IMG/VR virus record: IMGVR_UViG_3300018080_000330
Coordinates: 1-38,833 of that record
DNA from: a virus
Strand: one strand, 5' to 3'
DNA length: 38,833 nucleotides
The notes beneath the pieces are model-generated. The model was not told where the DNA came from and did no database searches. It worked only from the letters and a program-made list of their open reading frames with translations. Positions 1-38,833 of the stretch are shown piece by piece. Within the stretch, counting starts at the first letter, position 1. Every line of letters begins with the position of its first letter. Both the position numbers and the translations under genes were made by a program.

Positions 1-123
1 CGCCAACATTTAATACGGCTATACCGTTGCTTAGAGCCCCTAACCGTTCCTTAAGTTTTTCTCTGTCAAACTCGGTGGGTGAATTATCTATACGTTTTGA
101 AATGTGTTTAACCCTTTCTTTAA
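1..123. repeat. Terminal direct repeat, left copy (circular overlap)
   Basis: Bases 1-123 are identical to 38711-38833. The repeat lies inside groEL and the reading frame is continuous across the junction, so it is the overlap of a circular or circularly permuted molecule and not a biological duplication. Unique genome length is 38,710 bp. Confidence 0.97.
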
Positions 124-1144
124 TGCTTGACTTCTTACCCCTACCGCCCATCAATATAGTATCGTCTCTGGTTGAAATTACTTTATCAACCGAACCTAAA
201 ACATCCACAGTTGCCTCAACCAAACTACTTCCCTTGCTCTTACTTATTAAAGAAGCTCCTGTAAAAATAGCCATATCCTCCATGCGATCTGATCTTCTAT
301 TAGAAACACCCGGTGCTTTTACTGCCAAAATATTTGCAACCCCTCTAACCTTATTTAAAACTAAAGTAGCTAAAACCTCATCGCTAAAGTCTTCAGCTAT
401 TATCACTATATTCTTGGACTGTTTGGTTAACCTTCCTAAAACAATAACAAGCTCTTGCACATTGTCTAATCTATAATCTACAAATAAAATATTTGAGTCA
501 TTTATCACCGTTTCCATTCTCTCGGTATCAGTTACAAAATAAGGTGACGCATAACCTCTATCAAACTGTAACCCTTCTTTGTATTCCAACTCTAAATCAA
601 AGCCCTTTCCCTCCTCGATAGTTATAACTCCCTTGTCTCCAACTTTTTCCATAGCCTCGGCTATAAGCTTCCCCATTAACTTATCTTGTGCGGATATCGT
701 GGCTACTTGTTCTTTTTCTTCCTTTGTTGATACTTTTTTAGAAATTCTTTTTATTTCTTCCACAACCTTTTTAGTTGCTTCCTCTAAACCATTTCTCAAA
801 GCCATGGGACTGATACCAGACGATATGTTTCTTAACCCTTCAGTTACTATAGCCTGTGTCAACAGTATAGAAGCGGTTGTTCCATCACCCGCCACGTCGT
901 TGGTCTTTTCAGAAGCCTCTCTGGCTAATTGAGCTCCCATATCCTCAAAAGAGTCTTTTAGTTCCACTTCTTTGGCTACAGTAACACCATCATGCACAAC
1001 TTTTGGTCTATTCCAAGCAGTTTCAAAAGCAACGTTTCTGCCTTTAGGTCCAAGAGTAGTAGTTACAGCGTTAGCTATTTTATCTACCCCCGCTTTTAAC
1101 TTTTGTCTGGCTTCATCGCCATATATAATATCTTTTTGTGCCAT
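1..1144 (-). CDS. groEL: Chaperonin GroEL, N-terminal 381 codons (gene continues at 38710)
   Basis: Hsp60 subunit that folds proteins in an ATP-driven double ring capped by GroES. ATG at 1144-1142 follows a GGAGGA site inside the end of groES, only 3 nt after its stop. Visible landmarks are the nucleotide loop TLGPKGRN (residues 30-37), catalytic-region Asp52 and Asp87 in NDVAGDGTT, and apical-domain Tyr/Phe residues of the substrate and GroES surface (GYASPYF). The frame runs off base 1 and continues without a break at 38710-38253, giving 533 residues, close to the usual 540-548. The family is certain. Carriage by a phage, directly after a phage groES, suggests a dedicated machine for virion or replication proteins; that role is inference. 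Confidence 0.97.
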   Translation of the reverse strand, partial: MAQKDIIYGDEARQKLKAGVDKIANAVTTTLGPKGRNVAFETAWNRPKVVHDGVTVAKEVELKDSFEDMGAQLAREASEKTNDVAGDGTTASILLTQAIVTEGLRNISSGISPMALRNGLEEATKKVVEEIKRISKKVSTKEEKEQVATISAQDKLMGKLIAEAMEKVGDKGVITIEEGKGFDLELEYKEGLQFDRGYASPYFVTDTERMETVINDSNILFVDYRLDNVQELVIVLGRLTKQSKNIVIIAEDFSDEVLATLVLNKVRGVANILAVKAPGVSNRRSDRMEDMAIFTGASLISKSKGSSLVEATVDVLGSVDKVISTRDDTILMGGRGKKSSIKERVKHISKRIDNSPTEFDREKLKERLGALSNGIAVLNVG

Positions 1145-1147
1145 TTT

Positions 1148-1438
1148 TTATTCCTCCACTATTCCTAAAATATATTTATCCTCAACAATAAAATGATCCT
1201 TACCGTCAATTTTTATGCTTGTGAGTCCGTAGGTTTTATGTAAAACAGTGTCTCCCACTTTAACTTTTACAGGATGTAACTTACCGTTAGAGTCACACTT
1301 ACCCTCACCGACAGCTATAACTTTAGCCTTGTAAGACATTTCCTGTTCGTTTTCTGGTATAAAAAACCCGTCTTCGGTTTTACCTATTTTGTCTTCCGGA
1401 AGTATTAAAACGTGATTATATAGTGGAGTTATTTTCAT
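1148..1438 (-). CDS. groES: Co-chaperonin GroES, 96 aa
   Basis: Cpn10 lid of the GroEL chamber. The full-length fold is visible: N-terminal PLYNHVLILPED, a mobile loop around residues 17-30 with DGFFIPE where cellular proteins have a GGIVL-type tripeptide, KVIAVGEG, VKVKVGDTVLHKTYG, and the C-terminal ILGIVEE. The altered mobile-loop tripeptide (FFI) could tune affinity for the partner phage GroEL. The gene heads the groES-groEL pair with 3 nt between stop and next ATG. It has no Shine-Dalgarno sequence; a TGTTAAAAT box ends 15 nt before ATG, so the mRNA leader is probably under 10 nt. Confidence 0.96.
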   Translation of the reverse strand: MKITPLYNHVLILPEDKIGKTEDGFFIPENEQEMSYKAKVIAVGEGKCDSNGKLHPVKVKVGDTVLHKTYGLTSIKIDGKDHFIVEDKYILGIVEE

Positions 1439-1453
1439 AAATTGAATTAATTT

Positions 1454-1462
1454 ATTTTAACA
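1454..1462 (-). promoter_or_regulatory. Extended -10 promoter for groES
   Basis: Minus strand reads TGTTAAAAT, an extended -10 box, 15 nt before the groES ATG. A weak TTGTCT lies 18 nt upstream of TAAAAT. The same stretch (TTATGTTAAAA) resembles a XerD half-site; see findings. Confidence 0.5.
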
Positions 1463-1474
1463 TAATGTATATAT

Positions 1475-1636
1475 TTAAGACAACCCTTTACCCTTTAAAA
1501 AACCCTTCAAAGCTTCTTTAACCGCACCTACAAACCATACTTTACCGTCTGCATGGGTAACTACTGGATGTTTAGAAAGCACATCCACAAACTCTTGAAA
1601 TAGCTTTTTAACCTCAATGTCTGTGTACGTTTTCAT
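1475..1636 (-). CDS. Small hypothetical protein, 53 aa
   Basis: Begins MKTYTDIEVKKLFQEF and ends KGFLKGKGLS. Soluble and lysine-rich, with no recognised family. Its ATG overlaps the stop of the 39-aa gene before it (ATGA), which suggests translational coupling. It ends 36 nt before groES. Confidence 0.6.
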   Translation of the reverse strand: MKTYTDIEVKKLFQEFVDVLSKHPVVTHADGKVWFVGAVKEALKGFLKGKGLS

Positions 1637-1752
1637 AACATACCTAACGATACCCTAACGAAAAAATATACCAGCGAGAACAACCCAACCATACCCAACA
1701 ACACTAAAAGACAGCCCAATGAACATGATTTAGACTCCCTTTTATCTATCAT
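1633..1752 (-). CDS. Tiny single-span membrane protein, 39 aa
   Basis: Starts MIDKRESKSCSLGC, followed by a hydrophobic stretch (about residues 12-31) and a short C-terminal tail. A GAAAGG ribosome binding site lies about 6 nt before ATG and the stop overlaps the next ATG as ATGA. One charged N-terminus plus one membrane span is compatible with a small holin-like, antiholin or membrane-modulating role, but nothing identifies it. Confidence 0.6.
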   Translation of the reverse strand: MIDKRESKSCSLGCLLVLLGMVGLFSLVYFFVRVSLGML

Positions 1753-1819
1753 GTTTAACCTTTCTTTTTTTAGTTTTCTTTTGTCCTAATTTTCTTAGGT
1801 ATAACCATAAATTAGTCAT
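1742..1819 (-). CDS. Possible 25-aa basic peptide
   Basis: MTNLWLYLRKLGQKK followed by a run of Lys/Arg. The ATG overlaps the stop of the HTH gene as ATGA and its own end overlaps the next gene by 11 nt, the same packing as neighbouring genes. Very short and without homologues I recognise; may be a coupled leader. Confidence 0.35.
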   Translation of the reverse strand: MTNLWLYLRKLGQKKTKKRKVKHDR

Positions 1820-2034
1820 TTTTTACCACTCTCCCTTTGGAGGGATAACTTGTTAAACTTATCTAAAGCCTCATCAAAACGATACATTTGGTTAATACTA
1901 ACAGCTCTTTTACCATTAACTATTCTTGATATTTCTCCTTTGTCCATTCCAACCATCTTCGCAAACTTCCTTATACCTATTTCTTTTATCGCATCGTCGT
2001 ATTGAATATAGTTCTTTTCAAACCTAACTCTCAT
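1816..2034 (-). CDS. Small helix-turn-helix protein (Cro/repressor-like), 72 aa
   Basis: Residues about 13-50 read as a compact HTH: IREI-type first helix, then RKFAKMVGMDKGEISRIVNG, which matches the XRE/Cro pattern of helix 2, turn, and recognition helix, followed by KRAVSINQMYRF. One DNA-binding domain and nothing else, as in phage Cro proteins. It overlaps the preceding 89-aa gene by 4 nt (ATGA). Its target operator is unknown; candidates are the inverted repeats at 7834-7860 and 9827-9836. No integrase or second repressor is present, so a lysogenic switch is not implied. Confidence 0.75.
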   Translation of the reverse strand: MRVRFEKNYIQYDDAIKEIGIRKFAKMVGMDKGEISRIVNGKRAVSINQMYRFDEALDKFNKLSLQRESGKK

Positions 2035-2300
2035 TCCTTATTCTCCTTGTTGGTGGTGGGTTTGGTAACTTGTCCACCCTTAAACCCCCACAATACATCT
2101 TCTACAACATAGCCATATATAACTGTATAGTTTGCTACATTACTAACTTTATCTTCTATATATTTTTGTATTTCTTTTCCGCTATCAAACTCTAATACCT
2201 CCGCATCCCTACCGTATTTATTTACGCATAAATAGAACTTACCTGCTCTCATCATTACCTCATCTTTTCCTGTTGTAGCTGTTACGGTTGTTTCTTTCAT
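2031..2300 (-). CDS. Hypothetical protein, 89 aa
   Basis: Start is supported by AAAGG 7 nt upstream of ATG. Predicted alpha/beta with VMMRAGKFYLCV and a C-terminal charged tail (TTNKENKE). I do not recognise the family. It is coupled to the downstream HTH gene by an ATGA overlap, so the two may act together. Confidence 0.7.
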   Translation of the reverse strand: MKETTVTATTGKDEVMMRAGKFYLCVNKYGRDAEVLEFDSGKEIQKYIEDKVSNVANYTVIYGYVVEDVLWGFKGGQVTKPTTNKENKE

Positions 2301-2331
2301 TTTTTACCTTTCACCACCCGCAAGGATTTAA

Positions 2332-2370
2332 GGGGCTAGTCTCAATTAAATGAGAATAGAAACTAACCCC
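2332..2370 (-). terminator. Long hairpin after ndk
   Basis: Minus strand GGGGTTAGTTTC pairs with GAGACTAGCCCC over 12 bp (G-U pairs included), with an inner CTCA/TGAG stem. It starts in the last codons of ndk. No U tract follows, so it may be a processing or stabilising hairpin instead of a rho-independent terminator. Confidence 0.55.
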
Positions 2371-2740
2371 AAAAGATACTAACCTCCCTCTTTGCGTCTT
2401 CTACAGTATCGGAGCTGTGCATAATGTTTTGTACCCTGTCTTTAGCAAATGCACCTCTGATACCTGTCTTGCCTCCCTTCCCCTTTATATCAAGTACCTT
2501 TCTTACTGCATTGTCACCACTAACAACCCAAACCAATGATTTATCGGAAGTTAAATACTCCAATATCTCTTTGAAAAAATATGTACCTACCTTGTCAAAG
2601 TAGAGATTTGATACTTCCTCTACAGTCATTGTCAGTCTCTTTGCGGAAACAATCTCTAACCCATTGTCTACGAATAACCTCCTAACAATCATTGACTTTA
2701 GATTGTTACGGGGCTTTATGACCACCAAAGTCATCTCCAT
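2363..2740 (-). CDS. ndk: Nucleoside diphosphate kinase, 125 aa
   Basis: Transfers the gamma phosphate of NTPs to NDPs through a phosphohistidine. Seen: N-terminal TLVVIKP with Lys9, the Arg of GIRGAF (Arg95), and the active-site motif NIMHSSD with His108 (the family has N-x-x-HGSD, so Gly is Ser here), then VEDAKREVSIFW. At 125 residues it is shorter than cellular enzymes (about 140), with the loss mainly at the C-terminus. Strong GGAGGT site before ATG. It follows a possible nucleotidyltransferase and the HprK/Nudix gene, so it fits a nucleotide-metabolism cluster. Confidence 0.93.
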   Translation of the reverse strand: MEMTLVVIKPRNNLKSMIVRRLFVDNGLEIVSAKRLTMTVEEVSNLYFDKVGTYFFKEILEYLTSDKSLVWVVSGDNAVRKVLDIKGKGGKTGIRGAFAKDRVQNIMHSSDTVEDAKREVSIFWG

Positions 2741-2749
2741 GACTACCTC

Positions 2750-3223
2750 CTATATTAGTATTGTTATTAGCTGTATTATCAGCTCGGTTGCTTTCTCTCT
2801 CTTTTCAGGCTTTTCTACTGCCATTTTCAAATAATATGCTAGTTCGGTACTTGCTTCCCTCTTGGTAATTTCCTTAACTTTTTCAAAAGTTATACTTCTT
2901 TTTTCAAACCACACATTACCAAACAAAGTTTTTACACCTTTAAAAACCATTCTTGCTACTTTACCCGACCACAAATCCTGCCTTGCCCACATCAACGCAG
3001 TCATAGGGGATATTGAAACCTTAGTACCAGTCATATTCTCTAGCTTTAGTTTGAGTTTGTTTAAACCCTTAAAATCTAGTTTATCTGCGATATAAATCAT
3101 GTCTAAATCTTTGACACAACTACCACCAACTAAAACACTACAATTAGTTGTTAAACCGCAACCCTGTAAGGTTTTATTCCATTCTTTCGGTAGCTTTTCT
3201 AGCAACGTTTTTTTCATTATCAT
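2750..3223 (-). CDS. Possible nucleotidyltransferase-fold protein, 157 aa
   Basis: Contains SVLVGGSCVKDLDMIYI at about residues 29-45. The GGS...DxD arrangement recalls the polymerase-beta-like nucleotidyltransferase signature (GS followed by D-h-D), with a shortened linker. A helical C-terminal half rich in Lys/Glu follows and ends in a hydrophobic IIQLITILI. It overlaps the end of the HprK/Nudix gene by 50 nt and has no clear ribosome site, so translation is probably coupled. The family call is tentative. Confidence 0.45.
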   Translation of the reverse strand: MIMKKTLLEKLPKEWNKTLQGCGLTTNCSVLVGGSCVKDLDMIYIADKLDFKGLNKLKLKLENMTGTKVSISPMTALMWARQDLWSGKVARMVFKGVKTLFGNVWFEKRSITFEKVKEITKREASTELAYYLKMAVEKPEKREKATELIIQLITILI

Positions 3224-4325
3224 AAGTTAATTTTTCTACTACTTCTGAAACATTTACCCACTCACCACTCAATGACTCCTCTTTCATTTCTTTAGTCTTA
3301 ACCTGCTTACTATCAGTTTTCATTAAATAAAATCTAACTATTTTGTGATGATAAAACTCTGGTTCTTCCTCTAACTCAAAATCGTATTCAATAATATGCA
3401 CTGGGTCAGTGTCTAAAACCTCTATTTTGTTATGCCCTGTTTCTTCCGACACTTCTCTAACAGCAGTGGCAATCAATTCCTCATCTTCTTCAACATGTCC
3501 TTTAGGTAACATCCAATCATCCCTAGTATCTTTATGAATTAAATACACTTTGCTCATATCGGAATTAAATAAAACTCCGCCACATGAAACGTGGTTTTTA
3601 ATCTTCTTGTCCATAAATAAACCTCCTTTCTTTAAAATATTTACTAAATCCTTTGGGTCTTTTAACTGAAGCTCATAAATAGGTATATTATCGAAATTAG
3701 GATATATACTAACCAATTTAACTATGTTCTTAATTGCCTTTTCTTCTTTAGTTCCTGTAAAAACATTAAATCTATCGTATTCTGGGTGGTGCAATTTAAC
3801 TAAGTGCGAATAAGCTGTGCATTTCAAAGCATTTTTAGCCCTATCCCCGTACAGTCTAGTTAGTTTGTTCTTTCCCGATGGTTTTGGACAAACAATAGAC
3901 CCCAACGGTGTTGGATTTAATGCGTAATCATTTTCATCTAATAAAAGATATTCCTCATATTTATCAAAAATATCTTCCATAAATGTCTTAGATGAGGGTT
4001 TACAGTGTATTGGGTAGTTACTATTGGGGTAAACATACCCACCTTTATATAAAACAAACTCATCAGCTATATATTTAGAGTCTAATAGACCTTGTTTCAA
4101 AAATAGAGAGGCTGTTGTTTTTCCTATAGATTGACCATCATCTCCAAATAAAATGGCTTTACCATTAACTAAAACAGCCGACCCATGTAATACCTTCCAA
4201 TTATTATTTGATAAAGCAAATATTCTATAAAATGCTTGGTGCATTAAAATTAGGTTAGTTTTGCTTCCTATATCTACCTTGTTTAACACCTCACTATATT
4301 TTTTAAAAACTTCGCTTACCCTCAC
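3174..4325 (-). CDS. HPr-kinase-like P-loop domain fused to Nudix hydrolase, 383 aa
   Basis: GTG start with GGGAGGT 6 nt upstream, overlapping the macrodomain gene by 4 nt (GTGA). Residues about 45-130 resemble HprK-type kinases: LHGSAVLVNGKAILF, a P-loop variant GDDGQSIGKTT (61-71, two residues longer than the usual GxSGxGK), then IADEFVLY and NYPIHCKPSS. Residues 246-370 are a Nudix domain with a full box from Gly276 (GHVEEDEE...REVSEETGH), the last hydrophobic position replaced by His. Nudix enzymes cleave nucleoside diphosphates linked to another group, such as ADP-ribose or Ap4A. The neighbouring macrodomain makes ADP-ribose an attractive but unproven substrate. The kinase substrate is unknown. 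Confidence 0.85.
   Translation of the reverse strand: MRVSEVFKKYSEVLNKVDIGSKTNLILMHQAFYRIFALSNNNWKVLHGSAVLVNGKAILFGDDGQSIGKTTASLFLKQGLLDSKYIADEFVLYKGGYVYPNSNYPIHCKPSSKTFMEDIFDKYEEYLLLDENDYALNPTPLGSIVCPKPSGKNKLTRLYGDRAKNALKCTAYSHLVKLHHPEYDRFNVFTGTKEEKAIKNIVKLVSIYPNFDNIPIYELQLKDPKDLVNILKKGGLFMDKKIKNHVSCGGVLFNSDMSKVYLIHKDTRDDWMLPKGHVEEDEELIATAVREVSEETGHNKIEVLDTDPVHIIEYDFELEEEPEFYHHKIVRFYLMKTDSKQVKTKEMKEESLSGEWVNVSEVVEKLTYDNEKNVARKATERME
3612..3629 (-). promoter_or_regulatory. Internal ribosome binding site and start for a separate Nudix protein
   Basis: Minus strand has AAAGGAGGT, 7 nt, then ATG (3614-3612), in frame with the long gene at codon 238. It codes for the linker KKGG of the fusion and would yield a free 146-residue Nudix protein (3614-3174) beginning MDKKIKNHVSCGG. 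Confidence 0.75.
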
Positions 4326-5464
4326 GATACCTCCCCCATAACATAAATTTCATCTGCTCTGCACTTATCCCCTTGTGGGTCAATTACCACATTCCTTTTA
4401 TTTTTTGGTATAGCTACTCTTAATATAGTGTTGTAATCACTATCAAAGTTAGCCACAAAATCAAAGTCACTGAAGTAAATACCACCCTTAACGCAAGAAC
4501 CCTCTTTTTTAAACTTATTTGTATCTTTTACCCATGTTTTATCTTTGAAAACTAAATTGCCTTTCGTTGTTCTATTTTCCCTTACCGCTTTATAGAAAAT
4601 AAAACACTCCACATCTTTTTTACACTTTTTTATGAAGGTGGTTTCTGCTAAACGTGTTTTAGCAAAATCTTTAAATGTTGGGTTTTTCTTCTCACAAACT
4701 AAACCAGTTTTTCTTAAAATATCTAAATTACCTTTCAAATGTAAATGCCTTATGAAGCAATCACCAAATTCCGCCTCGTTGCCTATTTTCACCCAGTCGC
4801 CTATTTTCGCCCCGTTGCCTATTTTCGCCCCGTTGCCTATTTCCACCCAGTCGCCTATTTTCGCCCCGTTGCCTATTTTCGCCCCGTTGCCTATTTTCGC
4901 CCAGTTGCCTATTTTCGCCAAGTAGCCTATTTTCGCCCAGTTGCCTATTTTCGCCCCGTTGCCTATTTCCACCCTGTCACCTATTTCCGCCTTGTTGCCT
5001 ATTTTCACCCCGTTGCCTATTTTCACCCCGTTGCCCATACCGTCACCGAAAACCCTCGCCAATAACTCAATAAATCTATCATCCTCATAACCACCAATAC
5101 CAGTACCAACACAAGTTAAAACAACTGGTTTACCAACATAATAGGCATAAAAAACTTGAACTAAAGCTCTAGTTAATACTTGCTCCGAAGTAGTTAAATT
5201 GTTACCCACACTAACTATTGGGAATAGATGATCCGTTAATATATGTTCCTCTAAATCTTTAACCTCATCGGGAAATGCCTTTGCTATTTCACCATCCAAA
5301 CCACCACCCATAGAAAAAGAAGGATTGCTTGCTGTTGCTATGTAAGCATCCCTTTCTTTAGCCACCTCAAATACATCTCCGTGTATAGCCTCTAGTTTTG
5401 GTAAAGCCTTCTGTATCTTTTCTATTAACTTTTTATTTTTATCTACTATTATTACTTTATTCAT
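4322..5464 (-). CDS. Macrodomain + left-handed beta-helix + KCRA-type C-terminal domain, 380 aa
   Basis: Residues 1-141 are a macrodomain: IHGDVFEVA, ATASNPSFSMGGGLDGEI (the NAAN...GGGVDGAI ADP-ribose loop) and CVGTGIGGY (the phosphate loop). Residues 145-236 are about 15 hexapeptide repeats of the form [VA]-[KE]-I-G-x-x, a left-handed parallel beta-helix of about five coils, which usually trimerises. Residues 237-380 end with ILRVAIPKN and KCRADEIYVMGEV, a pattern I know from the C-termini of phage repeat proteins of unknown function (DUF5758-like; from memory). AAAAGG site before ATG. It is followed by the HprK/Nudix gene with a 4-nt overlap. Likely binds or processes ADP-ribose or ADP-ribosylated targets; whether it is enzymatic is unknown. 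Confidence 0.82.
   Translation of the reverse strand: MNKVIIVDKNKKLIEKIQKALPKLEAIHGDVFEVAKERDAYIATASNPSFSMGGGLDGEIAKAFPDEVKDLEEHILTDHLFPIVSVGNNLTTSEQVLTRALVQVFYAYYVGKPVVLTCVGTGIGGYEDDRFIELLARVFGDGMGNGVKIGNGVKIGNKAEIGDRVEIGNGAKIGNWAKIGYLAKIGNWAKIGNGAKIGNGAKIGDWVEIGNGAKIGNGAKIGDWVKIGNEAEFGDCFIRHLHLKGNLDILRKTGLVCEKKNPTFKDFAKTRLAETTFIKKCKKDVECFIFYKAVRENRTTKGNLVFKDKTWVKDTNKFKKEGSCVKGGIYFSDFDFVANFDSDYNTILRVAIPKNKRNVVIDPQGDKCRADEIYVMGEVS
4757..5032 (-). repeat. 18-bp coding tandem repeats (hexapeptide beta-helix)
   Basis: About 15 imperfect 18-bp units, plus strand type cctattttcgccccgttg. Near-identical third positions show recent expansion, so copy number may vary between relatives. Confidence 0.9.
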
Positions 5465-5524
5465 TGTTTTAACCTTTTAAAGTTGTCTCTCCCCTGTTGG
5501 GCTATCGCTATAAGTTGAACTCCT

Positions 5525-5580
5525 AAACGTATAATCGAGGTGATGACCTGTTAACCGATCTTTAGCTTGATTATACGTTT
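5525..5580. promoter_or_regulatory. Perfect 12-bp inverted repeat in the leader of the macrodomain gene
   Basis: AAACGTATAATC (5525-5536) and GATTATACGTTT (5569-5580) are exact reverse complements around a 32-nt loop that has an inner AGGT/ACCT stem. It starts at the stop of the 48-aa gene. No U tract follows, so it looks like an RNA switch, processing hairpin or protein-binding site and not a simple terminator. Confidence 0.7.
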
Positions 5581-5726
5581 CAAAGCTCAATAAACTCCAC
5601 CTTCCCCCACTCCTTAACACCAAACTTTCGTAAAGGACAATTCTTTGCATGTATAAATGTTGGTATCAATCCTGCTAAATTAACTCCCGAACATTTACAA
5701 ACTCTCTCCCATTTCGTCTTAGTCAC
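5580..5726 (-). CDS. Small cysteine-containing protein, 48 aa (GTG start)
   Basis: Reads VTKTKWERVCKCSGVN from a GTG that overlaps the stop of the zinc-ribbon gene, then HAKNCPL and ends KVEFIEL. The CKC...H-x3-C set could bind a metal. Ribosome site is poor (AAGAAG), so translation is probably coupled. Confidence 0.5.
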   Translation of the reverse strand: MTKTKWERVCKCSGVNLAGLIPTFIHAKNCPLRKFGVKEWGKVEFIEL

Positions 5727-5874
5727 TATTCTTCTTTTTCATATTCAAACGCTTACGCTTTTTATTCCAATAAGGAGAATTACATTTTGGACATCTCTCT
5801 GGCTCATTCTCTTTTCGTGGTATCCACACATGCCCACAACGATTGCACTTGAATTTGTGTAATTTAATTTTCAT
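5719..5874 (-). CDS. Small zinc-ribbon protein, 51 aa
   Basis: MKIKLHKFKCNRCGHVW, then PERCPKCNSPYWNKKRKR: two CxxC pairs in the treble-clef/rubredoxin-like layout widespread in small phage and bacterial proteins, with a basic tail. It starts 6 nt after a consensus TATAAT box and has no Shine-Dalgarno sequence, so its mRNA is predicted leaderless. Likely a nucleic-acid-binding early protein. Confidence 0.8.
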   Translation of the reverse strand: MKIKLHKFKCNRCGHVWIPRKENEPERCPKCNSPYWNKKRKRLNMKKKNSD

Positions 5875-5880
5875 AATTAC

Positions 5881-5909
5881 ATTATATACATAAATATATA
5901 TATTGTCAA
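5881..5909 (-). promoter_or_regulatory. Consensus sigma-70 promoter (TTGACA-17-TATAAT)
   Basis: TTGACA at 5909-5904, exactly 17 nt, then TATAAT at 5886-5881. Both boxes match the consensus fully. The -10 box ends 6 nt before the ATG of the zinc-ribbon gene. Confidence 0.88.
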
Positions 5910-5966
5910 GTATATTACTTTAGTATCCTTTCAAACCTAATTAAATACTTCAATTTAATAACCAAA

Positions 5967-6035
5967 CCTTGCCGAGTAGGGGAGTAAAGGCTCTGCCGAC
6001 CTGAAACCTACCCGACAAGGCTTGACTATCAAGCC
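5967..6035 (-). ncRNA. Structured intergenic RNA, two overlapping hairpins
   Basis: Minus strand CCTTGTCGGGTAGG pairs with CCTACTCGGCAAGG over 14 bp (6020-6007 with 5980-5967; two G-U pairs) and encloses a GGC/GCC inner stem. Just upstream GGCTTGA-tag-TCAAGCC (6035-6019) forms a perfect 7-bp hairpin that contains the stop codon of the preceding gene and shares two bases with the long stem. After the stem comes TTTGGTTATT, a weak U tract. May be a terminator or a small regulatory RNA. Confidence 0.6.
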
Positions 6036-6328
6036 AAGCTACTGTCACTACCACTCTTGGGTATATATTTCTCAAAATCATGCCAAAAATAGCCACCACC
6101 CTCATACTGACCTAGCTTACTTCTAGCACCACACTTAGGGCATTTGTTGTTGATAAAAACAAATCCATTTCCCTTGTTTGTAGTTAAGTACAACCCCTCG
6201 GTGTTACCGCACTCATCGCATTTACTTTTAGGATTTCCTAAAGCTATTGCAACGTGTAATGTTTCCATGTCATTTTTTTCTTCTATCTCCAAACTTATGT
6301 TTGATGCTATTTTAACTTTTGCTATCAT
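6029..6328 (-). CDS. Zinc-ribbon protein, 99 aa
   Basis: ATG at 6328 is chosen because AGGAGGT lies 5 nt upstream; longer readings overlap the nuclease gene. After an N-terminal beta region, CDECGNTEG and KCPKCGARS form a CxxC-CxxC ribbon (about residues 45-75), followed by a Gly/Tyr-rich GGGYFWHDF. The start overlaps the nuclease gene by 17 nt. Possibly a nucleic-acid-binding partner of the nuclease; function unknown. Confidence 0.75.
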   Translation of the reverse strand: MIAKVKIASNISLEIEEKNDMETLHVAIALGNPKSKCDECGNTEGLYLTTNKGNGFVFINNKCPKCGARSKLGQYEGGGYFWHDFEKYIPKSGSDSSLA

Positions 6329-7016
6329 TTTTACCTCCTGTAAAATAATTAACTTTCTTGCACTTAGCCTCATTAGCCCATTCCCACAAACCCTTAGCAT
6401 GTAGAAATGCGTCTAAATCCATCTGAAAAGACTTAAAGTTGTAGTTGCCCCTATCCCCTAACGATAAGGCGTAAGCTACATCCACAAACTCCCCCTCTTC
6501 CCTTAAACCCTGCTCATAGGCTGATAACTGCAACTGCACCTCCTTATATATGTTAGCGTCTTTGTTTGTCTTAACGTCAATCAGTGCCTTCTTACCGTTT
6601 ACCATAGCCAATAGGTCTAATGTTCCTGCGTAACCATACTTTTCAGATTTAACTGTTCTCTCATGCTCTAGTGGCTCTACCTTGTAGTCATTTCTCCAAT
6701 TATCAAAGGCTTGTGCGTAACCCCCAAACTGCTCACTATCCAATCCCTTAACATCGTCTATATTTTTCCATGCCTCAACTATTGAATGAACTGTTGTACC
6801 CCTGCTTTTAGCCTTATCGCTAGTTTCCCACGGCTTTGCCATTGCCGACTTTTCGTCTAATTCTGGTTCTTTGACCATTGCCCAATAGATTTGATTTCCA
6901 AACCAATATCTCAAAGCGGGCTTATCAATAACATCCAATACGTTTGTTACTGAGACGTAAGGCTTTTTACCTTCCCAGTAAAATCCGCCCCTTCTTTTAC
7001 TTCTCAAGTCACCCAT
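6312..7016 (-). CDS. PD-(D/E)XK nuclease, RecB/Cas4-like, 234 aa
   Basis: Nuclease fold motifs in order: RGTTVH (72-77) as the conserved RGxxxH, GTLD (131-134) with the metal-binding Asp, IDVKT (146-150) as (D/E)xK, and QLQLSAY (161-167) as the Q-x-x-x-Y motif of RecB/Cas4-type exonucleases. No four-cysteine iron-sulphur signature is seen, so it is closer to phage exonucleases than to Cas4. Strong AAGGGG site before ATG. It lies in the early region with DNA-binding and zinc proteins and could serve recombination or degrade host DNA. Confidence 0.88.
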   Translation of the reverse strand: MGDLRSKRRGGFYWEGKKPYVSVTNVLDVIDKPALRYWFGNQIYWAMVKEPELDEKSAMAKPWETSDKAKSRGTTVHSIVEAWKNIDDVKGLDSEQFGGYAQAFDNWRNDYKVEPLEHERTVKSEKYGYAGTLDLLAMVNGKKALIDVKTNKDANIYKEVQLQLSAYEQGLREEGEFVDVAYALSLGDRGNYNFKSFQMDLDAFLHAKGLWEWANEAKCKKVNYFTGGKNDSKS

Positions 7017-7028
7017 CTTTTTTACCCC

Positions 7029-7493
7029 TTATAACTTTAAATAAATAGGTAAATATCTTCCATCTGTGTACGAACCCCAAGCTAAACAACCTTGCTCCTG
7101 CCATATTCTGTAGGCATACTCAACGTTCAAACTTGGTATATCTAATAACATGGGATTTATTCCATGAACACTGTTTATCTGAAATAACCCGTATGACTCC
7201 GACCCGTCTGGTTCATTTTCATTCCATGCCACTGGGCTTTCGTCACTTTCGGCTATCATTATTGCAATCATCGTTTTATAGTCCCAATTATAGTTTGGGT
7301 TACAAACCAACTCTCTATACTTACCGATGCAATAACTAGGTAATTCCTCTGAATGTACTGCAATCGGGTACATAAATTTATCAGCACGGTAAAAATCTTT
7401 CTTTGCTTTTAAATATGTAACCTCTGCAAAAAGTACCGACAATATAAATAATATAATCGCTATTATGCGTAATATTTTATTACTCTTAATCAT
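7029..7493 (-). CDS. Membrane-anchored lysozyme/transglycosylase-like protein, 154 aa
   Basis: ATG at 7493 is chosen over an upstream in-frame codon because AGGAGG lies 9 nt before it and an N-terminal membrane anchor (about residues 9-27) follows at once. The lysozyme-like domain has MIAIMIAESDESPVAW with the likely catalytic Glu82 and SESYGLFQINS (98-108), the SLT/goose-lysozyme pattern, then a C-terminal region with WGSYTDGRY. It cuts peptidoglycan glycan strands. Its place in the early region, away from the lysis cassette, and its signal anchor suggest either superinfection/entry functions or a second lysin. Confidence 0.82.
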   Translation of the reverse strand: MIKSNKILRIIAIILFILSVLFAEVTYLKAKKDFYRADKFMYPIAVHSEELPSYCIGKYRELVCNPNYNWDYKTMIAIMIAESDESPVAWNENEPDGSESYGLFQINSVHGINPMLLDIPSLNVEYAYRIWQEQGCLAWGSYTDGRYLPIYLKL

Positions 7494-7770
7494 GGTTAAT
7501 ATCCTCCTCGTTTCCTTCATCGCCATACATTTCTCTATTTTTAAACTCGGCAAACTCTCTGTCCAATTCCATAGCCTCACCTCTAGCGTTGTCACAAGCT
7601 ATACACTCTCCGTTATCTTGGTAAAATTCTATCTCGTCCCAAGTCTTTAACTTTCTGCCACATTTATGGCATGTGTGTTCTTTTAATAAAATACTAGGAA
7701 ATTTTGAACTGCTTTTGTTAAATGAATTCATGGCTAAACTTATCAGCCTATCTGTGTTAGTTTTCTGCAT
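7486..7770 (-). CDS. Zinc-finger protein, 94 aa
   Basis: ATG at 7770 is preferred (GGAG 9 nt upstream) over one 15 nt earlier. Contains TCHKCGRKLK and GECIACDN, two CxxC pairs as in DksA/TraR-type or treble-clef fingers, and an acidic C-terminus. First gene after the promoter at 7868-7896. Overlaps the lysozyme-like gene by 8 nt. Confidence 0.75.
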   Translation of the reverse strand: MQKTNTDRLISLAMNSFNKSSSKFPSILLKEHTCHKCGRKLKTWDEIEFYQDNGECIACDNARGEAMELDREFAEFKNREMYGDEGNEEDINHD

Positions 7771-7833
7771 TTTTTTTACTCCCATAAATAAATACTTTTA
7801 ACCTTTCGGGTTCCTGCCAACCCTTAGGTAATG

Positions 7834-7896
7834 AGTTAATTAGCACTTACTAAATTAACTTATATATACATTACACCATATATATATACTTGTCAA
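7834..7896 (-). promoter_or_regulatory. Early promoter with inverted repeat at the start site
   Basis: TTGACA at 7896-7891, 17 nt, then TAATGT (7873-7868; TGTAAT at 15 nt is an alternative). Immediately downstream AGTTAATT (7860-7853) and AATTAACT (7841-7834) form a perfect 8-bp inverted repeat with an 11-nt spacer. Placed at +1 it can act as an operator or a 5' hairpin. A leader of about 60 nt with a GGGTT/AACCC hairpin separates it from the 7770 start. Confidence 0.7.
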
Positions 7897-8312
7897 GTAT
7901 TTATCATGAACTCTTCTATTTTGTCTTTAACCCAACCACTAACGGTAAAGCCCTCTGATTTTATCTTCTTGTTAAATTCTTCTTTTAATGATTTTGATAT
8001 GGGAATTATTAGAGAGGAACTTTGTACCCCCTCTTTTGAGTTTATTAAATAGTTCTTGCGTAACATATTCCAAGAGATATTTTTACCCTCTGGAATTGTG
8101 TTTAAATCGGGGAACATTCTATAAAGTTTACGGCACAAACCTAAAAGATTGTAGTCAACGCCTATGTCTCTGCCGATCTGTCTCATTGAAACGTCAACAC
8201 CGTCTAGTAACTTGCCTATTTCGTGTCTGGATTCAATTAAAGACCAACGAGAGGTAAACTCACCCTCTACAAACATGGCTGATAATTCCTCTTTAAAAGA
8301 CTCGTAATCCAT
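7893..8312 (-). CDS. Putative DNA-binding protein, HTH plus ribbon-helix-helix-like C-terminus, 139 aa
   Basis: The N-terminal two thirds are helical, with RQIGRDIGVDYNLLGLCRKL resembling a helix-turn-helix. Residues about 103-137 (LIIPISKSLKEEFNKKI...SGWVKDKIEEF) resemble a ribbon-helix-helix (MetJ/Arc) unit: a beta strand, then two helices. It is read from its own TTGACA/TATAAT promoter with a leaderless start, which suits a regulator made early. No named family is recognised. Confidence 0.6.
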   Translation of the reverse strand: MDYESFKEELSAMFVEGEFTSRWSLIESRHEIGKLLDGVDVSMRQIGRDIGVDYNLLGLCRKLYRMFPDLNTIPEGKNISWNMLRKNYLINSKEGVQSSSLIIPISKSLKEEFNKKIKSEGFTVSGWVKDKIEEFMINT

Positions 8313-8318
8313 ATGTAA

Positions 8319-8348
8319 ATTATATGCTGGTTGTTATTGGTTTGTCAA
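8319..8348 (-). promoter_or_regulatory. Consensus promoter TTGACA-18-TATAAT, leaderless start
   Basis: TTGACA (8348-8343) and TATAAT (8324-8319), spacer 18 nt. The -10 box ends 6 nt before ATG 8312, so transcription should start at or next to the start codon. It lies within the end of the 65-aa gene. Confidence 0.82.
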
Positions 8349-8517
8349 TTAGTTCTTTATACATTCTATCCGTTACTTCATCATCGTATAGAGGTAATCC
8401 GCTTTTTTCTTTAGGAAAATGAACATAGACTTTAGACTTCCTACCATATTTTGCTTCGATATACGCTACAAACTTTTTAGATAGATCGTAAGCTAGTTTT
8501 TTATCAGAATTTGACAT
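8320..8517 (-). CDS. Hypothetical protein, 65 aa
   Basis: Soluble, lysine-rich N-terminus (DKKLAYDLSKKFVAYIEAKYG), then KVYVHFPKEKSG. Overlaps the previous gene by 14 nt. No recognised family. Its final codons contain the next promoter. Confidence 0.6.
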   Translation of the reverse strand: MSNSDKKLAYDLSKKFVAYIEAKYGRKSKVYVHFPKEKSGLPLYDDEVTDRMYKELIDKPITTSI

Positions 8518-8935
8518 AACTATCTATCTCATCAATATTACTTTTAACAAAGTTTTTAATATGACAAACACAATCAAACCTATTAAACAAAACTCCTTTT
8601 TTAATAACATCCTCTTTGCACTTATCACATCTTCCCAATGTCCACACTATTTGAAAACCACCCACAAAACCACCCGACCACTTGAACGTGCTTAGTGGAT
8701 GGGCTTTTCCACGCTTAAACGTATGATAGTTACTTATAGGAACTTTGTGACAAAATCTATCAAAAAGCTCTTGCGGAAAAGACATGGAATTAAATTTCTT
8801 AACAGCGTCACCCCAAAGTTGCGGAACATAGTCACTCGCCTTCTTAGCTCTATGCTCCACACTAACTTTAATCTTTTCCTTGTTTTTGGTATCACTTAAC
8901 CAACCTTTTAGAGATTGTGGTAACTCATTTTCCAT
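8504..8935 (-). CDS. Putative zinc-binding replication-region protein, 143 aa
   Basis: ATG at 8935 is chosen for its GGAGGAAG site; it overlaps the initiator gene by 11 nt. The C-terminal half has RCDKCKED and FDCVCHIK, a probable zinc site, preceded by a Gly/Trp-rich GGFVGGFQIVWTLG. Translational coupling to the initiator suggests a replication partner (loader or accessory), but no ATPase motif is visible and the call is from position only. Confidence 0.6.
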   Translation of the reverse strand: MENELPQSLKGWLSDTKNKEKIKVSVEHRAKKASDYVPQLWGDAVKKFNSMSFPQELFDRFCHKVPISNYHTFKRGKAHPLSTFKWSGGFVGGFQIVWTLGRCDKCKEDVIKKGVLFNRFDCVCHIKNFVKSNIDEIDSYVKF

Positions 8936-9713
8936 TTTTCTTCCTCCATAATTCGACAAGCTCACCTATATAATCCACGGGGTTACCCTGCTTGTCTCGT
9001 CTTCTAAGTAACAACGTAGGGTCTGGACTACCTGCCCACCAAAGACCTTGCTTTATAGCTCCCACTGCTTTAGATATATCTTCCCAACTATAAAACTCTA
9101 ACCAATAGGATAAATTATTCTCGAAAGATAACGCTTTATACTTAGTATTAAGGTTTTGATTAAACCCTTGTAAGAATCTCTCTGCGTTTTCCCGCATTTT
9201 TTTCTTACTAATTCTTTTAAGAGGGGGTGTAGGTTTTTTCTCCTCTCCCCTATCCTTACCTAACCTATCCTTACCTAACCTATCCTGTGGTAACCAAACG
9301 TCTACCGTTGGTATGACATCTGGTATGACATCTGGTATGACATCTGGTATGACATCTGGTATGACATCTGGTATGACATCTGGTATACCAGAACTAAGAA
9401 CCTTCAATTCTTCCTTATATACAGCTAAATACTTTGATGGTGTATATCTATCAGATCGTATGTAGTTGTGTTCCTTCCAGTCTTTTATTATTAAAACATT
9501 CTCATCAAAAACTTTAACAAACCCTCTTACTTGTAAAATACTTAGGTCGTCTGGTTTAGCCTCCACCATTCTCATTATTGAAAAATGTTCACAAAAGCCA
9601 TCATCATCTGAATTTAAATTTAAATGGAAATAGAGATTTTGAGCCGATTGAGGCATCATAAGAAAGCGACTTGAGTTCGTAATTGTTTTACTAAGCATTC
9701 TTCTATTTGCCAT
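8925..9713 (-). CDS. Replication initiator / replisome organizer, 262 aa
   Basis: N-terminal domain MANRRMLSKTITNSSRFLMM, SAQNLYFHLNLNSDDDGFCEH, then IIKDWKEHNYIRSDRYTPSKY is the winged-helix origin-binding domain typical of Gram-positive phage replisome organizers. A low-complexity linker of six IPDV repeats (about residues 110-133) and DRLGK repeats follows, then a helical C-terminal domain (WLEFYSWEDISKAVGAI...WWAGSPDPTLLLRR) like those that recruit helicase loaders. The linker DNA is a set of iterons, so the gene probably carries its own origin, as lambda O does. Site GAGGAG before ATG. Confidence 0.85.
   Translation of the reverse strand: MANRRMLSKTITNSSRFLMMPQSAQNLYFHLNLNSDDDGFCEHFSIMRMVEAKPDDLSILQVRGFVKVFDENVLIIKDWKEHNYIRSDRYTPSKYLAVYKEELKVLSSGIPDVIPDVIPDVIPDVIPDVIPDVIPTVDVWLPQDRLGKDRLGKDRGEEKKPTPPLKRISKKKMRENAERFLQGFNQNLNTKYKALSFENNLSYWLEFYSWEDISKAVGAIKQGLWWAGSPDPTLLLRRRDKQGNPVDYIGELVELWRKKNGK
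9249..9285 (-). repeat. 15-bp tandem repeat in the initiator linker
   Basis: Plus strand cctatccttacctaa occurs twice in full plus a partial third copy. It codes for DRLGK repeats beside the 12-bp iterons. Confidence 0.85.
9310..9381. repeat. Six perfect 12-bp iterons, putative origin of replication
   Basis: GGTATGACATCT (plus strand) is repeated six times with no mismatch and followed by a partial copy, ggtatacca. It codes for IPDV. Perfect DNA identity in a flexible linker, inside an initiator gene, is what iteron origins look like. Confidence 0.7.
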
Positions 9714-9863
9714 AGACAGGTCTCCTCAAAAACCCAAATGCCCCCGCAAAAAGGTTTATGACAACTCTAGGTTGCAGGGGCGTTACGGCTTTCAAATAGT
9801 TTGTTTGATGATTTCCTAAAGTTGTCATGTATACATAGTAACACAACCACTGTTATTTATCAA
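9714..9863 (-). promoter_or_regulatory. Replication control region: promoter, palindrome and leader hairpin
   Basis: TTGATA (9863-9858), 17 nt, TACTAT (9840-9835) with an extended TGT. The palindrome ATGTATACAT (9827-9836) overlaps the -10. ATGACAACT and AGTTGTCAT form a 9-bp inverted repeat across the leader, and GCCCCTGCAA pairs with TTGCGGGGGC (10 bp) just before the ribosome site. The leader is about 115 nt. The layout suggests operator control plus an RNA structure that can gate the initiator. Confidence 0.65.
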
Positions 9864-9881
9864 ATAGTTTTTGTAAAGTTT

Positions 9882-10877
9882 TTATTTCGTTTTAACGTCT
9901 TTTATCGCCATCCAAATTATTTTGAATGCTTCTGGTACAGTTATTTCTTTACCCCCTATCAATTCCTCTATCCTAATATTCTTTTGATCAATCTCTGTGT
10001 TAAGATCGTCAACCTTTTTTGTATAAATGTTAATATCTCTGGCATATTTTTCCTTTAACTTATTAAACTCTAAATCAATTTTATCTTTCTCACTTGTAGT
10101 TTTTTTTAAAAGTTTGTCGGTGTTTTCTTTGTATTCGGTATAAAGTTTATTCAATCCCGCAAGTCTTTCCTCTAGCCCTTTTATAACCTCATCTTTTTGC
10201 TCATTTTCTTTTATTCGATTTGTTTTTTCATTAGACCATTCGTAAACATACCAACCAACTTCGTGACGGTTACCCTCTGGGTCATCAAAGTCTATGCTTA
10301 GGAGGCTCAAATTTGAATTCTGCGGGACTTTTCCCTTGAAAACGATATACTGCTCAATTGTAATTCTGGCACTCATCCTGAACCATCCTAGATATTCTTT
10401 TAAGGATTTTTCTACACCACCCAACGGGTCAACTATTGTGAAGTCGTTCTCATCCTCTGGGTTGTATCCTGTTAACAAAACGTAGTGCATATCGTTTTTA
10501 ACAGTTTTAGGGTTGTAGTCTATTTGAACCATTACAGGATAACCACTGTCTAAAGCGTCTTTGATCTCACCCACTCTTGCATCTGTTAAAAGACTGGGGG
10601 TATTTGTTAGGAGTTCAGTTACACCCTTTGCTATTTGACTTAAACCACCCCAAACATAATTACCACCACCAACAAATCCACCTATCTTTTTTAACTTATC
10701 GTTGACTATTTTAGGGTCAAATTTGTACCCATAATATCGAGAAACCATAGCCAAACAGGTAATTAGGCAACCATAGTTGTGAATGTTAAAAGGTGATACT
10801 GTATTAAATCCCAACAGTTCGTTGTTCCATCGAGTATCCCATTGAGAGTAAATTATAGGCAAGTTAATCTTTTTCAT
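9882..10877 (-). CDS. C39-like cysteine peptidase endolysin with coiled-coil tail, 331 aa
   Basis: Residues 1-185 form a papain-fold C39-like domain: YSQWDTRWNNELLG, NYGCLITCLAMV with catalytic Cys37, MHYVLLTGY with His131 and FTIVDPLGG with Asp150. These are the usual triad positions. Residues about 215-305 are a long coiled coil, then an EAFKIIWMAI helix. The start overlaps the holin-like gene by 14 nt. The peptidase is expected to cut peptide cross-links in the cell wall; the coiled coil may oligomerise or retain it. Position after two small membrane proteins supports the lysis role. Confidence 0.8.
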   Translation of the reverse strand: MKKINLPIIYSQWDTRWNNELLGFNTVSPFNIHNYGCLITCLAMVSRYYGYKFDPKIVNDKLKKIGGFVGGGNYVWGGLSQIAKGVTELLTNTPSLLTDARVGEIKDALDSGYPVMVQIDYNPKTVKNDMHYVLLTGYNPEDENDFTIVDPLGGVEKSLKEYLGWFRMSARITIEQYIVFKGKVPQNSNLSLLSIDFDDPEGNRHEVGWYVYEWSNEKTNRIKENEQKDEVIKGLEERLAGLNKLYTEYKENTDKLLKKTTSEKDKIDLEFNKLKEKYARDINIYTKKVDDLNTEIDQKNIRIEELIGGKEITVPEAFKIIWMAIKDVKTK

Positions 10878-11127
10878 TATTTGAGGTTTTTATACCTCTG
10901 TGGTTTTGTACCCGCTTGTAAACTGGCGGGGTTAGTTCTCTCAAGAAAACAATTACCACGTTTAATATTATACCAAGAATTATGCTATCCGTTTGTATAT
11001 TTGATAACTCAACGATTAGTTGGGCTAAAGCTTGAGAAAAGGCAAGGTAAGCAACAACTCTAGTGGTTTTTGGTAACGATCTCCACGCTGAATATATATC
11101 TTTTAGAACCTTTTTAAATTTTTCCAT
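10864..11127 (-). CDS. Holin-like membrane protein, 87 aa
   Basis: Two hydrophobic segments (about residues 23-42 and 48-64) separated by a short polar turn, with a basic C-terminal tail (YKRVQNHRG): a class II holin layout. AAGGA site before ATG. Sits directly before the peptidase gene and overlaps it. Confidence 0.72.
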   Translation of the reverse strand: MEKFKKVLKDIYSAWRSLPKTTRVVAYLAFSQALAQLIVELSNIQTDSIILGIILNVVIVFLRELTPPVYKRVQNHRGIKTSNNEKD

Positions 11128-11350
11128 TGAATTTTTCCTTAATGTAAATAATATCTTTCTGAATTTCGGCTAACCTAACCTGTATCTCTACTAGATTTTT
11201 TTTGTAGCACTCCGTTTCTTTTTTCAAATCCTCTGTATCTTTGTTTAGGGTTTTAATTTTGTTCGTAAAAGTACCCCACCCAATACCTATTAGAACAACG
11301 GTTGTGATGAAGGAGAATAAAAAATCAATTTCAAGGGGTATGTTGTTCAT
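11114..11350 (-). CDS. XhlA-like membrane/coiled-coil protein, 78 aa
   Basis: An N-terminal membrane segment (about residues 9-25, FLFSFITTVVLIGIGWG) followed by a coiled coil to the end. It resembles hemolysin XhlA-type lysis partners except that the span is N-terminal. Overlaps the holin-like gene by 14 nt. Part of the lysis cassette by position. Confidence 0.6.
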   Translation of the reverse strand: MNNIPLEIDFLFSFITTVVLIGIGWGTFTNKIKTLNKDTEDLKKETECYKKNLVEIQVRLAEIQKDIIYIKEKFNGKI

Positions 11351-11351
11351 A

Positions 11352-11666
11352 TTATCTTATACCCATATTAACTTTCTCTACGTCTGAGATAGCTTTTAAT
11401 CTTTCCTTTAACCCACTGACTATTAATCGAGCCTCTGGGTTACCAACCTGCCCTGCTGTCTCACCCCCTGCATTCATAGAAGATGCTGTTGGAGCTACCC
11501 CTGACGTTGGTTCTGGTGGTAATGTAGATGCTGTAGGAGACGTTTGACCTTGCTGTTGTAACGCTGGAGTACCTTCCCCTTGCTGTCTCTTTGCTAATGC
11601 GGCACGTACTGCTTGTTCAGCCCCCGCACCGAATGACCCAAATTGTGATAAATTCATTGTTGGCAT
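11352..11666 (-). CDS. Hypothetical virion-associated protein, 104 aa
   Basis: Low-complexity Ala/Gln/Thr/Pro/Gly composition with an N-terminal MNLSQFGSFGAGAEQAVRAAL helix and a C-terminal helix (RLIVSGLKERLKAISDVEKV). Preceded by the late promoter-hairpin module. Its composition is like the two ejection-type proteins upstream. No family recognised. Confidence 0.6.
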   Translation of the reverse strand: MPTMNLSQFGSFGAGAEQAVRAALAKRQQGEGTPALQQQGQTSPTASTLPPEPTSGVAPTASSMNAGGETAGQVGNPEARLIVSGLKERLKAISDVEKVNMGIR

Positions 11667-11726
11667 AATAAAAAACCCCCACTTAACCTAGTGGAGGATA
11701 AATTCCTTTCGTAAAATATTGTATCA
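11667..11726 (-). promoter_or_regulatory. Late promoter-hairpin module A
   Basis: TGATACAAT (11726-11718), then AAAGGA, then hairpin CCTCCACT/AGTGGGGG (8 bp, one G-U) with TTTTTT, and ATG 11666 four bases later. Same design as modules at 14421, 21049, 25587, 30840 and 33852. Confidence 0.75.
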
Positions 11727-11750
11727 TACCCATCATTAAAAACTATCATC

Positions 11751-13574
11751 TTACATAGGTGACTCCGCTCCCCCAGAAAACCTAACTCCCAGTAATTTAG
11801 CAATACCAGCCAAACCTAAAGCGGTAGCCGCACCGCCAACAACCCTACCACTATACTTTTTAACAGCTTCAGGAACAGGGGCTTTTAGACCTTCTTTTAT
11901 AACTCTTTTTTGTTCTCCTATTCTTATTGTTTTTAATAGTTTTTCCATATCAAGACCCTCTTTTATCATTTTTGTACCTTTGTCAAAATCAGGTGCTACC
12001 TTGCTTAAATGTTTTCTAATCAACCTTCTATATTCTCTATAGAAACTTTTCTGTAAGCCTGTTCCTGTTTTACCCGCCTGTGTAAACCCGCTATCGGTTA
12101 AATCCCAAATACGCTGAGCGTCTTTTGGATTCATTTTTTTATTTTTTAAAGTTGTCTCTAAACCTTTAGCCAAATCGTCTACCTCATTTATAGATTTTGG
12201 AAAAGCCTTTTTGGCATGCTTAGTCCAATCAATAAACTCTTCATATATAGCGGTACCGTTTACTTTTTTACCTGCCTTTTGTGCTGTGTCTACGGCAGTG
12301 TCTCTTAAAGCACTACCTTGCTTAGCTACTTTTAACCCATCGTCTAATGACTTTACAAGAGTTTTCGGTGTAAATGCTTTTCTGAGTAGTGCTGTGCCGC
12401 CTTTTGTAATAGCTTTGGTAGCCCCTGGTATTTCTAGTGCAGTACCAATCTCCAAACCAATTTTTGCTCCCCTTTTCCAAGGAGACTCATCCACCGATTT
12501 GCTAAACCCTTCCGACATTTCTATGGACTCTGCTAATATAGCGTCTATCAACTCTTCAGCTTCCATGGTTTTACCTTCCTTCAATAGCCTATCCACTTCC
12601 AACCTTGATTTTTCAATAGACTTTAATTTATTTCCTGTCCCTATCGACTTAACAATATCTTGTACTGCGTCTACGGTCTCATCAAAAAGAAACCTTCCAA
12701 CACCCTCACCCGCTCTTGTTAAAGTCCCGCTTAGGGATGGGGTTGCTTCTGGAACTCTTCCCTCTATTTTTTCTCCGGATAATAACTCTTGTTTAAGCTG
12801 TTCCAATTCCTCTGATGGTTCCAGTCCAAATTTTTCTCTAGCTGACTGCATCATTTCTATAGCCTCTGTTGGTGTATCCGTGGCTTGTGGTAACCCCTTT
12901 CCGGCCTGTAATTGTTCAGAAAACGCAATGTTACCAGCGTCACCAGCCATCTTGGCTAATTGTGGTCTTACTGACTCTAAAGTTCTTATATAGGTATTTA
13001 ACCTTTCTGTCGGAGAACCCGGTTGTCCGGGGGCAACTTTTCTTTCTAACTCTTTAAATACTCCTCCGATCCTTCCACCAACACCTGCTTTACCAAAAGC
13101 CAACGGCTGTTCTCCATCAGCACCGAAATATTGTTTTTCTAACAACTCTACAGCTCTAGTTCCTGCTTCACCCTCCTCCGCCTTTTCACTAACCCCTAAT
13201 TGTAATTTAGTTTTTCTATCTATTTCCTCGATTATAGAATCATACAATGAGCTGTTTTGTGGGTCACTCAGTTTGGCGTTAAAAGCCATATCTCTAGTTA
13301 CTGTAACTCCGTTTGGTAATGTAATAGATGGTTCTGCCTGTGTGGTTTCCTCTTTTACCCCTAAATCTAAAGCGGGTGGCGGTATGGTAGTAGGTTGCCC
13401 AACTGCATCACTTACAGGACTTAACATGTCTGTTGACTGTGTGGTTGGAACACTTACAGCACTTGGTTGGGTTGTACTAGATCCGATTAACTCGTAAATA
13501 TTAGGATCAAACTCTTTGTCGTTAGTTAAAGTCCCTGTTTGACCTGTAGATTTTAATTTAACTCTTAATGCCAT
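11751..13574 (-). CDS. Putative internal virion / DNA ejection protein, 607 aa
   Basis: An N-terminal KLKSTGQTGTLTNDKEFDPNIYELI motif precedes a Pro/Thr/Ser-rich linker (residues about 30-80), then mainly helical sequence with Gly-rich and amphipathic segments (GAKIGLEIGTALEIPGATKAI). A C-terminal hydrophobic helix (VVGGAATALGLAGIAKLLG) could insert in membranes. In short-tailed phages one or more large helical proteins next to the tail genes are ejected with DNA, and no tape-measure gene exists here. Function is inferred from composition and position. Confidence 0.6.
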   Translation of the reverse strand: MALRVKLKSTGQTGTLTNDKEFDPNIYELIGSSTTQPSAVSVPTTQSTDMLSPVSDAVGQPTTIPPPALDLGVKEETTQAEPSITLPNGVTVTRDMAFNAKLSDPQNSSLYDSIIEEIDRKTKLQLGVSEKAEEGEAGTRAVELLEKQYFGADGEQPLAFGKAGVGGRIGGVFKELERKVAPGQPGSPTERLNTYIRTLESVRPQLAKMAGDAGNIAFSEQLQAGKGLPQATDTPTEAIEMMQSAREKFGLEPSEELEQLKQELLSGEKIEGRVPEATPSLSGTLTRAGEGVGRFLFDETVDAVQDIVKSIGTGNKLKSIEKSRLEVDRLLKEGKTMEAEELIDAILAESIEMSEGFSKSVDESPWKRGAKIGLEIGTALEIPGATKAITKGGTALLRKAFTPKTLVKSLDDGLKVAKQGSALRDTAVDTAQKAGKKVNGTAIYEEFIDWTKHAKKAFPKSINEVDDLAKGLETTLKNKKMNPKDAQRIWDLTDSGFTQAGKTGTGLQKSFYREYRRLIRKHLSKVAPDFDKGTKMIKEGLDMEKLLKTIRIGEQKRVIKEGLKAPVPEAVKKYSGRVVGGAATALGLAGIAKLLGVRFSGGAESPM

Positions 13575-13580
13575 TTTAGT

Positions 13581-14420
13581 TTAGTCAGGTATGAAGCTGG
13601 TCCCACCACTACTAGCACCAAAAATTCCGTATGGACTTTGTGATGTACCATAACTTTTTGTAGCCAGTGCCTGCCTTATAGCCTCATCAGTTTCAAAACT
13701 AATTAACTCTCTTTGTCTATCAAACTCTAGTTCAGAAGAAGCTAAACTAGCAACCCTCTGTGCTTCCAGATAGTCCAACGAACCCTGTTGATTTAATTTT
13801 GTAAGTAGCTGATCCAACTCACCTTGACGCTCTATACTATAACCAGTCATTTCTCTTGCAGCCCTTTCTGAAATCTGTGCTGCCTCTACCTCAAATGGTT
13901 TTAAAGCCCTTTCTTGTTCAGCTGCTTCTAAACCCAACCTTTGAGATACGTCTTGAGAAGCAAACTGTGCTAACTCTGCAGCCCTTAAAGCCTGTGGTTG
14001 AAGGGTGGAGAGTTGTTCAGAAATTCTCTTTTGTAGTCTTGGTGCAGATATACCAAATTGCTTTGATAGTGTAGCTTCTGTCTCTGGTACTTGCGTAACC
14101 GCTTGTTGTGCTTGAAATGCCCCTTTTTGTAGTTCTGGCAAACCAGCTTCTGTAGATAAACGGGAGTAAATGTCAGATAAAGAAGTTTGACCTGCTAGTG
14201 TTTCTCTATATCTTTTTAAAAAATCTTCCTCTCTAGCTGATTGTTGATCTAAAAGAGACGATCCTGTTGCTGAAGAAGTACTGCCTGTTGAACCCGATTG
14301 ACTACCGCCTTTACTAATATAGTCGGGTAAATCAGCCCATTTTCCAGCCTTCTGACCTTCCTTGTACTTGTTGTACGCTTCTCCTTTTCCGCCAAAATAT
14401 TCTTTTAATGAGTATGCCAT
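13581..14420 (-). CDS. Putative internal virion protein, helical, 279 aa
   Basis: A Ser/Gly/Thr-rich linker (about residues 38-56) precedes a long Glu/Gln/Ala-rich helical region (60-245) without membrane segments; the C-terminus is Gly/Ser-rich. ATG follows module B directly. It stands just before the 607-aa protein, so the pair may be the ejection proteins. No family named. Confidence 0.6.
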   Translation of the reverse strand: MAYSLKEYFGGKGEAYNKYKEGQKAGKWADLPDYISKGGSQSGSTGSTSSATGSSLLDQQSAREEDFLKRYRETLAGQTSLSDIYSRLSTEAGLPELQKGAFQAQQAVTQVPETEATLSKQFGISAPRLQKRISEQLSTLQPQALRAAELAQFASQDVSQRLGLEAAEQERALKPFEVEAAQISERAAREMTGYSIERQGELDQLLTKLNQQGSLDYLEAQRVASLASSELEFDRQRELISFETDEAIRQALATKSYGTSQSPYGIFGASSGGTSFIPD

Positions 14421-14480
14421 ATATAAAAAATGCCCACCGCTATGGGTGAGCTAATTGCCCTTTCTATAAAATTATAACAC
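14421..14480 (-). promoter_or_regulatory. Late promoter-hairpin module B
   Basis: GTGTTATAAT, a perfect extended -10, then AAAGGG, hairpin GCTCACC/GGTGGGC (7 bp) and ATTTTTT, with ATG 14420 right after. The start codon lies 13 nt from a GGTGG that is buried in the hairpin. Confidence 0.8.
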
Positions 14481-14482
14481 AA

Positions 14483-14572
14483 CTAGACTTTTATCTTAAC
14501 GATTTTGTTTTTCAGCTTGTTGTATTCTTCGTCCTTTATTTTTTGTAGTTTTTTTCTTAAATCTTTATCCAT
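14483..14572 (-). CDS. Possible 29-aa lysine-rich protein
   Basis: MDKDLRKKLQKIKDEEYNKL and a basic end. TGGAG about 9 nt before ATG; overlaps the fibre gene by 8 nt and fills the gap exactly up to module B. Short but consistent with local packing. Confidence 0.4.
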   Translation of the reverse strand: MDKDLRKKLQKIKDEEYNKLKNKIVKIKV

Positions 14573-15566
14573 GCGCTTTGCTCCAGAAATTACTATTCGC
14601 CTCAAATTGTTCTTTTGTCATTGTACCAAATCTTAAATCTTTTTCATCTTTACGCTTACCCCATACTTGATATGTACCATCAGTACATTCAATATATTTG
14701 TATGGTGCTACTGTAACTTCCTCAAACAAAGGGTCTATGTTGCCTTTGGTTTCACAAAAGTCCATAAACCAAACCTCTGGGGACTCCATACAGTATAGAG
14801 CATTATATCCTTGGGATGTAGGGAGTATGGCTGTTTTTGCAGCTGACCCTGCAACTTGAATACGGGTATCTCCACTATCATCATCTATTTTTACCTGACG
14901 AGCTGCAGAACCATCATATATAAAAAAAGAGGAATCATCGGAACATCTTAGTATAATGGAATCAGTTGCATCAATGTACACGTCATCATTACCCCATATA
15001 AAAATATCCCTCCCATCAAACGAAGTAAGGTTGACAGAATCGGCATCTTCGTCCAAGTATCCCACCAAGTCATCCCCAGAATCGTAAAGTTCTAAAGAAG
15101 ATTGACTGGCAGTTAACTCTACTCTAGTACCACTTGACGACGTTTTAATTGTTGTACCAGTAATAGTACCCGATGTTATCGTCACCGCATTCATAGAACC
15201 AGCCGTTATAGACCCTAAATTAGCGGTAATTGACGATAAAGTAGCTACAGTCATCTCTGTAGCAGTAATAGTTCCTGCAACAATTTCAGAAGCGGTTATT
15301 GTATTAGCGGCTATCTCTGTAGCGGTTATCGTGTTAGCAGCTATTTCAGAAGCGGTTATCGTGTCGGCGGCTATCTCTGTAGCGGTTATCGTGTTAGCAG
15401 CTATTTCAGAAGCGGTTATTGTATTAGCAGCTATCTCTGTGGCGGTTACCGAATCTTCCATTATCTGCCTGTTTTTTACCTCAAGAGGCAATACCTGCCT
15501 TTGACTTACACGCTCTTTAGCTTCTTCTATTTTTTTCTCAATTTCTAAAGTATCAAATGTACCCAT
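14565..15566 (-). CDS. Tail fibre protein with decapeptide repeats, 333 aa
   Basis: An N-terminal coiled coil (EIEKKIEEAKERV) precedes seven or more repeats of T-[AS]-x-E-I-x-A-x-T-I (about residues 39-105), typical of trimeric phage fibre shafts. Then come beta-rich segments with SGTITGTTIKTSSSGTRVEL, and a C-terminal globular part with Cys and Trp residues (GYNALYCMESPEVWFMDF). AGGA site overlaps the nozzle gene end. Probably a trimeric tail fibre or its distal part. Confidence 0.75.
   Translation of the reverse strand: MGTFDTLEIEKKIEEAKERVSQRQVLPLEVKNRQIMEDSVTATEIAANTITASEIAANTITATEIAADTITASEIAANTITATEIAANTITASEIVAGTITATEMTVATLSSITANLGSITAGSMNAVTITSGTITGTTIKTSSSGTRVELTASQSSLELYDSGDDLVGYLDEDADSVNLTSFDGRDIFIWGNDDVYIDATDSIILRCSDDSSFFIYDGSAARQVKIDDDSGDTRIQVAGSAAKTAILPTSQGYNALYCMESPEVWFMDFCETKGNIDPLFEEVTVAPYKYIECTDGTYQVWGKRKDEKDLRFGTMTKEQFEANSNFWSKAHG
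15256..15455 (-). repeat. 30/60-bp tandem repeat coding for the fibre shaft
   Basis: Alternating units ending in gctatctctgtagcgg and gctatttcagaagcgg on the plus strand, 30 bp each and near-identical, so expansion is recent. Confidence 0.85.
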
Positions 15567-17395
15567 TATTCCTGACTTTCCTCGGAAAGATCATCATAAA
15601 TTAATTTTACTGCAATTATTTTAATAAACGTATTGCTTGTACTAGCTAGATTAAAACCGAATTCAATTTCTTTTGCACGAGTGTAAATAGGTAGCTCAAC
15701 CCTAGTGTCACCAACCGTACTAGCTGCCGTACCAGTAGTAAATGAAGCAGCCCTGTCTAGCTTATACTTAGGTGTAACAGATTGACCTGTAGTTAAAGCC
15801 TCAAATTCTATTATTAAATTTATAGGTAAAAACTGACGGTCTGGGTCTCCACCATCGAAAATTAAAGTCTCAAGCGATCCTGAAGAATTAGCAGTATCCC
15901 CTAAAGCTATCTTGTCTACCCCATAGGATGTATTGTCTCTCCAACCAATATATAGATCAGTACCCATAGACTTGACCATACCTATCTTTAAAGTGGTAGC
16001 AGAAACCGTATCTGTAGAAATTGTGTAAGGAAAATTAAGAGAGTCTGGCAATTGCGTCTGTTGACTGCCAAGCTCGTATATACCTTGCTCTAACGCTGTT
16101 CCGTCGTCTGTTGACCCAGATACACCTATCAAAGTTCTACCCTCATGCTCGGTTATAGCTCCCGGATAGACCTCTAACTTCTTACCCCTAGATAGCTTGG
16201 GAATGTTACCAACCACATCAACAAACGGGTCATTTCCTGTATACATAGACCCATCGTTACCATAAACTCCTAACAACTTCCCCTTAGCGTTGTGTATGGC
16301 GTTTGGTGCTCCAACAGTGACATCGGTGTAAAAATTATATGAAGAACTAATACCATCCCAAAAATATAGTCTAGCTGCTTCTGCGGCACTAACAGAACCG
16401 CCCTTTATCGCAGCCGCCACAACAAATTCCTCAAACTTAGCTATCGACCTAACCTCAAAGCCCGGATCGAATGTAATCTTGTTCGGTGTGTAGGTAGCTT
16501 GATCCCAAGTAGCCAAATACCTACTGTTTCCTATTATCAATGTATCATCAATCACTACCATAGGATGGAACGTAGCTGAGATTAAAATACCAAACAAAGT
16601 AGAAAACTCTGCATCCTCTAAATCGGTATCAGTTCCCGTGTCAACCCCACCGTCTGCTACCGTAGAAGTGACATGAAAATGGTAGCTGTTTCCTATAACC
16701 ACCCGTAATGGAGTAGCAAATGTAAACGTAACGTCACCTGTTGACATACTACCGTTGGCTATAGTTTTACTTCCTATAGTAGTGTTATTTGAGTCATGAA
16801 CCGTCACTGTCCAGTTTCCAGTACCAACAACATCAACATCTATTATTACTGCTTTTAGTGGGTCTTTGGCTGGGGTGAAAGTTTGTCTGGCCGTTGCCGC
16901 CTCACTTATTGTTGTGGGTGGGACATAGTCTGCTGATCCTGTGCTACCACCGGACTGGTCTTTATCGTTTGTACCGTCGGATAAAAAAGAGTCGTCAAAT
17001 GCGGGTGTACCAGTTAATAGTCCATACCTCCCAAGCTCTGCTTCTAGGGCGTAATACAGGTAGTTATCAAATACCTTAAGACCCTCACCAGAAGAATTAG
17101 AAACAGTCCTTAGAGAACTCCAAACTCCAGCACTTGTTTCACGATATATTTTACCCCCTTCTCCAGTAAAATATCTGTTTGTATCATAGGGAGAGCCGTC
17201 TTCACCCCAAGTGGGAAGTGACGTTACAGTAGACCCAGATACCTTTGATGTTTTTCTTGATAGTGTTATGTAAGAGGGATCTTCAAAAGGATTAAGATTT
17301 TTCATGAACTTAACGGAGTTAGCAACATCAATCTTCTCTCCCATTGTGCCAATACCACCACTAAAATTTTTGATTACTAGTTTGTCCTTAGCCAT
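15566..17395 (-). CDS. Putative tail nozzle protein, 609 aa
   Basis: ATG at 17395 is preferred over an in-frame GTG 24 nt earlier because MAKDKLVIKNFSGGI looks like the conserved beginning and the GTG overlaps the previous gene. Beta-rich throughout, with a propeller-like middle (DDTLIIGNSRYLATWDQ, FEEFVVAAAIKGG, GKLLGVYGNDGSMYTG) and a C-terminal part (PKYKLDRAASFTTG...YTRAKEIEFGF) like podoviral nozzle/stabilisation proteins. It follows the adaptor gene. An inserted beta-sandwich (about residues 150-260, TFTPAKDPLKAVIIDVDVVG) may be an Ig-like module. Confidence 0.65.
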   Translation of the reverse strand: MAKDKLVIKNFSGGIGTMGEKIDVANSVKFMKNLNPFEDPSYITLSRKTSKVSGSTVTSLPTWGEDGSPYDTNRYFTGEGGKIYRETSAGVWSSLRTVSNSSGEGLKVFDNYLYYALEAELGRYGLLTGTPAFDDSFLSDGTNDKDQSGGSTGSADYVPPTTISEAATARQTFTPAKDPLKAVIIDVDVVGTGNWTVTVHDSNNTTIGSKTIANGSMSTGDVTFTFATPLRVVIGNSYHFHVTSTVADGGVDTGTDTDLEDAEFSTLFGILISATFHPMVVIDDTLIIGNSRYLATWDQATYTPNKITFDPGFEVRSIAKFEEFVVAAAIKGGSVSAAEAARLYFWDGISSSYNFYTDVTVGAPNAIHNAKGKLLGVYGNDGSMYTGNDPFVDVVGNIPKLSRGKKLEVYPGAITEHEGRTLIGVSGSTDDGTALEQGIYELGSQQTQLPDSLNFPYTISTDTVSATTLKIGMVKSMGTDLYIGWRDNTSYGVDKIALGDTANSSGSLETLIFDGGDPDRQFLPINLIIEFEALTTGQSVTPKYKLDRAASFTTGTAASTVGDTRVELPIYTRAKEIEFGFNLASTSNTFIKIIAVKLIYDDLSEESQE

Positions 17396-17397
17396 AG

Positions 17398-18351
17398 TTA
17401 AGACAAGGTAGAACTCCACCTCTCGTCAAATCTACTAACCCTACGTTTTACCCTATTTATCACTTTGGAGTTGCTTCTCCTAGAATATCTTCTGATAGCG
17501 TCTAAAAGTCCACCAGCTGCATTCTTAGGCAACCTGCCGGAGTTGTTATAATCTAAAGTCCAGAAATAATTGTTATGGTATTGAGCCGCAGTAAAGTCCT
17601 TCTTAGGTCCTGCATAAAAATCAGCGGCTGCACCGTGTGGCAAAAGCTCGTGTAGTTCTGGTGGTATTTCTGGTGCTTCCCCTATAGTATATGAAGCCCC
17701 AGCTGCAGTAGACCCTTCCCAAACAGTTTCTAACTCTATGGAAGTTGTACTGGTAAAAGAGGCGACTCTATAAAATGTTGGGTCATTATCAGTTTTAAAC
17801 CACCTGCCTACCATTGATGCAGTAAAAGTAGTACCGGAACCAGTAACCGTGGCATCATTGTTTGTTACAGTGACACTTCCAGTTGTATAGTCATCGGCTG
17901 TCATATCACGATCTAGCATGTTTGCCAAAAGAGTTATAGTATCACCATCCTCTGCTGGTATAGGCCATATCTCAAAGTGATCTCTCATAGGAAATATAAA
18001 TTGAGGAATAGTTGTACCCGAAAAATCTATCTCGTTTAACCTGTTCCACTCTAATTGAGAGTTAACAATGTCTAAAGGATAATCTACATCACCAATAGAT
18101 AGCGTAGCAGATTGTATTGGTGGATAAATGTTTGGTGGGTAATGATACCTCTGTTGGTTTTCCACCGTTAAAGCTGTGCGTGGTAAATCCCTCATGACAT
18201 AGCTTTGCATTTTTCTTTGAATAAAGTGCATTCTTTTGTTCAGGTGTTCTTTTATAAAATTAGCTATAGTAGAGGAAGCAATACTCCCACTAGCTTGAGA
18301 AATGTAATCCTTTGTCGTTGTTTGTAATTCTGTAAATGTTTGTCTTGCCAT
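17398..18351 (-). CDS. Head-tail adaptor protein, 317 aa
   Basis: Starts MARQTFTELQTTTKDYISQ, then SIASSTIANFIKEHLNKRMHFIQRKM, the N-terminal helices of podoviral adaptor proteins. Then PPNIYPPIQSATLSIGDVDYPL and FEIWPIPAEDGDTI, also familiar in that family. A Ig-like insertion (about residues 165-235: TVTNNDATVTGSGTTFT) is a common decoration of adaptors in uncultured phages. A basic C-terminal tail. It sits between the fibre genes and the nozzle, as expected. Confidence 0.72.
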   Translation of the reverse strand: MARQTFTELQTTTKDYISQASGSIASSTIANFIKEHLNKRMHFIQRKMQSYVMRDLPRTALTVENQQRYHYPPNIYPPIQSATLSIGDVDYPLDIVNSQLEWNRLNEIDFSGTTIPQFIFPMRDHFEIWPIPAEDGDTITLLANMLDRDMTADDYTTGSVTVTNNDATVTGSGTTFTASMVGRWFKTDNDPTFYRVASFTSTTSIELETVWEGSTAAGASYTIGEAPEIPPELHELLPHGAAADFYAGPKKDFTAAQYHNNYFWTLDYNNSGRLPKNAAGGLLDAIRRYSRRSNSKVINRVKRRVSRFDERWSSTLS

Positions 18352-19871
18352 TAGTGTATGTCCCTAACCATGTCCGGCTTAACCGTATAAGTAACTACTA
18401 CTGACTCGCTTGGTTCTAATTCAACCGTACAATCTGTTGATGTAAATAGAGTAACCCCACCCTTAACAACAGAGCTTACCGTACCCCCTGTTATATAGAC
18501 TGTTTCCGGAGCAGAATCCGCTGTGTGGGTAAATGGGGAAGCCCCCTCGGTTATTGCTGATACGCCCACTGGATTGTACCCAGCGTTATTTTTTATACTA
18601 AATTGTGGTGTTATATTTCCACCAGACAAAACCATATTACCACCTATAGCCCCAGTACCATTATCTGATAGATCATTATTAAATATATGAATTGTGTTAC
18701 CAGAAACACCCGCCGCGTAACCATCGCCAAATATTCCATAAGTTTGTGTAGCAGAGCTTTGATCATCATAAATTCTATTTCCAGAAACTACTACATTTTT
18801 CCTATCACTAAAAAACACAATTCCATATGTGTAGGTAGAACCCACTTGCCCGTTATTTTTAATGACACAGTTAGTAACTGATGTGTTATCAACACCAACC
18901 CTAACGCCAGCTTCCCCATTTCCAGTAGAAATACAATTAGATATTCTTTGTCCGATCATACCTATAACAAACCCATCACCTGTGTTATCTCCAGAATAAC
19001 AACCATCTATACTAGCAGTTAAGACAGTACCCCCTGCCTGTGGAGCCATTCCTATACCATAGGAAGCGTTTCTGTAAGCATTACAACCTTGTAATATAAG
19101 TCTATAAAGATAAGGTTCTGCTGTTCCACTTCCAGCGTTTCTAAATCCCGTACCACCGTTATCATATGAGTGACAACCTATCAAAGTACCGTTTTGTGCT
19201 TGAAAACCGTCTGACTCGTTATCGTGAGAGTAGCAACCTAAAACTAACGTACCCCTAACTGCTCCAGTGGCATAAACAGCCGAATCTATAGCAAACCCAA
19301 CCTCTTTACATTCATAAGCCTCACAATTATATAAGGTCAAATCAACACCCTTTGATAATACTATCCCGTCTACTTCTCCAGTTACGTTGTCGTGGTTTCC
19401 ATCTATTGTTAAATTGGAGATATAAACATTATCTACTGCTGGTGCTCCGCCATCTCCCCAACCAACTGGCTCTAAAACACCGTGGGCATTACTTAACGTA
19501 GACCCATCCATTACTTTAATTATTGTAATCCCTCTACCAGCACCAACTATGTGTGAATTGGAGTAATAAGATAAAGACGCTGTAGTTAAGTATGTTCCTG
19601 CTGGGAAATATATTTGCCCACCAGCCGCCAGTGCTGATTGTATAGCTGTAGTATCATCAGTAATTCCATTACCAGTAGCACCATAATCTCGTTTAACATC
19701 AATTATAGAGGTACCGCCCACCAGCATATCCTTCATTAAAATATTTTTAGTTACTTTTTTAGAAGTTCCACTGGAACCCTCGGCGTGATCAGATACGTCT
19801 ACAACATAGAACAAATCGTCGTCAACCACATTAGATAATCCTGTTAAAGATGTTAATTTAGTGTTAGCCAT
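18351..19871 (-). CDS. Tailspike with pectate-lyase-type right-handed beta-helix, 506 aa
   Basis: N-terminal about 50 residues (LTSLTGLSNVVDDDLFYVVDVSD...TSKKVTKN) match those of the upstream 333-aa fibre and are probably the virion anchor. Residues 58-105 carry the pectate-lyase-3 signature DYGATGNGITDDTTAIQSAL and IYFPAGTYLT. The rest is a parallel beta-helix (CYSHDNESDGFQAQNG, GNGEAGVRVG, ISGNRIYDDQS). Such spikes bind or degrade surface polysaccharide. No active-site residues can be assigned from sequence alone. C-terminal beta sandwich about residues 455-500. Confidence 0.85.
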   Translation of the reverse strand: MANTKLTSLTGLSNVVDDDLFYVVDVSDHAEGSSGTSKKVTKNILMKDMLVGGTSIIDVKRDYGATGNGITDDTTAIQSALAAGGQIYFPAGTYLTTASLSYYSNSHIVGAGRGITIIKVMDGSTLSNAHGVLEPVGWGDGGAPAVDNVYISNLTIDGNHDNVTGEVDGIVLSKGVDLTLYNCEAYECKEVGFAIDSAVYATGAVRGTLVLGCYSHDNESDGFQAQNGTLIGCHSYDNGGTGFRNAGSGTAEPYLYRLILQGCNAYRNASYGIGMAPQAGGTVLTASIDGCYSGDNTGDGFVIGMIGQRISNCISTGNGEAGVRVGVDNTSVTNCVIKNNGQVGSTYTYGIVFFSDRKNVVVSGNRIYDDQSSATQTYGIFGDGYAAGVSGNTIHIFNNDLSDNGTGAIGGNMVLSGGNITPQFSIKNNAGYNPVGVSAITEGASPFTHTADSAPETVYITGGTVSSVVKGGVTLFTSTDCTVELEPSESVVVTYTVKPDMVRDIH

Positions 19872-19873
19872 AA

Positions 19874-20875
19874 TTAAATTGGGTAGGAAATCTCACAAAC
19901 AACTGCTTTATTTCCGCTTGCTGTAAATCCAGCAAAGGCGTTAACAGCCAATGTAGACCCGTTTATTCCAACCTTTCCAACGGAAGCGTCTACCCCAACA
20001 ATACCCATACCAGCCTGCCACGAACCGTTGTCATATACACACGCTGGTACAGAATGCCAACCAGCAGTTGAAAAAGCCTCTGCTACAGGCAAGGTAAAAT
20101 CAAACGCTGCGTTATTGCTAGTTCCAGTACCACTTACTAAATTTATAGTAATTCTACCCCCACTAACTGTGTATTCTATTTTTCCCGTAGGGTCTGAAGA
20201 AAATCCAGTGTAGGCGGTTGTCCATGTAAACTTGTTTGGAAACCCAACTGGTTTATCAGCATGCGAGTAGTAATTATCCGTTATAGTGTCGTTTGTTAAA
20301 GTATAGTCATCCGTTTCAATTATAGTTAGCAGTGCATTGGCTACGGTTGCTAATACCCAGTATTTGTAGGCACCACCTTGCTTTAACCTTATTCTATCCC
20401 CTTTAGAATAGATCAATGCCGCACCAGCAGGTACAGTTATTGTTGTAGCTGACGCATAAGTCCACGTATCATCGGGATCAACCCACCCGTCATCGGTGGT
20501 GGCAAGGGTGACCCATTCAGGAGCAGTAGCACCAGAGTTCATTTTTAACACTTGACTAGCTGTACCTTTAGCCAACCTTTCCAATGCCCCAGAGCTTCTA
20601 TAATAAATATCACCATCAGCATCAGAACCAACAGCAAAACCAGCGTCTTTAATTTTTAAACTATCTATAACTACCCCATTATCTGCTGTAGACTCGTTTA
20701 TAGTATCAACCTCAGGTGTCGTCAGAGTAGGGCTTGTAAAAAGAACATCTTTAGTTACTTTCTTAGATGTACCTGCATCCCCATCGGAAGTGTCACTGAT
20801 ATCAACAACATAAAATAAGTCGGTACCTGCTACCGAGGCTAACCCTGTTAAATTAGGTAAAGATGTGTCCGCCAT
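19874..20875 (-). CDS. Tail fibre, anchor plus globular tip, 333 aa
   Basis: N-terminal anchor (LPNLTGLASVAGTDLFYVVD...TSKKVTKDVL) is homologous to that of the tailspike that follows, so both bind the same socket. The middle has KIKDAGFAVGSDADGDIYY as in phage fibre chaperone-like shafts, then a carbohydrate-binding-like C-terminus (GWHSVPACVYDNGSWQ...AVVCEISYPI). TAATTATGG start with no strong site; the ORF is only 2 nt after the 56-aa gene. Confidence 0.75.
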   Translation of the reverse strand: MADTSLPNLTGLASVAGTDLFYVVDISDTSDGDAGTSKKVTKDVLFTSPTLTTPEVDTINESTADNGVVIDSLKIKDAGFAVGSDADGDIYYRSSGALERLAKGTASQVLKMNSGATAPEWVTLATTDDGWVDPDDTWTYASATTITVPAGAALIYSKGDRIRLKQGGAYKYWVLATVANALLTIIETDDYTLTNDTITDNYYSHADKPVGFPNKFTWTTAYTGFSSDPTGKIEYTVSGGRITINLVSGTGTSNNAAFDFTLPVAEAFSTAGWHSVPACVYDNGSWQAGMGIVGVDASVGKVGINGSTLAVNAFAGFTASGNKAVVCEISYPI

Positions 20876-20877
20876 AA

Positions 20878-21048
20878 TTATTGTAAAGCTAAATTATCTC
20901 CATTTTGTAAAAGTAAATTACTACCACTTTGCAAAAGTAAGTTTCCTACTGAAACCAAATCCTTCGGACTCCAGTTGGTTGAACTTGAACTGTCATCTGA
21001 CCAATCAGTAGATTTTGAGTTTTCTTTTGTCCAATCAGTAGAAGTCAT
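20878..21048 (-). CDS. Short collar/fibre-like repeat protein, 56 aa
   Basis: MTSTDWTKENSKSTDW, with repeats of the form STxW and then LLLQSGSNLLLQNGDNLAL. The NSTxW repeat and LLLQ(S/N)G repeats are common in small phage structural proteins. ATG lies directly after the U tract of module C. It overlaps nothing and ends 2 nt before the next fibre. Confidence 0.75.
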   Translation of the reverse strand: MTSTDWTKENSKSTDWSDDSSSSTNWSPKDLVSVGNLLLQSGSNLLLQNGDNLALQ

Positions 21049-21105
21049 AAAAAAAACCCCGCCTTTTACAGCGAGGATAAATTCCTTTCCATTAAATTAT
21101 AGCAC
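21049..21105 (-). promoter_or_regulatory. Late promoter-hairpin module C
   Basis: GTGCTATAAT (perfect extended -10), AAAGGA, hairpin CCTCGC/GCGGGG (one G-U) with an 8-nt loop and TTTTTTTT, then ATG 21048 directly. The -10 region overlaps the last codons of the 55-aa gene. Confidence 0.82.
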
Positions 21106-21109
21106 AAGG

Positions 21110-21277
21110 TTATCTCACGGTCTTCTTTCCATTTTTATAAAAATTGTCTAGTAAATAAGCAACTACTCTGGATATGGTTTTTAAATCCATGCCACCCTCT
21201 ACGTTTATTCTTTTGAAAACATCTTCCCATGTTTCACTGCCGTACCTAGATGTACCTAATATTTTTTCAATTTCCAT
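21110..21277 (-). CDS. Small hypothetical protein, 55 aa
   Basis: MEIEKILGTSRYGSETWEDV, then GGMDLKTISRVVAYLLDN. AAGGAT site 8 nt upstream; overlaps the 190-aa gene by 11 nt. Helical, unknown. Confidence 0.65.
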   Translation of the reverse strand: MEIEKILGTSRYGSETWEDVFKRINVEGGMDLKTISRVVAYLLDNFYKNGKKTVR

Positions 21278-21839
21278 CACTTATATCCTTAATTAAATTT
21301 TCTTTTTTAGTGCTAGTTGTTTCTTCTACACTTTCCGTTTCATCTGCAATTATTCCCATTTCCTCATCAAGACTCTTAAGTATTTCCTCGTCTACAGGCA
21401 TTCTACTGATCTTTTTAGGCTCAATTACTGGCAAATCTAGCCCGTACTCCTTGCTAATTCCCCTATATATTTTCTTCATATATTTAGTTCGTTTTTCTAC
21501 ATTACTTGTAATTAGTTTCTGTCTTAAAGCAAGTTGGTCTCTTTCTTGTGGGTTTAGTGGTTCCCACCCCTTACCTCTACGCTTACTATTTTCCGTTTCT
21601 ACTGCAACACGCTCTTCCTCATTTATCATATAATCGATAAATTCTTTCATCCATTTTTCCGCTACATATCTTGGAAAAATAGCTTCTTTTTGAGGTGGCA
21701 CAACATGAACAAACCCATCGAAGGTGGTGTTAAACTCTTCTTTCAGTGGATTAAATAGTTTTAGCTGGTCTAAAGACCGTCTTTGTAGTTCTCTACGTAG
21801 TTTGTTTAAATTTTCTTGTCTTTGTTTAACGTCAACCAT
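21267..21839 (-). CDS. Hypothetical helical protein, 190 aa
   Basis: Charged and helical, with VPPQKEAIFPRYVAEKWMKEFIDYM and a Ser/Glu/Thr-rich acidic C-terminus. Lies between the fibre and the tail genes. No family recognised; conserved-looking placement suggests a tail assembly or chaperone role, which is only inference. Confidence 0.6.
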   Translation of the reverse strand: MVDVKQRQENLNKLRRELQRRSLDQLKLFNPLKEEFNTTFDGFVHVVPPQKEAIFPRYVAEKWMKEFIDYMINEEERVAVETENSKRRGKGWEPLNPQERDQLALRQKLITSNVEKRTKYMKKIYRGISKEYGLDLPVIEPKKISRMPVDEEILKSLDEEMGIIADETESVEETTSTKKENLIKDISDGN

Positions 21840-21850
21840 AAGATTAATTC

Positions 21851-22144
21851 TTATTTATCAAGCATTTTATATGCTTGTCCCACTACTAACACACCGTAAC
21901 TAGTACCTAATAATTCTTTTATTAAAGCTAATTCTTCAACAGAAACATCTATATCTCCGCCACCCATTATTTTTTTAGCAAGTTCATATCTTTTAACTTT
22001 TTCTACGCCGTCTACTTTGTTGTTTTCTGGAGATGCTATTAAGGCGTTAGCACATACTGTATTTAAAAAAACACCCTTTCCTTTTTCGTTATTTAAAGTG
22101 TTTCCTTCTAAATCTTTCAATGGTTGTGAGAAATTCACTTTCAT
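21851..22144 (-). CDS. Small phage protein, 97 aa (possible assembly chaperone)
   Basis: MKVNFSQPLKDLEGNTL, then VCANALIAS, KVKRYELAKKI, and SVEELALIKELLGTSYGVLVVGQ. I know this pattern from many uncharacterised phage structural-region proteins, without a settled function. No Shine-Dalgarno; predicted leaderless from TGGTATAAT 9 nt before ATG. Confidence 0.65.
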   Translation of the reverse strand: MKVNFSQPLKDLEGNTLNNEKGKGVFLNTVCANALIASPENNKVDGVEKVKRYELAKKIMGGGDIDVSVEELALIKELLGTSYGVLVVGQAYKMLDK

Positions 22145-22153
22145 ATTGAAATA

Positions 22154-22162
22154 ATTATACCA
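22154..22162 (-). promoter_or_regulatory. Extended -10 promoter, leaderless start
   Basis: Minus strand TGGTATAAT ends 9 nt before ATG 22144 (spacer TATTTCAAT). No ribosome binding site between. Confidence 0.75.
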
Positions 22163-22165
22163 TAT

Positions 22166-25100
22166 CTAGGATATCGTCCCACAAGGAATGTATCTTGTTA
22201 ATGCTCCCGGCAAAGTAACTTTTATAAAATGGGTCGTAGTTAGTGTTTTCCCACCAACTGTTTCTATAGCATTCCCCACCCCTATCGTGGTATTAAACTC
22301 TATCATTTCCTCACTAACATCGGCTTGATCTAAATACAAAACAGGTATAGCACCAGTTGTAGATGATTGGTCTACATGTAACCTACCACTAGGAGATGTT
22401 GCACCCACACCCAAATTACCCTCTAAATAGTTAGGACTAGCAGTCACACTGGAAGTCTGATAAATTCCATAATCTACATTATTACGCTCATCTATGTACA
22501 ATCCATAAACAGAACCACCAGTCGTACCATCAGCATCAATAATGAGCCTTTGTCCATAAATATCACCCGTAACCTCGTTTGCCCCTGCCTGATCGATATA
22601 TACATCGTTACCCATTACATTACCCCAAACCTTTCCCCCATCTAGTTTAAGGTTGGAGTAAAAACCCTTCATGAACCTACTAACATCGCTAGTTCCTACG
22701 TTTCCATCAGTTAAAACAACTTCCTCTCTTGTACCATAGAAATAACTTATGGTTGCGTCTGTATGGTTGTATTCAATGCGGTTATATGAACCGTAAAGCT
22801 CTGATCCTGTGTTTGATGATCCTGCTGTTTTTATGTATGAGCCATAAATACCATAAAAATCCTCTCCTGCGTCTAAACTAACTGTTAAATTTTGGGCATG
22901 TATTTGTCCAATAGGTGAATCAGTACCAACACCCAACATTCCTGTCATAGAAACAACCCCGTCAGTGTTATTAAACAACCACTCAACACCGCCACTGTAA
23001 CCAACATAACCACCGTCCGGTACTTGAAACCCTTGCCCGTAAACATTGCCCCCATTATCAACAGTTACTAAATCCACTCCCGCACTATCTTCAACCTCAA
23101 ATATATTGGTGTTTTGTGTAGAATGACCTTGTACTTTTAATTGAATTTCGTCTGCTGTCCCGTCTATGGTTAAGCCACCAGTCATTGTATCCCCTGCTAC
23201 CTCAACATAATCTAAGTCTAAAGCCCCATCGGGAATACCTGTAAAATTAGCACCATCAAATGTAGGGCTAGAACCAATAACAACGCTTTGATCTATGTAT
23301 GTGTGATCCGAACCATCGCTTGAAACATGGGAGTAAGCAGCGTCCCACTCGGTATTAGTTACAGCGGTAGCAATATCTCCAGTATCTATATTTATATTGG
23401 TTATGGCATAGTTACCCATATCCCAAGCACCCGCCAAAGCTCTAGTACCGTCTGCTAAAAGATATTGGGTATGGTCGTCATCAGCTAAACCTGCCAAAGA
23501 GCCGTGATCTGTAACCGTATTAAAACTAATACCACCATTTATAGGTCTAATATCTTGCCAAGTTGTATTAGTAAAATCCGTATCTCCTTGTCTATAGACA
23601 ATAGCAGTTAGTTTAGGGCTTCTTGATAATCCGGAAGGTGTGGTCGGTAACGAGGCTCCTATAGCCTGTGCCTCATTATCAAAGTATTCTGTCGGATAAA
23701 CCCAATGTATTTTTCCATTTTCATATATAAAAAAGGCTTTTACCCACTTATTTGCGGGTAACGCTGATCTATTTGTACCATCATTATAGTTAGTGGTATC
23801 TATTTCAGCGTTTGTATCACTATCCCAAGCCCCACCTGTCAAATAGTGTCTAACCATGTTAGTTGTACGTGAATAAATTGCAGCAGCTACGGTAGTTTTT
23901 TCAATAACACTTAAATAATAAGAACCTGCGTCCATTACCACGTCAAGATCGTTAGTAACATCGGTATCTTCACTAACGGACAACCCATTAGTAACCCTTA
24001 CTGGAAATACAGCTCTCAACCCACGTCTAGTATTAGCCACCGAAGTCTCTATAAGGCTAGTTGTGCGAATATCTAGGATATCTGCATCTTGAGCGTGTGC
24101 TATTGCAACTAAAATCTCATCACCAGAACTAATTGAGTTAGAAAGTGTGAGAGTTGTCCCACCAGCCCATTTTAGATAAGTTATAGCATTATCAGTAACT
24201 GAGCCGTTTCCTGCCTCTGTTTCAACGAAGGTATTTGTAGCATTGTCGTATATCTCACCAGTTCCCCAACTGACATTCAATCCCCCATCGTCACTGACAG
24301 CCACCGAACTTACAACCCCACGGTTTATAGTGTTATCAAAAACATCGTGAATACTATGTGTTCCATGATCGGGTATATCATCACTGTTTACTTGATTAGC
24401 CCCAAGTCCCCAATCTATGTTGGTATCCTTAATAACATCGGTGGTTGTTAGAGAGCCTATATCTAAAGCCCCTGTAGTTGTTAGGTTTATTGCTCCAAAG
24501 TCAAAAGTTGTTACCCCTGTTATCGTTCCAAAAGTTACTGTGTTAACAGTATCAAAGTCCAATGTCATCGCCTCACCACCGTATTTACCAAATAAGAATT
24601 GTCCTACATCTGGTTTCCACTGCATTATCCCATCCGAAGTAGAACCATCAAAATATAGTTCTATATCTGTGTCCGTACCATCACCCAAAGTAAGTTGGTG
24701 TCCTTGCATAGTAATATCATCGGTAGAGGTTAATTGCTCTGCTTGAATTGTTCCCGTAGTTGATAGGTTTTCATCACCAAAAGAAATTGCCCCGCTATCG
24801 TCAATAATACTTCCAGATGAAAATGTCATTGTATTTCCAGAAGTATCGGTAAATGTGAAGTTATCGCTGCTACCGCTTATGGTTATAGTCGAGGAATTAG
24901 AAGAGCCATCCCACGAATAAAGAGCCAAGTTTGCCGCCACGGTTGGTACAGATGAACTCACACCACTAGCAAAGATACCCTTGTCGGCTGTTAAATCCCC
25001 AGTAGTAGCCAAATCATTAGCCCCCAAGTTAACATCATTACCAAATAAGAAGTAGTTCTCGGTATCTTTCCAAGTAATAATCCCATCGTTTGTTAAAGAG

Positions 25101-25456
25101 TTAAAATTTAAAATTAAATCCTCGGCTACGTTTCTTCCAATTTGAACAGAGGGAGTAGTCATTAAAACTTGGTTAGTAGCAACTAAGGTAAGATAGCCAG
25201 CCCCGCCAGAATAAATAAAAGTATTTCCGTCCCTGAAGTACACACCGTGAGCACCTGAAAAACTAAGGTCGCCGGTCATGGTATCACCAGTAACATTTAC
25301 ATAACGGGGGTCTAAATCAGCATATAAAGATGTGCCGTCAATCAATACCGCACCAGTGGCTGGGTTAACTACGATATTTATGGGAGTTATACCATCTACA
25401 GAAGAAACACCTATGAGTGTGTGATGTCTGTTAGGGTCTATTTTAGCCGTTGCCAT
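22166..25456 (-). CDS. Large tail fibre protein, 1096 aa
   Basis: N-terminal 45 residues (ATAKIDPNRHHTLIGVSS, ITPINIVVNPATGAV) are a likely anchor, duplicated in the 42-aa gene upstream. Long beta-rich shaft with repeated GDLSFSGAHG, LNFNSLTNDGI and IELYFDGSTSDGIMQWK-type motifs. A middle region (about 350-630) has DHGTHSIHDVF and HWVYPTEYF, with short DHGSLAGLADDDHTQYL motif repeats seen in many phage fibres. C-terminal part (790-1096) has LGVGATSPSGRLHVDQSS, a trimeric beta-helix. GGAGGT site overlaps the 42-aa gene. Probable receptor-binding fibre. Confidence 0.82.
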   Translation of the reverse strand: MATAKIDPNRHHTLIGVSSVDGITPINIVVNPATGAVLIDGTSLYADLDPRYVNVTGDTMTGDLSFSGAHGVYFRDGNTFIYSGGAGYLTLVATNQVLMTTPSVQIGRNVAEDLILNFNSLTNDGIITWKDTENYFLFGNDVNLGANDLATTGDLTADKGIFASGVSSSVPTVAANLALYSWDGSSNSSTITISGSSDNFTFTDTSGNTMTFSSGSIIDDSGAISFGDENLSTTGTIQAEQLTSTDDITMQGHQLTLGDGTDTDIELYFDGSTSDGIMQWKPDVGQFLFGKYGGEAMTLDFDTVNTVTFGTITGVTTFDFGAINLTTTGALDIGSLTTTDVIKDTNIDWGLGANQVNSDDIPDHGTHSIHDVFDNTINRGVVSSVAVSDDGGLNVSWGTGEIYDNATNTFVETEAGNGSVTDNAITYLKWAGGTTLTLSNSISSGDEILVAIAHAQDADILDIRTTSLIETSVANTRRGLRAVFPVRVTNGLSVSEDTDVTNDLDVVMDAGSYYLSVIEKTTVAAAIYSRTTNMVRHYLTGGAWDSDTNAEIDTTNYNDGTNRSALPANKWVKAFFIYENGKIHWVYPTEYFDNEAQAIGASLPTTPSGLSRSPKLTAIVYRQGDTDFTNTTWQDIRPINGGISFNTVTDHGSLAGLADDDHTQYLLADGTRALAGAWDMGNYAITNINIDTGDIATAVTNTEWDAAYSHVSSDGSDHTYIDQSVVIGSSPTFDGANFTGIPDGALDLDYVEVAGDTMTGGLTIDGTADEIQLKVQGHSTQNTNIFEVEDSAGVDLVTVDNGGNVYGQGFQVPDGGYVGYSGGVEWLFNNTDGVVSMTGMLGVGTDSPIGQIHAQNLTVSLDAGEDFYGIYGSYIKTAGSSNTGSELYGSYNRIEYNHTDATISYFYGTREEVVLTDGNVGTSDVSRFMKGFYSNLKLDGGKVWGNVMGNDVYIDQAGANEVTGDIYGQRLIIDADGTTGGSVYGLYIDERNNVDYGIYQTSSVTASPNYLEGNLGVGATSPSGRLHVDQSSTTGAIPVLYLDQADVSEEMIEFNTTIGVGNAIETVGGKTLTTTHFIKVTLPGALTRYIPCGTIS

Positions 25457-25457
25457 A

Positions 25458-25586
25458 CTAAGCTACCTCCACTATAACTGCTCCTGTGGCTGGGTTAACT
25501 GATACGTTTATAGGTGTTTCGGAGTCAACACTCGATACACCTAGGATGGTCTTTTTACGATTATCGTCTATTTTAGCTGTTGCCAT
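25458..25586 (-). CDS. Free-standing copy of the fibre N-terminal anchor, 42 aa
   Basis: MATAKIDDNRKKTILGVSSV, then ETPINVSVNPATGAVIVEVA. About 30 of 42 residues match the first 42 of the large fibre that follows. A duplicated anchor without its own shaft. It may cap or chaperone the fibre, or be a remnant of a duplicated fibre gene. Follows module D. Confidence 0.8.
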   Translation of the reverse strand: MATAKIDDNRKKTILGVSSVDSETPINVSVNPATGAVIVEVA

Positions 25587-25648
25587 AGTTAAACAAAAAA
25601 TCCGCCCATAAAGGCGGACTAAATATCCTTCTCAACTCATTTTATCAC
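25587..25648 (-). promoter_or_regulatory. Late promoter-hairpin module D
   Basis: GTGATAAAAT, then AAGGA, then hairpin TCCGCC/GGCGGA (6 bp) and TTTTTT, ATG 25586 nine bases later. The promoter starts in the stop codon of the coiled-coil gene. Confidence 0.78.
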
Positions 25649-25954
25649 TTATTCACCCATAAGGGCATTCATTCGCTGTATTTTGGTGTCAAGGTTTTTC
25701 TCTTTAACCTCTAGTTGCTGTTGTTTTAAGGCGTTGGCTTCTCTTTCCTTTGCTACTAAAGCCTGTTGTTCCTTAAAAACAGCTTCCTTTTTACTTAATT
25801 CCTTCTCTCTCTCTTTAAGCACCGCCAATTCTCGTAGTTTTAAATCAATCACCGCTTGCTTTTCATTAACTATCCTCTCCACCTCTGCTACATAATCATC
25901 AACCATCTTTGTTATCTCGTTGGTTTTTCTTCTTACCTCCTGTAATGCACTCAT
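25649..25954 (-). CDS. Coiled-coil protein, 101 aa
   Basis: Nearly the whole sequence is one long heptad-bearing helix (VDDYVAEVERIVNEKQ...LKEREKELSKKEAV). ATGA overlap with the preceding gene. Could be a fibre chaperone, scaffold or structural rod; not recognised. Confidence 0.65.
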   Translation of the reverse strand: MSALQEVRRKTNEITKMVDDYVAEVERIVNEKQAVIDLKLRELAVLKEREKELSKKEAVFKEQQALVAKEREANALKQQQLEVKEKNLDTKIQRMNALMGE

Positions 25955-26217
25955 AATATTATTTCTACCTCCTTCTCCACATCTTCCCTGTTCAAAAGAG
26001 GGTCTTTTCCTTTAGTATTCAAGACAAAATCTACTAAATGTTTTTTCAGTTTCAACCCTACAGTTCTAGGAACACTTATAACCTCTTGTTCTGGAGAGGG
26101 TATATCGTATTTAACTCCTTCAAAAGTCCAAGAAAAAGGAACAGAAACAGGATTATACAGATGTATAGTATCAGATGAATTTTTATCGGCTAATCGCCTT
26201 AATTCACGTACATTCAC
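25951..26217 (-). CDS. Hypothetical protein, 88 aa (GTG start)
   Basis: VNVRELRRLADKNSSDTIHLYNPVSVPFSW, then GVKYDIPSPEQEVISVPRTVG. GTG at 26217, 12 nt after the stop of the beta-helix gene, no clear ribosome site. Beta-rich core with a helical C-terminus. Unknown. Coupled to the coiled-coil gene. Confidence 0.55.
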   Translation of the reverse strand: MNVRELRRLADKNSSDTIHLYNPVSVPFSWTFEGVKYDIPSPEQEVISVPRTVGLKLKKHLVDFVLNTKGKDPLLNREDVEKEVEIIL

Positions 26218-26229
26218 AATTTAATTATT

Positions 26230-27201
26230 TCACGAGTTATTTACACCAATTCCAATAGCACTAGTAGTCGATGTGTAAGGCTCAAAGAACAGCTTGTTAG
26301 AGGCTGACGCTTCCCAGTCGTCTGCACCGACCATAAGCTGTCTACCCGTCATTAACACCGCACAAGTTTGAGTTTGTGCCGATATGTCAAATACCGCAGC
26401 TATTTTGTCCGCCGCATTAGTCCATTTAGCCATCCAAGTACAATTCCTAAATTCATTTACACCAGAGATACCACCTGTACCAGTAGATTTAACATGCAAT
26501 GCCGCCGTATTATCAGCGTTCATGGTAAAAAAGCAATCCTCAAATAAGTTTTTGCTACTAGAAGAAATAAACTCTAAACTAGCGTTTGATGTAGACCTAG
26601 CAATAGTGTCATCTCCTATAGTACAGTGTTTAAAAGTGTTGTTAACAGCCCCCGTCATGGCAATGTGTCTAGCTGTAGCGTCATCACCAGCTGTGGTGTG
26701 ACCAATACCGAAAAAGTGTACGTTCTCAAAAAAATTGTTATTTCCGGTTAAACTAACCAAAACATCATTACTAGCCTGAAGAGTAGATAATTGTATGTTT
26801 TTAAATATGCAACCCTTACCAGATATTGTTATACAGGGGTCAATAGAGTCTGTAGTCCAAATAACTCTTGATCTTGGAGACATAAATGTTGGGGCTGTGT
26901 TACCTATTAAATGGCAATAGCTCTTATCCCATGTAATAGTTGCCGCCTCGGATGTGCCACCTGTACCACCCGGAACCATAATAACTACATCGTGGTTGTG
27001 TGTAATCAAGCTATCCTCTGCCGCAGTTATAGAGGCAAAGGCATCTGTAGGTCTTGTACCCCCGTTAGTGGTGTCACTCCCGTTTGTAGGGTCAACATAA
27101 AAAGTTTTACCCACATAAGGTATACCTAAAATACCAGCTACGTGATCGGGAATTATAGCCCTGTTATCATCACGTCTCTGTGCTCCTGTTATTAAACCCA
27201 T
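26230..27201 (-). CDS. Right-handed beta-helix structural protein, 323 aa
   Basis: A short N-terminal anchor (RRDDNRAIIPDHVAGILGI) precedes a parallel beta-helix with the FYVDPTNGSDTTNGGTRPTDAFASI entry motif of DUF1565/pectate-lyase-like folds, and many stacked NNFFENVHF, NTFKHCTIG, NLFEDCFF coils. AAGGAG site before ATG. Same fold class as the 340-aa protein upstream, so two such proteins lie between capsid and fibre genes. Probably displayed on the virion to bind glycans. Confidence 0.78.
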   Translation of the reverse strand: MGLITGAQRRDDNRAIIPDHVAGILGIPYVGKTFYVDPTNGSDTTNGGTRPTDAFASITAAEDSLITHNHDVVIMVPGGTGGTSEAATITWDKSYCHLIGNTAPTFMSPRSRVIWTTDSIDPCITISGKGCIFKNIQLSTLQASNDVLVSLTGNNNFFENVHFFGIGHTTAGDDATARHIAMTGAVNNTFKHCTIGDDTIARSTSNASLEFISSSSKNLFEDCFFTMNADNTAALHVKSTGTGGISGVNEFRNCTWMAKWTNAADKIAAVFDISAQTQTCAVLMTGRQLMVGADDWEASASNKLFFEPYTSTTSAIGIGVNNS

Positions 27202-27205
27202 ATTG

Positions 27206-27430
27206 TTACTCCTTTTTCTTTATTCTAATATTTTCTATAGAACCAAAACAATCAAATACTTCTTTTGTATCTTGTATAAAGGTTAAAAGCCTTTCATTTT
27301 GAGGAATTGTTAAAGATACAGGATTGGTTGTTTTTATAGAGGCAACACCATCCGTATTAAACTCTATCTCTGCAGCAATCTCTATACCACCAACATTAAA
27401 TTTAAAGTCATGTGTATATTTTGTATCCAT
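27206..27430 (-). CDS. Small beta-rich protein, 74 aa
   Basis: MDTKYTHDFKFNVGGIEIAA, then EIEFNTDGVASIKTTNPVSL, predicted all-beta. No Shine-Dalgarno: predicted leaderless from TGATATATT. Between the two beta-helix genes, so likely structural. Confidence 0.6.
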   Translation of the reverse strand: MDTKYTHDFKFNVGGIEIAAEIEFNTDGVASIKTTNPVSLTIPQNERLLTFIQDTKEVFDCFGSIENIRIKKKE

Positions 27431-27436
27431 AAACTA

Positions 27437-27445
27437 AATATATCA
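27437..27445 (-). promoter_or_regulatory. Extended -10 promoter, leaderless start
   Basis: TGATATATT, 6 nt (TAGTTT), then ATG 27430. Compare TGGTATAAT-TTAGTT-ATG at 31915, whose spacer is nearly the same. Confidence 0.6.
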
Positions 27446-27487
27446 TAGCATAAGTTTAATCTTAAAAACAAACCAGACTTAAACACC

Positions 27488-27511
27488 AATAGCCCCATCT
27501 AAGGGGCTATT
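27488..27511 (-). terminator. Hairpin after the 340-aa beta-helix gene
   Basis: AATAGCCCC-ttagat-GGGGCTATT, a perfect 9-bp stem with a 6-nt loop, 20 nt after the stop at 27531. Downstream GGTGTTTAAG is only weakly U-rich. Ends the preceding transcript or insulates the next promoter. Confidence 0.65.
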
Positions 27512-27530
27512 AGTACGTAAATCAAGAACT

Positions 27531-28553
27531 CTAAGCAATACTTATTTCTGCAGTTTCGCTTGCCGCTCCAGATTGACCATAGTTACCTGCAACGTGCATA
27601 GTAGTAGGGATTTTAGCTCCTGTACCTGCCGCTTTGAAAGTAATAGTAGCACCTGTAGTACCAGTCAAACAACCAAAGTAGTTGTTAACTAACATTCCTG
27701 TACAACCAGTTGCATCAATATATCTAGCATTTGAAGCTGAACCTATAGCTGGAAGCTGATGGAAAATATTGTGTGCAATGGTTACTCCATCGATACCTGA
27801 TCCACCCGCAAGATAGAGGTTACAATCGGTTGACGCTGCTGGTCCTGAAAACTCGTTGCCAATAATCCTAACATCTTGAGGTCTAGTATTAGTGGTTCCG
27901 GGTAGGACAATGTCCCCAACGTTTCTATAGAAAGTATTACCTTCTATTCTAACCTGCCATGCGTTACCTGCTGAAGGCCAGTTAATAGCCCCACCAGTTG
28001 CAGCGTTAGTTGCTGTTGTACCTTTACAGTTTTTGAAGTGACAACCACCGATGGTTGTACCAAAAGCTGCTTTTGTTGAGTAGTCATCGTCTAACAATAT
28101 ACCCCCTCCAGTATTTCCTGCTCCATTAAAACCCAAGTTTGCAATTAAACAACCCGGTGCTCTAATTCTCAAAATGTGTTGGGTAGTGACAGAACCATCT
28201 TTAAGCTGTGGTAAACCCCCTTGTGTCATCCCTCTGCTAACACCGATCAACGAAAGGCTAGACTTTGCGTAAGGAATAGTTAAATTCTCTTCATAACTAA
28301 CTGGGTCACCTGTGTAGTCGGTGTGGGTTCTACCTGCTATATAGATAACATCACCCGCACCAGATGAGTCAATAGCGTCTTGAATTGTCGAATAAGCATC
28401 TTCCCAAGTTGTACCTGTTCCACCAGAGCTTTTATCACCATCTACGAACCAAACATCACCGCTTTCTACTGGTGTTAATGGAGATATAATATTTTCTGGA
28501 TATACTTTGTGTCCATACATAAACGCTGGTATATAATCTTTTACATTTGCCAT
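27531..28553 (-). CDS. Right-handed beta-helix structural protein, 340 aa
   Basis: MANVKDYIPAFMYGHKVYP anchor, then WFVDGDKSSGGTGTTWEDAYSTIQ, the DUF1565-like entry motif, then repeated NLGFNGAGNTGGGI, IGGCHFKNCKGT, IEGNTFYRNVG, IIGNEFSG, IAHNIFHQL coils. AGGTGAAAAATT ribosome site. It follows the capsid genes directly. Likely a capsid- or neck-attached adhesin. Closest relative in the window is the 323-aa protein. Confidence 0.8.
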   Translation of the reverse strand: MANVKDYIPAFMYGHKVYPENIISPLTPVESGDVWFVDGDKSSGGTGTTWEDAYSTIQDAIDSSGAGDVIYIAGRTHTDYTGDPVSYEENLTIPYAKSSLSLIGVSRGMTQGGLPQLKDGSVTTQHILRIRAPGCLIANLGFNGAGNTGGGILLDDDYSTKAAFGTTIGGCHFKNCKGTTATNAATGGAINWPSAGNAWQVRIEGNTFYRNVGDIVLPGTTNTRPQDVRIIGNEFSGPAASTDCNLYLAGGSGIDGVTIAHNIFHQLPAIGSASNARYIDATGCTGMLVNNYFGCLTGTTGATITFKAAGTGAKIPTTMHVAGNYGQSGAASETAEISIA

Positions 28554-28597
28554 AATTTTTCACCTACTTTCATATAAAAATATGTACTACTAACTAA

Positions 28598-28756
28598 TTA
28601 CAATAACTTACTTAATTCTGCATAACCGTAGGCTGACTCATAAGCCTCGTGTAAATCTGGTCTGTTTTTTAATTCTTCAAGAGGAACTCCTCTAAACTCT
28701 ACTTCTTCTCTAGGTTTTTCTTTTAGGACTTCTTCTGAAACTTTTTTCTTTGACAT
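28598..28756 (-). CDS. Small structural-region protein, 52 aa
   Basis: ATG at 28756 is chosen because AGGTG lies 9 nt upstream. An in-frame extension to 28873 passes through a strong hairpin and looks like an untranslated leader. Sequence MSKKKVSEEVLKEKPREEVEF, then LEELKNRPDLHEAYESAYGYAEL. Charged and helical; unknown. Confidence 0.65.
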   Translation of the reverse strand: MSKKKVSEEVLKEKPREEVEFRGVPLEELKNRPDLHEAYESAYGYAELSKLL

Positions 28757-28778
28757 AAATTTCACCTGCTTTCTATAT

Positions 28779-28816
28779 AAAAAAGCCCCACCGCAAGTGA
28801 GGCTTTTTACACTTGC
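28779..28816 (-). terminator. Attenuator-like leader: terminator and competing hairpin
   Basis: Terminator AAAGCCTCAC-ttgc-GGTGGGGCTTT with TTTTTT (10 bp). Its left arm overlaps CACTTGC, which forms a perfect 7-bp alternative stem with GCAAGTG (28816-28810 with 28799-28793). The two folds exclude each other. It lies between the 250-aa gene and the 52-aa gene. Confidence 0.7.
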
Positions 28817-28905
28817 TACCCTTTTTACTTTCTCCCACCTGAATAGTCCTTTTCGGGGACATTTTCTCGTCATCGGCGGTAGCTAAATTATTAAATTGTT
28901 AAAAC

Positions 28906-29658
28906 TTAATCTATCGTTAAATAGATAGAGTTAAATTCAGTTGCTGTACCGGTTGCCATCATCTGACCAACTTCAAACTCTGCGTCAACGTCTGAATAGA
29001 CACCAACTGCACCGTTTACTTGATCTGAAATAGTAGCTTTATATCCTACTGTTACCCCAGAAGTGTCAGATAAAACAGCTGCCATACCTCTGGTCTTTAA
29101 CCAACCATAGTTAGCAACAGAAACATCCCAGTCTTGCACTGCTACTCCTGCCGCTCTTTCAGCTATAAGTTGAGAAATAGCCACATTATTCCAAGGGTTT
29201 CTAACTAACTCCACTTCCGAGGAAGTCGTAGCAGCTGTTTTAAGACCTCTTTCAAGGTAAACATTTACTGCCTCGCTACCTGCCACAGAAGTATCGTGTC
29301 GTGCTATTTTGTAGAACTCACCTTCTGGACTGTTGTCGTTAAATATCAACCAACCCTCATTGTACTCGTTAGCGTCTACTGCTGTAGCACCTACAGTTGG
29401 AGCTACTACCTTATCTCCAGCCGAAGCTGCTGCACTTAATGCAACGTTTTGGTGGTTATCTTCTCTACTTAAAGAAACATATAGCTTTCCTGCAACTACA
29501 TCAGTACCACTTGAAATAACTCTAGTATACCTGTATAGGTCTCCGTTTTCAGCGATACCCAACGCACCCAATGCGTGCATTTGAGTATCTTCTTCAACGT
29601 AAATGTCTTGTGAGCCAATGTGAACTGACCCTGTTAATCTATGTGATTTACTTGCCAT
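28906..29658 (-). CDS. Probable capsid decoration / head-associated protein, 250 aa
   Basis: Directly downstream of the major capsid gene with a perfect AGGAGGTGA site. Beta-rich: HRLTGSVHIGSQDIYVEE, VAGKLYVSLSREDNHQNV, VYLERGLKTAATTSSEVELV, and a C-terminal NYGWLKTRGMAAVLSD...VGQMMATGTATEFNSIYL, which resembles head-decoration beta-tulip proteins of uncultured phages. Family not certain; position strongly suggests a head component. Confidence 0.6.
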   Translation of the reverse strand: MASKSHRLTGSVHIGSQDIYVEEDTQMHALGALGIAENGDLYRYTRVISSGTDVVAGKLYVSLSREDNHQNVALSAAASAGDKVVAPTVGATAVDANEYNEGWLIFNDNSPEGEFYKIARHDTSVAGSEAVNVYLERGLKTAATTSSEVELVRNPWNNVAISQLIAERAAGVAVQDWDVSVANYGWLKTRGMAAVLSDTSGVTVGYKATISDQVNGAVGVYSDVDAEFEVGQMMATGTATEFNSIYLTID

Positions 29659-29668
29659 ATTTCACCTC

Positions 29669-30790
29669 CTAAACTCCGGTCACACCAGTCAACTTACCCT
29701 GTCTTCTGGGTTGTTTACCGATGGTCTGACCAATTACATAAAAGCGACCGATCATTCCTGCTTGGTTAGGCATCATCTGTTGTTTCTGAAAGAACCAACC
29801 AGCGTCTGAAGGAACAGATTGTTCTGCCCCAACACCCTCAGTTGCTCTATTCGTAGCTAAAGAAACTTTCTCTAACTGCCCACGATACTTTGCTGGAACT
29901 GACGTACTACCTCTCCATTCTAAATATCTTTCATTCAATGCGTACCACGCACCAGACGTTGCGGCGTCGTCTGCAATAACAGAAATACCTCTATAGGACA
30001 ACGCTGTAAAACCAGCTGCCCCCTTTAAATCAACTCTACTACGAGATAAAGAGTTACCTCTTAAACTTAATGCCGGAAACCCAACACTTGCATATTCAGC
30101 CCTAACGTTAGGTTGCAATAACCTTTCATACAAATCCCAAACAGTTTTGGTTGTAAGATGCAACGTTGGGTATTCTGAAGCAATACCTGCTGCTGAAATA
30201 GCTGACTCTAACGTAGCTAGTTTAGCTAAGGTTAAAGTCCCACCCGAAGCAGTAACAGTACCATTCAATACTGAATAGGTTGTTCTTGACTGACCACCTA
30301 TTGTACCTGCAGTAGTTCCATCATCAACATGAGACTCCAAACCTAAAGGTTTGTTTGTTGCAGAAGTACCATCATAAACAGCTTCTCCTAAACTTTGTAC
30401 TGCTTCCATTACCGCCTCTTCTAATTTGTAGAGGTCTAAATCAACGGACTGTTCTGGTCCATCGTTTGCAAAAGACTCGAGCATCACTGAAACAACTGGC
30501 TGTGCAAATGCAGTTCTTGCATATGATAATTCGATCAATGTATCTGAAGCAGCTGAGGATAAAGTTTCTAATCCTGCGAAAAACTCACCCAAACCAGAAT
30601 CGACAACTTTAATAGGAATATCTGCGGTTTTACCTCTAAAAGGTTTACCCATACCCATTAACCTAGAAGCATATGTTCTACTTTCTAAAACGTTGTCTAC
30701 AACTTTTCTGTATAGATTACGCTCCGTAGTAGCTCTAACTCTAGCTCCGGGACTAATGCCGTCTGGCGTTATACTTGGTGTACCTGCCAT
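29669..30790 (-). CDS. Major capsid protein (HK97-fold type), 373 aa
   Basis: N-terminal region LYRKVVDNVLESRTYASRLM, then IPIKVVDSGLGEFFAGLE, and the middle NKPLGLESHVDDGTTAGTIGG, a motif common in HK97-fold capsid proteins. A-domain-like TLHLTTKTVWDLYERLLQP and C-terminal YRGISVIADDAA...ALNERYLEW. Size 373 is usual for phages without a fused protease. It follows the scaffold gene, as in scaffold-dependent assembly. AGAAAGGA site. Preceded by module F. Confidence 0.85.
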   Translation of the reverse strand: MAGTPSITPDGISPGARVRATTERNLYRKVVDNVLESRTYASRLMGMGKPFRGKTADIPIKVVDSGLGEFFAGLETLSSAASDTLIELSYARTAFAQPVVSVMLESFANDGPEQSVDLDLYKLEEAVMEAVQSLGEAVYDGTSATNKPLGLESHVDDGTTAGTIGGQSRTTYSVLNGTVTASGGTLTLAKLATLESAISAAGIASEYPTLHLTTKTVWDLYERLLQPNVRAEYASVGFPALSLRGNSLSRSRVDLKGAAGFTALSYRGISVIADDAATSGAWYALNERYLEWRGSTSVPAKYRGQLEKVSLATNRATEGVGAEQSVPSDAGWFFQKQQMMPNQAGMIGRFYVIGQTIGKQPRRQGKLTGVTGV

Positions 30791-30839
30791 AGTTTTTTCC
30801 TTTCTAAAAACTTAATTAAATAATAGTTAAGATAGACAA

Positions 30840-30892
30840 AAAAAACCCCGCCGTTAAGCGAGGTTAAATACCTATCCCTTATATATAAGCAT
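30840..30892 (-). promoter_or_regulatory. Late promoter-hairpin module F (major capsid gene)
   Basis: TGCTTATAT (extended -10 variant), GGATAGG block, hairpin ACCTCGC/GCGGGGT and TTTTTTTT. Here, unlike the others, a separate 40-nt leader with its own AAGGA site follows before ATG 30790. Confidence 0.65.
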
Positions 30893-30907
30893 AAAATGGG
30901 TAAAATT

Positions 30908-31762
30908 TCAACCCACTAAATCTTCAAAGGATGATTTGTGCAGTCTTTCGTAGGGTACTTCTTCTCCTTCTACCTCTATTGGTTTTTTACCGCCAGAAAC
31001 AGGTGCTGTTGAACCTGCTGGCTTGTTCTTTTTATAAAATCTATTGTAAATGTGAATAACATCGGATATTGGAGATAACCCCTTCTTCTCTCTATCCCCC
31101 GAAACCTTGTACATGGTTTCAAATATTTCAGCAGAAGCAACGATACCGGGGTCTTTTTTATCTTCTTCTGACAAGGACTCCCCTTTACTTAGTTTTTCTT
31201 TTATTATGGGAGAAACATCTGGAATATGACCTTCTTTGCGTAAATAATCTATTTGACTGTCCCATTCCTTGTTAAGAGACTCCAACCTTTTCTCATTATC
31301 TTCTGCAGATTTTCTATCAGACTCCTGTTTAATTTTAGCCTCTTCTGCTTCTTTAAATTTTAAATATTCATAAGTACCTTCAGATTGTTCTTTCCAAGTT
31401 GCAGGTCTATCCTCTCCCCGTTTTTCCCATGGAAATTTAAAACCAGCGTCTTCTGCGTCTTTTTTATCTTCTTTGGTAATGTTTAATGATTTGAGTATTT
31501 CTTCTTTATATTCTTCTCTAGTTTTATTTTTAACTTCTTCCACCACATCTTCGAGTGGGATTTCTGGTTCTTTTGGTTCTGGGTCTTTTGGGACTATAGT
31601 TTCTACTTCTTCTTTTTTGGGTTCTTCTTCTTTGTCTGGCTCTGGCTCTTTTTCAACGACACCATCTTTTTTAAGAAATTCCTTAATAGCTTCATTGTTA
31701 GTTTCGTCAATAAATTCTTCTTTTTTTTCTTCAGGTAAATCCTGCTTTTTTTCTTCTGTCAT
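30908..31762 (-). CDS. Capsid scaffolding protein, 284 aa
   Basis: Highly acidic and lysine-rich, N-terminal half disordered with EEKKEEFIDE and PDKEEEPKKEE runs, then helical (EEYKEEILKSLNITKEDKKD), ending in the basic-aromatic VPYERLHKSSFEDLVG tail that may bind capsid protein. No enzyme motifs. Immediately before the major capsid gene, which is the standard place of a scaffold. No Shine-Dalgarno; 6 nt after the 48-aa gene, so coupled. Confidence 0.8.
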   Translation of the reverse strand: MTEEKKQDLPEEKKEEFIDETNNEAIKEFLKKDGVVEKEPEPDKEEEPKKEEVETIVPKDPEPKEPEIPLEDVVEEVKNKTREEYKEEILKSLNITKEDKKDAEDAGFKFPWEKRGEDRPATWKEQSEGTYEYLKFKEAEEAKIKQESDRKSAEDNEKRLESLNKEWDSQIDYLRKEGHIPDVSPIIKEKLSKGESLSEEDKKDPGIVASAEIFETMYKVSGDREKKGLSPISDVIHIYNRFYKKNKPAGSTAPVSGGKKPIEVEGEEVPYERLHKSSFEDLVG

Positions 31763-31768
31763 AATTAC

Positions 31769-31915
31769 TTATTGCTTTTCAGCACTATAACGTGCTTTCA
31801 TAGCAGACATAGCTCTATTCTTATTTAACTTTGTTTTGTTGCCTGCCACTACCTTACCAGTGTTCTTGTTAACTACTGTATAACTATCACCTTTTTTCTT
31901 AATCGAATAAGGCAT
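31769..31915 (-). CDS. Small conserved phage protein, 48 aa
   Basis: MPYSIKKKGDSYTVVNKN, then TGKVVAGNKTKLNKNRA and AMKARYS. Matches the widespread tiny phage family that begins MPYxIKK and carries an NTGKVVxxxxTK motif. Starts 6 nt after TGGTATAAT with no ribosome site, so predicted leaderless. A longer in-frame reading to 31963 lies inside the portal gene and is less likely. Confidence 0.75.
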   Translation of the reverse strand: MPYSIKKKGDSYTVVNKNTGKVVAGNKTKLNKNRAMSAMKARYSAEKQ

Positions 31916-31921
31916 AACTAA

Positions 31922-31930
31922 ATTATACCA
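31922..31930 (-). promoter_or_regulatory. Extended -10 promoter, leaderless start
   Basis: TGGTATAAT, 6 nt (TTAGTT), then ATG 31915. The box is embedded in the last codons of the portal gene (GTA TAA is its final codon and stop). Confidence 0.75.
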
Positions 31931-33851
31931 TACCTCCCGTTGGCTCAGAGGTAGCACGCTCAACTGCAGAAACTTCTGGTGACTGTGGGGTTGTTGTAGG
32001 CATTTGACCTAAAGCACCCACCTGCTCCTCGGTAGTCTCTCTACCTTCAACAAACTTTTGAAAATATAGGGCTGGTTGGGTTTGGAACAATATCAATTTC
32101 TCGGCTCTACCCTCTGGGTCGCTAGCCTCAATGTCCTTGTAAAACTGAACAGGATCGATCATGTTTATACCTGCTAATTCAAACGCCTCTCTCTTACGAC
32201 GTAACTTGTCCACACTAGAAGCTGAAACCTCAACCAACATGCCATCCTCAACTAAGTCTCTGTTTATAGATTGAAAAGTCACGCTTGAGTCATTACCCGT
32301 AATTCTTTCTAGGTGGTCTTCAGTGTAAAACAACCTTATAAACTGCATAGCCCATCCCGCCATTTGCTCTGCGGCGTGGTTTATTGTGTCCTCTACCTCG
32401 TCGTCAATCCTTGTGAAATCTGATTCTTTAAATAGCTGGGTTTTAGTGGCTGGGTCTGGTCCTTCCCTAACGCCCCTTAAAGCTGCGTTAGTACCAAGTT
32501 TTGAAAATAACCTCTCTCTGTTTTGTATTTGATCTTGAAACAATGCGGCATTGGGAGAGACACCGGGAATAAATGAATATACCTTGTTCAACTCACCATC
32601 TACCAATATATCTTGGTCCGGGTTTCCCATGTCAATCTCTTCAACATCCGCTGCGTTAAGACCCGACTCTGTAGAAAAAACACTCTTACCCTTTGCCGAG
32701 TTAGCCATATCAGTTATTTGTCTACCTCTTATGTTAATGTTGTCTTGCAGATAAATACCTTGCTCAATTCTGGAAGTCTCATCATACGGCTGTTTTCCTA
32801 ACTGTTCGTATCCCATAAATATAAATGGTTTCTTGGGGTTGCTAAAATAGTTATAAAAAATCTCTTGTTGGTCTAATCCCAAGCCAGTGTCACCAAACAA
32901 AAAGGCGTTCCTCAAGTCTGTTTCCTCTGCTTTTACCTTTTTTCCTGTTTCTACGTCATATTTAAAAAGAATTGTGTCTCCTTCCCAATCCCAGTACGGG
33001 TTCTTAACCTTATCTAAAACCAACCTCTTGTATTTCCACACCACACCCTCAAGCCTTACCCACTCTTCACCCTCTTTTTTATACCAAGTAAACCAAACCT
33101 CGGATATTCTCAACTTGCTTGCCATCTTCTTCTCACTTACAGTCTGATCTTTCTCCCACTTTAGTTCATCAAACAACGCATTTTTTTTAGAAGGCCAGCG
33201 CATTAAAATTTCTTTTATCGTTAAATCGTAGTGGTGGGCTATCCAAAGCATATCGTCTGGGTTATTAGATGTAGCAGTGTGGTCAACGTCTATATTATCG
33301 GGGTGGATGTTTTCAAAAACGTAGTCTCCCAACTTGCCCCTTTCGGAGTCCCACCTAGCCTTGATAATACCTGTAAAATATATTGGTCTGTGCTTAAAAG
33401 CTTTGCCTAAAACCTCTCTATTTTCCCTCTTTCTCAACCTATTGTTGATAACCTCGGTTAATTCTTTAGAAACTTTCTCGCTCTCTTCGCTTTCGTCTGA
33501 TGGTATAACCAACAGGTCTGGAACACGGGAAACAGCTACAGCCTTTAAAGTTCCAGCGGATTCAAATATTATATTGTCTTGGTATCTAGCACTATATTTT
33601 TTTAGCTGATTTTCCTCTTCCAATCTAGCTGTTTGTTTTCCTAGGTAATACTCTTCGTTTTTGGCTCTTCTCTCATATAAGCCCTTATTAATGAAAAACT
33701 TGCGGGAGTCTTTGATTAAAGTATCTACAACGTCCACAATGTCACTGTCTTTAAGCTCTAGTTTTAAAGGATCAGTTTCACTCACTAAGCCCTCGAAGTC
33801 TGTAACTGTTGGTTCTACTTGAAAAGTATTCTCGCCAAAAAATTCTTCCAT
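31923..33851 (-). CDS. Portal protein, 642 aa
   Basis: The large size fits podoviral portals. N-terminal LKLELKDSDIVDVVDTLIKDSRKFF, then RAKNEEYYLGKQTARL; a mid part EVWFTWYKKEGEEWVRLEGVVWKYKRL as a beta wing, then FKYDVETGKKVK; KPFIFMGYEQLGKQPYDETSRIEQGIYLQDNINIRGRQITDM and a stem/crown region (EDTINHAAEQMAGWAMQFIRLFY). C-terminal Pro/Thr-rich tail. The dodecameric ring for DNA packaging. Precedes the scaffold. ATG directly after module G. Confidence 0.85.
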   Translation of the reverse strand: MEEFFGENTFQVEPTVTDFEGLVSETDPLKLELKDSDIVDVVDTLIKDSRKFFINKGLYERRAKNEEYYLGKQTARLEEENQLKKYSARYQDNIIFESAGTLKAVAVSRVPDLLVIPSDESEESEKVSKELTEVINNRLRKRENREVLGKAFKHRPIYFTGIIKARWDSERGKLGDYVFENIHPDNIDVDHTATSNNPDDMLWIAHHYDLTIKEILMRWPSKKNALFDELKWEKDQTVSEKKMASKLRISEVWFTWYKKEGEEWVRLEGVVWKYKRLVLDKVKNPYWDWEGDTILFKYDVETGKKVKAEETDLRNAFLFGDTGLGLDQQEIFYNYFSNPKKPFIFMGYEQLGKQPYDETSRIEQGIYLQDNINIRGRQITDMANSAKGKSVFSTESGLNAADVEEIDMGNPDQDILVDGELNKVYSFIPGVSPNAALFQDQIQNRERLFSKLGTNAALRGVREGPDPATKTQLFKESDFTRIDDEVEDTINHAAEQMAGWAMQFIRLFYTEDHLERITGNDSSVTFQSINRDLVEDGMLVEVSASSVDKLRRKREAFELAGINMIDPVQFYKDIEASDPEGRAEKLILFQTQPALYFQKFVEGRETTEEQVGALGQMPTTTPQSPEVSAVERATSEPTGGMV

Positions 33852-33906
33852 AAAAAAATATCCACCTCTACGGGTGGACTAAATATCCTTTGTATTATTC
33901 TAGCAC
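33852..33906 (-). promoter_or_regulatory. Late promoter-hairpin module G (portal gene)
   Basis: GTGCTAGAAT, AAAGGA, hairpin TCCACC/GGTGGA (6 bp) and TATTTTTTT, ATG 33851 next. The only obvious ribosome site, GAGGTGG, is held in the hairpin arm. Confidence 0.8.
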
Positions 33907-33910
33907 ATTA

Positions 33911-34186
33911 CTATGGTTGTGACACAACCCCATTAAACAATATCTTTCTACCACAATTAGGGTTTTTACACTGTATCATCACGGGATAAGGTTTAGCTGT
34001 CTCTCCGGGAACTTCCGCTACTAAATCACCCTTATACTGAGCCACTGGGTTTCTGCAGTCGGGACAATGATATATCTTCCACCTATCGTCTGAAGATGAT
34101 ACCAACCATACAGTGTAAACTCTTTTCTTTGCTACGTACCTACCAGTTTTAGGTGATATCTCTTTATTGTGTATAGGCTCCCTCAT
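33911..34186 (-). CDS. Zinc-ribbon protein between terminase and portal, 91 aa
   Basis: MREPIHNKEISPKTGRYVAKK, then YHCPDCRNPVAQ and IQCKNPNCGRKILF, a CxxC-CxxxxC ribbon. ATG at 34186; a TTG two codons earlier is possible. Similar small zinc proteins stand near terminase genes in other phages. Role unknown, possibly packaging or late regulation. Confidence 0.7.
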   Translation of the reverse strand: MREPIHNKEISPKTGRYVAKKRVYTVWLVSSSDDRWKIYHCPDCRNPVAQYKGDLVAEVPGETAKPYPVMIQCKNPNCGRKILFNGVVSQP

Positions 34187-34208
34187 TAGCAATAGTGTAT
34201 CACAATCA

Positions 34209-35726
34209 CTATACCGCTCTCCAATCCTTATTTACTATAGATTTCTTCTCAAATTCCCTCAAATCTAATTTATCTATAATCTCTGGTAATACTTTCTTTT
34301 CTGGAGTTCTTGGGGAAACCCCACCTATTGTTGAAGGTATAAACCTTATAGCGGAAAGACCGTAAGTCAAGGCATCGTATAGATGATCTTCTCCTTGAGT
34401 ATCTACATCCTCAACGTTATATTCATCATATATCATCAAGGGTATAGTTCTTACAAGGTGTTGACAACTCTCTGTTATTAACATGTAAGGCAAACCATCG
34501 GGGGCAATAGATAACCAGTTGTGCAGCGTTGCCACCCGACCTATTCTGTTTTTAGTTCCTCTCTTATAGGTTACCCAACTTCTACCCCCGTTAAGCTCTC
34601 TCCACCTAGTACCCATAAGCTTAATAATAGGGGTAGAACCATCACTTTGGGGATTAAACATTGAGGAGTCTGCCACACACTCTCTAAACTTAGGAACTGA
34701 CCTAGATTTATATATTATATCCGCCCACTCGTCGGGGTTCTTTTTCTTACCGTACCACTCTTTATACACAATAACCCTATTAAAGACTTGATCCTCAAAC
34801 TTTGTTTTAACTAAAGCACCGGACAACGCAGCAAAAGCTCCTTGATCCGCCTCTCTACCAGAGTAACCCCAGTCAATCCATAGGAAATGAGGAAACTTGA
34901 ACTTAGGGATAACAGGAGACACAACATGCTTTTCCCGTCTGAATTCGTCAAAAACTTGACCTTCAAAAACGTCCCAGTCACCTTCTAGCAATCTACGCCT
35001 TATCTTTTCGTTAGGGCTTAACCTGTCCCTGTATCCGGGGTCTCTTTCCTCTAGGATAACATTATCTTTTAGTTTAGCTGGTATAAAAATATGGCTCTCT
35101 TTAACCCCCGTCTCATTTATAAATTCCTGTACTTTCTCCGGCTCTCCTATATCAACAAACTCTTTTTTGAAATACGCATGTCCTATATTACCGGGGTTAG
35201 TAGCAAACAGGCTAAAAGGTGCAAATGTGTCGTGTTTAACCGTGGCTCTGTTCCTAGTCAAAAGAAACTTAACCATGCCTTCCTCAAACTGTGTGGTTTC
35301 ATCTAACATCAGTATGTCAAACTGTTGGGATTGATAGTTCTGAACATCCGGCGGGTTTTGACAATGACAGAAATCTATCTTAGAGCCGTTGATAAATGTC
35401 CATCTGTGTTTAGTTTCATGATATATAGCTAACTCTTTGGGTATTATTTGTTTGCTTCTCTCTATGAACCCACCCAAACCCTGCAACTGAGGAAACTTAC
35501 GTCTGAACGCTCCTATATTTATTCCGGGATACGCCAAAGCAGCAACTAAAGCTCCACCTACCATTGTATCAGTTTTACCACCACCAGCAGCCCCACCGTA
35601 ACCAATAATATCGGCTACAGCTTTTTTAGGTTTGTTACCAGTAAAAGGAAAATCTAAACCGCAGGCTTTCAAACAAGTCAATTGCCTTGGTTGCGGTTCC
35701 CAATTAACACTAACCCTCTTCGTCAT
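34209..35726 (-). CDS. terL: Terminase large subunit (TerL), 505 aa
   Basis: DNA-packaging ATPase-nuclease. Walker A GGAAGGGKT (44-52), Walker B FDILMLDE (136-143) with its catalytic Glu, and a coupling motif FATNPGN (174-180). The C-terminal RNase H-like nuclease has WIDWGY (283-288) with Asp285, a second acid near VADSSMF and the third in EDHLYDALTYGL. Overlaps TerS by 17 nt, GAGAAAAG site. Cleavage mode (cos, pac) cannot be read from the sequence; the circularly closed contig fits headful permutation. Confidence 0.95.
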   Translation of the reverse strand: MTKRVSVNWEPQPRQLTCLKACGLDFPFTGNKPKKAVADIIGYGGAAGGGKTDTMVGGALVAALAYPGINIGAFRRKFPQLQGLGGFIERSKQIIPKELAIYHETKHRWTFINGSKIDFCHCQNPPDVQNYQSQQFDILMLDETTQFEEGMVKFLLTRNRATVKHDTFAPFSLFATNPGNIGHAYFKKEFVDIGEPEKVQEFINETGVKESHIFIPAKLKDNVILEERDPGYRDRLSPNEKIRRRLLEGDWDVFEGQVFDEFRREKHVVSPVIPKFKFPHFLWIDWGYSGREADQGAFAALSGALVKTKFEDQVFNRVIVYKEWYGKKKNPDEWADIIYKSRSVPKFRECVADSSMFNPQSDGSTPIIKLMGTRWRELNGGRSWVTYKRGTKNRIGRVATLHNWLSIAPDGLPYMLITESCQHLVRTIPLMIYDEYNVEDVDTQGEDHLYDALTYGLSAIRFIPSTIGGVSPRTPEKKVLPEIIDKLDLREFEKKSIVNKDWRAV

Positions 35727-36027
35727 CTTTTCTCACAAAAGAAATCTCAAGGGATCCGCCCCCTTCTCCTGTAATTTCTGTTTTTTGGTTGGGCATTCCA
35801 TCGATATAGTTCCAAATCATTTTAATAGCGTTTAGGTCGCCGTCCTTATATGCTAACAGTGCTATCTTTCTAATCAACTGTTGCTTGCGGGTTACCTTTT
35901 GTCCTTCCTCAACACCATCTAAAAACTCACGCATGAGTTCGGTCATGGATTGCCCTAATGGTGGTCTACCTTTTGTGTTTATGTTTTGTGGATGTGTTGC
36001 AAACCCACTATTCTCGTTACCAGCCAT
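35710..36027 (-). CDS. terS: Terminase small subunit, 105 aa
   Basis: MAGNENSGFATHPQNINTKG then RPPLGQSMTELMREFLDG, the HPQNINTKGRP entry typical of DUF5681-like small terminases, followed by helical QQLIRKIALLAYKDGDLNAIKMIWNYIDGMP. Stands directly before TerL with overlap. Recognises the packaging site. Confidence 0.85.
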   Translation of the reverse strand: MAGNENSGFATHPQNINTKGRPPLGQSMTELMREFLDGVEEGQKVTRKQQLIRKIALLAYKDGDLNAIKMIWNYIDGMPNQKTEITGEGGGSLEISFVRKDDEEG

Positions 36028-36035
36028 TTTGATTA

Positions 36036-37244
36036 TTATTGTTTAACAAAATTACTATATCTCTCCCTTATAACATCACAATACTTAGGGTCTAGTTCCA
36101 TCATGTAACAGGTTCTATCTAGTTGTTCACATGCTATTAGTGTTGAACCACTACCACCGAATAGGTCTAATACTGTGTCCACCCTCTCCGAACTATTCCT
36201 TATAGCTCTAAATGCTAGTTCTACAGGCTTTTGTGTCGGATGAACATAGTTAAAAGAAGCATCCGTAATTTTGTACCAAATGTTGCTCTCCTTACGCCCA
36301 CCATACCACTTTGCCACCTTTTTATTGTTCTTAGCATATATGCATTGGTCTGATAAAGAAATATAGGGAACCTTACTATCATTTATATCCTCATTGTACC
36401 CAAACGCTAAAAGCTCGTGTTGATTTCTATAGTTACCTCCTAACTTTATAAACGTCTTATCCCACACGATAACCTGGTCTACATGAAAATATTTAGACAT
36501 AGCTTTAAAAAGACGGGGGAACTGCCTCCAATCTATCCACTCATATATACTACAAACATCTTTGATCACACATTTGATATTTTGATTGTAAATATCTAGG
36601 AACTTTTCAAACTCATCGTCTGTGACATCGTCATATTTAAAAACATCCCAATACTTCTTATACGCACCCTTCCGCCTGTCTCCCGTCCCTGTATATTTCA
36701 GATTATAAGGCGGGTCAGTAAACACCATATCCGCTTTCTGTCCGTTCATTAGCTTTTCAACATCTTCTATCTTTGTACTATCACCACACATTAAACGATG
36801 TCTGCCTAGTTCGTACACCTCCCCTAGTTTGCTTTTAGGTTCCTCGGGTAATGGGGGTGCTTCGTCCTCTATAACCTCATCTGACTTCCACCCAGCCGTA
36901 TCAATTCCCCACTCATCCAAAGGTAAATCACCCCACTCGTTAGCAAGCACATCATCATCCCACTCTCCAAATTCTACGTTATCTCTTATAGCAAACTCTT
37001 TCTTTTCCTCTAACGTATAGCCTTTTAATTCCTTAAAATATTCAGGCTTCAGTTCAATATCCAATGCCTTTAAAGCCTCATACCTCATGTTTCCACCCCA
37101 TATGACACCATCATCGTCATAAGCAATAGGACGTACCTCAAGCATTTTAGTAAACGACCCGACAGACTTCTTTAATTTTTCAAAGTCTTTTTCTTTTATT
37201 TGTCTGGGATTGCTAGGATTAACTTTTAATTTTTTTAAGTCCAT
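36036..37244 (-). CDS. ParB-like domain fused to DNA methyltransferase, 402 aa
   Basis: Residues 1-95 resemble a ParB/Srx-type domain (KVNPSNPRQIKEKDFEKLKKS, then VIWGGNMRYEALKAL). Residues 140-402 are an N6-adenine/N4-cytosine methyltransferase: GEVYELGRHRLMCGD, catalytic TDPPYNL (DPPY at 177-180) and the AdoMet motif DLFGGSGST near residue 360, plus HPTQKPVEL. DPPY before FxGxG is the beta-type order. No restriction enzyme is nearby, so it is an orphan enzyme that may protect phage DNA or mark it for packaging. ATG (37244) rather than the TTG one codon earlier; no ribosome site. Confidence 0.92.
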   Translation of the reverse strand: MDLKKLKVNPSNPRQIKEKDFEKLKKSVGSFTKMLEVRPIAYDDDGVIWGGNMRYEALKALDIELKPEYFKELKGYTLEEKKEFAIRDNVEFGEWDDDVLANEWGDLPLDEWGIDTAGWKSDEVIEDEAPPLPEEPKSKLGEVYELGRHRLMCGDSTKIEDVEKLMNGQKADMVFTDPPYNLKYTGTGDRRKGAYKKYWDVFKYDDVTDDEFEKFLDIYNQNIKCVIKDVCSIYEWIDWRQFPRLFKAMSKYFHVDQVIVWDKTFIKLGGNYRNQHELLAFGYNEDINDSKVPYISLSDQCIYAKNNKKVAKWYGGRKESNIWYKITDASFNYVHPTQKPVELAFRAIRNSSERVDTVLDLFGGSGSTLIACEQLDRTCYMMELDPKYCDVIRERYSNFVKQ

Positions 37245-37253
37245 CAAGTATTT

Positions 37254-37281
37254 ATTATATATTCAAAAAAACTTTATTCAA
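37254..37281 (-). promoter_or_regulatory. Promoter for the methyltransferase gene, leaderless start
   Basis: TTGAAT (37281-37276), 16 nt, TATAAT (37259-37254), then 9 nt to ATG 37244. The -35 box overlaps the stop codon of the 61-aa gene. Confidence 0.75.
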
Positions 37282-37463
37282 ATTTTAATACTATCCCCTA
37301 CTCTACCAGTATATTCCTTATCAGATAAGAGGTGTCCTAAATGTACTTCTAATGCGTTTATTTTTCTAATGACATTTTTAGCCATCTGCTGCCTACTAAG
37401 AAAGTTAGACGTTTTTTCTCCCTCTCTTTTTTCCATTTCATTTATTATAGATTCAGATAACAT
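37278..37463 (-). CDS. Hypothetical protein, 61 aa
   Basis: MLSESIINEMEKREGEKTSN, then QMAKNVIRKINALEVHLGHLL. ATG at 37463; a TTG start five codons earlier overlaps the previous gene. Helical; unknown. Confidence 0.6.
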   Translation of the reverse strand: MLSESIINEMEKREGEKTSNFLSRQQMAKNVIRKINALEVHLGHLLSDKEYTGRVGDSIKI

Positions 37464-37467
37464 TATA

Positions 37468-37734
37468 TTAAATTCCAAAATCCTTTAATTTACGGTCAAG
37501 TATTTTTAGGTCTCCCTCTAATTCTACTAGCTTTGCTTCTGTATTATTTATAGTATTTACTAACTCCAAATTACTGTGATTATTACCACTACTGCGTTTT
37601 TCTCCCAAAACCTCGAGAATAATCTCCGTACGGCATATGCTCATCAGTGTTTCTTCTCTCATCTTAACTACAGTGAATTGCTGAATTTGATCTTTTGCTA
37701 ATATTTGAGGTATTTTAAATTCTTCTTTTTTCAT
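37468..37734 (-). CDS. Hypothetical coiled-coil protein, 88 aa
   Basis: ATG at 37734 overlaps the previous stop as ATGA and has AAGGA upstream. Helical N-terminus MKKEEFKIPQILAKDQ, then a C-terminal coiled coil (ELVNTINNTEAKLVELEGDL). Unknown function. Confidence 0.65.
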   Translation of the reverse strand: MKKEEFKIPQILAKDQIQQFTVVKMREETLMSICRTEIILEVLGEKRSSGNNHSNLELVNTINNTEAKLVELEGDLKILDRKLKDFGI

Positions 37735-38033
37735 TTTGATTTTTTCCTTGTATGCCAACCAGATAGATCACCCCACACATTTTTAGCCTTTTTTGCCTCT
37801 TTTTCTGTGGCATTTATACCCTCTGTACCATGCAAATCTACATACTCTTTTGACAACTCACCACCCCTAAACGGTTGGACTACAGAGTTGAAATACTCCA
37901 TCCTGTCATCCTTAACCCTTTCAGGTATGAACTCAGTCTTACATGGTCTGTGATACTTTGCACAATACCACCCATCATCCATAAACTTCCAGCTCATGCT
38001 CTCGTGGTCTTTATTGCACCCCTTACAAAACAT
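37731..38033 (-). CDS. Zinc-finger protein, 100 aa
   Basis: MFCKGCNKDHES, then WYCAKYHRPC, a C-x2-C...C-x3-H-x2-C site, and a basic C-terminal WHTRKKSK. AAAGGG site; overlaps the membrane-protein gene by 11 nt. Probably nucleic-acid binding. Confidence 0.7.
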   Translation of the reverse strand: MFCKGCNKDHESMSWKFMDDGWYCAKYHRPCKTEFIPERVKDDRMEYFNSVVQPFRGGELSKEYVDLHGTEGINATEKEAKKAKNVWGDLSGWHTRKKSK

Positions 38034-38256
38034 CGTCTAACACCCTTTCCATTTCTTTTTCTTCTTCTTCTAAAATAGAACCCTTTAAGTTTTGATCTCG
38101 TGGTGATAGGTTCTGAACAGCCCCTATCCTATCCTTGTTTATCTTACGTTTTATCCTTCTAAGCTGGCTAGTAATTTTATCAGGTGATTGCGAATAAACA
38201 CCCAACATAAATCCAGTCAAAACAAATATAAATATAATTACTGAAAATTCTATCAT
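38023..38256 (-). CDS. Single-span membrane protein, 77 aa
   Basis: An N-terminal hydrophobic segment (about residues 3-22, EFSVIIFIFVLTGFMLGV) is followed by a basic region (LRRIKRKINKDRIG) and an acidic tail (EEEEKEMERVLDD). The start overlaps the groEL stop as ATGA. The basic cytoplasmic part would bind nucleic acid or membrane. Coupled to groEL, so possibly a client or partner. Confidence 0.65.
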   Translation of the reverse strand: MIEFSVIIFIFVLTGFMLGVYSQSPDKITSQLRRIKRKINKDRIGAVQNLSPRDQNLKGSILEEEEKEMERVLDDVL

Positions 38257-38833
38257 TTTACAGGACCCGGATATCTAGGGATACTCGGTTTTTTCTCCTT
38301 TTCCTCTTTAGTTTCTACAATTAGACAATCTGTTGTTAAAATCATGATAGCGACCGATACTGCGTTTTGTAGAGCTGACCTAATAACCTTTGATGGATCA
38401 ATTATTCCCGTCTTTATCATGTCTTCATATTGCATAGTAACTACGTTATACCCTTGGTTCTTCTCTTTTAATCCCGCTATAATTTCTCCTGCATCTAGCC
38501 CAGCGTTTTTTAAAATCTTAGTTATAGGATACCTCAAAGCGTTGAACACAATCTTATGCCCTATGTCTTGACTATCCTCAATAACTTTTCTGGAGTTTAA
38601 TAGAGCAACACCACCACCCGGAACAATTCCTTCCTCCACTGCAGCTTTAGTAGCATTAACGGCATCTTCAACCCTCAATTTTCTTTCTCTCAATTCAGTT
38701 TCTGACGCAGCGCCAACATTTAATACGGCTATACCGTTGCTTAGAGCCCCTAACCGTTCCTTAAGTTTTTCTCTGTCAAACTCGGTGGGTGAATTATCTA
38801 TACGTTTTGAAATGTGTTTAACCCTTTCTTTAA
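38253..38833 (-). CDS. groEL: Chaperonin GroEL, C-terminal part (gene starts at 1144)
   Basis: Second piece of groEL; 38253-38710 holds the remaining 152 codons and 38711-38833 repeats bases 1-123. Contains ELRERKLRVEDAVNAT with Asp397 equivalent to the catalytic Asp398 of E. coli, VEEGIVPGGGVAL, and DPSKVIRSALQNAVSVA. Cellular proteins end in GGM repeats; this one instead ends TKEEKEKKPSIPRYPGPVK. The missing GGM tail can change cavity volume or folding rate. The stop overlaps the next ATG as ATGA. Confidence 0.96.
   Translation of the reverse strand, partial: KERVKHISKRIDNSPTEFDREKLKERLGALSNGIAVLNVGAASETELRERKLRVEDAVNATKAAVEEGIVPGGGVALLNSRKVIEDSQDIGHKIVFNALRYPITKILKNAGLDAGEIIAGLKEKNQGYNVVTMQYEDMIKTGIIDPSKVIRSALQNAVSVAIMILTTDCLIVETKEEKEKKPSIPRYPGPVK
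38711..38833. repeat. Terminal direct repeat, right copy (circular overlap)
   Basis: Identical to 1-123. See the left copy. Confidence 0.97.

Follow-up and report, generated by a model that had tools for sequence, protein, structure and literature searches.

The locus studied here raises the question of whether the perfect tandem repeats inside a phage replication initiator gene are a replication origin or a repetitive stretch of the encoded protein. The window, i.e., the whole stretch of 38,833 nt that was analyzed, is a circular phage genome with a 123-bp terminal direct repeat on the contig. GC skew showed no switch and gave no origin signal, being monotonic because nearly all genes lie on one strand.

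Initiator gene and its two repeat arrays

The gene that appears to contain the origin is an ORF on the minus strand (8925-9713) encoding an initiator or replisome organizer of 262 aa. Profile searches placed the protein in DnaD-like helicase-loader families (phrog_5708, E 2.4e-47; phrog_8489, E 6.3e-45), with no match in Pfam and 0 matches among PDB sequences at E 1. In AlphaFold2 models, the N-terminal part (aa 1-105, 9399-9713, minus strand) is a winged-helix domain with the order H-H-H-E-H-H-E-E, which reached a mean pLDDT of 91.3 when modelled on its own. Residues 109-156 form a disordered linker with pLDDT below 50 that coincides with the repeats, and the C-terminal part (aa about 157-262, 8928-9245, minus strand) was predicted at moderate confidence to be helical, with helices at 170-188, 197-207, 210-221, 232-242 and 245-260. 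In close relatives, the N-domain is 69-76% identical, the C-termini look unrelated and the linkers differ widely. Foldseek matches of the N-domain were weak, namely 5kbj (a plasmid RepA N-domain/Rep-DNA complex) at E 0.009 and 4pql and 4pt7 at up to E 0.025, all of which we take to be RepA_N proteins; VIA gave Z-scores of 5.7-5.9 over 78 residues against RepA_N structures, among many tied winged helices. The top VIA match of the whole initiator model, DnaD 9a5c, was discarded since the rmsd was 17. The N-domain is likely the part that binds the repeats.

Elsewhere in the genome, several other genes on the minus strand were recognized. A phage GroEL (PF00118, E 6.5e-37), split across the circular ends, and a GroES (PF00166, E 4.5e-23) are found at 2-1438 and 38253-38831, a nucleoside diphosphate kinase at 2363-2740 (PF00334, E 9.5e-23), and a NUDIX domain (PF00293) at 3174-4325, fused to a preceding N-terminal part with a presumed HprK-like P-loop, judged by eye. 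A hexapeptide (left-handed beta-helix) protein is encoded at 4322-5464 and includes 14.7 degenerate 18-bp repeats (4772-5035), over which two plus-strand frames are also open (ORFs of 97 and 106 aa). A DNA N6/N4 methylase with an N-terminal part that is ParB-like by eye lies near the terminase genes (36036-37247, PF01555, E 2.3e-27). In addition, a putative fibre gene contains 30/60-bp repeats at 15283-15448 encoding TITATEIAANTITASEIAAN.

The first repeat array of the initiator gene consists of 6.5 exact 12-bp units at 9309-9386 (TRF period 12, 100% match), reading ATGTCATACCAG on the coding strand. There are exactly six copies of GGTATGACATCT in the window, always on the plus strand (9310, 9322, 9334, 9346, 9358 and 9370), so the six exact copies of the original prediction are indeed present in the linker (9310-9381), where the array encodes (IPDV)6IP. 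Every copy uses one codon per residue, with a chance of about 6e-8 given the codon usage of the phage and codons taken as independent; GTC, used six times, accounts for only 6.2% of its valine codons. The prediction had read this lack of third-position drift as selection on DNA or very recent expansion. The second part holds up as likely, but as evidence of selection the exactness is weak by itself, since identical copies would arise just as readily by tandem slippage. On the promoter side, the array ends in the perfect palindrome TGGTATACCA (9381-9390), a single copy in the genome.

The second array was originally described as 15-bp repeats accompanying the iterons. Two copies of CCTATCCTTACCTAA (starting at 9249 and 9264) plus a partial one are present at 9249-9286 with a 100% match (TRF), encoding RLGKDRLGKD in the same ORF. 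However, they are not a second iteron set. Each 15-bp repeat is made of three 5-mers, AGGAT AGGTT AGGTA, and belongs to a separate element with a 5-bp period, a ladder of ten consecutive AGNNN units on the coding (minus) strand covering 50 bp (9237-9286). Its first AG is part of a CACAG junction (9285-9289, minus strand). The next longest AG run at step 5 in the genome has 4 units, the maximum in 100 first-order Markov genomes was 6, and only 2 of 1000 synonymous shuffles of the initiator gene reached 10. By nearest-neighbour calculation, the ladder is at the 55th percentile of duplex stability, and both ladder and iterons are average, so that a simple AT-rich unwinding element of the classical type was rejected. 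As DNA of ordinary stability, the ladder would act by recognition rather than by easy melting.

Relatives and constraint at the DNA level

A tblastn search against phage records found 126 records, including replication proteins of Tuc2009 and of Streptococcus and Lactobacillus phages. The Tuc2009 Rep match covers residues 1-184 at 31.9% identity (E 4e-19), so that the N-terminal domain is homologous, and the Tuc2009 record annotates this gene with 'contains origin of replication'. Excerpts of PMC8965321 describe binding of TP901-1 ORF13 and Tuc2009 Rep to direct repeats that lie in the respective gene and serve as ori. Further relatives were taken from viral contigs (9 loci, then the best 80 of 93 relatives) and genome contigs (2). 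After removing proteins shorter than 120 aa, exact duplicates and the truncated L020 and L081, the non-redundant set contained 83 homologs. TP901-1 Rep (L094, with relatives L101-L117) was excluded as a homolog because it belongs to another family without a lag-5 signal (score 0.48).

Self-similarity of the linker was determined over codons 80-200 as the best 25-nt window at lags 3-30, relative to synonymous shuffles that preserve the protein. Across the 83 homologs, the only lags above the shuffles were 5, 10, 15, 20 and 25 and 11 and 22. Lag 5 exceeded them in 47 genes and lag 11 in 27, the score being matched by no more than 1 in 100 shuffles, while codons 1-80 did not rise above threshold at any of the seven lags examined (5, 10, 11, 12, 15, 22 and 33). 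Peptide repetition alone does not yield periods of 5 and 11 because neither is a multiple of 3.

The same constraint was seen in the motifs. Starts of an iteron-like motif, trained without the window and its close relatives, were distributed over frames 0, 1 and 2 as 71, 54 and 67, with 11 as the commonest spacing, and the repeated 11-bp units of the relatives are read in all three frames. GTATAC is present in three frames in the linkers of 45 of the 83 genes (shuffle mean 27.5) and absent from codons 1-80; TGGTATACCA is found in two reading frames in 22 linkers, compared with a shuffle mean of 2.1. What the relatives conserve is thus DNA words in other frames, and not the IPDV peptide with synonymous changes.

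Within this family, the 12-bp period is unusual. Self-similarity at lag 12 is 1.0 in the window, and one other homolog reaches 0.8. The comparison of iteron number between related phages, called for by the original prediction, gave 0-2 copies of the 12-bp unit in neighbouring relatives, compared with six here. Compared by eye, ATGTCATACCAG looks like a relative's 11-bp unit, for instance ATGTATACCAA, to which one base has been added. L014 opens with TGGTATACCAGATG exactly like the window and continues at 11-bp spacing, being the nearest-relative example of the shared start TGGTATACCAGATGACAACCA, and L003 and L028 contain single pairs of iteron-like sites 12 bp apart. The 12-bp unit is probably the family iteron of 11 bp plus one base that restored the frame, followed by in-frame slippage to 6.5 copies. 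This link is a reading by eye, since none of the 12-bp units was among the top 25 genome hits of the 11-bp motif matrix, trained in the same way; from this region, only TGGTAACCAAA (9288) and TGGTATACCAG (9381/9390) were in that list. Slippage is thus likely to have made the copies identical, and their DNA function is supported by homology.

Ladder in homologs and other initiator families

A ladder of at least 5 units was found in 69 of the 83 homologs, while 14 had no run of 5. AG at step 5 was the strongest of 16 dinucleotides at 9 periods. The ladder has 12 units in Tuc2009 and 8 in r1t; 11-bp repeats lie just upstream of it in 34 of the 69 homologs, CAC precedes the first AG in 32 of the 69, and C makes up 0.9% of the ladder bases on the coding strand. 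In L062 and L068, the AG ladder is replaced by a C-rich AACNN array at step 5 on the coding strand, with an NLTKH-type peptide, which is possibly an alternative pentamer alphabet.

The base preceding AG, which played no part in ladder selection, is the clearest sign of selection on the DNA. In 63 distinct ladders, T precedes AG in 132 of 169 cases at codon position 2 and in 145 of 173 at position 3 (277/342). At codon position 1, where TAG would be a stop, T was found in 0 of 156 cases and A in 130, usually after T. TAG is thus preferred, with (T)AAG used where an in-frame stop looms. Codon choice was evaluated with Asp and Asn, because their third base is not part of AG; the ladders had been selected by AG, which makes the same comparison partly circular for Lys, Arg, Ser, Leu and Ile. 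Asp is encoded by GAT in 111 of 116 codons within ladders (810 of 1211 elsewhere) and Asn by AAT in 44 of 45 (651 of 1054 elsewhere). Pentapeptides such as RLGKD and SIDKN look like by-products of the DNA ladder.

The occurrence of the ladder was also evaluated without reference to any protein, by scanning viral contigs for ten AG at step 5. At least 120 stretches were found and 80 loci examined, 69 of which have an ORF over the ladder. Members of the N-domain family account for 29 of them, and of the 40 other ORFs, 20 were scanned singly: 17 match replication families (replication initiation protein, replisome organizer, O-like and DnaD-like), and L132, L151 and L155 gave no family match at E 1e-5. 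Ladders thus lie inside initiator genes of several families at 46 of the 80 examined loci; the remaining ones include microsatellite-like arrays, antisense ORFs and loci with no ORF. The TAG bias was absent from the 17 loci of other families.

By uniform blastp, and among the matches listed, N-domain family members were found at 37 of 142 loci for AG at step 5, 2 of 142 for AC at step 5, 0 of 120 for TG at step 5 and 0 of 122 for AG at step 7. Also among the matches listed, AC and TG arrays at step 5 occur in some initiator genes with other pentads. Control ORFs of period 5 (40 of 59 scanned) matched replication families with 1 to 4 members each, and a second set (42 of 61) with 1 to 2 each. 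Since AC and TG arrays also match initiators, the 5-bp period, and not only AG, may mark initiators, and other initiator families may use other pentamers. The AG scan at period 7 (51 of 54 ORFs) gave four replication-initiation families with 1 member each among the matches listed. Separately, in that scan phrog_2165 ('DNA helicase') was matched by 27 of the 51 ORFs (L435-L511), which are 120-132 aa long in the examples seen and show C-terminal GLELEAC-like heptads, with AG every 7 nt on the complementary strand.

These data bear on what the ladder does if not strand capture. DnaG-type primers start with AG opposite CT, and the strand complementary to the ladder presents CT every 5 nt, mostly as CTA or CTT, so the ladder might be an array of primase start sites. 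The invariance of AG/CT and the T or A found before AG in 489 of 529 units agree with priming, but one site would suffice for it and a strict 5-nt register would not be expected; moreover, ladders of other families are not TAG-biased, and AC/CA-type pentads are also found in initiator genes. We consider an array of priming sites unlikely.

Initiators often bind repeats for autoregulation. The iterons could correspondingly be operators of the initiator gene, located past the start codon at a point where protein bound to them could stop transcription, with the origin elsewhere in the genome. Against this, the ori of the Tuc2009 homolog is in the same place, no comparable perfect array of short units exists elsewhere in the window, and operators leave the ladder beside the iterons unexplained, which makes a purely regulatory array quite improbable.

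Both arrays could instead be a slippage-expanded protein linker without any DNA function, its disorder making IPDV and RLGKD tolerable. The copies are exact and in frame, the linker is disordered, neighbours have 0-2 copies of the 12-bp unit, and the phage has other in-frame repeats (4772-5035 and 15283-15448). However, a protein linker does not account for homologs that keep DNA periods of 11 and 5 beyond synonymous shuffles, for the same DNA motifs in different frames, or for a switch from TAG to AAG at in-frame positions only, and tolerated slippage as the whole explanation is very improbable. Finally, a two-layer G-quadruplex holding the origin open, suggested by the GG recurring every 5 nt with 3-nt loops in the window ladder, is hardly credible, since only 288 of 529 units have G at the third position and r1t-type ladders (AGATAAGAATAG) keep AG and the register without GG runs.

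Proposed origin and its relation to known systems

The preferred reading, which we hold to be highly probable, is that this circular phage starts theta-type replication from a site within its initiator gene, in the part that encodes the linker, and that the site works as proposed below. The likely origin of the original prediction is thus supported by homology to Tuc2009 Rep, with its intragenic ori, and by the DNA motifs kept in relatives. The family, the position, the repeats, the DNA-level constraint on both arrays and the order of N-domain, iterons, CACAG and ladder can be read from the sequence itself, and the following steps would build on them. The winged-helix N-domain would bind TGGTATACCA together with the 12-bp iterons, forming a phased array, and this nucleoprotein array would then stress the flanking DNA. 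The opened coding strand over the CACAG junction and the 50-bp TAG/AAG ladder would be captured in a 5-nt register by subunits of the initiator or of its DnaD-like/helicase-loading partner, and the host helicase would be loaded at the captured ladder to start replication in the theta mode. A step of 5 bp alternates helix faces, which would fit recognition of a single strand better than binding to one side of the duplex.

As regards position, the placement in the manner of lambda O and Gram-positive phage organizers was borne out, as far as the excerpts of the lambda papers go: lambda iterons are in the middle of gene O, and the Tuc2009 ori is intragenic. Tuc2009 Rep2009-type origins share with the window the homologous N-domain, the location within the initiator gene and direct repeats upstream of an AG ladder. 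They differ in having 11-bp repeats in successive frames, whereas the window has exact 12-bp repeats in frame and a different C-terminal domain; since the 11-bp unit is common in that family, unit length was treated as variable and not as defining. Work by McGrath in 1999 and Zuniga in 2002 is said to have dealt with intragenic origins of lactococcal and streptococcal phages. RepA_N plasmid initiators of Gram-positive bacteria also have an intragenic origin. In Foldseek, the N-domain is closest, if weakly, to Rep N-domain entries; there is no significant sequence match, and the shared winged helix may be generic.

In lambda, according to excerpts of PMC5043065 and PMC7466680, iterons within the initiator gene bind O, the AT-rich and strand-asymmetric tract next to them opens, and ssDNA is then a target of O as well. 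As far as these excerpts describe it, the likeness lies in mid-gene iterons adjoining a strand-asymmetric tract. The lambda iterons, however, are 18-bp annotated sites beside an AT-rich tract with no AG ladder, whereas the tract of the window is not AT-weak, and the initiator gave no O-like match in PHROG at E 0.1 or better. In bacterial oriC, the DnaA-trio consensus 5'-TAG (3'-GAT-5') is given in excerpts of PMC10201434 as strand-specific motifs beside initiator boxes. To the extent that these excerpts cover them, DnaA-trios and the DnaD recognition element resemble the ladder as short strand-specific motifs by initiator boxes, and TAG is also favoured in the ladder. In contrast, DnaA-trios repeat every 3 nt and are used by the AAA+ protein DnaA, whereas the ladder has a 5-nt step and a winged-helix, DnaD-like initiator. 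By analogy with DnaA-trios or the asymmetric AT tract of lambda, the ladder would be a strand-specific capture element with a 5-nt register beside the iterons. It is not required for intragenic origins generally, since TP901-1 Rep is without lag-5 signal and lambda without AG ladder.

A broader reading, which we put forward with somewhat less than even confidence, is that the TAG/AAG ladder represents a distinct class of origin element, a capture track with 5-nt steps for non-AAA+ winged-helix/DnaD-like initiators, as a counterpart of the DnaA-trio. It would have arisen, or been retained, in several initiator families with varied pentamer alphabets and would dictate the pentapeptide of the linker (RLGKD, SIDKN, SKVKE). 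The literature search found none describing a 5-bp ladder or the RLGKD repeat as an origin feature, and the primary TP901-1, r1t and McGrath 1999 papers may mention the repeats. As an origin, the locus is of a known kind with a variant in iteron length, and the ladder, conserved and spread across initiator families, is apparently undescribed.

Little is understood of how a phage initiator that lacks an ATPase motor opens DNA and selects the strand on which helicase is loaded. A conserved ladder with a 5-nt step, which its conflict with stop codons makes visible, offers a directly testable answer. The window is in turn a natural variant, with 12-bp in-frame iterons, for asking how strict iteron phasing is. 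In addition, the ladder would be a protein-independent marker of origins for the many phage genomes in which the initiator is annotated as no more than a hypothetical protein.

Follow-up and report, generated by a model that had tools for sequence, protein, structure and literature searches.

A recurrent promoter-proximal module with two mutually exclusive hairpins, a candidate attenuator of virion genes in a probable Patescibacteria phage

The window analyzed here, the whole 38,833-nt stretch of IMG/VR record IMGVR_UViG_3300018080_000330, has a terminal direct repeat of 123 bp across which GroEL reads, indicating that the genome is complete, at 38,710 bp, and that the six modules described below are its full set. 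The host is probably an ultra-small member of the Patescibacteria (Candidate Phyla Radiation, CPR). The best named relatives of the capsid and portal proteins are those of the TM7 phage DolZOral124_53_65 (33% for capsid, 24% for portal) and of an unassigned Manatee Spring phage (37% and 28%, respectively). Capsid and terminase searches of a genome-contig collection did not reveal a prophage in any CPR genome and together gave one match, L166, a 39.8-kb phage contig whose MAG bears the label Ca. Brocadia sp. WS118, a binning that may be wrong. This independent locus, from another collection, also has modules at its portal and capsid genes.

We observe that all six minus-strand promoter-hairpin modules proposed in an earlier, sequence-only reading of this DNA (at 11667, 14421, 21049, 25587, 30840, and 33852) are present, with no others in the genome (Table 1). 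In each of the six copies a promoter is followed by three segments, A, B, and C, that can form two overlapping hairpins: H1, between the short 5' segment A and segment B (~4 bp, loop mostly AUUUA in this genome; mean of only −1.9 kcal/mol), and H2, in which B pairs with C to give a terminator stem followed by a U tract (mean of −12 kcal/mol). Since B is common to both, H1 and H2 are mutually exclusive. The terminator-like stem begins within ~12 nt of the start site, the leader totals ~40 nt, and the entire module occupies less than 60 bp. A combined search for a −10 box, a short hairpin, and a terminator hairpin with U tract finds five modules on the minus strand, none on the plus strand, and none in each of 100 dinucleotide shuffles; the copy at 30840 escapes it only because its −10 box is TTATAT.

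Table 1. Positions of module parts and of two contrasting promoters in the window.
Feature	Sequence	Position	Strand	Remark
Module 1 extended −10	(TGC)TAGAAT	33897..33902	-	from sequence
Module 1 H1	GGAT[ATTTA]GTCC	33876..33888	-	
Module 1 H2	GTCCACC-CGTAGA-GGTGGAT	33860..33879	-	4-nt overlap with H1
Module 1 U tract		33852..33859	-	portal gene 31923-33851, ATG at 33851 next
Module 2 (capsid gene) −10	TTATAT after TGC	30883..30888	-	
Module 2 H1	AGGT[ATTTA]ACCT	30861..30873	-	
Module 2 H2	AACCTCGCT-TAAC-GGCGGGGTT	30844..30865	-	U tract 30838-30843
Module 2 segment D	TGTCTATCTT	30829..30838	-	pairs with pre-A/A 30869-30878 GGGATAGGTA as third helix H3
Major capsid gene ATG		30790	-	own AGAAAGGA ahead
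Module 3 extended −10	(TGA)TAAAAT	25639..25644	-	
Module 3 H1	GGAT[ATTTA]GTCC	25616..25628	-	
Module 3 H2 and U tract	AGTCCGCCT-TTAT-GGGCGGATT	25599..25620	-	
Module 3 ATG		25586	-	42-aa ORF, itself ahead of 1096-aa ORF
Module 4 extended −10	(TGC)TATAAT	21096..21101	-	
Module 4 H1	AGGA[ATTTA]TCCT	21074..21086	-	
Module 4 H2	CCTCGCT-GTAAAA-GGCGGGG	21057..21076	-	U tract 21049-21056; ATG 21048 (56-aa ORF)
Module 5 extended −10	(TGT)TATAAT	14471..14476	-	
Module 5 H1	GGGC[AATTA]GCTC	14448..14460	-	
Module 5 H2	GCTCACC-CATAGC-GGTGGGC	14432..14451	-	U tract 14425-14431; ATG 14420 (279-aa ORF)
Module 6 extended −10	(TGA)TACAAT	11718..11723	-	
Module 6 H1	AGGA[ATTTA]TCCT	11695..11707	-	
Module 6 H2	CCTCCACT-AGGTTA-AGTGGGGG	11676..11697	-	U tract 11670-11675; ATG 11666 (104-aa ORF)
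Contrast promoter (perfect)	TTGACA-18-TATAAT	8319..8348	-	leaderless ATG 6 nt on, no hairpin, non-structural region
Contrast promoter (perfect)	TTGACA-17-TATAAT	5881..5909	-	leaderless, no hairpin

The core of the sequence-only reading, a promoter at late genes whose leader is structured, covaries, and resembles a terminator, is supported, while several of its details apply to only part of the set. The extended −10 motif TGnTAnAAT is found in five of the six copies, with 30840 reading TGCTTATAT instead; AAAGGA is strict in three (33852, 21049, and 11667), becomes GAAGGA at 25587 and AAAGGG at 14421, and is missing from the 30840 module, downstream of which lies a AGAAAGGA that belongs to the capsid gene itself; and an ATG follows the U tract by 0 to 8 nt in five copies but lies some 50 nt further on at 30840. 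The reported "ATTTA-like block" exists, but it is really the loop of H1, a second hairpin that had been overlooked and that shares an arm with the reported "G+C stem" (3' in H1, 5' in the stem). This A:B hairpin is the main new element.

The same design of promoter and A/B/C segments recurs in dozens of relatives: capsid-related IMG/VR contigs yield 91 different candidates, with up to seven copies per phage genome. On the gene strand, the distance between a −10 box and a downstream terminator-like hairpin peaks sharply at 16 to 21 nt (84 in range), compared with 25 minus-strand pairs at any distance. When leaders are exchanged between genomes and positions are re-optimized, A:B pairing drops from the observed 7.86 to 5.19 (sd 0.37, n = 91; maximum of 500 swaps, 6.29). 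The excess is likewise seen in whole genomes (z of 6 to 7) and at 43 capsid-gene leaders (z = 5.5), and it is missing at the ordinary terminators of these genomes (n = 96, z = −0.9). Pairing is kept while sequence changes: 62 modules hold 39 different A/B stems, G-U pairs included (13/171 of the A/B pairs), with A reading GAGC, GGCT, CGAG, GACT, CGAC, or CGG in relatives, and in some copies H1 is weak or missing. The best H1 found without constraint overlaps the 5' arm of H2 by at least 2 nt in 46/49 cases. The U tract is an inherent part of the module, since, in a test that did not select for it, at least 5 T occur in the 8 nt after the hairpin in 25/26 promoter-plus-H1 hairpins versus 41/387 other hairpins.

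The most genome-specific part of the module is the H1 loop (within-genome identity of 0.73 versus 0.49 permuted, z = 6.4), compared with the stems (z of ~3.3) and the H2 loop (z = 0.7). It spans 4 to 8 nt across the clade, is not constant in sequence, and varies within one relative (L070). Scans of viral contigs with the exact 16-nt patterns of two modules and with a gapped degenerate pattern returned chance matches and one known member (L026/L161), indicating that the design with this exact loop is not widespread outside the capsid clade. None of the Rfam 15 covariance models matched above its gathering score, and sub-threshold matches to Arrc14 and PsrR1 were attributable to chance. With respect to genomic distribution, consensus promoters are gated in 10/10 cases at the capsid gene and in 1/41 elsewhere, but not every late gene would be locked, as the portal gene of one relative (L025) stands on a leaderless promoter without a hairpin.

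Judged by its sequence, H2 resembles an intrinsic (rho-independent) terminator, with a G+C-rich stem of 5 to 12 bp, a short loop, and a directly adjoining U tract, and segment B is predicted to pair with either an upstream arm or the terminator's other arm, as in an attenuator. The paradox raised by the sequence-only reading, that every one of these promoters would cut its own transcript short, is thus a real one, because H2 is this stable and the U tract belongs to the module. We propose, with about even confidence, that the module is a promoter-proximal attenuator that locks late (virion-gene) promoters until a factor stabilizes A:B. Host-type RNA polymerase would start ~6 nt past the −10 box, so that the first ~10 to 15 nt of RNA carry segment A; as B emerges, the weak, short H1 would form, its loop typically A..UA, and once C emerges, B:C would normally oust A, forming the strong H2 flush with the U tract and ending the transcript at ~40 nt. 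A factor that is produced, or becomes active, late in infection would bind or stabilize H1, probably via its loop, and by holding the outer bases of B it would keep the base of the terminator stem open, allowing read-through into the gene. At the capsid-gene copies, A may later pair with a segment D past the U tract, giving a mature mRNA with a paired 5' end. As early promoters of the same sequence class are leaderless and lack the module, we infer that late timing would be set by the lock and not by the promoter sequence.

Equilibrium folding of the nascent RNA gives H1 as ~80% formed from the emergence of B until the polymerase is ~6 to 8 nt past H2, at which point H2 takes over, and in silico removal of A hardly alters H2 formation. 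An autonomous kinetic escape via H1 is therefore unsupported at equilibrium folding, and the attenuator model needs a factor, given how weak H1 is and how little the removal of A affects H2. An antiterminator acting at each copy, one of the options of the sequence-only reading, is the best-supported of them, although no factor was found. All-against-all protein clustering singled out no regulator confined to genomes with modules; it returned structural genes and GroEL/GroES alone. Across 14 genomes there were no matches to Phage_antitermQ (PF06530), to CAT_RBD (PF03123; BglG/LicT type), or to the NusG family (PF02357; LoaP/RfaH type), which argues against lambda Q antitermination, BglG/LicT RAT antitermination, and a phage-encoded NusG paralogue, respectively; a NusG-family factor could still be encoded by the host. 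ANTAR (PF03861) gave nothing above the cut-off in a profile search and one weak sub-threshold match in one genome, and the loops of 4 to 8 nt, without a dual hexaloop, do not suit ANTAR antitermination either.

Our more tentative suggestion is that a loop-specific RNA-binding factor, from phage or host and differing by phage, opens all late promoters of one genome at once via H1, as a distributed, boxB-like licensing of virion genes in phages of probably uncultivated Patescibacteria. The lambda N boxB, too, is a short RNA hairpin of phage origin, its ~5-nt loop differing in specificity between related phages; unlike it, H1 overlaps a terminator, and it has a variable stem and a loop of 4 to 8 nt. 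Lambda also has, at pR', a host-type late promoter followed by a terminator, as here, so that its late genes need licensed read-through. There, however, a single such promoter has its terminator ~194 nt away and Q is bound to promoter DNA, whereas the present phages have up to seven copies, a terminator ~12 nt from the start, and a conserved RNA pairing. As in our model, BglG/LicT-RAT, HutP, ANTAR, and classical attenuators let antiterminator and terminator share a segment, with the weaker hairpin needing stabilization, but compared with these the module antiterminator is far shorter (~4 bp), lies at the extreme 5' end, and occurs in many copies per phage genome.

The promoter early stem-loops (PeSL) of T4 are composite promoter-stem-loop cassettes (Arbiol et al. 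2010, Comeau et al. 2014; described in PMC4503421). According to that citing description, they resemble the module in placing a terminator-like stem-loop after a promoter, repeated between phage genes, but they belong to early genes and are tied to module shuffling, whereas here virion genes are involved and a segment A is added. In 103 kb of T4, a loose scan found only two promoter-terminator pairs and no A:B excess (3.65 versus 3.92, sd 0.61). The location at virion genes and the lack of an A segment in the T4 scan argue against equating the module with PeSL as so described.

An alternative that we consider unlikely is that the modules are operon insulators combined with a 5' mRNA cap, H2 stopping upstream transcripts while local ones read through often enough, and the folded leader (B:C, plus A:D at capsid genes) shielding abundant late mRNAs from 5'-end-dependent decay, with H1 as a folding intermediate. 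Most coding-strand terminator-like sites in the window are modules, so these also lie at operon boundaries. The sequence-only reading's option of a 5' stabilizer or insulator finds support at the capsid-gene copies, where a third helix pairs the 5' end with the segment just past the U tract (z = 4.6 in the near group; z = 3.6 at capsid-gene leaders versus −0.2 for direct modules) and where the window copy reaches a minimum free energy of −19.9 kcal/mol (z = −4.75) with its 5' end paired; this A:D helix fits mRNA protection as well as it fits the lock. However, local and upstream transcripts have identical A, B, and C, leaving nothing that would let only the former escape. A search for an upstream partner of A gave none, and formation of H2 is not delayed by H1 by itself; a "diode" in which an upstream D:A pairing frees B:C only in upstream transcripts was rejected, its values being equal to the null at 25 to 100 nt. 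Furthermore, ordinary terminators of these genomes lack A, which ties A to promoters and not to insulation, and a 5' cap would have no use for the U tract, nor do direct modules have A:D.

A translation device, with A or the G-rich C arm as ribosome site, H2 spacing or hiding it and H1 exposing C, so as to tune or switch translation from the AUG behind the U tract, seems to us rather improbable. Direct modules have their AUG 5 to 17 nt past H2 without an intervening Shine-Dalgarno (SD) sequence, A is SD-like in five window copies (the sixth has a separate SD), and A and C each bind the anti-SD better than controls. In 89% of modules, versus 42% of ordinary terminators, the 5' arm of the terminator stem (H2 in modules) is C-rich, which makes A and C G-rich. 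Yet distal capsid copies with their own SD beyond the module keep the C-rich arm equally (92% versus 91%), translation would not need a U tract (25/26), and leaderless starts are common in these phages. The related proposal that AAAGGA is a ribosome site brought near the ATG by the hairpin does not hold in general, since the same segment is often non-SD-like in relatives (GAGC, CGAG, GACT, GGCT) while A:B pairing is kept.

HK022 putL lies just 3' of a phage promoter, has two hairpins, and causes antitermination, the put RNA of ~70 nt forming two long, coexisting stem-loops (PMC9378689). Put-like processive antitermination in cis, in which the leader itself would bind RNA polymerase and both H2 and later terminators would be ignored without any protein, is suggested by the same position directly 3' of a promoter, by the possibility of two adjacent hairpins (H1 and apical H2), and by a covarying element for which no factor was identified. 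We nevertheless regard it as very improbable, since H1 and H2 exclude each other by competing for B within a ~40-nt leader, one of them is a terminator with a U tract, and the stems vary freely. A DNA operator, in which the A-loop-B inverted repeat (about +3 to +16) is bound by a protein and the RNA hairpin is incidental, would account for the fixed position beside each promoter but is scarcely credible, as the arms vary with pairing kept, G-U pairs (13/171) included, the loop is asymmetric and constant in orientation, and B also pairs with C.

The module thus corresponds to no Rfam family and, where tested, differs from T4 PeSL, lambda Q, and put; its mechanism as an attenuator is a proposal built on sequence comparison. 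To our knowledge, almost nothing is known about transcription control in the CPR. Phages with host-type late promoters need a delay device, and a lock of less than 60 bp, repeated ahead of as many as seven operons, would meet this need compactly and in a general way, so that strong host-type promoters could stay silent until late in phages that probably infect Patescibacteria. If this is true, it would be among the first gene regulation inferred for such phages and would offer a ready-made set of orthogonal switches with the same logic and genome-specific loops, following an A/B/C rule simple enough to be tested without culturing the host, in E. coli or in vitro.

Direct reading and a systematic scan bear out six promoter-hairpin modules on the minus strand, as the sequence-only reading had proposed: searching the window for short hairpins that have an ATTTA-like loop and a T run behind them gave exactly six sites and no plausible seventh. 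A joint module definition returned five on the minus strand, none on the plus strand and none in each of 100 dinucleotide shuffles, missing module 30840 because its -10 box is weak. The single-hairpin view of that reading does not hold, its "AAAGGA plus ATTTA-like block" being a second, overlooked hairpin. In this architecture, all six modules use segment B twice, as 3' arm of the short hairpin H1 (segments A and B) and as 5' arm of H2, a terminator-like stem (B and C); the two hairpins have 3-4 nt in common, and complete pairing of both at once is impossible.

Modules, promoters and pairings in the window and related phages
Feature	Sequence or product	Position	Strand or location
H1	GGAT[ATTTA]GTCC	33888-33876	minus
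H1	AGGT[ATTTA]ACCT	30873-30861	minus
H1	GGAT[ATTTA]GTCC	25628-25616	minus
H1	AGGA[ATTTA]TCCT	21086-21074	minus
H1	GGGC[AATTA]GCTC	14460-14448	minus
H1	AGGA[ATTTA]TCCT	11707-11695	minus
Gene behind module	portal (phrog_156)	31923-33851	
Gene behind module	major capsid protein (phrog_9953)	29669-30790	
Gene behind module	42-aa ORF, then 1096-aa ORF		
Gene behind module	56-aa ORF, then further late genes		
Gene behind module	279-aa protein		
Gene behind module	104-aa protein, then C39-peptidase region		
Leaderless promoter without hairpin	perfect consensus	8319-8348	non-structural part of window
Leaderless promoter without hairpin	perfect consensus	5881-5909	non-structural part of window
5' end/post-U-tract pairing	GGGATAGGTA/TGTCTATCTT		window
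5' end/post-U-tract pairing	TAGGAAATA/TATTTCTTA		L050
5' end/post-U-tract pairing	TAGGTTAA/TTAACCTA		L062

Relatives obtained by capsid searches of IMG/VR (L025-L106) carry the same design, with many contigs being fragments and module counts resting on simple scanners. In their loci, 84 terminator-like hairpins coupled to a -10 box cluster 16-21 nt from it on the gene strand (A:B pairing not required), and such pairs at all distances number 118 on the plus and 25 on the minus strand. The stems covary within one design: GAC/GTC (L035), GAGT/ACTC (L039), GGCT/AGCC (L042), GGTC/GACC (L045), AGCG/CGCT (L049) and CGAG/CTCG (L065), with 39 different A/B stems among 62 well-formed copies. The scan found no complete module in six genomes of the wider family; G008 (L051) and G014 (L060) have A/B/C leaders at the capsid gene by eye, though missed in the scan.

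Among these related, and not independent, genomes, the A:B score was 7.86 (n = 91) versus 5.19 (sd 0.37) when leaders were exchanged between genomes and the best pairing position re-sought. Over whole genomes, promoter-coupled terminators gave an A:B z of 6.3-7.0, and the same test found no excess at 96 promoterless terminators (z -0.9); 43 distinct capsid-gene leaders gave 5.5. Both these between-genome swaps and the within-genome variation speak against explaining the signal by shared descent. Even when H1 is placed without an overlap requirement, it shares 2 nt or more with H2 in 46 of 49 cases, and at least five T in eight follow 25/26 promoter-plus-H1 hairpins versus 41/387 others, the U tract not being selected for. 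A C-rich 5' stem arm is seen in H2 of 89% of modules and in 42% of ordinary terminators. Within a genome the H1 loop is conserved while stems vary (AUUUA/AAUUA in the window, AAUUUA/AAAUUUA in L042, ACACA in L065/L066, mostly AUUUUA in L039), L070 being an exception; loop identity is 0.73 versus 0.49 for permuted labels (z 6.4), with z about 3.3 for A and B and 0.7 for the H2 loop. This is the trace expected from a genome-specific binding partner, albeit not proof of one.

As to distribution, strong promoters (matching 11 or 12 of the 12 consensus bases) across genomes are gated by a module in 10/10 cases directly upstream of the capsid gene and 1/41 elsewhere. Many genes of these phages begin 5-8 nt after a TATAAT box (several in L025; 8324, 5886 and 31927 in the window) and are predicted to yield leaderless mRNAs. 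The L025 portal gene has a leaderless promoter, TATAATCGTTATATGG, where its window counterpart has promoter and module; the module is thus a leader element added between the transcription start and the AUG, helpful but not essential.

Capsid-gene leaders have a more distant AUG with its own SD, and in them the 5' end, together with A, has a further pairing partner in the segment right behind the U tract (z 4.6 in the near group; 3.6 for capsid-gene leaders versus -0.2 for direct modules, whose AUG lies close behind the U tract). For the window's capsid copy the predicted fold, in which the 5' end is paired, has -19.9 kcal/mol; such pairing lends support to a further function, protection of the mRNA 5' end. 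The L042 and L081 capsid leaders have a second terminator-like hairpin between module and gene (GGGTAATTTAACCCGCCC... and ACCCACGCTTTGTGGGTTTT).

A 123-bp direct terminal repeat (1-123 and 38711-38833) and a GroEL reading frame continuing across its junction indicate that the genome is complete, at 38,710 bp; the record is classed as linear despite the repeat closing the contig. GroEL spans 38253-38693 and 1 to ~1150, its right-end part matching the Pfam family Cpn60, and the small gene ahead of it (1148-1438) clusters with genes at the GroES position in relatives; chaperonins recur in this family, TM7 phage included. The non-structural region holds NUDIX-domain and nucleoside diphosphate kinase genes (3174-4325, 2363-2740). 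No nucleotide match to 28.9-34.2 kb was found among 50,697 phage records. Judged on the capsid and portal proteins, the named phages closest to this one are MW202566 (Manatee Spring) and TM7 phage DolZOral124_53_65; on this distant protein similarity, the host is probably a member of the Patescibacteria. A same-family phage with the same modules (L166, PHFX01000165.1; 39.8 kb) belongs to a MAG catalogued as Candidatus Brocadia sp. WS118, either mis-binned or hinting at a different host. Terminase large subunit ORFs of 1125 aa (G015:9721-13098, L124) and 1160 aa (G016:20416-23898, L128), compared with the usual ~490 aa, suggest that something, for example an intein, is inserted in frame.

No Rfam family fits the module. 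T4 PeSLs share the promoter-plus-terminator composition but serve early genes, whereas the modules stand at late genes, and a scan of 103 kb of T4 found no A segment at such pairs. Lambda Q resembles the proposed lock in outcome, yet it binds DNA, whereas the conserved element here is an RNA pairing; the Q family is absent from 14 genomes, in which LicT-, ANTAR- and NusG-type proteins also gave nothing above cut-off. The two hairpins of put RNA coexist (PMC9378689), whereas H1 and H2 are mutually exclusive. Two recent Patescibacteria-phage papers mention no hairpins, terminators or promoters (PMC13059738, PMC12911398). On sequence comparison, we file the modules as a putative new variant of attenuation/antitermination, outside every named system compared.

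Judged by sequence, H2 is a good terminator (mean -12.2 kcal/mol) and H1 is weak (-1.9). In equilibrium folding, H1 formation stands near 80% as polymerase transcribes the second arm and the greater part of the U tract, and H2 takes over once polymerase has moved ~6-9 nt beyond the stem, where intrinsic terminators release it; deleting A scarcely alters calculated H2. Because H2 follows H1 at the release point and A hardly matters, the default would be to stop, with H1 poised during the decision window, and read-through would need something holding H1. The sequences themselves show the architecture, the covariation and the distribution of the modules; termination in vivo, the factor and the timing are what we infer. 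Since this logic would be that of protein-dependent antiterminators, we favor, at even odds, a factor-dependent lock on the late promoters of these phages.
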